This document shows, piece by piece, positions 1-45,315 of a stretch of DNA of 45,315 nt. Under the pieces are notes generated by a model. The model was not told the DNA's origin and searched no databases. It was given only the letters and a program-made list of their open reading frames with translations. This stretch comes from Bacteroidales bacterium. Its GTDB lineage: Bacteria > Bacteroidota > Bacteroidia > Bacteroidales > UBA932. The stretch covers positions 1 through 45,315 of the forward strand of contig JAGBAO010000021.1 of the NCBI GenBank assembly GCA_017938925.1, written 5' to 3'. The translations under genes were made by a program, and so were the position numbers. Numbering within the stretch: the first letter of the stretch is position 1; every line of letters begins with the position of its first letter.

Positions 1-2
1 CT

Positions 3-1109
3 TTGACAGCTGCAATTACAACTGTACTTGCTAAGGCTGGTCTTTCAGAGCTTCGTTCATTCGACTCTATCGACAACGCTCCAGAGGAGAAAGAGCGTGG
101 TATCACTATCAACACTGCTCACGTAGAGTATCAGACAGCTAACCGTCACTACGCTCACGTTGACTGCCCAGGTCACGCCGACTACGTAAAGAACATGGTT
201 ACTGGTGCTGCTCAGATGGACGGTGCGATCCTCGTTTGTGCTGCAACTGACGGTCCTATGCCTCAGACTCGTGAGCACATCCTTCTCGCTCGTCAGGTGA
301 ACGTTCCAAAGATCGTTGTATTCATGAACAAGGTTGACCTCGTTGACGATGAGGAGATGCTTGATCTCGTTGAGATGGAGCTCCGTGACCTTCTTTCATT
401 CTACAACTTCGACGGTGACAACGCTCCTGTAATCCGCGGTTCTGCACTTGGTGCACTCAACGGTGACCCACAGTGGGAGGCAAAGGTAATGGAGCTCATG
501 GCAGCTGTTGATGAGTACGTTCCACTCCCTCCACGTGATATCGATAAGCCATTCCTTATGCCAATCGAGGATATCTTCTCTATCACAGGTCGTGGTACTG
601 TAGCAACAGGCCGTATCGAGACTGGTGTTATCCACGTAGGTGACGAGGTTGAGATCGTAGGTCTTGGCGAGGAGCCAAAGAAGACTGTTGTAACAGGTGT
701 CGAGATGTTCCGCAAGCTCCTTGATCAGGGTGAGGCTGGTGACAACGTAGGTCTCCTTCTCCGTGGTATCGACAAGAAGGAAATCAAGAGAGGTCAGGTT
801 CTCGCTAAGGTAGGTATGATCAAGCCTTACCAGAAGTTCCAGGCTGAGATCTACGTACTGAAGAAAGACGAGGGTGGTCGTCATACTCCATTCCACAACC
901 ACTATCGTCCACAGTTCTTCATCCGTACACTCGATATTACTGGTGAGATTACACTTCCAGAGGGTGTAGAGATGGTAATGCCTGGTGATAACGTTACTAT
1001 CACTGTAGAGCTCATCTACCCAGTAGCTATCAACGAGGGTCTCCAGTTCGCAATCCGCGAGGGTGGTAGAACAGTTGGTGCTGGTCAGGTAACCAAGCTG
1101 ATTGACTAA
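3..1109 (+). CDS. tuf: Elongation factor Tu (5'-truncated by window edge)
   Basis: EF-Tu is the GTPase that carries aminoacyl-tRNA to the ribosomal A site. The window opens inside the codon before Leu of the P-loop context (KTTLTAAI in the family), so about 27 N-terminal residues and the real start lie upstream; the TTG at 3 is an internal leucine codon. Visible parts are the switch I segment with RGITIN, the DCPGHADY switch II motif, the NKVD guanine-specificity motif and both C-terminal beta-barrel domains, ending with the typical [14 protein letters not shown]. No frameshift is seen. It is followed within 20 bases by an intrinsic terminator and then tRNA-Trp, the usual Bacteroidetes arrangement ahead of secE-nusG. 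Identification is secure. Confidence 0.98.
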
Positions 1110-1125
1110 TTTCAATCAAAATATC

Positions 1126-1159
1126 AGGTGGGTGTCCTGAAAAGAACACCCACTTTTTT
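1126..1159 (+). terminator. Intrinsic terminator of tuf
   Basis: An 8-bp perfect stem (GTGGGTGT at 1128-1135 with ACACCCAC at 1146-1153) closes a 10-base loop and is followed by six T residues at 1154-1159. The T tract ends exactly one base before the first base of the tRNA-Trp acceptor stem at 1160. This is a classical rho-independent terminator for tuf, placed so close that tRNA transcription must come from read-through or from a promoter within or upstream of the hairpin. Confidence 0.85.
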
Positions 1160-1230
1160 AGGGGATTAGTATAAGGGTAGTACAGCGGTCTCCAAAACCG
1201 TTAGTCTGGGTTCGAATCCTGGATCCCCTG
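1160..1230 (+). tRNA. tRNA-Trp (anticodon CCA)
   Basis: A cloverleaf can be folded by eye. The acceptor stem AGGGGAT (1160-1166) pairs fully with ATCCCCT (1223-1229), with discriminator G at 1230 as expected for bacterial tRNA-Trp. The anticodon stem (1185-1189 with 1197-1201) closes a seven-base loop CTCCAAA carrying anticodon CCA at 1192-1194. The T arm contains GGTTCGAATCC. The 3' CCA is not encoded: G1230 is followed by CAA. The position between tuf and secE is the conserved one in Bacteroidetes. Confidence 0.96.
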
Positions 1231-1318
1231 CAAAGAAAAATATCAAAGGTTACGATTTGGTAATGTTTAACAGACCTTGCGGACCGCTTCCAAACCGCAT
1301 CGTCCATTAAATGTAAAG

Positions 1319-1507
1319 ATGAGAAGGTTTATCAACTATCTGAAAGAGTCTTATGCAGAGATGACCAGGAAAGTGTCTTGGCCTACATGGGATAAGTTGC
1401 AGAATTCAGCTATCGTAGTGATGGTTGCATCTGTGATTTTTGCCATTGTTATCTTCGCAATGGACTTCTGTTTCCAGCATCTGATGTCTGCAATTTACAC
1501 ACTCTAA
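1319..1507 (+). CDS. secE: Preprotein translocase subunit SecE
   Basis: SecE is the small clamp subunit of the SecYEG inner-membrane protein channel. I place the start at ATG 1319, giving 62 residues beginning MRRFINYLKESYAEMTRK. A longer reading from TTG 1277 adds 14 residues that look unrelated to the family. The amphipathic N-terminal helix is followed by the hallmark KVSWPTWDKL turn and a single transmembrane helix (about residues 27-48, rich in V, I, A and F), as in single-span SecE proteins. The length matches Bacteroidetes SecE. It lies between tRNA-Trp and nusG, 12 bases upstream of nusG, the standard order, and is probably co-transcribed with it. Confidence 0.93.
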   Translation: MRRFINYLKESYAEMTRKVSWPTWDKLQNSAIVVMVASVIFAIVIFAMDFCFQHLMSAIYTL

Positions 1508-1519
1508 AATACCAGGATT

Positions 1520-2104
1520 ATGAGCGAGAGCAATAAGAAGTGGTATGTGCTTAGAGCAGCAGGCGGAAAGGAAAAGAAAGCCAAAGAGTATCTCGAAAAG
1601 GAAATCGAGAGGCGCCGTCTTCAGGATCTGGTTTCTCAGGTTCTGGTTCCGACAGAAAAAGTCTATAGAATCCGTGATGGAAAGCGTATCTGTACAGAGC
1701 GTCTTTTCTATCCGGGCTATGTCCTTATCGAAGCTGAACTCACGGGAGAACTCCAGCACATCATCAGAAATGAGATACCTCACATGTCAGGCTTCCTCAC
1801 TGAGAAGCGTGACGTCGTTAGGGGTAACGGAAAGGCACAGGAAGAGAAACTTCCTATTCCGCTCCGTGCTGACGAAGTGAAGAGAATCCTTGGAGAGCAG
1901 GATGAGATGGCAAGCTCTGAGGCAGAAACAGTAATCGACTACAAGAGCGGTGACGCTGTCAAGATTACTGACGGTCCTTTCAGTGGATTCGATGGTACAG
2001 TAGAGGAAATTGTAGAAGACAGGAGCAAGCTCAAGGTCATGGTCATGATCTTCGGCAGAAAGACAATTTTGGAGCTCAACTTTACACAGGTAACTAAAGA
2101 ATAA
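1520..2104 (+). CDS. nusG: Transcription termination/antitermination factor NusG
   Basis: NusG binds RNA polymerase clamp helices and couples elongation, termination and translation. The 194-residue product begins MSESNKKWYVLRAAGGKEKKA, where the WYVLRAAGGKE segment starts the NGN domain; ERLFYPGYVLIE is the conserved core of that domain (about residues 60-71). A KOW motif (GDAVKITDGPFSGFDGTVEEI, about residues 143-163) forms the C-terminal domain, joined by a linker. Length and domain order are ordinary for the family. It lies 12 bases after secE and 9 bases before rplK, so it is likely part of one secE-nusG-rplKA transcript. No anomaly was seen. Confidence 0.97.
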   Translation: MSESNKKWYVLRAAGGKEKKAKEYLEKEIERRRLQDLVSQVLVPTEKVYRIRDGKRICTERLFYPGYVLIEAELTGELQHIIRNEIPHMSGFLTEKRDVVRGNGKAQEEKLPIPLRADEVKRILGEQDEMASSEAETVIDYKSGDAVKITDGPFSGFDGTVEEIVEDRSKLKVMVMIFGRKTILELNFTQVTKE

Positions 2105-2113
2105 TCAAGAATT

Positions 2114-2554
2114 ATGGCAAAAGAAGTAGCTGGATTTATTAAACTCCAGATCAAAGGTGGCGCAGCCAATCCATCTCCTCCAGTAGGACCAGCCCTCGGA
2201 TCGAAGGGTCTGAACATCATGGATTTCTGCAAGCAGTTCAATGCCCGTACGCAGGAAAGCGCAGGTAAGGTATTGCCGGTTGTCATCACAGTTTACAGCG
2301 ACAAGTCTTTCTCATTTGAGGTTAAGCAGCCGCCTGTAGCTGTTCAGCTCAAGGAAGCTGCAAAGATTTCAACTGGTTCTGCAGAGCCAAACAGAAAGAA
2401 AGTAGGTACAGTAACTTGGGAGCAGGTTAAGGCTATCGCTGAGACAAAGATGCCTGACATGAACTGCTTCACTCTCAAGTCAGCTATGACAATGGTAGCT
2501 GGTACTGCAAGAAGCATGGGTATCAAAGTAGAAGGAGAATTTCCTGAACTCTAA
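2114..2554 (+). CDS. rplK: 50S ribosomal protein L11
   Basis: L11 binds 23S rRNA at the GTPase-associated centre, together with L10 and L7/L12. The 146-residue protein begins [20 protein letters not shown] and has the proline-rich [20 protein letters not shown] segment typical of the N-terminal domain, which is the thiopeptide-contact region. The C-terminal RNA-binding domain ends with a family-type [15 protein letters not shown]. It is full length and lies 14 bases ahead of rplA, the conserved L11-L1 pair. In many bacteria this pair is autoregulated by L1 binding its mRNA; I did not identify the L1 site here. Confidence 0.98.
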
Positions 2555-2568
2555 AATTCACACGCAAA

Positions 2569-3261
2569 ATGAGTAAACTTACTAAGAATCAGAAGGCTGT
2601 CATCGCCAAGTACGATGCTGCCAAGGAATATAAGCTTGCTGAGGCATGTGGACTCGTGAAGGAGATCACCTATACTAAATTTGATGCTTCAGTTGAGCTT
2701 CACGTGAACCTCGGCGTTGACCCACGTAAGGCTAACCAGATGGTTCGTGGCGTCGTTACTCTTCCTCACGGAACAGGTAAGACTACACGCGTCCTCGTAC
2801 TTTGTACTCCTGACAAGGAGAATGAGGCTAAGGAGGCTGGTGCTGACTATGTAGGTCTCGACGAGTACATCGAGAAGATCAAGGGTGGATGGACTGACGT
2901 TGATGTCATCATCTGTACACCATCGGTAATGGCTAAGGTTGGTATCATCGGTAGAATCCTCGGTCCAAGAGGTCTCATGCCAAACCCTAAGACCGGAACC
3001 GTAACAATGGAAGTAGGCAAGGCTGTCAAGGAAGTGAAGGCTGGTAAGATCGACTTCAAGGTTGACAAGACCGGTATCGTTCACGCTGCTATCGGAAAGG
3101 TTTCTTTCTCAGCAGAGCAGATCAATGATAATGCGAAGGAGCTCCTTTCTGCTATTATCAAGCTGAAGCCACAGGCTCTCAAGGGAACATACATGAAGGC
3201 AGTTTCTATCTGCTCGACAATGAGCCCTGGTATCCGTGTAGATGTTAAATCAGTAGAATAA
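2569..3261 (+). CDS. rplA: 50S ribosomal protein L1
   Basis: L1 forms the mobile stalk next to the ribosomal E site and, in studied bacteria, represses its own operon. The 230-residue protein shows the family's [15 protein letters not shown] segment and [12 protein letters not shown] near residues 60-71, followed by [19 protein letters not shown] (about residues 124-142), which is highly conserved. It ends with the expected [20 protein letters not shown]. Length is normal for a bacterial L1. It follows rplK by 14 bases and precedes rplJ by 16 bases, giving a continuous ribosomal stalk operon. Confidence 0.98.
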
Positions 3262-3277
3262 TCAGTGCTAGAACGTT

Positions 3278-3790
3278 ATGAGAAAGGAAGAAAAACTCGA
3301 AATTATCAACGCGATTTCAGCACAGCTGGAGGAGACTCCTAATTTCTACATCGCTGACATCGCAGGACTCAACGCAGGAAAGACTCACGAGCTCCGCAAG
3401 GCTTGCTTCGAGGCAGGTGTAAAGCTCGTAGTTTCAAAGAATACTCTCTTCACAAAGGTTCTTGAGGCATCTGACAACGAGGAGATGAAGAAGCTCACAG
3501 AGGTACTCGCAGGTCCGACTGCAATCATGTACACAGTGGCTCCTAACGCTCCGGCAAAGGTGATCAAGAAGTTCCATGAGAAGGGCAATGAGAAGCCTGT
3601 ACTTAAGGGTGCATTCGTTCAGGATTGGCCGGCATTCATCGGCGCAGATCAGCTTGATAACCTCTTCGCTATCAAGTCACGTGAGGAAATGATCGCAGAC
3701 GTTGTATCACTCCTCCTCTCACCAATCCGCAACGTCATGTCAGCTCTTGAGCACAAGGACGACGACAAGGCTGAAGCTTCAGCAGAATAA
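3278..3790 (+). CDS. rplJ: 50S ribosomal protein L10
   Basis: L10 anchors L7/L12 dimers to the ribosome. The 170-residue protein starts MRKEEKLEIINAISAQLEE, has the conserved AGLNAGKTHELRKACFEAGV region and the KNTLFTKVLEA segment of the rRNA-binding domain, and ends with a C-terminal helix that in the family binds L7/L12. The tail is strongly acidic (KDDDKAEASAE). It sits between rplA and rplL. The L10 operon leader that mediates L10-L7/L12 autoregulation in other bacteria would have to fall near the 3' end of rplA; the 16-base gap is too short to contain it. Confidence 0.97.
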   Translation: MRKEEKLEIINAISAQLEETPNFYIADIAGLNAGKTHELRKACFEAGVKLVVSKNTLFTKVLEASDNEEMKKLTEVLAGPTAIMYTVAPNAPAKVIKKFHEKGNEKPVLKGAFVQDWPAFIGADQLDNLFAIKSREEMIADVVSLLLSPIRNVMSALEHKDDDKAEASAE

Positions 3791-3828
3791 TTTTAACAGA
3801 AACAGAAACAATTTAAAATATTACAATT

Positions 3829-4200
3829 ATGGCAGACATTAAAGCACTCGCAGAAGAGTTGGTAAACCTTACTGTGAAAGATGTACAGGAGCTCGCAAAC
3901 ATCCTCAAGGAGGAGTACGGAATCGAGCCAGCAGCTGCAGCTGTTGTTGCAGTAGCAGGTCCGGCAGCAGGTGCTGCTGAGGCAGAGCAGACTGAGTTCG
4001 ACGTTATCCTCAAGTCAGCAGGAGCAGCTAAGCTCGGAGTAGTTAAGGCTGTTAAGGAGGCTACTGGCCTCGGACTTAAGGAGTCTAAGGACATCGTTGA
4101 CAAGGCTCCGGTAGCTGTTAAGGAGAAAGTTTCCAAGGCAGAGGCTGAAGCTCTTAAGGCTGCCCTCGAAGAGGCAGGAGCAGAAGTTGAGATTAAATAA
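3829..4200 (+). CDS. rplL: 50S ribosomal protein L7/L12
   Basis: L7/L12 is the multicopy stalk protein that recruits translational GTPases. The 123-residue product has an N-terminal dimerisation helix (about residues 1-35), an alanine-rich hinge ([20 protein letters not shown], about residues 36-55) and the compact C-terminal domain with [20 protein letters not shown] and [20 protein letters not shown]. It lies 38 bases after rplJ. The downstream gap to rpoB carries a strong hairpin followed by T residues, which would let stalk proteins be made in excess over RNA polymerase subunits. Confidence 0.98.
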
Positions 4201-4232
4201 CTTCATCTCCTTCCCTTGATGGGAAAAAAGTC

Positions 4233-4266
4233 AGGTTTAGGGCCAAAATAGGCTCTAAACCTTTTT
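4233..4266 (+). terminator. Attenuator-like hairpin between rplL and rpoB
   Basis: A 12-bp stem with one G·U pair (4233-4244 with 4251-4262) closes the 6-base loop AAAATA. It is followed directly by a T run, 4262-4266, the first T of which pairs in the stem. By shape it is a rho-independent terminator, yet the rpoB start is only 43 bases from its base and no good promoter is visible in the gap, so partial termination is the likely role. A smaller hairpin (TTCCC 4211-4215 with GGGAA 4221-4225) lies just upstream. E. coli has a functional rplL-rpoB attenuator at the same place. Confidence 0.75.
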
Positions 4267-4304
4267 GTCGTAATAAAGTTTTTCTCTATATCAAAGGCAG
4301 AAAG

Positions 4305-7300
4305 ATGTCAAAAAAGACTAACAATCAGCGAATTTCATTCGCATCATCAAAAATTCTCCTTGAGTACCCTGACCTGCTCGAGGTGCAGCTGAAGTCGTTC
4401 CAGGACTTCTTCCAGCTTGACACCACACCTGAGAACAGGCGAAACGAGGGACTCTATCAGGTATTCCAGGAGATATTCCCGATCGAAGACACAAGGAACA
4501 GCTATAAGCTCGAGTTCATCGACTACTTCATAGATCCTCCTCAGTATTCGATTGACGAGTGTCTTGAGAGAGGACTGACATACAACGTTCCTCTGAAGGC
4601 AAAACTCCGCCTTTCATGCAATGATCCTGAGCATGAGGACTTTGACACCAAAGTCCAGGATGTATATCTGGGTAACATCCCTTACATGACCCCGGGTGGT
4701 ACATTCGTAATCAACGGATCTGAAAGAATCATCGTGTCGCAGCTCCACAGATCGCCAGGTGTGTTCTTCGGACAGAGCGTACACGCAAACGGAACAAAGC
4801 TCTACTCAGCACGTATCATCCCGTTCAAGGGTTCATGGATAGAGTTCGCTACTGACATCAACAATGTCATGTATGCATACATTGACCGTAAGAAGAAGTT
4901 ACCTGTAACAACCCTCCTCAGGGCCATTGGATTCAACGGCGACAAGGACATCATCGATATCTTCGGACTCGCAGACGAGATCGAGGCTACTCCTGAAAAC
5001 CTTAAGGCAAACGAGGGCAGGAAACTTGCGGCAAAGGTGCTCAGAACATGGAGCGAGGACTTCGTGGATGAGGACACAGGAGAGGTTATCCCTGTAGAGC
5101 GTAGCGAGATCTATGTGGACCGTGGCGAAATCCTTAACGACGAGACAATCGAGAGACTCTCGGAGACCGACGTGAAGACTATCCTTCTCCAGAAGGACGA
5201 GGCCAACGTCAACGAGTACGCCATCATCTACAACACCCTCCAGAAAGATCCAACCAACACGGAGATGGAGGCAGTCAACTACATCTACAAGCAGCTTCGT
5301 AATTCAGAACCACCTGATGAAGCTACTGCCAGAGATGTCATCGACAAGCTCTTCTTCTCAGAAAAGAGATATGACCTCGGTGATGTGGGACGTTACAGAC
5401 TCAACAAGAAGCTGAACCTCACAATCGACGAGAACACAAGGGTGCTCACGAACACTGATATGATCGAGATCATCAAGTATCTCATCCAGCTCATCAACTC
5501 GAAGGCAGTCGTAGACGATATCGACCACTTGAGCAACAGACGTATCAGGACAGTAGGTGAGCAGCTTGCAAACCAGTTCAGCGTAGGTCTTTCACGTATG
5601 GCCCGCACCATCCGTGAGAGAATGAACGTCCGTGACAACGAGTCGTTTGCTCCGACAGACCTGATCAACGCGAAGACCCTGTCTTCTGTGATCAATTCGT
5701 TCTTCGGAACAAGCCAGCTGTCACAGTTCATGGACCAGACCAACCCGCTGTCTGAAATGACTCACAAGCGTCGTCTTTCAGCCCTCGGTCCGGGAGGTCT
5801 CTCAAGAGACCGCGCAGGTTTCGAGGTTCGAGACGTACACTATACACACTACGGCCGTCTCTGCCCTATCGAGACACCGGAAGGACCGAACATCGGTCTT
5901 ATCTCGTCACTCTGCGTATATGCACGCATCAACGATCTCGGATTCATCGAGACACCATACCGCAAGGTTGAGGGTGGAAAGGTGAACCTCAGCTCGGAAG
6001 GATGGACATATATGAGCGCCGAGGAGGAGGAGAACCAGATGGTGTCACTCGCAAAGGTGAAGATGGACAAGGAAGGAAACATCCTCGAAGACAGAATCCA
6101 GTGCCGTCTCGGTGCAGACTTCCCTGTCGTTACAAAGGAGGAAGTGAACTTCATGGACGTTGCTCCTAACCAGATTGCATCGGTTGCGGCATCGCTCATT
6201 CCGTTCCTTGAGCATGACGACGCCCACCGTGCCCTCATGGGTGCGAACATGATGCGTCAGGCAGTTCCGCTTCTCAACCCTGAGTCTCCAATCGTAGGTA
6301 CCGGCCTTGAAGAGAGAGTATGTCTTGACTCAAGAACCCAGGTGCGTGCAGAGAGGAAGGGAGAGGTCGTATATGTCGACGCAAAGGAAATCCATGTGAA
6401 GTACGAGCGTACAGAAGATGAGAAGTTCGTAAGCTTCACACCGGATATCACCGTATATCAGCTTCCTATATATAGAAGGACTAACCAGAGCACGACTATC
6501 CTCCTCAAGCCTATCGTCCGCAAGGGCGACATCGTGGAGGCCGGTCAGATCATGACAGAGGGATATGCGACCCAGAAGGGAGAGCTTGCTCTCGGAAGGA
6601 ACCTCAAGGTGGCGTTCATGCCATGGAAGGGTTACAACTACGAGGACGCTATCGTTATATCAGAGCGCATGATCCGCTGGGATATCCTCACTTCAGTACA
6701 CGTGGACGAGTACATCACTGAGGTACGCGACACCAAGCGTGGTATGGAGGAACTCACATCAGATATTCCTAACGTAAGTGAGGAGGCTACAAAGGATCTC
6801 GACGAGAACGGTATCATCCGCATTGGTGCTCACATCGAGCCGGGTGACATCATGATCGGTAAGATCACTCCTAAGGGAGAGAGCGATCCTTCACCGGAGG
6901 AGAAGCTCCTCAGGGCTATCTTCGGTGACAAGGCAGGTGATGTGAAGGATGCTTCACTCAAGGCTACTCCATCACTCAGCGGTACCGTAATCAACACTGC
7001 ACTTTACTCTAAGGTTGCAAAGGAAAGCGGACGCAAGGGTGCCAAGAGTGAGCAGAAGGTGAAGATCGAAAAGGCCGAGGAGGAATTCCAGGCTAAGGCT
7101 GAGGCCCTCAGAGCCAAGTTCATCGAGAAGCTTGCTGTCCTCGTACAGGGCAAGAAGAGCGCAGGAATCAGCGACCTCTACGGAGTCGAGATCATTGCCA
7201 AGGGCAAGGACATCACTGTCGCTGACCTTCAGATCATGGACTTCGAGAACATCAATTCAAGCAAGTGGACCAACGACAAGAACGCCAACGTTCTTATCAG

Positions 7301-8126
7301 GGAACTCATCAACAACTACTGCATCGCTCATAAGGAGGAGGCAGCACGCAGCAAGAGGGTTCTCGACAAGATCAAGGTCGGTGACGAACTTCCAAACGGT
7401 GTTATGCAGCTTGCAAAGGTATATGTTGCCAAGAAGCGTAAGATCAGAGTGGGTGACAAGATGGCCGGACGTCACGGTAACAAGGGTATTGTGGCTAAGG
7501 TCGTAAGAGACGAGGATATGCCGTTCCTTGCAGACGGTACTCCGGTTGATATCGTCCTCAACCCTCTCGGTGTGCCTTCACGAATGAACCTCGGTCAGAT
7601 CTATGAGACTGTTCTCGGATGGGCCGGAGAGGAGCTCGGAGTGAAGTTCAGCACCCCTATCTTCGACGGTGCAAGCCTTGATGACATCTGCGAATATACA
7701 GATAAGGCAGGCCTTCCAAGATATGGTAAGACATATCTCCGTGACGGTGGTACAGGAGACTGGTTCGACCAGCCTGCAACAGTCGGAGTCATCTATATGA
7801 TCAAGCTGGGTCACATGGTGGACGACAAGATGCATGCGCGTTCTATCGGACCTTACTCTCTCATCACTCAGCAGCCTCTTGGAGGTAAGGCACAGTTCGG
7901 AGGACAGCGTTTCGGAGAGATGGAGGTCTGGGCACTTGAGGCATTCGGTGCAGCTAACATCCTTCAGGAGATCCTGACTGTGAAGTCAGATGATGTTACA
8001 GGTAGATCCAAAGCATACGAGGCTATCGTCAAGGGTGACCTCATGCCTAATCCAGGCATTCCGGAATCCCTCAACGTATTGCTCCACGAGCTTAGAGGTC
8101 TCGGACTTAAGGTGACTTTGGACTAA
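4305..8126 (+). CDS. rpoB: DNA-directed RNA polymerase subunit beta
   Basis: This is the beta subunit of core RNA polymerase. The 1273-residue protein is full length for Bacteroidetes. The rifampicin-binding cluster reads [20 protein letters not shown] (residues 473-492), with D477, H487 and S492 in the wild-type, rifampicin-sensitive state. It is followed by [18 protein letters not shown] and [14 protein letters not shown] of the fork region. Near the C terminus the switch and clamp sequences [20 protein letters not shown] are intact. The start ATG 4305 gives [14 protein letters not shown], a usual N terminus. rpoC follows after 26 bases. Expression is probably set by the upstream stalk operon promoter reduced by the hairpin at 4233-4266. 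Confidence 0.99.
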
Positions 8127-8152
8127 TTACTGACAATTGAAAATTTAGAAAT

Positions 8153-11100
8153 ATGCCGACTTTTAATAAAGAAAACAAGGTTAAAAGCAATTTCGAAAGG
8201 ATCAGCATAGCTCTTGCTTCTCCAGAAGACATCAAGGAAAGGTCTTCTGGAGAGGTATTGAAGCCTGAGACCGTCAACTACAGGACTTACAAGCCTGAGC
8301 GCGACGGACTCTTCTGCGAGAAGATCTTCGGTCCTACCAAGGACTACGAGTGCCATTGCGGAAAGTATAAGAGAATCCGCTATCGTGGCATTGTCTGCGA
8401 CCGATGCGGTGTGGAGGTGACAGAGAAGAAGGTTCGTAGGGAAAGGATGGGTCATATCGAACTCACCGTTCCTGTAGCTCATATCTGGTACTTCAAGTCA
8501 GCTCCTAACAAGATCGCAGCTCTTCTGGGAATCGCTGCAAAGAAGCTTGAATCGGTGATCTACTATGAAAAGTATATCGTGATCAAGCCGGGTGCATCAG
8601 GATTCCAGAAGCTTGAGCTTCTTTCTGAGGACGAGTATCTTGATTTCTATGCACAGCAGCCGGAGCAGTACAACATGCCGGCTGACGATCCTGACAAGTT
8701 TGTTGCAGGAATGGGTGCGGAGGCAATCTATGAGCTTCTGAAGGAGATCGATATCGATGCACTTGCAAAGGAACTCCGTCAGAAGATGCACAAGGAGACC
8801 TCACAGCAGAGAAAGGCAGAGGCTCTCAAGAGACTGAGCATCGTGAAGTGGTTCCAGGATTCAAAGGGCATCAACCGTCCTGAGTGGATGATCCTCAAGG
8901 TGATTCCTGTGATTCCGCCTGATCTTCGCCCGCTCGTTCCACTCGATGGAGGACGTTTCGCGACATCAGACCTCAATGACCTCTACAGAAGGGTCATCAT
9001 CCGTAACAACCGTCTCAAGAGACTCATCGAGATCAAGGCTCCTGAGGTCATCCTCAGAAACGAGAAGCGTATGCTCCAGGAGGCTGTCGATTCACTTTTT
9101 GACAACTCGAAGAAGTCAAACGCTGTAAAGAGCGAGGCAAACAGGACACTCAAGTCTCTCTCTGACTCACTCAAGGGTAAGCAGGGACGTTTCCGTCAGA
9201 ACCTCCTCGGTAAGCGTGTGGACTATTCAGCACGTTCGGTTATCGTCGTTGGTCCTGAGCTCAAGATGCACGAGTGCGGTCTTCCTAAGTTCATGGCTGC
9301 AGAGCTTTACAAGCCGTTCATCATCAGAAAGCTGATCGAGCGCGGTATCGTGAAGACAGTCAAGTCAGCAAAGAAGATCGTCGACAGAAAGGATGCTGTC
9401 ATCTGGGATATCCTCGAGAACGTGATGAAGGGTCATCCGGTTCTTCTCAACCGTGCCCCTACACTTCACCGTCTCGGTATTCAGGCATTCCAGCCTAAGA
9501 TGATCGAGGGTAAGGCAATCCAGCTCCACCCGCTCGCTTGTACGGCCTTCAATGCCGACTTCGACGGTGACCAGATGGCCGTTCACCTTCCGCTCGGCAA
9601 CGCAGCTATCCTTGAGGCACAGCTCCTCATGCTCGGCTCGCACAACATCCTCAACCCTGCCAACGGTACTCCTATCACCGTCCCTTCTCAGGACATGGTG
9701 CTCGGTCTGTACTACATCACCAAGGCTCGTCCGGGTGTGAAGGGTGAGAACATGAGCTTCTACGGACCGGAGGAGGTGATCATCGCCCTCAACGAGAAGG
9801 CGATCGACATCCATGCTTCGATCAACGTAAGACTCCCTAAGAACAAACTCAACCTCGAGGAAGGTACAGAGATGGTGAAGACCACTCCGGGCCGTATCAT
9901 CGTGAACCAGCTCGTTCCGGTGGAGGTTCCATATATCAATGAGGTCCTCGGAAAGAAGTCACTCCGTAAGATTATCTCGAATGTCATCAAGTACACAGGT
10001 GTTGCACGTACAGCCCTCTTCCTCGATGATATCAAGGATCTCGGATACACAATGGCGTTCAAGGGAGGTCTTTCATTCAACCTCGGCGACGTGATCATCC
10101 CTGAGGAGAAGAAGTCTCTCATCGAGAACGGTTACAACACCGTAGAATCCATCAAGGCTAACTTCTCAATGGGATTCATTACCAACAACGAGCGCTACAA
10201 CAAGGTCATCGACCTCTGGTCTTCAATCGACAACCAGATCACCGGTATTGTCGAGAAGCAGATCTCAAGCGACCAGCAGGGATTCAACCCTGTATATATG
10301 ATGCTCGACTCAGGAGCCCGTGGTTCGACAGCGCAGATCAAGCAGCTCTGCGGTATGCGAGGCCTGATGGCGAAGCCACAGAAGGCCGGTGGACAGGGAG
10401 CGGAGATCATCGAGAACCCGATCATCTCGAACCTCAAGGAGGGAATGTCGGTGCTCGAGTACTTCATCTCTACTCACGGTGCGCGTAAGGGTCTTGCCGA
10501 TACAGCCCTCAAGACTGCCGACGCAGGTTACCTTACCCGTCGTCTCGTGGACGTGTCACACGACGTGATCATCAACGAGGAGGATTGCGGTACTCTCCGT
10601 GGACTTGTTGCTACAGCAATCAAGAGCAAGGATGAGATCGTTGAGTCACTCGGTGAGCGTATTCTCGGCCGTACTTCAGTACACGATATCTTCAACCCGC
10701 TCACAGGTGAACTTATCATTCCTGCAGGTGAGGAGATCACAGAGGACATCGCAAACCTCATCGAGTCACTTCCTATCGAGCAGGTGGAGATCCGCTCGGT
10801 GCTCACATGCGAGTCCCGCAAGGGAGTCTGCGCGAAATGCTACGGACGTAACCTCGCATCAGGACGCATGGTCGAGAAGGGAGAGGTTGTCGGAGTCATC
10901 GCGGCACAGTCAATCGGTGAGCCAGGTACCCAGCTTACACTCCGTACATTCCACGTCGGAGGTACTGCATCAAGTACTGCAGCCGAGAACGCGATCACAT
11001 CGAAGTACAACGGCAAGCTCGAATTCGAGGAACTCAGAACCATCGAGAGAATCACAGAGGACGGAGTTCAGGACGTTGTTGTCAGCCGTACCACTGAACT

Positions 11101-12397
11101 TCGCATTGTGGATGAAAATACCGGAATCACATACTCACAGTATGACGTTCCTTACGGATCGATCCTCTACAAGAAGGACGGTTCGACAGTGAAGAAGGGT
11201 GACCTGATCTGCGAGTGGGATGCATATAACGCTATCACCATCATCGAGGCTGCCGGTAAGGTGCGTTTCGACCACATGGTTGACGGTGTGACATTCCGCG
11301 AGGAGATGGCCGACGAGTACTCGCTCAACAGGGACAAGGTCATCATCGAGTCACGTGACAAGTCGAAGAACCCTACCATCATCATCACAGATGAGCATGG
11401 CGAGAGCCTCAAGCATTACAACCTCCCTGTAGGTGCACACGTAATGGTTGAAGACGGCCAGGATGTGAAGGTCGGAGACATCATCATCAAGATTCCACGT
11501 GCCATCGGTAAGGCAAACGATATCACAGGAGGTCTCCCACGAGTTACAGAGCTCTTCGAGGCACGTAACCCATCCAACCCTGCGATCGTATCTGAGATCA
11601 ACGGTGAGGTCATCATGGGCAAGATCAAGAGAGGTAACCGCGAGATCATCATCAAGAACCGCACAGGTGCAGAGAAACATTACCTCGTTCCTCTTACCAA
11701 GCAGATCCTCGTTCAGGAGAACGACTACGTGAAGGCTGGTACAAGACTTTCAGACGGTGCCGTATCTCCAACTGATATCCTCAACATCCTCGGCCCTATC
11801 AAGGTTCAGGAGTACATCGTGAACGAGATTCAGGAGGTTTACCGTCTCCAGGGTGTGAAGATCAACGACAAGCATTTCGAGATCATCGTACGTCAGATGA
11901 TGAGGAAAGTGCAGATCAACGATCCGGGCGACACTGAATTCCTGCCTGAGGAGCTTGTGGACAAGTGGCTGTTCATGGATACAAATGACGCTATCTACGG
12001 CAAGTTCTATGTGATGGATGCCGGTGACTCCGAGATTTACGAGGAGGGTGACATCATCACAGCACGCGAGATGAGAGGCGAGAACTCTTCACTCGAGCGT
12101 CAGGGACTTAAGATGATGGTTCTGCGTGAGGCTAAGCCAGCAACTGCAAGCCAGGTGCTCCAGGGTATCACAAGGGCTGCGTTGAAGACCAACAGCTTCA
12201 TCTCTGCAGCGTCATTCCAGGAGACTACCAAGGTGCTCAGCGAGGCAGCTATCCGCGGCCGCGTCGACACTCTCGAAGGTCTTAAGGAGAACGTCATCTG
12301 CGGACATCCGATCCCAGCAGGTACAGGTCAGAAGGAATTCCAGGAGATCCTGGTCGCTCCAGCTGCCGACATGCAGAAGAATCTTGCAGATCTCTAA
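8153..12397 (+). CDS. rpoC: DNA-directed RNA polymerase subunit beta'
   Basis: This is the beta' subunit, which holds the catalytic magnesium. The 1414-residue protein contains an N-terminal zinc site ([20 protein letters not shown], about residues 65-84), the catalytic [12 protein letters not shown] motif (N467 onward, with the three Asp residues intact) and the second zinc site [11 protein letters not shown] near residue 885. [16 protein letters not shown] marks the trigger-loop region. No disruption was found. It follows rpoB by 26 bases and ends 22 bases before the stem of a strong intrinsic terminator (12420-12454), which closes the operon. Confidence 0.99.
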
Positions 12398-12419
12398 CAG
12401 ATCCGAAATATTTGCACAG

Positions 12420-12454
12420 AAGTTGCCATGTCCGATGACATGGCAACTTTTTTT
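12420..12454 (+). terminator. rpoC terminator overlapping the next gene's start
   Basis: A 13-bp perfect stem (12420-12432 with 12437-12449) closes a four-base loop CGAT and runs into a T tract (12448-12454). It is among the strongest hairpins in the window and is correctly placed to end the rpoBC transcript. Both candidate ATG starts of the downstream channel gene (12428 and 12440) lie inside it. Confidence 0.9.
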
Positions 12455-13438
12455 AATAGACTTACCAAAGGGAAGCGGAGGGAGATTCTTCGCAACATAT
12501 TGCTGCTGATTCCCGGTATTGCGGCGGATTTCGTGATACATTCCGGAATCATTCAGAAGAAATATCTCCATGACCTTTTCGGCAAACTGACAGTAGTCTA
12601 TCTTATAATGATAGGACTGCTGGTAGCCAACTCTCTCCTGACTGCATTCCTGGAGATATACAGCAAGAGCGAAAAGAACCGTAACCATCCTTTGAAAGCC
12701 CTTGTGCAGGGAATGCAGGTGGTATTGTTCTTTGTGGGAGGGATAGTGGTGGTGGGAGTGCTCATAGACAAGTCTCCGACTGCCCTGCTCACCGGTCTGG
12801 GCGCCTCTGCTGCAGTCCTGATGCTCATATTCAAGGACAGCATCCTCGGATTTGTTGCAGGAGTGCAGCTGACCCAGAACAATATGGTCCGTCTGGGAGA
12901 CTGGATCCAGATGCCGGACGGGAGTGCAAACGGCACTGTCGAGGAGATAACCCTGAACACCGTAAAAGTGCGGAACTGGGACAATACGATAACCATGATT
13001 CCGCCATATACCCTCGTCAGCAGTCCTTTCAAGAACTGGAGAGGCATGACGGAAAGCGGAGGCAGAAGGGTGGACAAGATGATCCGTCTCGACATGGATT
13101 CTCTGGAGATCATGACCCCGGACATGACAGCCGATCTGAAGAAGTCTGTGCCGCTGTTGAGGGACTATACCCCTTCGGAGGGTGAACACCCGACCAATTC
13201 GCAGTTATACCGTATATATATCGAAAAATATCTCCGCAGTCACCCTGTTGTGGCCCAGAATCTTGATCTGATCATAGCCCAGAGGGAGCCGTCCGAGTTC
13301 GGACTGCCGATAGAAGTATATTTCTTCCTGACGGACAAGGTCTGGAACGAGTATGAAAAAATCCAGTCCGATATCTTCGACCATCTCCTGTCAATGGCCT
13401 CCGAATTCGGACTGAAACTTTATCAGCTGTCCTGTTAA
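12428..13438 (+). CDS. MscS-family mechanosensitive ion channel
   Basis: Members of this family open under membrane tension and release solutes during osmotic downshock. The 336-residue protein has hydrophobic segments at about residues 23-41, 52-73, 94-112 and 118-146. The last, with GLGASAAVLMLIFKDSILGF, is the Ala/Gly-rich pore helix typical of MscS. A beta domain follows (RLGDWIQMPDGSANGTVEEI). The long C-terminal part, ending in DIFDHLLSMASEFGLKLYQ, resembles YbdG-type channels. Start choice is uncertain: ATG 12428 and in-frame ATG 12440 both fall within the rpoC terminator, and the terminator T tract would encode Thr-Phe-Phe. No later ATG precedes the first membrane segment. It converges on the LacI-family gene. 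Confidence 0.9.
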   Translation: MSDDMATFFNRLTKGKRREILRNILLLIPGIAADFVIHSGIIQKKYLHDLFGKLTVVYLIMIGLLVANSLLTAFLEIYSKSEKNRNHPLKALVQGMQVVLFFVGGIVVVGVLIDKSPTALLTGLGASAAVLMLIFKDSILGFVAGVQLTQNNMVRLGDWIQMPDGSANGTVEEITLNTVKVRNWDNTITMIPPYTLVSSPFKNWRGMTESGGRRVDKMIRLDMDSLEIMTPDMTADLKKSVPLLRDYTPSEGEHPTNSQLYRIYIEKYLRSHPVVAQNLDLIIAQREPSEFGLPIEVYFFLTDKVWNEYEKIQSDIFDHLLSMASEFGLKLYQLSC

Positions 13439-13452
13439 CATGGACAGCTGAT
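13422..13452. terminator. Bidirectional hairpin between convergent genes
   Basis: An 11-bp perfect inverted repeat (ATCAGCTGTCC 13422-13432 with GGACAGCTGAT 13442-13452) encloses a nine-base loop that contains the TAA stop of the channel gene. The convergent lacI-type gene stops three bases beyond it. Neither side has a clean T tract, so it may work as a weak bidirectional terminator or a 3'-end stabiliser. Confidence 0.6.
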
Positions 13453-13454
13453 GC

Positions 13455-14477
13455 CTATCTCGTCTTGGTCGAACTGCGGATGAACATTTCCGCAGGGAGG
13501 ACAATTCTTTCAGAAGGGGAGGATATGTCTTCGATCTTTGTCAGAAGAAGACGGACAGCCTCTTCCGCCATTTTCTGCATTGGACGTTCCACAGAAGTTA
13601 TGGCAGGGGAAACGAGTGCGGCCATGCGGGTTCCTGACATGCACGCGATGGAGATTGTCTGCGGGATGGCTATCCCACGTTTTTCAAGGACTTTCTTTGC
13701 TCCCACTGCCTGGAGGTCAGTGAAGCAGAATATTGCGTCCGGCATATCCTGGGGGGGGCAGTTATCAAGGAATTTCTTCATCGCTTCAGCGCCGTCCTCT
13801 TCTGTTGTTCCTGTCACCATGACAAGCTCAGGCTCAAAACTGATATGGTGCTTGTTGAGGGTATCGTGGTATGCCCGCATACGGTCGGCTGTCGTGCTTA
13901 TATAATCCGGACCGGTGAGATAGAGGATGCGCTTGCGTCCGTCGTAGATGAGGTGCTCCATAAGGAAGAAGGCTGACTTGTACTCATCGCTTCTTACGCT
14001 TGAACACTCAAGACCTGGGATGATCCTGTCAAAGAATACCAACGGAATACCTCTTTTTATAAAGGAATCATAGAAGTCGTAGTTGGCCTTGTTATGGCAC
14101 GTACTGACAAGGAGGCCGTCCACACGATATTTGTCAAAGAGTTCGACATTGTCTCTTTCGTTGATGAAGTCCTCATCCGAAATGGCCAGAAGGAGTCGGT
14201 AGCCCTTCAACTGGAGGAGGTGCTGGACCATGGATGTGAACTTCATGTAGAATGAGGTCTCTGCCTCAGGAAGAACGATTCCTATGGTCTTGGTGCTGCG
14301 GTGGCGCAGGTTCACTGCCATCTCATTCTTCCTGTATCCCATCCGTTCGGCAGTCTCCAGAACTTTGCGTACAGTTTCCTTGCTCACATTCTGTGAGTCG
14401 CTTGATAGTGCACGTGATACTGTGGATTTAGATATCCCCAGTTCTTTCGCTATGTCTTTGATAGTTATGTGTCTCAT
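13455..14477 (-). CDS. LacI-family transcriptional regulator
   Basis: This is a sugar-responsive repressor or activator of the LacI/GalR family, 340 residues from ATG 14477. The start is chosen because MRHITIKDIAKELGISKSTV begins the helix-turn-helix exactly as in the family; a longer reading to 14651 adds 58 residues without family character. The HTH (residues 4-25, with SKSTVSRALS) and hinge (VLETAERMGYRKNEMAVNLR) are followed by a periplasmic-binding-protein-like effector domain (TIGIVLPEAE, VDGLLVSTCH, GIPLVFFDRI, RKRILYLTGP). It is divergent from the 30-kb cluster and has candidate operator repeats in the shared upstream region, so it probably controls that cluster and itself. The ligand cannot be told from sequence. 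Confidence 0.93.
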   Translation of the reverse strand: MRHITIKDIAKELGISKSTVSRALSSDSQNVSKETVRKVLETAERMGYRKNEMAVNLRHRSTKTIGIVLPEAETSFYMKFTSMVQHLLQLKGYRLLLAISDEDFINERDNVELFDKYRVDGLLVSTCHNKANYDFYDSFIKRGIPLVFFDRIIPGLECSSVRSDEYKSAFFLMEHLIYDGRKRILYLTGPDYISTTADRMRAYHDTLNKHHISFEPELVMVTGTTEEDGAEAMKKFLDNCPPQDMPDAIFCFTDLQAVGAKKVLEKRGIAIPQTISIACMSGTRMAALVSPAITSVERPMQKMAEEAVRLLLTKIEDISSPSERIVLPAEMFIRSSTKTR

Positions 14478-14495
14478 GGCGTAACGAATCTTGTA

Positions 14496-14529
14496 CAAAG
14501 TTAACTTATAAAAATGTAGGGAACACAAA
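14496..14529 (-). promoter_or_regulatory. Candidate promoter of the lacI-type gene
   Basis: On the - strand TAACTTTG (14503 to 14496) matches the Bacteroidetes -7 motif TAnnTTTG perfectly. A TTTG (14529 to 14526) lies 22 bases upstream, close to the usual -33 spacing. Transcription would begin roughly 10 bases before ATG 14477. The operator-like repeats at 14552-14594 then lie upstream of this promoter, not on top of it. Confidence 0.5.
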
Positions 14530-14551
14530 AATCTTGCAACTTGCCAAAAAC

Positions 14552-14594
14552 GGGAACGGTTGCACAAAATGGGAACGGTTGCGGGAACGATTGA
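14552..14594. promoter_or_regulatory. Three direct repeats, candidate LacI-family operators
   Basis: GGGAACGGTTGC occurs at 14552-14563 and again at 14571-14582, and the variant GGGAACGATTGA follows immediately at 14583-14594. The start-to-start distances are 19 and 12 bases. Each has the near-symmetric AAC-G-GTT core of the kind LacI-family proteins bind. They lie in the divergent region between the regulator gene (start 14477) and the FAD oxidoreductase gene (start 14688). Confidence 0.6.
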
Positions 14595-14640
14595 GAAAAA
14601 ATATGAAAAATAATTCGCCCATCTGTCGGGATATGGAGAG

Positions 14641-14648
14641 TAAATTAG
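14641..14648 (+). promoter_or_regulatory. Possible -7 element of the large operon
   Basis: TAAATTAG matches the Bacteroidetes -7 motif TAnnTTTG at five of its six fixed positions, 40 bases before ATG 14688. A second equally good match, TATAATTG, lies at 14665-14672. No clear TTTG is found at the -33 distance for either, so the start site is uncertain. Confidence 0.25.
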
Positions 14649-14687
14649 CACAGAATGAGTCGCTTATAATTGAAATTCATATAAATC

Positions 14688-16535
14688 ATGACACAGATTA
14701 ACAGATCAAATTCAATCATGCTTCTTGCCACAAGATTCGACAATCTTGGTGGCTGGACAGTGGAGCAGCAGTTTGTGCTGCAGATGGGATCGAGCTATCT
14801 TCTGGCTCACGGAATCGGAACACCTGTCGCAGAAGACCCTACAACCAAGGTTAAGGTCGAGAAGGCAGGAAAATATACTCTCTGGGTGCGCACCAAGAAC
14901 TGGACTGCGTTCTGGTCAGAGGGCAAGACTCCGGGAATCTTCCAGGTGAAGGTGGATGGCGTTGCAGATGCTGCTGAGTTCGGACTCGGTTGCGAGGGTG
15001 CGACACGTGCTGAGCGCGCTGCATGGTACTGGCAGAAAGGTGGTGAGTATGAACTCGCTGCAGGAGAGCATGAGATCGCCCTTCACGACCTTATGGGCCT
15101 TGACGGACGTTGCGATGCAATTCTCCTTACCACTTCTGGTGAGACTCCGGGCAACAGCCTCGAGGACTACGTGAAGCTTCGTGCGGAACTTCTTCCTACT
15201 CCGGTCGTGGAGAAGGGACACTATGATTTTGTGATTGTAGGTGCCGGTATCTCAGGAATGTGTGCTGCTCTTGCTGCAGCACGTCTTGGCTGCAAGGTGG
15301 CTCTTATCCAGGACCGCTACATCCTGGGTGGAAACAACTCTTCTGAGGTGCGCGTGGGTCTTGGCGGACAGATCAACGTCGATCCGTATCCTGCTCTCGG
15401 ATACCTGCTGAACGAGATCGGTCCTGACCGTATCGGAAACGCACGTGGTGCCCACCACTATCAGGACGACAAGAAGATGAATGTCATCCTTGCCGAGAAG
15501 AACATCACTCTCTTCACAGGATACACAGTGACGGAAGTCGAGAAGGACGGCGACAGGATCAAGGCTGTGACCGCGGTCGAGGCTACAAAGCAGGACAGGA
15601 TACGCATCAGCGGAGACCTGTTCTCAGACTGTACAGGTGACGCTCACCTTGCTGCGATGGCAGGTGCAGAGTGCCGCATGGGCCGTGAGGCTCAGGCTGA
15701 GTTCGGCGAGAAGCTCGCTCCGAAGGAGGCTGACGGATTCACGATGGGCGTGTCCATCGAGTGGTACTGCGAGGACTGGAACACTCCATGCTCGTTCCCT
15801 GATTCACTCGACTGGGGACTCGAACTTGACGAGTACACCGTTGAGCCAGTGCACAGAGCGAACTGGTACTGGGAAGTGGGAATGCGTGATGACCAGGTGG
15901 CTGATGCCGAGAAGATCCGTGACTACGGAATGTATGTGGCATACAGCACATTCTCATACTGCAAGAACCGTCTTGCAAAGAAGGAGGACTGGGAGTGCAC
16001 TCATCTTACATGGGTGAGCCACGTCAGCGGAAAGAGGGAGAGCCGCCGCGTTGTCGGAGACTATATCCTCCGCGAGCAGGATCTCACAAGGCCTATCCTC
16101 CACGAGGACGCGACATGTACGACGACATGGCGTATCGACCAGCACTATCCGGATCCACGCAATGCGGACAAGTATCCTGGCGAGGAGTGGATGTCAATCG
16201 GAGTCCTCACACCGATCGACTTCTATCCGCTTCCATACCGCTGCTTCTACTCAAAGGACATTCCTAATATGTTCATGGCCGGACGTAACATCTCAGTGAC
16301 CCACATAGCTCTCGGATCGACACGAGTTATGCGTACCTGTGGTCTCATCGGAGAGGTTGTCGGCATGGCGGCAAGCATCTGCGCGAAGAAGAATGTGAAT
16401 CCGCGTGATATATATACTACCTACTTCGAGGACCTCAAGGAACTCATGCGCAAGGGTACAGGCCGTACGGATGTCCCTTATACTCAGTTCTATCATCAGG
16501 TTGACCGCACCGGACATCAGGCGGAAGACAGGTAA
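14688..16535 (+). CDS. FAD-dependent oxidoreductase with N-terminal beta-sandwich domain
   Basis: The 615-residue protein has no signal peptide and is probably cytoplasmic. Residues about 12-165 look like a beta-sandwich of the golvesin/xanthan-lyase-associated type (GKYTLWVRTKNW, PGIFQVKVDG, AGEHEIALHDL). A Rossmann FAD-binding unit follows, with GAGISG at residues 185-190. GGNNSSE (214-220), SDCTGDAHLAAMAGAE and the C-terminal PNMFMAGRNISVTHIALGST are features of the FAD_oxidored family found in carbohydrate loci. The reaction is unknown; oxidation of a sugar or sugar-like product is a reasonable guess from context. It is the first gene of the cluster, 27 bases ahead of susC, and lies just downstream of the candidate operators. 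Confidence 0.85.
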   Translation: MTQINRSNSIMLLATRFDNLGGWTVEQQFVLQMGSSYLLAHGIGTPVAEDPTTKVKVEKAGKYTLWVRTKNWTAFWSEGKTPGIFQVKVDGVADAAEFGLGCEGATRAERAAWYWQKGGEYELAAGEHEIALHDLMGLDGRCDAILLTTSGETPGNSLEDYVKLRAELLPTPVVEKGHYDFVIVGAGISGMCAALAAARLGCKVALIQDRYILGGNNSSEVRVGLGGQINVDPYPALGYLLNEIGPDRIGNARGAHHYQDDKKMNVILAEKNITLFTGYTVTEVEKDGDRIKAVTAVEATKQDRIRISGDLFSDCTGDAHLAAMAGAECRMGREAQAEFGEKLAPKEADGFTMGVSIEWYCEDWNTPCSFPDSLDWGLELDEYTVEPVHRANWYWEVGMRDDQVADAEKIRDYGMYVAYSTFSYCKNRLAKKEDWECTHLTWVSHVSGKRESRRVVGDYILREQDLTRPILHEDATCTTTWRIDQHYPDPRNADKYPGEEWMSIGVLTPIDFYPLPYRCFYSKDIPNMFMAGRNISVTHIALGSTRVMRTCGLIGEVVGMAASICAKKNVNPRDIYTTYFEDLKELMRKGTGRTDVPYTQFYHQVDRTGHQAEDR

Positions 16536-16562
16536 CGGAAAACAATAGCCACAGATTATAAT

Positions 16563-19500
16563 ATGAATCCAAATAACCGAAACGGTGCCGCATGGACATT
16601 TGTTCTTGTGCTCGTGATGCTGGTGTTTTCATCTCCATCTCTGAGGGCACAGAGCCATGTGGTTTCCGGAACAGTCCTTGACGAGAACGGTCTCCCGCTG
16701 ATAGGAGCGGGAGTCCTGACTCAGGATGGGAAGCGGGGAGTCATAACTGACCTTGACGGAAAGTACACTATCAGTATCCTGGAATCGGATAAGGTGCTTT
16801 CATACTCATATCTTGGATATGCTACAAGCCAGGTAGTTGTGGATGGGAGGAAACAGATAGATGTCACCTTGAACCCAGACACGTCCAATTCTCTGAATGA
16901 GGTGGTAGTCATCGGATACGGCACCTCGAAAAAGGCAGATCTCACTGGATCTGTAGCTTCCGTGAAGATGGGAGACATCGAGGATGTGCCGACGACCAGT
17001 GTCGATCAGGCCCTGCAAGGAAAGATTGCCGGAGTCGACATCATGTCCACCACTGGAGAACCTGGTGCAGGAACTTCCATCCGTGTGAGAGGAACCCGCT
17101 CGATCGAGGCTTCCAATGAGCCGCTCATCGTTGTTGACGGCGTGATGGATGCTGTGGAGGATATGAACGAGATAAATCCGGACGATATAGAATCCATATC
17201 GATTCTGAAGGATGCATCCTCTACTGCCATCTATGGTTCGAGAGGTGCCAACGGAGTAGTCCTCATCACGACTAAAAAGGGAGTGACCGCGAAGCCGCGA
17301 CTGACGGCAAAGGTCTCTTTCGGAGTGTCTCAACTGTCTCGCAAGCTGGATCTTATGGATTCGGCGGAACTGATCAGATACAGGAATGACTATACCTATA
17401 TAGATGCCTACATCAACAATCCTGCGAAGAATCCGTCAGTGGCAAAATATGATATAGCAGATTTCCCGAACAATACCGACTGGATTGACGAAATTACAAG
17501 GACGGCGTTTTCAGAAACAGCGAATGTGTCTGTTTCCGGCAAGGAGAAGGGAAGCACATATTTCGCTTCACTCGGACTTAACAACACGGAAGGTATAGTG
17601 GACGGAAGCGGATTTCTGCGTATGACGGGTCGTTTCAATGTCACTCATGACTTCACCAAGTGGCTTTCTGCGGGCCTTAAGGCAAACTATACCTTCGCAA
17701 AGGAGAATCCGAACAAGGCAAATATCGGTGGAACCAATGTCTATACGGGTGCGGTGTATCTGGCTCCATACATAGGGGCTTTCGACGAAGTTAATCCTTT
17801 GTATGAGAACGGAACCAAGATCAATACTCCTAGGGTGGCGATCGATATGATCGACCATTATAAAACCAGGCAGAATGCCTCTTTTTCAGGAGAGATAACT
17901 TTGAAACCGGTCAGGGGGCTGATGATAAAGAGCCAGAATACCTATACGCCTCATCAGGTGCATGTGTTCAAGTTCAGCCCAAGCACTCTTCCTGCCAGAT
18001 ATGAAGGCCAGGGAGGTCTGGCCAACAGGACAGAATACAACTCGGATCAGTTGATGACGGAGAATACCCTCAATTACAAGAGCAGGATCGGAAAGAACAA
18101 CAATCTAGACCTTATGGTGGGATATTCTGCAAGCCGTAAGAAGGTGAATCAGGTGATTCTCGCAGCTAACGGAATATTTGACGATAATCTGACATGGAAT
18201 AACCTGAATGCCATAAGCAGCAAGGAGGGATATACCGTAAATTCGACAGACGAGGCCATCGTCCGTCAGTCTGTTTACACAAGACTTAACTACAACTTCG
18301 GCAGCAGATACTATCTGACATTCACAGCCCGCGGCGACGGATCGTCAAACTTTGCGGCCAACAACAAGTGGGGCTTCTTCCCTTCTGGAGCGATCAAGTG
18401 GAATATCAGCAATGAAAAGTTCATGAGAGGGGCACGCTGGATCGATAATCTTTCCCTCAGGCTCAGTGCGGGACTGACCGGAAATGATGCGATTTCTGCA
18501 TATAAATCCTTGGGTATCTACAGTTCTTCGACCAACGGAGCAGTCTTTGAAGGAACTCAGAGTGCCGGCTTCTATCCTAGCCGTGTACCGAATCCGGATC
18601 TTACCTGGGAGAAGACGACTCTCTACAATCTGGGACTGGATTTCTCGATCTTCAAGGAGAGGCTCAGCCTGACAGTCGATGCTTATTATTCAAGGACAAA
18701 TGATCTTCTTCTGACCTTGAAGACGATACAGTCGACCGGATTTTCCAGCCGTTTTACAAATCTGGGACAGACTTCCAACAGGGGAGTCGAGGTCACTATC
18801 GGAAGCCGTAACATCGCGAAGAGGAATTTCGGGTGGTCAACGGAGTTCACCATATCTCATAACTCCCAGATGGTTGATGACATAGGACATGAGGAGTATG
18901 TTGCAGCCATGTCTTCCGGAGGATATATGATGTATGGCTACAAGTCCGGCTATCCGCTGAATGCCCTTTGGGGATTTCAGTATGAAGGGGTGTTCCATAA
19001 TGTCGATGAGGTCTACAAGAATCAGATCACTCACAGCTATGTGAGCCAGACTTCCATATCTGAGGATAATCCTAATTATCATACCCTTCTGGGTAGGGCG
19101 AAGTATGCGGATGTGGACAAGGACGGAAACCTTTCCATCGATGACCTCATATATCTCGGATCTGCCGATCCTGTGGTATATGGAGGACTTCAGAACACCT
19201 TTAATATATATAACCTGAAGATCGGAGTGTATCTGGCCTACTCATTGGGTGGAAAGATCTATAACTATTCCGAACTCTATATGTCCGGAAGTTATTATAC
19301 CAATCAGTACAGATATATGACTGATTCTTGGCATCCTGTCAGGAATCCTGAGTCTGACCTGCCGCGTGCCGGAATAGGCCAGTCGCATCTTCCAAGTTCG
19401 CTGCAGGTTCATGATGCTTCATATCTGCGTCTTAAGACCCTGTCTCTTTCATATACCTTCAATTTCAAGAAACTGAAGAAACCGGTGGTGAAAGGACTTA

Positions 19501-19661
19501 CGATAGGACTCACGGGCGAGAACCTTTTCCTATGGACTGCATACAACGGATTCGATCCGGACGTTTCGACAAGCAGCGAGACTTCTACCCTGCGAAGGGC
19601 TGACGTCGGGGCATATCCGCGTGCAAGACAGGTAATGTTGAATCTCCAAATCAGAATGTAG
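16563..19661 (+). CDS. SusC/RagA-type TonB-dependent outer-membrane transporter
   Basis: This is the outer-membrane channel of a SusCD importer, energised by TonB, 1032 residues. A signal peptide (residues 1-29, cleavage near SLRAQS) leads into a carboxypeptidase-regulatory-like domain (VSGTVLDENGLPLIGAGVL, about residues 35-110). The plug domain follows (NEVVVIGYGTSKKADLTGSV; GSRGANGVVLITTKKG near residue 225), then a long beta-barrel ending in an aromatic-poor QVMLNLQIRM. The start ATG 16563 gives a positively charged n-region. susD follows after 5 bases, the obligate partner. The imported oligomer is not identifiable from this protein alone. Confidence 0.97.
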   Translation: MNPNNRNGAAWTFVLVLVMLVFSSPSLRAQSHVVSGTVLDENGLPLIGAGVLTQDGKRGVITDLDGKYTISILESDKVLSYSYLGYATSQVVVDGRKQIDVTLNPDTSNSLNEVVVIGYGTSKKADLTGSVASVKMGDIEDVPTTSVDQALQGKIAGVDIMSTTGEPGAGTSIRVRGTRSIEASNEPLIVVDGVMDAVEDMNEINPDDIESISILKDASSTAIYGSRGANGVVLITTKKGVTAKPRLTAKVSFGVSQLSRKLDLMDSAELIRYRNDYTYIDAYINNPAKNPSVAKYDIADFPNNTDWIDEITRTAFSETANVSVSGKEKGSTYFASLGLNNTEGIVDGSGFLRMTGRFNVTHDFTKWLSAGLKANYTFAKENPNKANIGGTNVYTGAVYLAPYIGAFDEVNPLYENGTKINTPRVAIDMIDHYKTRQNASFSGEITLKPVRGLMIKSQNTYTPHQVHVFKFSPSTLPARYEGQGGLANRTEYNSDQLMTENTLNYKSRIGKNNNLDLMVGYSASRKKVNQVILAANGIFDDNLTWNNLNAISSKEGYTVNSTDEAIVRQSVYTRLNYNFGSRYYLTFTARGDGSSNFAANNKWGFFPSGAIKWNISNEKFMRGARWIDNLSLRLSAGLTGNDAISAYKSLGIYSSSTNGAVFEGTQSAGFYPSRVPNPDLTWEKTTLYNLGLDFSIFKERLSLTVDAYYSRTNDLLLTLKTIQSTGFSSRFTNLGQTSNRGVEVTIGSRNIAKRNFGWSTEFTISHNSQMVDDIGHEEYVAAMSSGGYMMYGYKSGYPLNALWGFQYEGVFHNVDEVYKNQITHSYVSQTSISEDNPNYHTLLGRAKYADVDKDGNLSIDDLIYLGSADPVVYGGLQNTFNIYNLKIGVYLAYSLGGKIYNYSELYMSGSYYTNQYRYMTDSWHPVRNPESDLPRAGIGQSHLPSSLQVHDASYLRLKTLSLSYTFNFKKLKKPVVKGLTIGLTGENLFLWTAYNGFDPDVSTSSETSTLRRADVGAYPRARQVMLNLQIRM

Positions 19662-19666
19662 CCGAT

Positions 19667-21328
19667 ATGAAAAGAATGACATATATATTGACGGTTTTCA
19701 TGGTTTTCCTGCTGACGTCATGTTCGTTGGAGGAGAAGCCTCTCGGATATGTGACAAAGGAGACATTCTATCAGACTGAAGAACAGTGCTATTCAGCCCT
19801 GAGGGGGTGCTATACGCCGCTGCATTATATCTATTGCAATACATTTCTCTATGCGACGGAAGCCTGCACGGACATCTGGTTCTGTAATTCTGCGGATCTC
19901 AATGCGCAGCTTGCCATAACTCCTGCAAAACCGGGTGTGGCAACGACTGTGTGGACATACGGTTACAAGGGTGTGGCGCGTGCTAACGAGTGTGTGGAAT
20001 GCATCGCAGCCTCTCCGCTCAAGGAATCGGTCAAGATGCCTATGGTGGCCGAAGCCAGAGCCATGAGGGCACTGTATTACTATGTGCTTACTTCCTTCAT
20101 GGGTGACGTTCCTTTCTACACCTATGCTGTCAGTGATGTTGAGGCGATGGAGGAAATAAGAATGCTTCCGAGGACATCTGCGGATCAGATCAGGGATTCT
20201 CTGTATAATGATTTGAAAGATAATGCCTTGCCATATTTTACAGAGGCAAATGGTCTGAAGTGCAGGGCCAATCAGGTGAAGAACCAGCATGCGGGATATG
20301 CCTTGAGCCTGATGCTGATGGCGAAGTTTGCGATGTGGAACGAGGCTTGGGATGATGCTCTGTATACCTTGAATCTGCTTGAGGAAACTTACGGCGAGTT
20401 CAACGAGGGCAACTTCCCGTTGGAAGATGTCAAGTGGAGCATAAAGAATCCGGATGAGAGCATTTTCGAGATCGAGCATGCCTGGGATGCCAACGGAGTG
20501 AAATTCTACGGTGGCATAGCAAGTCTGATGTGTCCTAAATGTTCCGGTGAAGGAATGTATGACGGAGTCTATATGAAGGACCTTAGCCAGACCGGTTCGA
20601 ATGCGACATCCATCAGGGCTACAAATCATTATGCTCTGTTCAGATCGGCAGATAATAAGAAATCGGAGAATGCTCAGAACAAGAACGGGCTGTTTTCTGC
20701 TATGCCGATGAAACTGAGTAATGAAACGTATGATACGGGGAAAGCCAAACGTTATTGCTCGGATATAGATCCTGATGCATTGACAAGCGGAGCGACTGCA
20801 AATGGCAGTCCGCTTGACAGGCGAATCCAGTACACTCTGGGACTGGGCAACTGGGAGACGGGAGAGACGTTTGCAAATCTGCGCACCGGGGGATTCTTCT
20901 ATGGCGGTCCGAAGTTCTGGTGTTACGGCATGACGGCAAACTATGACAGCAACAACTATCGTATCCTCAGATATGCCGATGCGGTTCTGATGCAGGCTGA
21001 ATGTCATTATGAACTCGGTAATGAGGGCAAGGCCATCGAATATCTGAACAAGACGAGAAACCGTGCTGGCATCGGAGACTATGTCTATACGACAAATGTA
21101 GAACTGCTCCGTGAAATCCAGAACGAGAGGGCTCGTGAACTCGGTGGAGAGTTCCACCGCAAGTTCGATCTTGTGCGTTGGGATATCTGGTATGAAATGA
21201 CAAAACAGTACAACGGAGAGCAGCGTGTAAAGGATAACATACGTCGTTGCCACCGTTTCTATCCGATTCCGGACACGGAATGTGCTCTTTCCGGAGGAAT
21301 ATTAACTAACGATGAATATGAACTGTAG
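19667..21328 (+). CDS. SusD/RagB-type surface substrate-binding lipoprotein
   Basis: SusD-like proteins form a lid over SusC and bind the oligomeric substrate at the cell surface. The 553-residue protein has a lipobox ending in LLTSC (Cys19). ETFYQTEEQCYSALRGCYTPL is the usual N-terminal SusD helix. ARAMRALYYYVLTSFMGDVPFY (about residues 137-158) is the conserved RagB/SusD segment, and RILRYADAVLMQAECHYELG with RNRAGIGDY and ARELGGEFHRKFDLVRW near the C terminus are family hallmarks. Its stop is one base before the next gene's preferred start. It is translationally linked to susC by a 5-base gap. Confidence 0.97.
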   Translation: MKRMTYILTVFMVFLLTSCSLEEKPLGYVTKETFYQTEEQCYSALRGCYTPLHYIYCNTFLYATEACTDIWFCNSADLNAQLAITPAKPGVATTVWTYGYKGVARANECVECIAASPLKESVKMPMVAEARAMRALYYYVLTSFMGDVPFYTYAVSDVEAMEEIRMLPRTSADQIRDSLYNDLKDNALPYFTEANGLKCRANQVKNQHAGYALSLMLMAKFAMWNEAWDDALYTLNLLEETYGEFNEGNFPLEDVKWSIKNPDESIFEIEHAWDANGVKFYGGIASLMCPKCSGEGMYDGVYMKDLSQTGSNATSIRATNHYALFRSADNKKSENAQNKNGLFSAMPMKLSNETYDTGKAKRYCSDIDPDALTSGATANGSPLDRRIQYTLGLGNWETGETFANLRTGGFFYGGPKFWCYGMTANYDSNNYRILRYADAVLMQAECHYELGNEGKAIEYLNKTRNRAGIGDYVYTTNVELLREIQNERARELGGEFHRKFDLVRWDIWYEMTKQYNGEQRVKDNIRRCHRFYPIPDTECALSGGILTNDEYEL

Positions 21329-21329
21329 C

Positions 21330-21701
21330 ATGAAGACATCGATAAGGATATTGTTTGTAACTGTAGTTCTGATGCTTGCGGCAGGCTGTCAGAAGCCGTT
21401 CGAGAAGCATTATGACCTGGCGGTTGATTCAAACGCATACACCCTTCCATATACCGGGGACACTTTCCCGCTTTATGTCTATTGCTCCGGGGCCTGGACC
21501 GCTGAATTTGATGCGGAGGTGTCGTGGATAAGGATTGAGGAGGGAACTGAGAAGGGACAGGGAAACGGTGTTGTCCGTATCACATATAAGGACAATGACG
21601 ATGCTCTTCGTCAGGTGAATCTGGTGCTCAGGAGCGGAGAGTTCACTCAGACAGTCGCTTTGGAGCAGAAGTATAACTCTACACATATGGTGGTGGAATG
21701 A
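21330..21701 (+). CDS. Small BACON-domain lipoprotein
   Basis: This is a 123-residue lipoprotein. I prefer ATG 21330, one base after the susD stop, because it gives MKTSIRILFVTVVLMLAAGC with the lipobox Cys at residue 20; ATGs at 21312 and 21318 inside susD are alternatives. The mature part is a single BACON-like beta-sandwich (YTLPYTGDTFPLYVYCSGAW, VSWIRIEEG, then a strand pair ending TQTVALEQK). BACON domains are mostly found in Bacteroidetes surface glycan-handling proteins, where they act as spacers or binding modules. The next gene overlaps its stop (ATGA). Together the two encode the same domain order found fused in the protein at 23278. Confidence 0.82.
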   Translation: MKTSIRILFVTVVLMLAAGCQKPFEKHYDLAVDSNAYTLPYTGDTFPLYVYCSGAWTAEFDAEVSWIRIEEGTEKGQGNGVVRITYKDNDDALRQVNLVLRSGEFTQTVALEQKYNSTHMVVE

Positions 21702-23275
21702 GAAGACTGGCAACATTCATGATGGCAGTAATAGTCTCCGTGTCTGCAGTGCAGGCACAGAGCATTGCTGCGCTATGGAACCTGTGTCCTAAGGGCGGTT
21801 CAGTCGTTCTTCAGTCCCATGTCGTGGCTGACATGGTCGTGGTCAGTGACTGCGACAGTCCCAATATGTCTCCATCCCTCAACGTTTCTGTCGGGACTTT
21901 GGAGAGCCGCTGGAACAGGAGGACTGCATTTGTGCAGACACCTGACGGGAAGGTGGGACTCAGACTGATCTTCGCAAGCGCAGGAGAGAACGCCCTTCAC
22001 AAGGGAGATATGGTGAAGATGGACTTCCATGGATGTAAGATTTCACGTTCGCGCAAGCCAGATGCAATCACTGTGGAAGGAGTACGTGCCGTGAATAATA
22101 TCTTGTCATGCACTCCGGGAGGAGTCATTCCTGTCAAGGAAAAGTATATATCGGAACTCACTGACCGGGACATAAACACCTATGTCACTCTCAAGGATAT
22201 CGACATAGTGTTCAAGGACGGGTCCTACTATAATGTCCATGAAGATTATACCGTCAAGATGGACGGCTGGGCGACTCTCATGAGAGATTCACAGGGAAGT
22301 GGTATATATATGCATCTGACAAATGCCTGTCCTTGGAGAAGGACAGGAAAGGAACTTCCTGCGGGAACGGGAACCCTCAGCGGCATCATTGTCAGTGAGC
22401 AGAACCGCCGCTACGGCCCTGATATGGGCCTTTATGGCATCCGTCCTCTTGATGAGTCGGATATTGCGCTGGAGTCTGGGAAGTCTCCATGGAAGACTCT
22501 TGTCGGCTGGGTAAAGCCGGAAGGAAGCGGACAGTCTCTTGATTTCGAGATATCCGGAACAGTAGGAGGACTTTTCAAGAAAGGTATTGCGAATGACAGG
22601 ATATACAACGATGTGGGAAATACTGCTGCTTTCCTGTGGACAGACAGCGGTTCGGAGGTACGTGTGTACTCGGGTTATAACAGCATCTCCCGTGAGAACC
22701 ACGGATTTGTCGGAAACTGCGCCTTGATGTTCATCGGACGCAGTGTGGACTGGTATGTCTGGGATGGAGCAGGCAATGTTGTGGACACGCGGTCGTTCTT
22801 CGTGTCATTCAACGCGTCGAAACTCAAGGGATGCGTCGCCCAGCTTGCCATAGAGTGGTCTGCCGGAACCCAGGACGGAAACAAGAGCTGGTTCTACCCG
22901 ATAGACTGGAAGGCAGAGTGTTCTGCGGATGGTGAGAACTGGTACAGCCTGCGTGATGCTGCAACCGGCTCTGAGCGGATAATGCTTCATAATGTCCCAT
23001 GGAATGACTGTGTCGTGAAAGGTTCCGGCCATGACTTCAAGAAGAAACCGAATTATGATACGGCCATGGGACCACAGCAGCATTCATTCATGCTTCCCGA
23101 GCAGGTGCTTGGATCCAAGGAGGTCATTATCAGGCTTACTCCGGCTTCGACAGACGTCGCTAAGGTCAGGGTGGAAGCTCCTACCTCATACAGAAACGGA
23201 CAGATTACAGACAAGGATACGGAACGAGAAACATGGATAAGGTTCGAGTCCATTCAAATCGATTATAAGAAATAG
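21698..23275 (+). CDS. Secreted DUF5689-like protein, paralogue 1
   Basis: The 525-residue protein has a type I signal peptide (MRRLATFMMAVIVSVSAVQA). Two regions are recognisable. One is a DUF5689-like segment, predicted OB-like (about residues 20-260), with VVSDCDSPNM, VGLRLIFASAGENALHKGD, KEKYISELTDRDINTYVTLK and GTGTLSGIIVSEQNRRYG. The other is a C-terminal beta-rich region (about 265-525) with WYVWDGAGN and FYPIDWKAECSADGENWY, which looks like a carbohydrate-binding-module-type jelly roll. The same two-region layout occurs in the products at 23278 and 26350. It overlaps the preceding lipoprotein gene by four bases. Position after susD suggests a surface glycan-binding-protein role, but the type I signal leaves its location unclear. 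Confidence 0.8.
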   Translation: MRRLATFMMAVIVSVSAVQAQSIAALWNLCPKGGSVVLQSHVVADMVVVSDCDSPNMSPSLNVSVGTLESRWNRRTAFVQTPDGKVGLRLIFASAGENALHKGDMVKMDFHGCKISRSRKPDAITVEGVRAVNNILSCTPGGVIPVKEKYISELTDRDINTYVTLKDIDIVFKDGSYYNVHEDYTVKMDGWATLMRDSQGSGIYMHLTNACPWRRTGKELPAGTGTLSGIIVSEQNRRYGPDMGLYGIRPLDESDIALESGKSPWKTLVGWVKPEGSGQSLDFEISGTVGGLFKKGIANDRIYNDVGNTAAFLWTDSGSEVRVYSGYNSISRENHGFVGNCALMFIGRSVDWYVWDGAGNVVDTRSFFVSFNASKLKGCVAQLAIEWSAGTQDGNKSWFYPIDWKAECSADGENWYSLRDAATGSERIMLHNVPWNDCVVKGSGHDFKKKPNYDTAMGPQQHSFMLPEQVLGSKEVIIRLTPASTDVAKVRVEAPTSYRNGQITDKDTERETWIRFESIQIDYKK

Positions 23276-23277
23276 AT

Positions 23278-25521
23278 ATGAAACATATTGCAAGAATATT
23301 AATCTCCCTCCTGCCGCTGCTTGCCGGCTGCAATCTGGATGATGCACATTATGTTCTGATAGAAGAACTTGACTATGCAGTTCTGGCAGAGGACGGGTCT
23401 TATGCCAAGGATGACAGTACTGCTGCCGTTCCGGCGGAAGGAGGCGTCATCGCATTCAGGATACTTTCCAATGCAGATGTCAAGGTCACTCCGCGGAGTG
23501 GAATTCCTGAATGGGCCAAGGTCAATGCTCTGGACATAGAAAAGGACAGCATCTTCCGGGTGGAGATGCAGCCGAATAACGGTTTCAGACGTGGTGTTGT
23601 CTTTGATCTTGCTCTGGAAGGGAGCGAAAAGACACTGGAACTCGTAGCGAGACAGCATGGCGTGATTCCAGTTCTGGAGTGCGCTGACCCATATGTAACC
23701 GTCAAGGGAAGTGCAGATGCACAAGAGGAATTTGTTCTGAATACCAATCTTGTTGCAGACGACCTGTCGATCGAGGTTTCATATATGTCGGGAGATTCCT
23801 GGATAACTTCCACGGAACTTGATGGCACTGTCTTGAAAGTCAGTACAATAAAGAATCCGACTGAGACTTCGCGCAAAGCAGCTGTGACGGTTTCTCATCT
23901 TGATGGATGGAACATTCGGACAGCGGTGACACTGTTTCTTACCCAGGCTTCTTCGTCAGATGCCATCGGTACTCCTGCGACTTTTGCTGAAGTCAGAGCC
24001 AAAGCGACTCCGACAGGAACGGCTGTGGAAGAGGAATATACGGTGACAGGCATAGTCATCAGTGACTGGCGCAGCCCTAATATGGCAGAGAACAGGTGCA
24101 TCCCGATAGATGAAGCAGGGACACTAAGAAATACGAATGTGTCCGATGAGACCCTTACGACTGTCGGACAGGTTGTCGATACGCTGACTGCCCGCCGTAC
24201 TGCGTACATCGAGTCAGAGGATGCGGCACTCGGATTCAGACTTTTGTTTGATGAGGCTGGAGATAACATTCTTGAACATGGCACAAGAATTACCTTGTCT
24301 CTTGCAGGAACAGTCCTTTATCAGGAACTTGATCCTGAACGCTACACCATTGCAGGTGTCAAGGGAGAGAATATCATGGAAAGCACGGCAGGCATCGCTG
24401 TGCCGGTGAAGGAGAAGACGATTTCTGAACTCACTGACGAGGACGTCTATACGTACGTAGGCGTGAAGAATGTGGAGTTCCCTGTCAAGGAAGGCTCATA
24501 CACGGATGTCAGGGAAAATCATGCTCTATGGTCTGTGGTAAATGACGGCTGTTGCAAGGAGACTCAGGGCTATTTCTATATGGATGGTTTCTCAAATATG
24601 CTTGTGGATGGTGCCGGACATGCCGTATGCACTCCTGTAAATATGCTCTGCGAGTGGAGAAAACCGGCCTCAGGAATCCCGCAAGGAGCAGGAACAGCAT
24701 ATGGAATAATCACACATGAGGATATCATACGTTATGGCGATGCCGGAAGGTATCAGCTCAGGGTCCTTGATGACAAGGGATTTGCCGGTCTGGCTTCCGC
24801 TTCCAACTGGACCACATTGGCCGGTTGGGATATGGGCAAACTGGTACCGTCACATGGTGACAAGACTGCGGTCATGGTCTGTGAAAAGACAGATGCGGAA
24901 ATAACTAAAAATGGACAGCACAGTTACAAGAGTGTAGCGGCTGGGACCAACAGGACCTGCGGAATTTCTGACACATATCGTTCCATTGAAGTGACGTCTC
25001 CGATATCAGGATGGTACAACTGGAAGGGCGGTGAGGTCGAGTCATACAACGGAATGAGGATGGAGATATCCACCGAGGGAATCAGCGGCTCGCAGATGAT
25101 GGTGGCGTTCCGTTTCTATGCCGGTATCGTGAATAATGCCGACACATACAAGGCTTTCCCGAGTCACTGGTGCGTGGATTATTCATTGGACGGTAAGGAG
25201 TACGTCCTTGCAACCAATGCAGATCTTTCAGGGCAGGAATATGTTCATTTGAGGAATATAGCGTTCACGAAACTTTCGATGGCCGGATATTCCATCTCTA
25301 CAACCACGAGTACGGCATTGGGAGCAAGTGTCCATGCCTTCACCCTTCCGGCAGAGGTCTTCGGAAAGGACAAGGTCTATGTAAGGATAAGGCCTTATGA
25401 CACTGTCGCCTCTGCCCTTCCTGCATATTTTGATGCCGAGGTCGAGAACTCGCAGGTCATGGAAAATTCAGCAGTGGTGGATTATGTATCATTCCAGGAT
25501 GTCTTCGTAAGGTATAGATGA
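23278..25521 (+). CDS. BACON-BACON-DUF5689-like lipoprotein, paralogue 2
   Basis: This is a 747-residue lipoprotein with lipobox LLAGC (Cys18). Two BACON-like repeats follow (about residues 45-135, with GVIAFRILSNADVKV and LELVARQHG; about 138-228, ending TAVTLFLTQA). Next comes a DUF5689-like segment (about 235-510) with TGIVISDWRSPNM, LGFRLLFDEAGDNILEHGT, KEKTISELTDEDVYTYVGVK and GAGTAYGIITHEDIIRYG. A C-terminal beta-rich region (about 515-747) contains WYNWKGGEVESYNGM. It is clearly paralogous to the products at 21698 and 26350. It lies 2 bases after the former and overlaps the nuclease gene by four bases. It is likely surface exposed and binds substrate; the ligand is unknown. Confidence 0.82.
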   Translation: MKHIARILISLLPLLAGCNLDDAHYVLIEELDYAVLAEDGSYAKDDSTAAVPAEGGVIAFRILSNADVKVTPRSGIPEWAKVNALDIEKDSIFRVEMQPNNGFRRGVVFDLALEGSEKTLELVARQHGVIPVLECADPYVTVKGSADAQEEFVLNTNLVADDLSIEVSYMSGDSWITSTELDGTVLKVSTIKNPTETSRKAAVTVSHLDGWNIRTAVTLFLTQASSSDAIGTPATFAEVRAKATPTGTAVEEEYTVTGIVISDWRSPNMAENRCIPIDEAGTLRNTNVSDETLTTVGQVVDTLTARRTAYIESEDAALGFRLLFDEAGDNILEHGTRITLSLAGTVLYQELDPERYTIAGVKGENIMESTAGIAVPVKEKTISELTDEDVYTYVGVKNVEFPVKEGSYTDVRENHALWSVVNDGCCKETQGYFYMDGFSNMLVDGAGHAVCTPVNMLCEWRKPASGIPQGAGTAYGIITHEDIIRYGDAGRYQLRVLDDKGFAGLASASNWTTLAGWDMGKLVPSHGDKTAVMVCEKTDAEITKNGQHSYKSVAAGTNRTCGISDTYRSIEVTSPISGWYNWKGGEVESYNGMRMEISTEGISGSQMMVAFRFYAGIVNNADTYKAFPSHWCVDYSLDGKEYVLATNADLSGQEYVHLRNIAFTKLSMAGYSISTTTSTALGASVHAFTLPAEVFGKDKVYVRIRPYDTVASALPAYFDAEVENSQVMENSAVVDYVSFQDVFVRYR

Positions 25522-26360
25522 TGAAAAGGTTATATATCGTATTGATTTTGTCTCTTATGTCCCTCCATGCATCAGCATGGGGAGGATATGAGCACACTGT
25601 GATTGCCTATGCGGCACAGGACCATCTGACTGAGAATGCGGCGAGGAACATACGCTATTATCTGGATCAGCCCATATATGAGTATGCCGAGTGGATGGAC
25701 TACACGCCGCTTCATCCTTATCCGGGATATGAACTGATGAAGAACGGTCATTGCTCCGTGATGTGGTCGGACGGTACTGTGGCAGAGGAGCCTGCTGTCG
25801 AGGATGGAGAGGGTAACGGTTATGCGGCCCTTCTGGAAACGATGGATGTTCTGAAGAATCACAGGGCTCTTCCTGATTCAGTTGTTGTGCTTCATCTTCG
25901 CTATTTCATTCATATGATGGGAGACTACCATTGTCCCGGCCATGTCCTGATCGTTGACAAGCCGGCTCAGGGAAACAGAGTCTCCGTAAGCGAATGGAAG
26001 GATAACAGATGCTGGAAGAAGATATACTACAAGACTTCCACCAACAAGAAGACGATACACTGGCTCTGGGATGCGGCGTTGCAGAATCTGCACAAGGACT
26101 GGACTTATGAGCAGTGGCGTGTGGAACTGGACACATGGCCGCAGGACAGGATAAAGGAGGCCGGAGAAGGTACGCCAAAGGAGTGGCTCCTTGCGAATGC
26201 TGTGAACGCGGCGAAGGTATTCGAGTTTTCCAGGGAAGGGGAGACATACAATGAGTCCTATTACACGGGAGTCGCACATGACATCTGCTACACCCAGCTA
26301 AGGCTTGCGATCTACCGCATGGCAAAGGTATTAAATGACTGCTTTGATTATGAAAAATAG
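25518..26360 (+). CDS. S1/P1-type zinc-dependent nuclease, exported
   Basis: S1/P1 nucleases cleave RNA and single-stranded DNA to 5'-nucleotides, and many also remove 3'-phosphates, using three zinc ions. The 280-residue protein has a type I signal peptide cleaved after LHASA, leaving mature Trp1, whose amino group binds zinc in the family. All other ligands can be assigned: His6 (WGGYEH), Asp41 (EWMD), His58 (NGHC), the HMMGDYHCPGH cluster, and the IHWLWD pair. The catalytic set therefore looks intact. It overlaps the preceding gene (ATGATGA), so it belongs to the SusCD operon, an unusual position for a nuclease. The product is periplasmic or secreted. Confidence 0.92.
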   Translation: MMKRLYIVLILSLMSLHASAWGGYEHTVIAYAAQDHLTENAARNIRYYLDQPIYEYAEWMDYTPLHPYPGYELMKNGHCSVMWSDGTVAEEPAVEDGEGNGYAALLETMDVLKNHRALPDSVVVLHLRYFIHMMGDYHCPGHVLIVDKPAQGNRVSVSEWKDNRCWKKIYYKTSTNKKTIHWLWDAALQNLHKDWTYEQWRVELDTWPQDRIKEAGEGTPKEWLLANAVNAAKVFEFSREGETYNESYYTGVAHDICYTQLRLAIYRMAKVLNDCFDYEK

Positions 26361-27969
26361 ACTTTCAGCGATATTGATGGCGTTTTTCGCATCCGTGTCA
26401 TTGAACGCGCTTTCGTTCAGTGAGATACGTGCCTTGGGCAAGGCCGGAGAGGAAGTTGCACTGTCCGATGTGCTGGAAGGCCTGGTGGTCAGCGACTACC
26501 GCTGGACCAACACTGAAACGGGAGAGAATATCGACGCCTGCATTGTGAATCTCGGAGCAAGTCTTCAGACTGCATATATCCAGAATGAAGATGGCTCTCT
26601 GGGATTCAGGGTGAAGTTCAGAAGCATATACGGAAACCGCCTGGAGAGGGGACAGAAGGTGTCTCTGGCTCTTGATGGCTGCAGGCTCCTGAAGGAAACG
26701 GATCCGGAGCGTTACACGATTCTCGGTCTTGTTCCTGAATCGGTGACAGTCCTTTCTGATGGTAATCCTCTTCCGCGCAAGGAAAGGCACGTCGGCGAAC
26801 TGAAAGATGAGGATGTCTATACGGCTGTGACCCTTCTCGGACTTGAATTCAGAAAGAAGGAGGGAGGATATATCAACGTGAATGAGAGGCATGTGCAGAT
26901 AACCTCGCTGAACGAGGGTCTGAGTCATCCTGATGTACCTGGTTACAGGTCGGCACTTGAAAATGCAGACGCATGGCCTGCTCTTCTGAGGGATGACAGG
27001 GGAGACTGGATATACATGCTTGTGAATTCGACCTGCTTATGGAGAAGAAACAACATGGGCGTTCCTCAGGGAGTCGGAGCAGTGACGGGAGTCATTGTCC
27101 ATGACAGACTGTACAGGTACGGGAACGATCTTGGCACATATTGCCTCAGGCCGATGGACATTTCAGATTTTGAAATACCACGTCAGTCTGCGACTTCATA
27201 TGAAACCGTATGTGCGTGGAACTGGGATTTCAACCGGCATGCGGAGCTCGATTTTGAAAAGAAAGGAAAGGTGAGATTTCCTCGTCCCGGTGAAGTTGTC
27301 GGCGAGAGGATAGTGGCAGAGACAGGATCCGGTTTCATATGGACGGACTCCGGTGCCTCCCTTTCTCTTGACGACGAGTTCAATGCCCGTCATTCATTCG
27401 ACGGCTGGAAACCGGCAAGGATGACCGGATCGCGCTCGAATTCTGCATTGAGGCTGGACTGCACTTGCGGGGACTGGTACAGATGGAGCGGTTCAGGAAG
27501 GATTGAAGGATACAACGGAATATATCTTCAGACTTCTCTGAAAGACATAGAGACAACTTCTCTGACTTTCAACTTCTCAATTGTTGCATCCCGTGAGCAT
27601 TCCCTCTGGGCAGAGAAGTTCCCTGTGGACTGGAAGGTGTCGTACTCGACGGATGGAGAGAATTTCGTGGACTGTCAGGAAGAAATTCTGCTCAGACCGA
27701 TAGCATTCAACAATGTGGTTCATGGAAAGAGACCAGCTGTCATCCATAACGGATGTGCTGTGGGATTCCTTGAATTCTGTATCCCGCTTCCTCTGTCTCT
27801 CCTGGGCAAGGAAGTCACGCTGCGGCTCTCTCCTCGCTCGAACAGGACGGCCACCGTCCCGGAGACTTTTGACGGCCCTTGCTGCGAAGGAAAGGCGGAA
27901 GACGTCAGGGATGCTGACAACATCATCCGTATAGGAGACATCTCGATAACCTGTCTGAAGAAAAACTAA
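26350..27969 (+). CDS. Secreted DUF5689-like protein, paralogue 3
   Basis: I choose ATG 26350, which overlaps the end of the nuclease gene and gives MKNRLSAILMAFFASVSLNA, a type I signal peptide; ATG 26335 adds five residues. The product is about 539 residues. The DUF5689-like segment (about residues 20-270) has VVSDYRWTNTETGENI, LGFRVKFRSIYGNRLERGQ, KERHVGELKDEDVYTAVTLL and GVGAVTGVIVHDRLYRYG. The C-terminal beta-rich region has WYRWSGSGRIEGYNGIY and FPVDWKVSYSTDGENF. These blocks line up one-for-one with the two paralogues upstream. No catalytic motif was seen, so a binding role is more likely than an enzymatic one. Six bases separate it from the next gene. Confidence 0.8.
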   Translation: MKNRLSAILMAFFASVSLNALSFSEIRALGKAGEEVALSDVLEGLVVSDYRWTNTETGENIDACIVNLGASLQTAYIQNEDGSLGFRVKFRSIYGNRLERGQKVSLALDGCRLLKETDPERYTILGLVPESVTVLSDGNPLPRKERHVGELKDEDVYTAVTLLGLEFRKKEGGYINVNERHVQITSLNEGLSHPDVPGYRSALENADAWPALLRDDRGDWIYMLVNSTCLWRRNNMGVPQGVGAVTGVIVHDRLYRYGNDLGTYCLRPMDISDFEIPRQSATSYETVCAWNWDFNRHAELDFEKKGKVRFPRPGEVVGERIVAETGSGFIWTDSGASLSLDDEFNARHSFDGWKPARMTGSRSNSALRLDCTCGDWYRWSGSGRIEGYNGIYLQTSLKDIETTSLTFNFSIVASREHSLWAEKFPVDWKVSYSTDGENFVDCQEEILLRPIAFNNVVHGKRPAVIHNGCAVGFLEFCIPLPLSLLGKEVTLRLSPRSNRTATVPETFDGPCCEGKAEDVRDADNIIRIGDISITCLKKN

Positions 27970-27975
27970 ATATAT

Positions 27976-30900
27976 ATGAAACTTAGATCAGTATTCTTTG
28001 TCTGTGTGGCGCTTGTCCTTCTTTCATGTAGGGAGGAGGGCCTGAAGGAACCTCTCTTCAATGGGGAGGATGTAACTTTTGTCGCTGTCACAGAAGAAAC
28101 AAGAGTTGCGTTCAATAACGACCTGACACAGATCGTGTGGAAGGCCGGGGATTCGATTTCCATTCTGGACGGATTCACCAATGTCTGCTACGTCACATCT
28201 GAAGGCGGCAGAAAAGTGACTTTCACAAGCGAGTCCGGTATTTCTGATGAGGCTCTTGATGTATATGCCGTGTATCCGTGTGACAGCACTGCCAGAAGAC
28301 TGGAAGACGGACTGGAGGTGATTATGCCGTCATATCAGAGGGTGGATACCACAGTTATGGATCCGAAAGCCAGTGTGGCAGTTGCCTATGCCTCGCCGCT
28401 CAAAACCGAGACTCAGCTGGATTTCGACAACATCTGCAGTTATTTTAAGTTCACGGTGCCTGCCGAGGACAAGATCGTGCAGGTGATTCTTGAAGCCGGT
28501 AATGATGAATGGCTGGCGGGAACAGTAAAGGCTGCCTATGCAGATGGAGAACTTCAGACAGAGGTGGTCGAGGGAAGGAATCGGATAGTCTTTTCTTCCG
28601 AGTCGCCGATGTCCGGCACCTATGTGATAGCATTGCTGCCATGTGTGCTTCAGGATGGACTGAATGTAGGACTTAAGAGCGCAGACGGCAGATCTGCCAC
28701 CCATCACGTGATTGCAAAGGATGAGAATGACGTGATTTCAGCACTGACATTTGCAAGAAACAAGATAAACAGATTCGCCCTTTCGTTCAAGGAATCGGTG
28801 TGGAAGAATGCTCCTGAACTTAAGATTATGGATGTAGCGGCAACTTCTGTGACCGTATGCTGGAGCGAGACCGGTTTCGCTGATCCTGAAGCGGATTTCG
28901 CTTCACGATATCATGTCGATATTTATGAAGATGCTGATTGCAAAGCGCTTGTGAACAGCGTAGAGTGGGAGGTTGCAGAAGCAAAGACTTTCCCATGTCC
29001 GGCGTTGTGCTTGGCAGGTCTGCTCCCGCAGAAGGATTATTGGGTCACTGTCACCAATTCAGGAACGCAATCCACATCACTTCCGGAAAAGGTGAGCACT
29101 CCTGCTGACGCAGCTGTCGTCCTGGAAGGTCAGGCCGCTGAAGGCCAGGTCATCCTGTTGGAGACTTTTGCTCAGCTTGGCAGCGGTGCGGATCCGGTGA
29201 ATGTTGCCTGGGGTATCCTGGACGGTGCCTTGACGACGGCTCCGGGGGTTATGGATGTGTGGAGCAATGCGGACCTCTCCGGAACCCGTCTTGCAGATTG
29301 GGCTGAGAAGACAGAGGGTGCGAATTACGTCGGCCCGGGCTATGTGCGCGTAGGCGATTCGAAAAATCAGAAGGATGCTCTATACACTCCAACCTTGTCG
29401 TCTCTCAAGGAATGCTCGACTCTTGAAATCAGTTTCAAGGCAGCGCCATATTCTTCCGATTACGGCGCAGGGGGAACCTCCAAACTTGGTGAATGTTATG
29501 CGGAAGTCTGGGTTGTCAACAATGACGAGGAGATCTCCGCAGGAGTTGTCGAACTGAATGACACTCCAACTGCCTGGACTGAGTGTTCTGTTGAGGCATA
29601 TAATGTCCTTCCGACATCAAGGATAGCCATCGGTGGTGCTTTCGGTGAAAAATCCAAGGTATCCGGTGGAAAGCAGTATGCAAGAATATATCTGGATGAT
29701 GTCAAGGTGAAACTCCTTAAATATGAACAGTTCACTCAGATCAAGCCGGAACTGAAGATTGAGAAGACTTTCTGGGCGGACAGCTATGTTTCATGGACCT
29801 GTTCCGGAGAGCCGGTCGGCTATAAGGTCTATGTGAACGGCGAGGCTGTGACAGACATGCTTGAGCCGGGTATTTCAGAGTATCACGTGACAGGACTCCC
29901 GGTGGGATCTACATCGGATATTGCCGTGTCTGCTCTATATGCTAATGACAAGGAGGCATTTTCCGATGTGAAATCCGTTAAGACCGGAAGCATTGTACAG
30001 CTTACGAAGAATGTCAGCCCGACATCGGTTTCTGTTTCGATTGAAAACAAGGCAGGTGACAATACTAATAACAACAACCCTTGTCTGTATGTGGAACTGA
30101 TGGACTCTTCCGATCCGGAGACGGCAGGCAGGATATATTCCACATATGTTCTGGATGCTCAGATCCAGTCTCCTGCATCTCCGTTCATGCCATCATATGT
30201 GGTGAACAGCGAGAAGGGAAGAGCACCGCTTAACATTGCGTTCGGAGGTCTGGAGCCGGGCAGGGATTACTGGCTCAGGGTCAAGAGTGTGGACAGGTAT
30301 GAATTCCTGTCATATCAGCCAGCAGCACCGGCAGACAGTTATTGCGAATCATCAAACGGTAATTCTGACTTCTCGCTACCTGTGAAGGTAACCACAGCTG
30401 TCTCTCACACACCTGAAGCAAATGAGGTGCTGTATCAAGGCTTTGATGACCTGATGATTCATGCAGACTTCATCAATTGTGCAGTCGGCTCCGTTCCTGC
30501 ATTCAAGGCGGCCGGCAAGTCTCCAAAAGATTTGACCTTGGATGCTATAAGGAACTGGACAGAAGAGTTGAGCTTCTACGGACTTAGAGTGGCTTTTGGA
30601 AACACTCAGCTGGCTGCCCATTACTCCTGGGCTTCTCAGCTGACGACCTCAGGTGACATTTTCGGGCTCAGTTCGGAAAATGCAAATGGAACGATACAGG
30701 GAACAGCTCCTGCAGTCGGAGCGAAGGTCTATAGGTTCGACAAGTTCGACAGTTGTCTCAGCGGATGGTACACCTCAAACAACACATTTGCCAGCCAGGG
30801 ATATATTCATCTTGGAGCATATTTCAATGTGGGCGACAATGGATTGAACAAGCAGCGTGGAATGATTGCGACTCCAGCCCTTGACAGCCCTCTGCTCTCG

Positions 30901-31242
30901 ACAACGCCAGTTGATTGTACTCTCAGTTTCAGAGGTTTCGTGATCCAGGGACGCAGCACTGCGCTTCAGGTGTGGGTGTATGACTCTGCATCAAAGACAT
31001 GGGCGGAGGTGAAGAGGATTGACATACACAATTCGACAGGATCGACGCAGGCGGCCTTGGATTACGACAGCGAAGCCAAGAAGTTTGTAGTCACTCAGGA
31101 ATACTCAGCTGATTCCGAAACTCACAAATGGTATGACTACAATTGCCAACTGAGTCTGAAACAGGGCGACATAGTGGCTATGGTGGCGGAAAAAGAAGAT
31201 GGAGCCACAATGATAGACGAAATCAAGATAACAACTAAATAA
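27976..31242 (+). CDS. Large lipoprotein: fimbrillin-like N-terminus, FN3-like and jelly-roll repeats
   Basis: This is a 1088-residue lipoprotein with lipobox VLLSC (Cys18). Residues about 30-270 resemble Mfa-like/fimbrillin N-terminal domains (IVWKAGDSISILDG, then LDFDNICSYFKFTV). They are followed by an FN3-like unit (about 275-375, SVTVCWSETGF), a beta-rich jelly-roll unit (about 387-582, opening VILLETFAQLG and closing YARIYLDDVKVKLL), two more FN3-like units (about 587-810) and a second jelly-roll unit (about 815-1088, opening NEVLYQGFDDL). The alternation suggests internal duplication of an FN3 plus jelly-roll module. It is probably surface anchored, for adhesion or binding of polymeric substrate. 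No catalytic motif was recognised. Domain borders are estimates made by eye. Confidence 0.7.
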   Translation: MKLRSVFFVCVALVLLSCREEGLKEPLFNGEDVTFVAVTEETRVAFNNDLTQIVWKAGDSISILDGFTNVCYVTSEGGRKVTFTSESGISDEALDVYAVYPCDSTARRLEDGLEVIMPSYQRVDTTVMDPKASVAVAYASPLKTETQLDFDNICSYFKFTVPAEDKIVQVILEAGNDEWLAGTVKAAYADGELQTEVVEGRNRIVFSSESPMSGTYVIALLPCVLQDGLNVGLKSADGRSATHHVIAKDENDVISALTFARNKINRFALSFKESVWKNAPELKIMDVAATSVTVCWSETGFADPEADFASRYHVDIYEDADCKALVNSVEWEVAEAKTFPCPALCLAGLLPQKDYWVTVTNSGTQSTSLPEKVSTPADAAVVLEGQAAEGQVILLETFAQLGSGADPVNVAWGILDGALTTAPGVMDVWSNADLSGTRLADWAEKTEGANYVGPGYVRVGDSKNQKDALYTPTLSSLKECSTLEISFKAAPYSSDYGAGGTSKLGECYAEVWVVNNDEEISAGVVELNDTPTAWTECSVEAYNVLPTSRIAIGGAFGEKSKVSGGKQYARIYLDDVKVKLLKYEQFTQIKPELKIEKTFWADSYVSWTCSGEPVGYKVYVNGEAVTDMLEPGISEYHVTGLPVGSTSDIAVSALYANDKEAFSDVKSVKTGSIVQLTKNVSPTSVSVSIENKAGDNTNNNNPCLYVELMDSSDPETAGRIYSTYVLDAQIQSPASPFMPSYVVNSEKGRAPLNIAFGGLEPGRDYWLRVKSVDRYEFLSYQPAAPADSYCESSNGNSDFSLPVKVTTAVSHTPEANEVLYQGFDDLMIHADFINCAVGSVPAFKAAGKSPKDLTLDAIRNWTEELSFYGLRVAFGNTQLAAHYSWASQLTTSGDIFGLSSENANGTIQGTAPAVGAKVYRFDKFDSCLSGWYTSNNTFASQGYIHLGAYFNVGDNGLNKQRGMIATPALDSPLLSTTPVDCTLSFRGFVIQGRSTALQVWVYDSASKTWAEVKRIDIHNSTGSTQAALDYDSEAKKFVVTQEYSADSETHKWYDYNCQLSLKQGDIVAMVAEKEDGATMIDEIKITTK

Positions 31243-31252
31243 CCAAAACATT

Positions 31253-31423
31253 ATGATTAAAGCAATTGAAAAATCTGAGAAGAGGCTATATGCCTCTCCT
31301 AAATGTGTTGAACTGGAATTTTTGACACAAGGAACAGTCCTTAGCGGATCCACGTTGATGGAGAAGAACTGGAATTCGACTCCAGAGGGATACGATATTG
31401 ACAAGGATGCGTTTAACTGGTAA
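31253..31423 (+). CDS. 56-residue conserved-looking small peptide
   Basis: The ORF runs from ATG 31253 to TAA 31421-31423, in a gap of exactly the right size between two large genes (10 bases after one, 2 before the next). The peptide has a basic N-terminal part (MIKAIEKSEKRLYASPKCVE), a hydrophobic middle with EFLTQGTVLSGST and an acidic tail ending KDAFNW. The Y-x-x-P-K start followed some residues later by V-L-x-G-S resembles short peptides often encoded next to fimbrillin-family genes in Bacteroidales. It has no signal peptide. The function is unknown; a leader or precursor peptide, or a chaperone for the neighbouring surface proteins, is possible. Confidence 0.65.
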   Translation: MIKAIEKSEKRLYASPKCVELEFLTQGTVLSGSTLMEKNWNSTPEGYDIDKDAFNW

Positions 31424-31425
31424 AA

Positions 31426-34305
31426 ATGAACGGAATTATGAAAAAGAATTTTATGATGATTGCTCTGGCTTCTGTTCTGATGATGCCAGTATCGTGTACA
31501 AAAAATGAATTGGAAGCACCTAAGGGGCCTGCAGCAGGTGAACTTACCTTTGTGGCATATGCTGAAGGTGGCGATTCCAAGACCACACTCAATGAGGAAG
31601 ACGGCTCGGTTGCCTGGGCTATCGGTGATCAGATCAAGTTCGATTATGAACTCGATAAGGTGGCTGGTGAGGCTGTCCTTTCTTCTGTACTTGCTGAAGG
31701 AAACATTGTTGAGGGTGCTGCGACTTTCACTGCAGCTCTTCCTGAGGCATTCATTATGAGCACGAAGGAGTATGAGGGAGAATCACGTCATATGTATGTG
31801 ACCTATCCTGCTTCGACAGAGACGGACTACAGTTCAGCAAGCGAGTTCCTGGTGACTGTCCCTGCAGAGCAGGACGGAACATTTGCCAATGCGAGCATTG
31901 CTCTGGCAAAATGGGATCCGGAGAATCCGACAGCACCGCTTCAGTTCAAAAATCTTTGCGGTCTTCTCCAGATCGAGATTGCAGATGACGCAGCGCGCAA
32001 GATCGTTCTCACCAGTTCGACCGATATCGCAGGAAAGATGTCTGTAGGTTTCAGCACAGGTGTTCCTGCTGTAAAGACCAGCAAGAATGCAGTGCCTGTA
32101 AAGGAGGTCACAGTCAATGTGGGCGGCGCCGGCACATATTACGTCGCAGTGCTTCCTGGCGAACTCGAAGATATCTATGTAGCTATCTATAACGAGGCAG
32201 ACGCGCTTATTGGCGACAGGACAGCAAACAACGCCATTCCAGTGGCCCGCAAGCAGATCCGCAAGCTCGGAACCATCGGCACAGGCTTCTCTGACAGGTA
32301 TTATGTGAAGACAACTGCGGCTGGAAGCGGTGATGGTTCAAGCTGGGACAATGCGGCGGATCTTACCGGACTTAAGGCTTTGGTGGCAACAAATGTTGTG
32401 AAGAAGGTGTACGTTGCGGCAGGAACATATACATTCAGTGGTAATTTTGGCTCAAATGCTGATGCTGCCGCTAACTTCTCAGTGTATGGTGGATATCCAT
32501 CTGATGCTACCGGTCTTTCGCTTGTGGGACGAGATATCGTAAATAATGCAACAGTCTTTGATGGTGGACATACAGAAACAACAACTGCGGACAAGAGAAT
32601 ATGGGTAATTCAGAAGGGAACCTTCTTGTTCAATGGTATTACTTTTCAGAATGCTTATAGAGCTACCACGGCAGATATCGGTAGTGCAGTGATTCTTGAA
32701 GGTCCTGTAAATGCTACCTTTACAGAATGTGTATTCCAGAATAATACAAATCTTCAAACTCCAAAGGAGGGAACATTGGGTGGTGGAGCATTAAGATTGG
32801 CTTCCTCATCAGTGTCAGTATTCAATAATTGTAAGTTCTTGAACAATACAACAGACTATGATGGTGGAGCTGTATATGTGAGTTCTACAGCTAGTGCAAC
32901 ATTCAATAACTGTGAGTTCAGTGGTAATACTGCTACGCATGATGGTGGTGCTGTTTATCAGACCGCTACTGCTACAGCTGCCTTCAATGATTGTGAATTC
33001 TATTCAAATAAAGCTCGTTATGGCTCTGCTGTCAGCACAATTGGAGAAACAGCATTTAGTGAATGTATTGTGGGAGCTTCTGAAAAGGCCAATGTTGCAA
33101 CTCGCGGAGCAATATGCTTAAATACTTCTGCTGCAGGCAAACTCTTGATTGAAAATAGTACTTTGTCATATAACTCAGCTTCGATAGGTGGAGCACTTTA
33201 TATTGATAAGATCTCTGATACTGCAACTTTGGAAGTTAAGGGGTCAACGTTTGCAAATAACGCTGCTACATCGGCAACGGTAAATCATGGAGGCGGAGCC
33301 GTAGGCGTTTCCGGTGACTCAAGAAGTTATGCGGGCTTACTAGGATTCACCAACGTATTGTTTGAATCCAATACAGCAGTAGGCTCAGGTGGTGCAGTAT
33401 GGGATAATGGTGCAGGTATCGCATTTACAGATTGCTCTTTTATATCTAATACTTGCTCTAATGAGGCTGGTGCTAGCGGATCAGGAGGTGGTGCTGTCTT
33501 CTGTAACAATACCTCGGCACCGGTAACTGAACTTTACTTCAATCGTTGCTTCTTCAACAAGAATGATATCAATAAGAATAATTGGGGTCGTCATATAGCA
33601 ATACCTGGCGTTCAGTCTTATCTGGGAATGAATAATTGTGTTGTACGTGGACCGATTGCTCCAGCGTATGCGACAACTGCTGTCACTGGTGTTGGAGCAG
33701 CTATTGCCTCAAAAGGTGGCGCTGTGATCGTCAACACGACGATGTTGACTCAGATGGGCGCTCCCGTAATTGCTCGTGGCTCAACAAGTGCTGATAGAGG
33801 ATATTCTGTTATCAATTCAATCGTAATGAATACTCCAAGTTCGAATCCTCTTTCATTCAGTATGAGTTCAACATCTGAATATATGAATGTATACAGCTGT
33901 ATCTATACTGAGCATAACGGGGACCTCAGTGCTAAGTATACTATTGATGCTAATTCTCTTGCAGGTGTGGTAAGAGATGGATCAACAATTCCGGAATTCG
34001 GATGGCATTATCAGTATCAGGGCAAAGAATTCACTGTTTCAGCACCAAGAAATACAATCAATGTATTTGACTGGTCTGGTACTCTTGCCAATGAAAAGAC
34101 ATTCAATAAGCAGACCTACGATACCATTTCTGGCATAATCAGCAATACATCTGGCGTTGGTCCTGCATTCCTGGAATGGCTTGGTAATGGCGCAGAACTC
34201 AAGAAGGATATCCGCGGAGTATCACGAAATACCGCAGCAATGTGGCCGGGATCATACGAGGATGCGACAGCGACTGCCGGTCTGGAATCTCTTAATGTGA
34301 AGTAA
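31426..34305 (+). CDS. Lipoprotein: fimbrillin-like N-terminus plus Pmp-type beta-helix repeats
   Basis: The product has 959 residues from ATG 31426; ATG 31438 (MKKNFMM) may be the true start and places the lipobox Cys (PVSC) at residue 20. Residues about 30-285 form a fimbrillin-like domain (VAWAIGDQIKFDY, LQFKNLCGLLQIEI). From about residue 300 a right-handed beta-helix follows, opening RYYVKTTAAGSGDGSSWDNA. It contains many GGA and FxxN motifs of the chlamydial polymorphic-outer-membrane-protein kind (GGAVYVSS, FNNCEFSGNT, GGALYID, GGAVWDNG). The helix-coding part is distinctly AT-rich relative to the rest. Likely a surface-exposed adhesin or polysaccharide-binding protein. No lyase catalytic residues could be assigned. 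Confidence 0.75.
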   Translation: MNGIMKKNFMMIALASVLMMPVSCTKNELEAPKGPAAGELTFVAYAEGGDSKTTLNEEDGSVAWAIGDQIKFDYELDKVAGEAVLSSVLAEGNIVEGAATFTAALPEAFIMSTKEYEGESRHMYVTYPASTETDYSSASEFLVTVPAEQDGTFANASIALAKWDPENPTAPLQFKNLCGLLQIEIADDAARKIVLTSSTDIAGKMSVGFSTGVPAVKTSKNAVPVKEVTVNVGGAGTYYVAVLPGELEDIYVAIYNEADALIGDRTANNAIPVARKQIRKLGTIGTGFSDRYYVKTTAAGSGDGSSWDNAADLTGLKALVATNVVKKVYVAAGTYTFSGNFGSNADAAANFSVYGGYPSDATGLSLVGRDIVNNATVFDGGHTETTTADKRIWVIQKGTFLFNGITFQNAYRATTADIGSAVILEGPVNATFTECVFQNNTNLQTPKEGTLGGGALRLASSSVSVFNNCKFLNNTTDYDGGAVYVSSTASATFNNCEFSGNTATHDGGAVYQTATATAAFNDCEFYSNKARYGSAVSTIGETAFSECIVGASEKANVATRGAICLNTSAAGKLLIENSTLSYNSASIGGALYIDKISDTATLEVKGSTFANNAATSATVNHGGGAVGVSGDSRSYAGLLGFTNVLFESNTAVGSGGAVWDNGAGIAFTDCSFISNTCSNEAGASGSGGGAVFCNNTSAPVTELYFNRCFFNKNDINKNNWGRHIAIPGVQSYLGMNNCVVRGPIAPAYATTAVTGVGAAIASKGGAVIVNTTMLTQMGAPVIARGSTSADRGYSVINSIVMNTPSSNPLSFSMSSTSEYMNVYSCIYTEHNGDLSAKYTIDANSLAGVVRDGSTIPEFGWHYQYQGKEFTVSAPRNTINVFDWSGTLANEKTFNKQTYDTISGIISNTSGVGPAFLEWLGNGAELKKDIRGVSRNTAAMWPGSYEDATATAGLESLNVK
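32821..33063 (+). repeat. Three 81-base in-frame beta-helix repeats
   Basis: Units beginning at 32821, 32902 and 32983 are each 81 bases (27 residues), starting FNNCKFLNNT, FNNCEFSGNT and FNDCEFYSNK; the first two carry DGGAVY and the last a GSAVS variant. The DNA is clearly similar between units. This is a coding tandem repeat inside the beta-helix gene, of a kind that can change copy number. Confidence 0.75.
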
Positions 34306-34311
34306 TTTCTG

Positions 34312-36750
34312 ATGATCTTTAAGAAGATAACAATATTTTCATTCATGCTTTCAACTATCGTTTCCTGTGTCGAAATCACAGGAAACGATATTGAGAGCAA
34401 TAATCTTGACGGAACAGTCGAGCTGATGGCCAGGATGAGTGACGGCACCAAAGTGTCTGTGACTGACCAGGGTGTGGCATCATGGCAGGAAAGCGACGAG
34501 ATAGCGGTGTACACGACTGCAGCGGAAATCAGAACCTTTGACATGATTTCGCTGGAAGAGGGGATTGCAACCTTTTCGGCAGTCTTGCAGGCGGGAGAAA
34601 AACCGTCTGGACTTGCTGTGTATCCAGCTTCGTCATTCGATAGTTTTGAGGATGGCGTCGCTACTGTGGTCTATCCTTTGACTTATACCTATGAGGAAGA
34701 TGCAATGAGAGCGCCGACGGCTGCGACAGTCGGACAGGACAACTCTCTTGCATTCAAGCATCTCGGAGGCCTTTTACGTGTGACTATTGCCTCAACTCCG
34801 GCTTCTGCAACCACATTCCATCTTGTGGCGGAGGGCAGGAAGATTGTCGGTAACTTCAAGGTCATCGGGGAATCAGAACTTAAGGCTCTCACTCTGGAAA
34901 GTACGACAAATAATGAAGTCAAGGTGACTTTCATGGCGGCTGGAAACGGCATGGCCTTCAATGTGCCGCTTCCCGCCGGGGAGTATGGTAGTATAAAGGC
35001 GTATTTTTCGAATGCTGAGGGTGAAAGATCTGATGAGTGGGAACTCTATCCCTCTCTTGTGATGGAGAGAGCTGACATGTATGTGACTTCTCCATCAAGT
35101 CTTAACGGTACGGTGATCGATCCGGAAATGACCAGAATAGGTCTTGTGAAAGACGCGGATACAGGTTCAGGTATAGCCGGGGTTCCGGTAACGGACGGTC
35201 ATACATATACGGTGACAGACAAGAACGGCGTCTATCAGTTCATGGCTCATGCTGATTCCAGGGCGGTGTACCTGTCTCATCCTTCGGAGTATGAACTCCC
35301 TGTGGATGCGAACGGCCAGCACCATTTCTGGGCAACCGAGTCATATAGGAATGACTTCACTCTCACAAAGCGCCAGACGGTATCAGATGACTTCTCGATA
35401 CTAGCCTTTTCGGATGTGCATTTCTTTAATGAAGGTGCAAGTTCCAATGATGAGCAGATCGGCTACAGGAACACGACGCTGCCTGACATCAACAGTTATA
35501 TTTCCGGCTTTGACAATCTTATCGCAATAAACTGTGGTGATGTGGTTACCAATGTCACGGAGAAACTGCCTGATTCCAAGGCCGAATTTGCCAAGATAAA
35601 GAAAGGCGGTACTACAGTCCCTATGCTGATGGTCATCGGAAACCATGACTTTGACAATGGTGGAACTTCCTTCCTTGAATGTTCGGAGGACTGGTTCAAT
35701 ACGTACGGTCCGACTGACTACTCGGTGAATATCGGCAAGGCCCACATCGTCTGCATGAGCAATGTCCTGTACAACGGACAGGCAGACGGAGGGTATGGCA
35801 AATGCATCAAGTATGGCAAGGGGCTTACTGATGATCAGTGGGCTTGGCTGCAGGCCGATCTTTCTATGGTCCAGGATAAGGCCGATAAGATGCTTATCAT
35901 GTGCTTCCACTGTCCGATATTTTCAGATAACGACCCTCATTTCGGGGATATAAGGAATCTGATGAAGACTTTCGGTGAGACGCATATATTTTCAGGTCAC
36001 AATCACCATAACACAACCCGGCAGTTTACCGACACATGGAAAGGTCTTTCCGGACGTATCCCGTATGAACACAATATGACTGCTCTCGGTGGTCTGTGGA
36101 GAGCTGCAAAAAAGACTTTGGGATACAAATCCCATCACGCCAGCATAGGAAACGACGGGTCTCCGAACTCATATCATGTGTATCAGATCAAGGGTAATGA
36201 GATGACTGCGCAGCACTATAAGGCTGTTGGAAAGGAGGCGTCGCATCAGTTCCGCATATATGACGGGGGCGCGAAGTATTCTGATCCGGTGGAAGGAGGT
36301 TATGCTTCGTTGACCGGTGAACTGAACGGATTGTATTATTTTGACTGGAAGAGCCTTTGGGAACAGTCATCATCCGAGAATTTTGATCCGACCGGATACT
36401 TCATCGTGAGAGTATTTGACGCCGGAACGCGTGGATTGAACTGTAATGTGTATTTTACGAAGAACGGAGTGAGGAATCTGATGACCAGAGTTAAGAAGAC
36501 CCATAGGGATCTGTGCTCTTCTTCTTTCTTGTGGAATAACGAGTATATGAATACGAACTCCAGTTATGCGGCGGCCTACCTTGGGGGAAAGTCCCAGAGT
36601 TTCTGGTATTATCCGGCACCTTCCGGCAACCCTTCGACAGAGACCGACTGGAAGGTTGAGGTCGAGTTCATTGAACCGGACGGAACCAGAACATTTGAGT
36701 CAAATACCATTCAGACTGATTATACAGGTTTTTCTCATTCGATATATTGA
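34312..36750 (+). CDS. Lipoprotein: fimbrillin-like N-terminus plus calcineurin-like metallophosphoesterase
   Basis: This is an 812-residue lipoprotein with lipobox STIVSC (Cys19). Residues about 30-255 are a fimbrillin-like domain (ASWQESDEIAVYTT, FKHLGGLLRVTI). They are followed by a metallophosphoesterase N-terminal beta domain (about 265-350). The catalytic domain has the full motif set: DVH at 368-370, GD in NCGDVVTN, GNHD with N444, CFHCPIF, and GHNH at 562-565. A C-terminal metallophosphoesterase-associated domain follows (about 640-812). The enzyme should hydrolyse phosphomonoesters or diesters at the cell surface; the substrate is unknown. It lies 6 bases after the beta-helix gene and 12 before the histidine phosphatase gene. 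Confidence 0.9.
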   Translation: MIFKKITIFSFMLSTIVSCVEITGNDIESNNLDGTVELMARMSDGTKVSVTDQGVASWQESDEIAVYTTAAEIRTFDMISLEEGIATFSAVLQAGEKPSGLAVYPASSFDSFEDGVATVVYPLTYTYEEDAMRAPTAATVGQDNSLAFKHLGGLLRVTIASTPASATTFHLVAEGRKIVGNFKVIGESELKALTLESTTNNEVKVTFMAAGNGMAFNVPLPAGEYGSIKAYFSNAEGERSDEWELYPSLVMERADMYVTSPSSLNGTVIDPEMTRIGLVKDADTGSGIAGVPVTDGHTYTVTDKNGVYQFMAHADSRAVYLSHPSEYELPVDANGQHHFWATESYRNDFTLTKRQTVSDDFSILAFSDVHFFNEGASSNDEQIGYRNTTLPDINSYISGFDNLIAINCGDVVTNVTEKLPDSKAEFAKIKKGGTTVPMLMVIGNHDFDNGGTSFLECSEDWFNTYGPTDYSVNIGKAHIVCMSNVLYNGQADGGYGKCIKYGKGLTDDQWAWLQADLSMVQDKADKMLIMCFHCPIFSDNDPHFGDIRNLMKTFGETHIFSGHNHHNTTRQFTDTWKGLSGRIPYEHNMTALGGLWRAAKKTLGYKSHHASIGNDGSPNSYHVYQIKGNEMTAQHYKAVGKEASHQFRIYDGGAKYSDPVEGGYASLTGELNGLYYFDWKSLWEQSSSENFDPTGYFIVRVFDAGTRGLNCNVYFTKNGVRNLMTRVKKTHRDLCSSSFLWNNEYMNTNSSYAAAYLGGKSQSFWYYPAPSGNPSTETDWKVEVEFIEPDGTRTFESNTIQTDYTGFSHSIY

Positions 36751-36762
36751 TCGTTGTGATTT

Positions 36763-37962
36763 ATGAGAACTGATGCAATGTTTAAGATGAGGGGTGTGCT
36801 TGCGGTTGTATTATGTCTGTTCCTGAGTGCCTGCACCCAGGATAGACAGACCCCGCCGGCAGCAGCGCCAGCCGACGGCAAGGGCGTGTATGCCAATTAT
36901 GATTTCCATGCCCAGGTGACCGACGAACCGGTTCCTCAGGGCTATGAGCCCTTCTATATAACCCACTACGGCCGTCATGGAGCCCGTCATATAAACCGTG
37001 AATGGGAGTATGATGCTGTGGCCACGGTGCTTGGGGAGGCGTCTCTCACTCCGTTCGGACAGGAGATCAAGGCTGAGTTCGACAGGATATACCCTCATCT
37101 GAAGGGGCGTGCCACGGACCTTACGCTTCTGGGGCGTGAGCAGCACAGGCATCTTGCACGAAGGATGTATGAGGCCTGGCCGGAGGTGTTCCGCGGCAGG
37201 TGTCATGTCGAGGCGGTTTCGTCTGACATCCCGCGCTGCATCCTGAGCATGAATGCCTTTCTGTCATCGCTTGAAGATTGCAGGGCTTCGATAAGCACTT
37301 TCGCTGATGTGAACTCGGCTCTTGTTCCGGTTCTCAAGAAGAAGCCTCTTGTGCGCATAGATGCAGACGCTAAGTTCTACGAGTGCTTCGATCCGGATGC
37401 ACTGTATGGACGTCTGTTTACGGATGTAGAGGCAGCAAGGAAATTATATGCGGTGCCGGACTTTGTCCGTTCGCTCTTCTATTTCGGGGCTCATCTGGAA
37501 TGTGTAGGCTTTGACGACACGGTGATGCGCGGGGCGTTCACTGATGAGGAGGCCTCTGTGATGGCTGATCTGGACGACTATAAGTTCTTCCACCACTGCG
37601 GGTGGGGCACGCAAGTGAATGTGGCCTCTTCATGGCCTCTTCTGGAGCATTTCGTGACAATGGCTGACATCGACATCGCTACAGGAGATACCGATGTGCG
37701 TCTGAGATTCGGACATGACAACACTCTGATGCCTTTGATGGCTCTCATGAAGGTGGGTGCGTTTGCCGGAGAATCGATTGACAGCGATATGGTCCCGATG
37801 GCGGCTAACCTGAGATGGATTTTTGCCCGCAACAAGGCAGGGAATGTCATAATGAAGGTGCAGTATAATGAAAGCGACGTGACTCCATGGACACCATGGA
37901 CGGAATACCGCGACTTCTGTCTCGGACAGATCGAGTGGGCGAAGTCACTGCTGGATTCCTGA
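36763..37962 (+). CDS. Histidine acid phosphatase lipoprotein (phytase-like branch)
   Basis: Branch-2 histidine phosphatases remove phosphate from sugars, inositol phosphates and other esters through a phosphohistidine. With the start at 36763 the protein has 399 residues; ATGs at 36778 and 36787 are alternatives that shorten the n-region before the lipobox LSAC. The nucleophile motif YGRHGARH is at residues 70-76 (His72). The C-terminal proton-donor motif is FGHDN (His318-Asp319), the HD form seen in AppA-like enzymes and unlike the HAE form of MINPP. It is probably anchored in the outer membrane. It follows the metallophosphoesterase gene by 12 bases, giving two phosphatases of different folds side by side. 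Confidence 0.88.
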   Translation: MRTDAMFKMRGVLAVVLCLFLSACTQDRQTPPAAAPADGKGVYANYDFHAQVTDEPVPQGYEPFYITHYGRHGARHINREWEYDAVATVLGEASLTPFGQEIKAEFDRIYPHLKGRATDLTLLGREQHRHLARRMYEAWPEVFRGRCHVEAVSSDIPRCILSMNAFLSSLEDCRASISTFADVNSALVPVLKKKPLVRIDADAKFYECFDPDALYGRLFTDVEAARKLYAVPDFVRSLFYFGAHLECVGFDDTVMRGAFTDEEASVMADLDDYKFFHHCGWGTQVNVASSWPLLEHFVTMADIDIATGDTDVRLRFGHDNTLMPLMALMKVGAFAGESIDSDMVPMAANLRWIFARNKAGNVIMKVQYNESDVTPWTPWTEYRDFCLGQIEWAKSLLDS

Positions 37963-37970
37963 AAAAGACT

Positions 37971-40181
37971 ATGAGATATATTGTCAGTATACTATCCTTT
38001 TTGCTTTGCATTTCGTGCTCCAGAACTCTGGAGTACGGTGATGTGGTGTTTGTGCATCAGCATGGCGGCCCGGTCATCGGGGTGAGCCGCTTGTCCGGCG
38101 TGACGGTGCTGACTGAGGAAGGCAAGGAATTCAAGGATGCAGACAGGGATGGAACTCTAGATGAGTTTGAAGACTGGCGCCTGTCTCCCGAAAGACGTGC
38201 ACAGGACCTTGCCGAATGTCTGACTGTTGAGGAGATGGTGGGGCTGGCCCTTCATTCGCCTCAGCAGCAGATTCCATATAAGAAGAACAAACCGATGTAC
38301 TCCGGGCTCCCTTATTCGGAAAGCGGTGCCGAGCCTTGGACGCTGACTGACGTGCAGAAGGAATGTATAGTGAAGCATCACGTGAGGCATTTCCTGATCA
38401 AGACTGTAGAGTCTGTCGAGGCAGCGGTGAAGTGGAACAATGCCGCTCAGGCCCTTGCGGAGTCGGGACGAGTTGCAATCCCTCTGAACAATTCTTCAGA
38501 TCCGAGACATTCTCTCAGAGCGGATCCCGAGTTTACTGCCGGAGGAGGAGACATCTCCATGTGGCCGGAGGCTTTGGGCCTGGCTGCTACATTTGATGCG
38601 GAACTCCAGAGACAGTATGGGGAAATCGTCGCCAAGGAACTGCGCGCTTTGGGAATGACCACGTTTCTGGGACCTCAGATAGACATGGGCACAGAGCCCA
38701 GATGGTTCAGATATTCCTGCTGCATGGGAGAGTCTCCCGAATTCATTACGGCTGCGGCACGCGAATTCTGTGATGCACTTCAGACAACGCCGGAAAGCAT
38801 GACCGGGTGGGGCTCTGAGAGCGTTATTGCCATGGCAAAGCATTGGCCTGGCGGCGGTTCATGCGAAGCAGGACGCGATGCTCATTATGGAAGTGGAAAA
38901 TACGCGGTGTATCCGGGCGGCAACTTTGAACTGGGTAAACGGCCTTTCAGGGACGGTGCCTTGAATCTTCCCGGAAAGACAGAAAAGGCGGCTGCGATAA
39001 TGCCGTATTACTCAATATCTTATGGTGTTACGGGAAATAATCTCGGACAGGCGTTCGACAAGGAGATCATCACTGCTCAGTTGAGGGATTCCCTCGGATA
39101 TGATGAACTTGTCTGCACGGACTGGATGATCACGGATGACTACAAAGGCCCGGGTGTCCATTACGGCAAGCCTTGGGGAATGGAGGAAAATACCAAGGCG
39201 GAGAGGTTCCTTCAGGCATGGACAGCCGGATGCGACCAGTTCGGTGGCAATCTCGATTATGCTTCTGCTATGGAGGGATATCGGCTCGGTGTCGCAAGAT
39301 TCGGGGAAGATTTCATGACAGGACTTCTTCGCAAGTCCTCTGAAAGGATCCTCCGCAATATGTTCCGGGTGGGCCTTTTCGAGAATCCATATCTTGTGGT
39401 TGAAGAATCCGAAGCCATCGTTGCCCGTGAAGATTTCTGCAAGGCCGGCTATGAGGCTCAGCTCAGAAGCATAGTCATGCTGAAGAACGGTTGCCTGCCT
39501 TTGAGCAAGGATATGAAACTCTATGTTCCGGATCAGATCATCCCGGCTCATATGAGTTATTGGAACAGGATGTCTGGACCTGACACATTGCGTCACTCCC
39601 GGGCAGTGCGCTCAGGCGGTGATTTCTGCGTGACGGAGACTCCGGCGGAAGCAGATGCTGCACTTGTGTTCATAAATGCGCCTATGCCGCTGAAGGGGTA
39701 TGACGACGGATATGTGCCCAAGCCGCTTCAATATTCACCATATACTGCCGATCATGCCCGAAGCTGCAGTATTGCCGGAGGAGATCCGTACGAAAGGACT
39801 TCGGACCGGAGTTATGTGGGAAAGTCTGCTCAGGTATATAATTCCTGTGACCTTGAACTTGTCAGACGGGTCAGAGAGGAAATCGGTGACAGGCCTCTCG
39901 TGCTGGTGGTTCAGTATGAGAATCCGTTTGTTCCTTCAGAGATCGAGCCTTATGCAGATGCCATCCTGCTCGTTTCCTTTGTCCAGCACCCAGCTGTGAT
40001 GGAGGTTGTGATGGGAGATTTTGAACCGGAGGGAAAACTTCCGTGCCAGCTGCCTGCCGACATGAAGACTGTGGAACAGCAATTTGAAGACACCCCGTTC
40101 GATATGGACTGTCATGTCGATGAGAACGGTAACAGATATGATTATTCTTTTGGATTGAACTGGAAAGGAGTTATAAAATGA
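37971..40181 (+). CDS. Glycoside hydrolase family 3 lipoprotein
   Basis: The start is ATG 37971, which gives MRYIVSILSFLLCISC with lipobox Cys16 (736 residues) and follows the phosphatase stop by 8 bases; a longer reading to 37887 would overlap that gene by 76 bases and is rejected. A short acidic segment DADRDGTLDEFEDW resembles the calcium-binding opening of many GH3 proteins. The TIM-barrel has LGPQIDMGTEPRWFR, AMAKHWPGGG and CTDWMITDDY, with Asp384 as the likely nucleophile. An alpha/beta sandwich follows (VMLKNGCLPLSKD). The specificity could be beta-glucosidase, xylosidase or related, and cannot be settled by eye. It overlaps the next gene by four bases. Confidence 0.92.
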   Translation: MRYIVSILSFLLCISCSRTLEYGDVVFVHQHGGPVIGVSRLSGVTVLTEEGKEFKDADRDGTLDEFEDWRLSPERRAQDLAECLTVEEMVGLALHSPQQQIPYKKNKPMYSGLPYSESGAEPWTLTDVQKECIVKHHVRHFLIKTVESVEAAVKWNNAAQALAESGRVAIPLNNSSDPRHSLRADPEFTAGGGDISMWPEALGLAATFDAELQRQYGEIVAKELRALGMTTFLGPQIDMGTEPRWFRYSCCMGESPEFITAAAREFCDALQTTPESMTGWGSESVIAMAKHWPGGGSCEAGRDAHYGSGKYAVYPGGNFELGKRPFRDGALNLPGKTEKAAAIMPYYSISYGVTGNNLGQAFDKEIITAQLRDSLGYDELVCTDWMITDDYKGPGVHYGKPWGMEENTKAERFLQAWTAGCDQFGGNLDYASAMEGYRLGVARFGEDFMTGLLRKSSERILRNMFRVGLFENPYLVVEESEAIVAREDFCKAGYEAQLRSIVMLKNGCLPLSKDMKLYVPDQIIPAHMSYWNRMSGPDTLRHSRAVRSGGDFCVTETPAEADAALVFINAPMPLKGYDDGYVPKPLQYSPYTADHARSCSIAGGDPYERTSDRSYVGKSAQVYNSCDLELVRRVREEIGDRPLVLVVQYENPFVPSEIEPYADAILLVSFVQHPAVMEVVMGDFEPEGKLPCQLPADMKTVEQQFEDTPFDMDCHVDENGNRYDYSFGLNWKGVIK

Positions 40182-41671
40182 AAAAACTGCTATTGAGTCT
40201 TATGTTTCTTCTTCCTATGTTGGGGAATGCAGCCAAAAAGCCTTATTCCCTGACATGGAATGACTTCAACATCAAGGATGATACGGGCTTGATGGTCCTG
40301 GGACAGATAAATACTCTGACCCCTGCCATAGATATGGATTCGCGATGGTCAATCGGCTGCGAGTGCCTCGACAGGGATTATGCCGATTTTGACAGGATCA
40401 GGGATTTTTATGGCGGGCTCGGTGCCGGATATGCCCGTGTGCAGTCAGGCTGGGCCAGATGTGAGAAGGAGGAAGGTATATATGATTTCGCATGGCTGGA
40501 CAGAATCGTGGACGGACTGATCGGACAGGGTGTGAAGCCGTGGATGTGTCTGTGTTACGGCAATCCTATATATACGGAAGGAGGAATTTCCCTCAATGCC
40601 ACGATCTTTACCGACAGGAAGACGACTCAGGCGTGGAGCCGTTATGTCCAGGCCCTTGTGAAGCATTTCAAGGGAAGAGTCCATATGTATGAAGTCTGGA
40701 ACGAGCCGGACAGCGGAGAAAATAAGAAATATCCGGAAAGATACGGTGACCTTTTTGCCGTTACAGCGAAGGCCATACGCAAGGCTGATCAGGATGTGAT
40801 GATAGCTGGTGGTTCCTTCACAGCCCGTTTCAGAATGGACTGGATCACCAAGGCACTTGACCGCATGAAGGAAAAAGGTGTGATCGAACTCCTGCAGGCC
40901 GTGACCTTCCATCCTTACTATCCGGTTCCGGAGGAGGCGACAGATGCCATTCTCCGTCTGAAGGAACTGGTCAGAAGTTATAACCCTTCGACCATACTCC
41001 TGCAAGGCGAATCCGGATGCCCATCCCAACTGGAATACAACCACGCTCTCTGCTATCATAAATGGACGGAGTACAGCCAGGTGAAATGGATCCTGCGCAG
41101 GATGATGTGCGATTTCTCGCTTGATATTCCGTCTTCCATCTTCACGATGGTCGACCTGCAGTACGACTTCATGCTCCAGTCATTCGGACTCGTGAGGATG
41201 AATCTTCTGAAAGAGCCTGTCTATAAGCGTCCTTCGTATTATGCCGTGAGTCATATGGTTTCCCTGCTGGATTCTGAAAAAGAACCTTATGAGGGAGTGT
41301 CAGTCAAGGAGAGCACGGGCCGTGAAATCAAGGCCGCCGGTATATCAAAGGACGGGAAGTGCGTTGCAGTGGCATATTGGAAGGGAGATGACAAGCCGTC
41401 CGATATGCTGGAGAAGGATAAGGTCAATGCCCTGATCCAAGGTGTCGTCTTTGAGAATCCGGTCCTGCTGGATCCGATCACAGGAAGGGTCTATGACCTG
41501 AGTTATGTGATGCTTCGTGGAGGGCAGCAGAGACTTGCGGATGCAACCAAGTTCACCGGACTCCCTTTGTGGGATGCACCGCTTGTAATCATAGAGAAGG
41601 ATGCCTTCGACTGGGAGCCTCGTGAACTCCCTGAGGGCTATGTGCCTTTTGTGGATCATGTCGGAATATAG
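40178..41671 (+). CDS. Clan GH-A glycoside hydrolase, GH39-like
   Basis: The 497-residue protein has a type I signal peptide (MKKLLLSLMFLLPMLGNAA). The TIM-barrel opening YARVQSGWARCEKEEG and FAWLDRIVDGLIGQGVKPWM is typical of GH39 and some GH5-like enzymes. The acid/base is probably Glu176 in EVWNEPD and the nucleophile Glu278 in LLQGESGCPS. A small C-terminal beta domain follows. A family assignment beyond clan A is tentative; GH39-type xylosidase or a related retaining hydrolase is the best guess. The gene overlaps the GH3 gene (ATGA). It is separated from the GH30 gene by 66 bases containing a dispersed-repeat-like sequence. Confidence 0.8.
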   Translation: MKKLLLSLMFLLPMLGNAAKKPYSLTWNDFNIKDDTGLMVLGQINTLTPAIDMDSRWSIGCECLDRDYADFDRIRDFYGGLGAGYARVQSGWARCEKEEGIYDFAWLDRIVDGLIGQGVKPWMCLCYGNPIYTEGGISLNATIFTDRKTTQAWSRYVQALVKHFKGRVHMYEVWNEPDSGENKKYPERYGDLFAVTAKAIRKADQDVMIAGGSFTARFRMDWITKALDRMKEKGVIELLQAVTFHPYYPVPEEATDAILRLKELVRSYNPSTILLQGESGCPSQLEYNHALCYHKWTEYSQVKWILRRMMCDFSLDIPSSIFTMVDLQYDFMLQSFGLVRMNLLKEPVYKRPSYYAVSHMVSLLDSEKEPYEGVSVKESTGREIKAAGISKDGKCVAVAYWKGDDKPSDMLEKDKVNALIQGVVFENPVLLDPITGRVYDLSYVMLRGGQQRLADATKFTGLPLWDAPLVIIEKDAFDWEPRELPEGYVPFVDHVGI

Positions 41672-41679
41672 AGGGAGAC

Positions 41680-41714
41680 TGTCATTCCGACTGAGCGAAG
41701 CGAATGGAGAAATC
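41680..41714 (+). repeat. Dispersed intergenic repeat-like element
   Basis: The sequence TGTCATTCCGACTGAGCGAA (41680-41699) continues with GCGAATGGAGAAATCT. This closely resembles an intergenic element I recognise from many Bacteroidetes genomes (GTCATTTCGAC..GAGCGAAGCG..GAGAAATCT). It can form a small hairpin (CATTC with GAATG). It occupies most of the gap between the GH39-like and GH30 genes. Confidence 0.5.
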
Positions 41715-41737
41715 TATAAATAAAAAATATATATTCA

Positions 41738-43159
41738 ATGAAAACTAAGCCAATAACAGTAATAGCGTCATTCCTTATATGCCTCACTTCCACTGCCCAG
41801 GTGTATGTCCCGAAAGAGGGTGAGATCCGTTTCAAGGTTCTTCAGACCACTAAGGACAAGCCTCTGCATCAGATCAGGACAAGTTCCTTCACACAGCATC
41901 CGTTCTCGGCGATGAAATCCATAGACCTGGACTCGGCGAAGCCTTCCCATGAGTATTTCGGTTGTGGAGTGTCGATGACTGACGCTTCCTGCTGGATTCT
42001 GTCTCAGATGGATCCGGAGGCCCGTCACAAGCTTCTGAAGGATGCCTTCTCGACTCGTGGCATGAACCTTTCCATGGTCCGTCTGAACTGTGGCGCAAGT
42101 GACTATTCGACAGAACTGTATAATTATAACGACACTCCCGGTGACGTAGAGATGAAGAACTTCTCCATTGCCCGTGACCAGGCGTATCTCATCCCTGTAG
42201 TGAAGCAGATATACACCTATTGTCCTGACCTTTTCGTCTATTCGGCCGTATGGAGTGTCCCGGGCTGGATGAAGGATTCCGGCAGCATGTGCGGCGGCAG
42301 CCTTCTGGATGAGTATCTTCCGGCATTTACAAATTACTGGGCGGCTTATCTGGATGCATATAAGAAAGCCGGCATAGAGATAGACGCGTTTTCTGTCCAG
42401 AACGAGCCGGCTACCGATCAGAGAGGATATAATCCTGCTACCTATGTCTCTGCAAAACAGGAGATCGAACTAGCCGGCAGACTGCTCCCTTCCGCATTGA
42501 AGAAGAAGGGACTTGACCCTCAGATCTGGGTGTGGGACCACGATTACGGCGGATGGGAGCGTGTCATGGAAGTCCTTGCAGACAAGAATGTGAGAAAGAA
42601 CATCTCGGCAGTTGCATGGCATCCGTACAGCGGCAAGCCGTCGATGATGAAGAACATAACCAGGGAATATCCCGGCACGGTGATGCACCTTACCGAGCGC
42701 GGACCTAATCTTGTCATGAAGGATGTCCAGGACCCCAAATGGTTTGCGGATGTGATCTTCGGAGCCTTGAACAACGGATGTTCTTCATATTCAAGCTGGA
42801 ATCTTGTGCTGGATCCGGACGGACAGCCTTGTACTGGAAGATATGCCTGCGCAGGTCTTGAAACTGTGGATCTTCAGACAGGAAAGGTCACAAAAAGTCA
42901 CCAGTACACTGTCTTCCATCAGTTCAGCCCTTATGTGAAGAGGGGTGCGAAGGTGATGGCGATCGAGCAGCCGGAAGAGGACATCACGGCTATAACTTTC
43001 CGTAATCCGGACGGCGAATATGTGATATGTGTCGCGGCAGGCTGCAAGCCTAAGACCCGTCAGAGGGTGCAGGTGAAGTTCAAGGACCAGTATCTGGGAC
43101 TTCCCCTTCCGATGGAGACATGGTCGCTCACGACAATAATAATAGAGAAAGGCCAGTAG
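41738..43159 (+). CDS. Glycoside hydrolase family 30
   Basis: The 473-residue protein has a type I signal peptide (about residues 1-21, ending LTSTAQ). The GH30 (beta/alpha)8 barrel is recognised by YFGCGVSMTDASCWILSQ, GMNLSMVRLNCGASDYS, YSAVWSVPGWMKDSG, FSVQNEPATDQ with acid/base Glu223, and VMHLTERGPN with nucleophile Glu320. A C-terminal beta domain ends with LPMETWSLTTIIIEKG. GH30 members include beta-1,6-glucanases, glucosylceramidases and xylosidases. Pairing with a GH3 recalls beta-1,6-glucan loci, but that is only suggestive. It probably acts in the periplasm or at the surface. Confidence 0.93.
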   Translation: MKTKPITVIASFLICLTSTAQVYVPKEGEIRFKVLQTTKDKPLHQIRTSSFTQHPFSAMKSIDLDSAKPSHEYFGCGVSMTDASCWILSQMDPEARHKLLKDAFSTRGMNLSMVRLNCGASDYSTELYNYNDTPGDVEMKNFSIARDQAYLIPVVKQIYTYCPDLFVYSAVWSVPGWMKDSGSMCGGSLLDEYLPAFTNYWAAYLDAYKKAGIEIDAFSVQNEPATDQRGYNPATYVSAKQEIELAGRLLPSALKKKGLDPQIWVWDHDYGGWERVMEVLADKNVRKNISAVAWHPYSGKPSMMKNITREYPGTVMHLTERGPNLVMKDVQDPKWFADVIFGALNNGCSSYSSWNLVLDPDGQPCTGRYACAGLETVDLQTGKVTKSHQYTVFHQFSPYVKRGAKVMAIEQPEEDITAITFRNPDGEYVICVAAGCKPKTRQRVQVKFKDQYLGLPLPMETWSLTTIIIEKGQ

Positions 43160-43196
43160 TATTGAGAAGGAATATTAACAACTAAACAGATATATA

Positions 43197-44783
43197 ATGA
43201 CATTTATTGACTGGACGATTATCGCCTTTTTCCTGGGCGCATTGATTGTGATCGGATATCTGTTCTCCAAAAAGAACAGGAATATCGAGGATTATTTCAT
43301 GGCAGGCCGTTCCATGCCGGGCTGGCTGGTGGCGATTGCAGCTACAGGCACTTCCATCAGTGCCGGAACATTCGTAGGCTCTCCGGAACTGGGATTCAAC
43401 ACTAACCTTACCTATGTGATGAACCTTATCGGAGCAATCTGTGGCGGAACCCTTGTTGCAGCCCTCATCCTTCCGCGTCTGTACAATGCGAAGACCATTA
43501 CCATCTATGGATATATAGGCGACCGATTCGGCGAGCCGTCAAAGAAGGCGACATCAATAATGTTCCTTGTAGGCCAGCTTTTCACCTCAGGCAGCCGTCT
43601 TTTCATTGCCGCCATTGCAATCAGCGTGATTGTGTTCGGTAACATCCAGTTCCAGTTCATGGTGTGGAGCATCATAATCCTCGGTCTGGTTTCCACCATA
43701 TACACCATGCTCGGAGGAATCAAGGGACTTCTCTATATCGACACATTCCAGACTCTCCTGATGATATTCACCGGAGTGCTTGCTCTTGTCCTGATCGCAT
43801 TCAGCCTCGGTGACTACAGCTTTGCTCAGATATGGCAGACTCTCACGGCGGATGGACTTGTGAAGGCTCCTGCAGCTGCAGGAGTGGCTCCAGGTCTGGC
43901 AGCAGACGGCACATTGAACGGCTGGGTGGAAGGCAACAAGTTGCAGATATTCGATCCTTCGCTTGATTTCAGCAAGCCATACACCATCCTTGGCGGTCTG
44001 ATCGGTGTGGCTGTATTCAAGATCGCTCAGTTCACTACCGACCAGGAGTTCGTACAGCGTCAGCTTACATGCAAGGATGTGAAACAGGCCGGCCGTTCTC
44101 TGGTGGTTTCACAGCTGCTCAGCCTTCCTACGGTGCTGGTATTCCTCTGCATCGGTCTTCTTCTTTATGCCAAATACAAACTGGATCCGATGACTGACGG
44201 TTTGCTCAGTGCAGGCTTCTTTGCAGATGCACGTGATGTCTTCCCGCAGTACATCAAGAACCATATCCCGGTGGGAGTCCGCGGCCTTATGATCACCGGA
44301 CTTCTTGCAGCTGCTCTTTCCAGTTTCAACTCAGCCATCAATTCCATGGCCTCCAGCTTCGTGGCAGACCTTTATCTGCCAATCCGTCAGCAGCGTGGAA
44401 AGGCTGAGCAGAACGATGCGGATCAGATCGCTTCATCACGCTGGATCGTGATTCTGATGGGTGTGCTTCTGACTGCATTTGCAATCCTCACATGTGTGAT
44501 GCAGCAGTCAAGCGGCCTGAACCTCGTGGACTTTGCCACAGGAGTCATGTGCTTTGCCTATGTGGGCATGCTCGGAGTCTTCCTGACAGCCATCTTCACC
44601 AAGAGGGGAAACAACACAAGCGTGATCGCATCTCTTGTAGTCGGAATGCTTATAATCATTCCTCTGATGTTCCAGAAGGAACTCTTCGGCCAAAACTACA
44701 TCGCCTGGACATGGTGGTGCCCTATCGGAGCAATAGTCACAACCCTTATCTGCCTTGCCGGCAAACCCCGTAAGATAGCCTAG
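43197..44783 (+). CDS. Sodium/solute symporter family (SSS/SLC5) transporter
   Basis: The 528-residue inner-membrane protein has about 13-14 hydrophobic helices. Family features are the N-terminal KKNRNIEDYFMAGRSMPGW, the unwound first helix ATGTSISAGTFVGSPE, YTMLGGIKGLLYIDTFQTLL, and FTTDQEFVQRQLTCKD with GLLAAALSSFNSAINSMASS. These proteins use the sodium gradient to import sugars, sialic acid, nucleosides, vitamins or other solutes; the substrate is not told by these motifs. Coming last in the SusCD operon, 37 bases after the GH30 gene, it is the likely inner-membrane route for the final monomer. Its stop codon is inside a hairpin. Confidence 0.93.
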   Translation: MTFIDWTIIAFFLGALIVIGYLFSKKNRNIEDYFMAGRSMPGWLVAIAATGTSISAGTFVGSPELGFNTNLTYVMNLIGAICGGTLVAALILPRLYNAKTITIYGYIGDRFGEPSKKATSIMFLVGQLFTSGSRLFIAAIAISVIVFGNIQFQFMVWSIIILGLVSTIYTMLGGIKGLLYIDTFQTLLMIFTGVLALVLIAFSLGDYSFAQIWQTLTADGLVKAPAAAGVAPGLAADGTLNGWVEGNKLQIFDPSLDFSKPYTILGGLIGVAVFKIAQFTTDQEFVQRQLTCKDVKQAGRSLVVSQLLSLPTVLVFLCIGLLLYAKYKLDPMTDGLLSAGFFADARDVFPQYIKNHIPVGVRGLMITGLLAAALSSFNSAINSMASSFVADLYLPIRQQRGKAEQNDADQIASSRWIVILMGVLLTAFAILTCVMQQSSGLNLVDFATGVMCFAYVGMLGVFLTAIFTKRGNNTSVIASLVVGMLIIIPLMFQKELFGQNYIAWTWWCPIGAIVTTLICLAGKPRKIA

Positions 44784-44858
44784 CGCACTTTGCCGGCAAA
44801 ATTGCGCTAAGCACCCCCGAAAAACTGGGAGCCTCGGGCATTTTTATAGCGAAAATGC
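44781..44858 (+). terminator. Hairpin cluster after the symporter gene, probable terminator region
   Basis: Three foldable elements lie in the 100-base gap. TAGCGCA (44781-44787) pairs with TGCGCTA (44803-44809) around a TTTGCCGGCAAA palindrome and includes the stop codon. CCCGA (44816-44820) pairs with TCGGG (44834-44838), followed by T residues at 44841-44845. GCATTTT (44838-44844) pairs with AAAATGC (44852-44858), which excludes the full second stem. The second is the best intrinsic terminator candidate. Confidence 0.5.
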
Positions 44859-44883
44859 TCGCGATCCCCTGAAACAATAGATT

Positions 44884-45315
44884 ATGAGACAAGTAGTATT
44901 ATTAGAGCCAAAGAAGCTCGAATTCAGAAATATCCCGGATCTGTCTCCGGCAGACCTGAAGGACAACGAGATCCTTCTCAATGTAAAACGTATCGGCATC
45001 TGCGGAAGCGAGATCCATTCCTACCACGGTCTTCATCCGGCAACCTTCTATCCTGTCGTGCAGGGTCACGAATACTCTGCGGAAGTGGTTGCTGTAGGCG
45101 CTGCAGTAACGGCGGTCAAGCCGGGAGACTATGCCACCGCCCGCCCTCAGCTTGTCTGCGGTGAGTGCGGTCCGTGCCGCCGTGGCCAGTACAATGTGTG
45201 CGAGAACCTCCGTGTGCAGGCCTTCCAGGCGGACGGAGCAGCTCAGGACTATTTCATCGTTCCTGAGGACCGTATCGTGAAGCTTCCGGCAGGAATGTCG
45301 CTTGACTATGGTGCA
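44884..45315 (+). CDS. Zinc-dependent alcohol/polyol dehydrogenase (3'-truncated by window edge)
   Basis: The N-terminal 144 residues of a medium-chain dehydrogenase are visible. The catalytic zinc site is indicated by Cys40 (GICGSE) and His62-Glu63 (GHE). A structural zinc loop has Cys92, Cys95, Cys98 and Cys106 (VCGECGPCRRGQYNVC). The family oxidises alcohols, polyols or threonine with NAD(P); the Rossmann domain lies beyond the window. MRQVVLLEPKKLEFRNIPDL suggests the sorbitol or L-threonine dehydrogenase-like group. It follows the symporter gene after a hairpin-rich gap on the same strand, so it may share in use of the imported compound or start a new unit. Confidence 0.9.
   Translation, partial: MRQVVLLEPKKLEFRNIPDLSPADLKDNEILLNVKRIGICGSEIHSYHGLHPATFYPVVQGHEYSAEVVAVGAAVTAVKPGDYATARPQLVCGECGPCRRGQYNVCENLRVQAFQADGAAQDYFIVPEDRIVKLPAGMSLDYGA

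Follow-up and report, generated by a model that had tools for sequence, protein, structure and literature searches.

Positions 14688–44783 of the window (the whole 45,315-nt stretch of DNA that was analysed) carry 17 plus-strand genes that, on evenly balanced chances, belong to one LacI-repressed operon, probably of 19 genes, encoding a complete route for the uptake and catabolism of a phosphodiester-containing glycoconjugate. The operon is a variant of the known PUL/phosphate utilisation system (Pus) type, and its unusual part is an attached module of FAD-dependent oxidoreductase, symporter, dehydrogenase and kinase genes that lies partly beyond the contig. The host is a gut bacterium. The features are as follows.

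13455–14477, minus strand: divergent LacI-family repressor (Pfam LacI and Peripla_BP_3)
14552–14595, unstranded: operator-like array of 44 bp, in which GGGAACGGTTGC occurs twice exactly and once in diverged form
14688–16535, plus strand: FAD_oxidored enzyme (FADox), 615 aa (PF12831, E=4e-71)
16563–19661, plus strand: SusC TonB-dependent transporter (TIGR04056, 845 bits)
19667–21328, plus strand: SusD lipoprotein (PF07980, PF14322; lipobox)
21312–21701, plus strand: small BACON-like lipoprotein, 129 aa (PF13004, E=6e-4, below cut-off; lipobox)
21698–23275, plus strand: DUF5689-family protein, 525 aa, with a predicted CBM4/CBM22-like jelly roll as C-terminal half
23278–25521, plus strand: BACON and DUF5689 lipoprotein, 747 aa (PF18942 over cut-off, BACON below cut-off)
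25518–26360, plus strand: S1/P1-nuclease-family enzyme with signal sequence (PF02265, E=2e-14)
26335–27969, likely start 26350, plus strand: paralogue of the DUF5689-family protein, 544 aa
27976–31242, plus strand: lipoprotein with fn3, 1088 aa (PF00041; lipobox)
31253–31423, plus strand: 56-aa peptide with C-terminal PEGYxIDxxxFxW
31426–34305, plus strand: beta-helix-type surface protein, 959 aa (PF02415 repeats)
34312–36750, plus strand: calcineurin-like phosphoesterase lipoprotein, MetallophosN/C (PF16371, PF00149, PF16370; lipobox)
36763–37962, plus strand: branch-2 histidine phosphatase lipoprotein (PF00328)
37971–40181 (ORF opens at 37887), plus strand: GH3 glycosidase (PF00933, PF01915)
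40178–41671, plus strand: GH39-like glycosidase (PF01229)
41738–43159, plus strand: GH30 glycosidase (PF02055)
43197–44783, plus strand: Na+/solute symporter (SSS; TIGR00813 over cut-off)
44884–45315, plus strand: 5' part of a Zn-alcohol dehydrogenase gene (ADH); the contig ends in a repeat

The original prediction had described a one-strand run of 17 genes with small gaps or overlaps and exactly three wider gaps (27, 66 and 37 bases), and the ORF calls agree on both points, the 56-aa ORF, which is invisible under a 100-aa cut-off, being one of the 17. The 16 gaps between the longest ORFs are 27, 5, −17, −4, 2, −4, −26, 6, 10, 2, 6, 12, −76, −4, 66 and 37 bases; with later starts at 21318, 26350 and 37971, the long overlaps become −11, −11 and +8. 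Conservation of the gene set in relatives, on which the prediction had staked itself, is evident. All 17 genes have counterparts in congener G062, where they form part of a single run of 21 genes on one strand, spaced by −8 to 42 bases, and the operon is thus no chance pile-up. In UBA4360/G061, 12 of the 17 genes are present in the operon, with a GH3 gene just upstream. Missing from the G061 locus are the genes for S1/P1, for the 525-aa and 544-aa proteins and for the 56-aa peptide; the substrate therefore cannot strictly require them.

The operon is unlikely to end at 44783. The ADH gene starts 100 bases after the SSS gene and is truncated where the contig stops; the G062 order is SSS–ADH–PfkB with gaps of 20 and 11. 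By synteny with G062, ADH and PfkB probably belong to the operon, which would then comprise the 17 genes seen here plus these two beyond the contig break; the rest of ADH, together with PfkB, most likely sits on contig C28. A terminator-like match at 44825–44837, inside the SSS–ADH gap, counts against continuation past 44783.

The ORF call for the LacI gene, which extends to 14651, is too long; the gene starts at about 14477 (MRHITIKD), leaving a 210-bp intergenic region that contains the operator-like array. The repressor is 85% identical to the LacI of G062 and 56% identical to that of G195. The same array adjoins the LacI homologues of L039 (the locus of G062/G421) and G195, so that it is found in three genomes including the present one, and the exact array is absent from L038 (G061). 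The first gene downstream of the array varies: in G195, as here, it is FADox, whereas G062 has peptide/beta-helix. The two-copy GGGAACGGTTGC pattern occurs in 5 of 400 congeners, three of these five at the loci described, and the reversed control pattern in 3 of 400. From this conservation, the divergent LacI with its triple array probably controls the operon.

The encoded proteins fall into two modules. The outer module, comprising SusCD, the BACON/DUF5689 proteins and the S1/P1-family enzyme, is variable and fast diverging. Its 747-aa, 525-aa and 544-aa proteins align as one family (alignment A1), scoring 34.4 bits, 23.7 bits (below cut-off) and no match, respectively, with PF18942 (cut-off 28.6 bits); the 544-aa paralogue has no Pfam match at all. 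The S1/P1 enzyme scores 54.9 bits with PF02265 (cut-off 29.5). This family has nine zinc-ligand positions, including a mature N-terminal Trp; W21, H26, D61, H78, H132, D136, H142, H181 and D185 are invariant in the five sequences of alignment A3, and from the signal sequence we infer W21 as the mature N-terminus. The 56-aa peptide has three diverged homologues that have its C-terminus in common, and the gene of each, like that of the peptide itself, is immediately followed by a beta-helix gene.

The inner module (FADox, SSS, ADH, PfkB and often a histidine phosphatase) is kept and recurs in the genus. FADox, in which no signal sequence is apparent by eye, is 87% identical in G062 and 78% in G061, and SSS is 92% identical to its G062 counterpart. 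The histidine phosphatase shares 36–40% identity with its G062 counterpart, which occupies another operon position. Among 30 FADox neighbourhoods, SSS is directly next in 12 and elsewhere in the locus in six more; the other 12 are without a close SSS gene, and seven of them have a GH31-like gene nearby. The inner module is also paired with an unrelated SusCD (G294/G318), at loci where neither a DUF5689 nor an S1/P1 gene was observed.

A nuclease and phosphatases next to SusCD had been considered atypical, a view that the relatives overturn. Among the best 80 SusD relatives, which include near-duplicates, 68 have a DUF5689-family gene nearby, 63 a phosphodiesterase-type gene (by HMMs seeded from these loci and hence biased towards them) and 56 both; in 17 of the 80, no gene of the phosphodiesterase type lies within 10 kb, some of these loci being short. 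The isolate Alistipes montrealensis kh20 (locus L040) also has the SusCD–DUF5689–S1/P1 type, with no FADox in the 21.6 kb covered. In the genome itself, phosphodiesterase-type genes are present in 7/7 operons of this SusD type versus 7/30 other SusD operons (Fisher p=3.3e-4), and the mix is thus usual for this importer type.

As in SusCD PULs, SusC and SusD are adjacent and accompanied by surface lipoproteins and glycosidases in a one-direction operon; GH3, GH39 and GH30 all score over their Pfam cut-offs, where a PUL calls for at least one glycoside hydrolase. In contrast to such PULs, phosphodiesterase- and phosphatase-type genes adjoin the glycosidases, and the operon has its own inner-membrane symporter, cytoplasmic-type catabolic enzymes and a divergent LacI. 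BT3312 of B. thetaiotaomicron represents a beta-1,6-glucan PUL, which likewise combines GH30 and GH3 with SusCD. However, the GH30 enzyme described here was rejected as an equivalog of the BT3312 endo-1,6-beta-glucanase (190.7 bits versus a cut-off of 700 for NF053856), and phosphoesterases and the FADox module are added.

The composite substrate proposed originally holds up in that a phosphate-plus-sugar substrate fits the gene content. SusD, BACON and the DUF5689/jelly-roll proteins, recognised by family and by one predicted fold, would hold the polymer at the surface. Going by their families, the S1/P1 enzyme and the MetallophosN/C phosphoesterase would cut phosphodiesters, and SusCD, likewise recognised by family, would import the pieces. 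The histidine phosphatase and the three glycosidases, which carry signal-like N-terminal sequences, would strip phosphate and sugars, presumably outside the inner membrane. The released compound, a putative polyol or sugar, would enter the cytoplasm via SSS to be oxidised by FADox and ADH and phosphorylated by PfkB, enzymes linked by family and co-conservation, and LacI, bound to the conserved triple array, would repress the operon until this metabolite appears. The alternatives for substrate and transcription overlap, and their probabilities need not sum to one.

The main rival to a glycoconjugate is nucleic acid, which we consider unlikely, at somewhat over one chance in five. DUF5689 would bind DNA or RNA, the S1/P1 enzyme and the metallophosphoesterase would digest it, SusCD would import oligonucleotides and PfkB would handle the pentose. 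The kept zinc-ligand positions agree with this, as do the Exo_endo_phos-type genes adjoining many SusD relatives and Riemerella RA0C_RS04920, the only DUF5689 protein found with a phenotype. According to that study, this predicted surface protein is regarded as indispensable for natural transformation, extracellular DNA is its proposed ligand, a neighbouring gene encodes a predicted outer-membrane protein with a carboxypeptidase-regulatory domain, and SusC/RagA-family mutants are also reduced in transformation; however, the protein serves competence rather than nutrition and has a DUF5017-superfamily domain (PMC8459023). Foraging for nucleic acid would leave three glycosidases, FADox, SSS and ADH unexplained, and both the CBM-like half of the DUF5689-family protein and the G294/G318 loci argue against it.

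A single transcript of the proposed 19 genes is suggested by spacing, conservation and the one operator array. That two or more independent units simply abut is improbable. The wider gaps would allow it, and between 30500 and 45315 there are 21 promoter-like matches (16.8 expected, sd 4.1), among them some just upstream of the beta-helix (31398), histidine phosphatase (36721) and SSS (43113, 43115) genes, and 18 terminator-like matches (10.3 expected, sd 2.7), including that in the SSS–ADH gap; between 13000 and 30500 both counts are at expectation. However, the run is preserved in G062 with gaps of at most 42, no terminator-like match was found in the 66- and 37-base gaps, and the scan model is of the E. 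coli type, which Bacteroidota largely do not use. Given these matches, internal promoters are possible.

A still poorer candidate substrate, at roughly one chance in eight, is inositol-phospholipid head groups (phosphatidylinositol, glycosyl-inositol-phosphoceramide) or phytate. The solved structures closest to the histidine phosphatase are 7r5y and then MINPP entries (e.g., 4fdt), GDPD genes are present in related loci, and ADH and PfkB of G062 match the IolM and IolC_N models with scores below cut-offs. GH30 is closest to 2wnw, which we take to be SrfJ, and 5ngk. However, ADH scores best on the threonine 3-dehydrogenase model, and the phosphatase was rejected as a MINPP phytase: it has GHD (alignment to 7r5y) in place of HAE, the MINPP proton-donor motif. 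The classical Iol pathway is not apparent either, with iolD (TIGR04377, cut-off 715) over cut-off in 0/7 genomes (19.3 bits in the genome itself; best G152, 243.6, and G421, 233.5). Published expression of srfJ by Salmonella with myo-inositol counts for inositol (PMC5723671).

Least probable, at about one in ten, is phosphate scavenging by a Pus as in Flavobacterium, where, in the available text, SusCD likewise adjoins phosphodiesterases and phosphomonoesterases (PMC8115612), since the divergent LacI and the carbon-catabolic module (SSS, ADH, PfkB, glycosidases) point to carbon and PhoBR or phosphate-transporter genes are 0/17 by Pfam. The adjoining LacI, the glycosidases and the polyol-type catabolism set the operon apart from PusCD, and the word DUF5689 was not found in the available text of that paper (PMC8115612).

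We tentatively suggest, as a conjecture with somewhat less than one chance in three, that DUF5689-marked SusCD loci are a phylum-wide class, ranging from Bacteroidales of the gut to Sphingobacterium, whose members import phosphodiester polymers, either nucleic acids or glycosyl-phosphates. The DUF5689/jelly-roll proteins would form the polyanion-binding surface part, akin in function to the Riemerella DNA-uptake protein, and the outer module would here be joined to a LacI-controlled FADox–symporter–dehydrogenase–kinase core, which is able to pair with an unrelated SusCD as well. Systems of the SusCD type are commonly taken to be importers of glycans. Since phosphodiesterase-type genes lie near SusD in 63 of the 80 relatives, many Bacteroidota loci annotated as PULs may instead import nucleic acids or phospho-glycoconjugates. 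Both the LacI array, being conserved, and the recurrent FADox–SSS–ADH–PfkB core offer testable handles on a pathway, and DUF5689 would become a marker whose role in binding can be put to the test.

All 17 same-strand genes of the proposed single-direction run are present, and shifting three start codons reproduces the gap sizes given in the original prediction. The window spans contig C25 completely; the genome comprises 2.67 Mb in 34 contigs and is 92% complete. Among records of a plasmid collection, Bacteroidales give its closest rpoB matches (DNA identity of about 70%), and the genus may be Cryptobacteroides. The main features of the window are as follows.

1160-13438, upstream neighbours: tRNA-Trp, ribosomal-protein, rpoBC and MscS genes
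13455-14477 (-), LacI gene, divergent from the operon
14552-14595, operator-like array
14688-44783, proposed 17-gene operon, all genes on one strand
31253-31423, peptide gene
44825-44837, terminator-like match
44884-45315, alcohol dehydrogenase (ADH) gene, cut by the contig end

Pfam and NCBIfam models match LacI, FAD_oxidored (FADox), SusC, SusD, DUF5689, S1/P1 nuclease, fn3, Chlam_PMP repeats, MetallophosN/Metallophos/MetallophosC, branch-2 histidine phosphatase, GH3, GH39, GH30 and a sodium/solute symporter (SSS); the BACON match is below the Pfam cut-off. The 544-aa gene has no Pfam match and forms one family with the 525- and 747-aa genes by alignment. The nine zinc-ligand positions of the S1/P1 protein are kept in all five aligned members, and a Trp could be its first mature residue, given a possible signal-sequence end.

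We extended the two nearest SusD relatives along their contigs. In G062 (locus L039, the goat rectum MAG RGIG2950), LacI is followed by 21 same-strand genes: peptide, beta-helix, FADox, SusC, SusD, BACON, DUF5689, BACON-DUF5689, S1/P1, DUF5689 paralogue, fn3, metallophosphoesterase, GH3, GH39, GH30, histidine phosphatase, SSS, ADH, PfkB, GH2-like and GH31-like, the last two named from similarity or below-cut-off matches only. All 17 window genes have counterparts here; apart from the peptide/beta-helix pair, only the histidine phosphatase has a different place in the order. Since rpoB (C172) and the operon (C23) lie on separate contigs in G062, conservation probably does not extend to the upstream neighbours. 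G061 (UBA4360, locus L038) has 12 of the 17 inside the operon and a GH3 gene (45%) directly upstream; no S1/P1, 525-aa or 544-aa gene and no recognisable peptide was seen at this locus.

Identities to G062 are uneven: high for SSS (92%), GH30 (91%), FADox (87%), LacI (85%), GH39 (81%) and GH3 (77%), intermediate for SusC (68%), metallophosphoesterase (63%) and SusD (59%), and low for the DUF5689 set (45-53%), BACON (47%), S1/P1 and beta-helix (both 41%), fn3 (39%) and histidine phosphatase (36%), with rpoB at 96% and purA at 93% for reference. The outer parts thus diverge fastest, in a comparison whose synonymous sites do not distinguish fast evolution from replacement. The window peptide, which has no match in Pfam or NCBIfam, belongs to a family of 53-61 aa, strongly diverged save for a C-terminal PEGYxID..xFxW, and each member has a beta-helix surface-protein gene directly downstream.

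31253-31423, window
L039:2283, G062 locus
L198:11548, diverged homologue
L199:11479, diverged homologue

The 210 intergenic bp left after correction of the LacI start contain GGGAACGGTTGC three times, twice exactly and once in diverged form. The array recurs at the same spacing in G062 despite a different first downstream gene, and a third instance lies in G195 between LacI (56% identity) and FADox (53% identity); L038 has no exact array. The two-copy pattern occurs in five of 400 congeners, namely these three loci and two matches inside unrelated reading frames, the latter in line with the reversed control (3/400). In the own genome, LacI is fused in-frame to FAD_oxidored (L164:7977-10853, contig C29, between GDPD and SSS), with Pfam LacI, Peripla_BP and FAD_oxidored matches in one protein, an odd joining of a transcription factor to a redox enzyme. 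Several congeners (G152, G248, G269, G073, G135 and G202) likewise have FADox matches within long open frames, of 939-967 aa.

The window contig stops within ADH, and C29 stops at the identical base of a second copy (96.8% identity over 435 bases); own-genome contigs C28 and C26 both start inside ADH. Two near-identical ADH genes (44884-45315; C29 end; C28 and C26 starts) have broken the assembly at one base. On C28, ADH and PfkB are followed by purA and ssb, which lie on the opposite strand, and by an aroE-like gene. Because this flank matches that of G062, C28 most likely continues the window as a 19-gene operon, a placement by synteny; the terminator-like match between SSS and ADH (44825-44837) counts against it. 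If C28 is the continuation, C29 and C26 would form a sister locus ordered as in G152.

The inner module recurs widely. FADox homologues (E<=1e-60) occur in 108 of 300 congeners, and at >=70% identity in at least 30 besides the own genome, one as a fragment. We compared 30 neighbourhoods (the window, G061 and G062, 19 further genomes with own C29, and seven more). SSS directly follows FADox in 12 (G286, G302, G103, G122, G124, own C29, G195, G152, G073, G235, G245, G297), lies elsewhere in the locus in six (window, G061, G062, G294, G318, G189) and is not close in the remaining 12, of which five have an SSS-family gene of 20-24% identity nearby and seven a GH31-like gene (G293, G134, G076, G023, G320, G305, G182). 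G294 and G318 carry LacI, FADox, SusC, SusD, fn3, peptide, beta-helix, metallophosphoesterase, GH30, Exo_endo_phos, SSS, ADH and PfkB, with histidine phosphatase also in G294. Their SusC is only 28% identical to that of the window, so these loci pair the same inner module with another outer one; their LacI is only 22% identical.

The outer module forms a separate type. A search of named genomes with a nine-row SusD alignment gave 377 confirmed relatives, of which the best 80 were kept, including Sphingobacterium, Parapedobacter, Dysgonomonas, Alistipes and Muribaculum. Within 10 kb, 68 of these 80 have a DUF5689-family gene (12 do not), 63 a phosphodiesterase-type gene, that is S1/P1, Exo_endo_phos, metallophosphoesterase or GDPD (17 do not), and 56 both; some relatives lacking either are short loci, and the 80 are not independent cases because near-duplicates (e.g., L085/L086) and two alignment rows (L044, L056) are among them. 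As a control, the 37 Pfam SusD matches of the own genome were divided into seven of this type and 30 others. A phosphodiesterase-type gene adjoins SusD in 7/7 versus 7/30 (Fisher p = 3.3e-4), counted with HMMs seeded from these same loci, an operon rule that splits some runs, and control stretches of which L206 and L207 look duplicated and L226/L229 overlap. Curated Pfam DUF5689 matches five of the seven loci versus three of the 30 other stretches. Of 16 curated Exo_endo_phos matches, six fall in stretches of the seven loci, five in other SusD stretches (one duplicated) and five outside the fetched stretches.

L206 (G000:C5:272800-292799) and L207 (C13:12300-32299), an apparently duplicated MAG stretch with equal scores for SusD, DUF5689 and Exo_endo_phos genes, place DUF5689 and Exo_endo_phos beside SusD outside this type. 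Own-genome contigs C16, C7 and C8 hold six more SusCD loci with the SusD type of the window (loci covered: L019-L021, L023, L024, L026, L029), and their phosphodiesterase families differ. Related loci of the own genome or of the congeners G009 and G010 also have curated matches to GDPD, NAGPA, metallophosphoesterase and S1/P1-type genes. Since various families are matched across these loci, putative phosphodiester cleavage is the common theme, with a changing enzyme family.

As candidate substrate of the outer module, nucleic acid is a live rival, and inositol has lost ground, since iolD is above cut-off in none of seven genomes. The nearest published concept is the phosphate utilisation system of Flavobacterium (PMC8115612), from which the present operon differs in its adjoining LacI and its carbon-catabolic core. 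Its gene content fits a chain in which substrate would be captured, phosphodiester and glycoside bonds cleaved and the products imported, and the released polyol or sugar would then be oxidised and phosphorylated.
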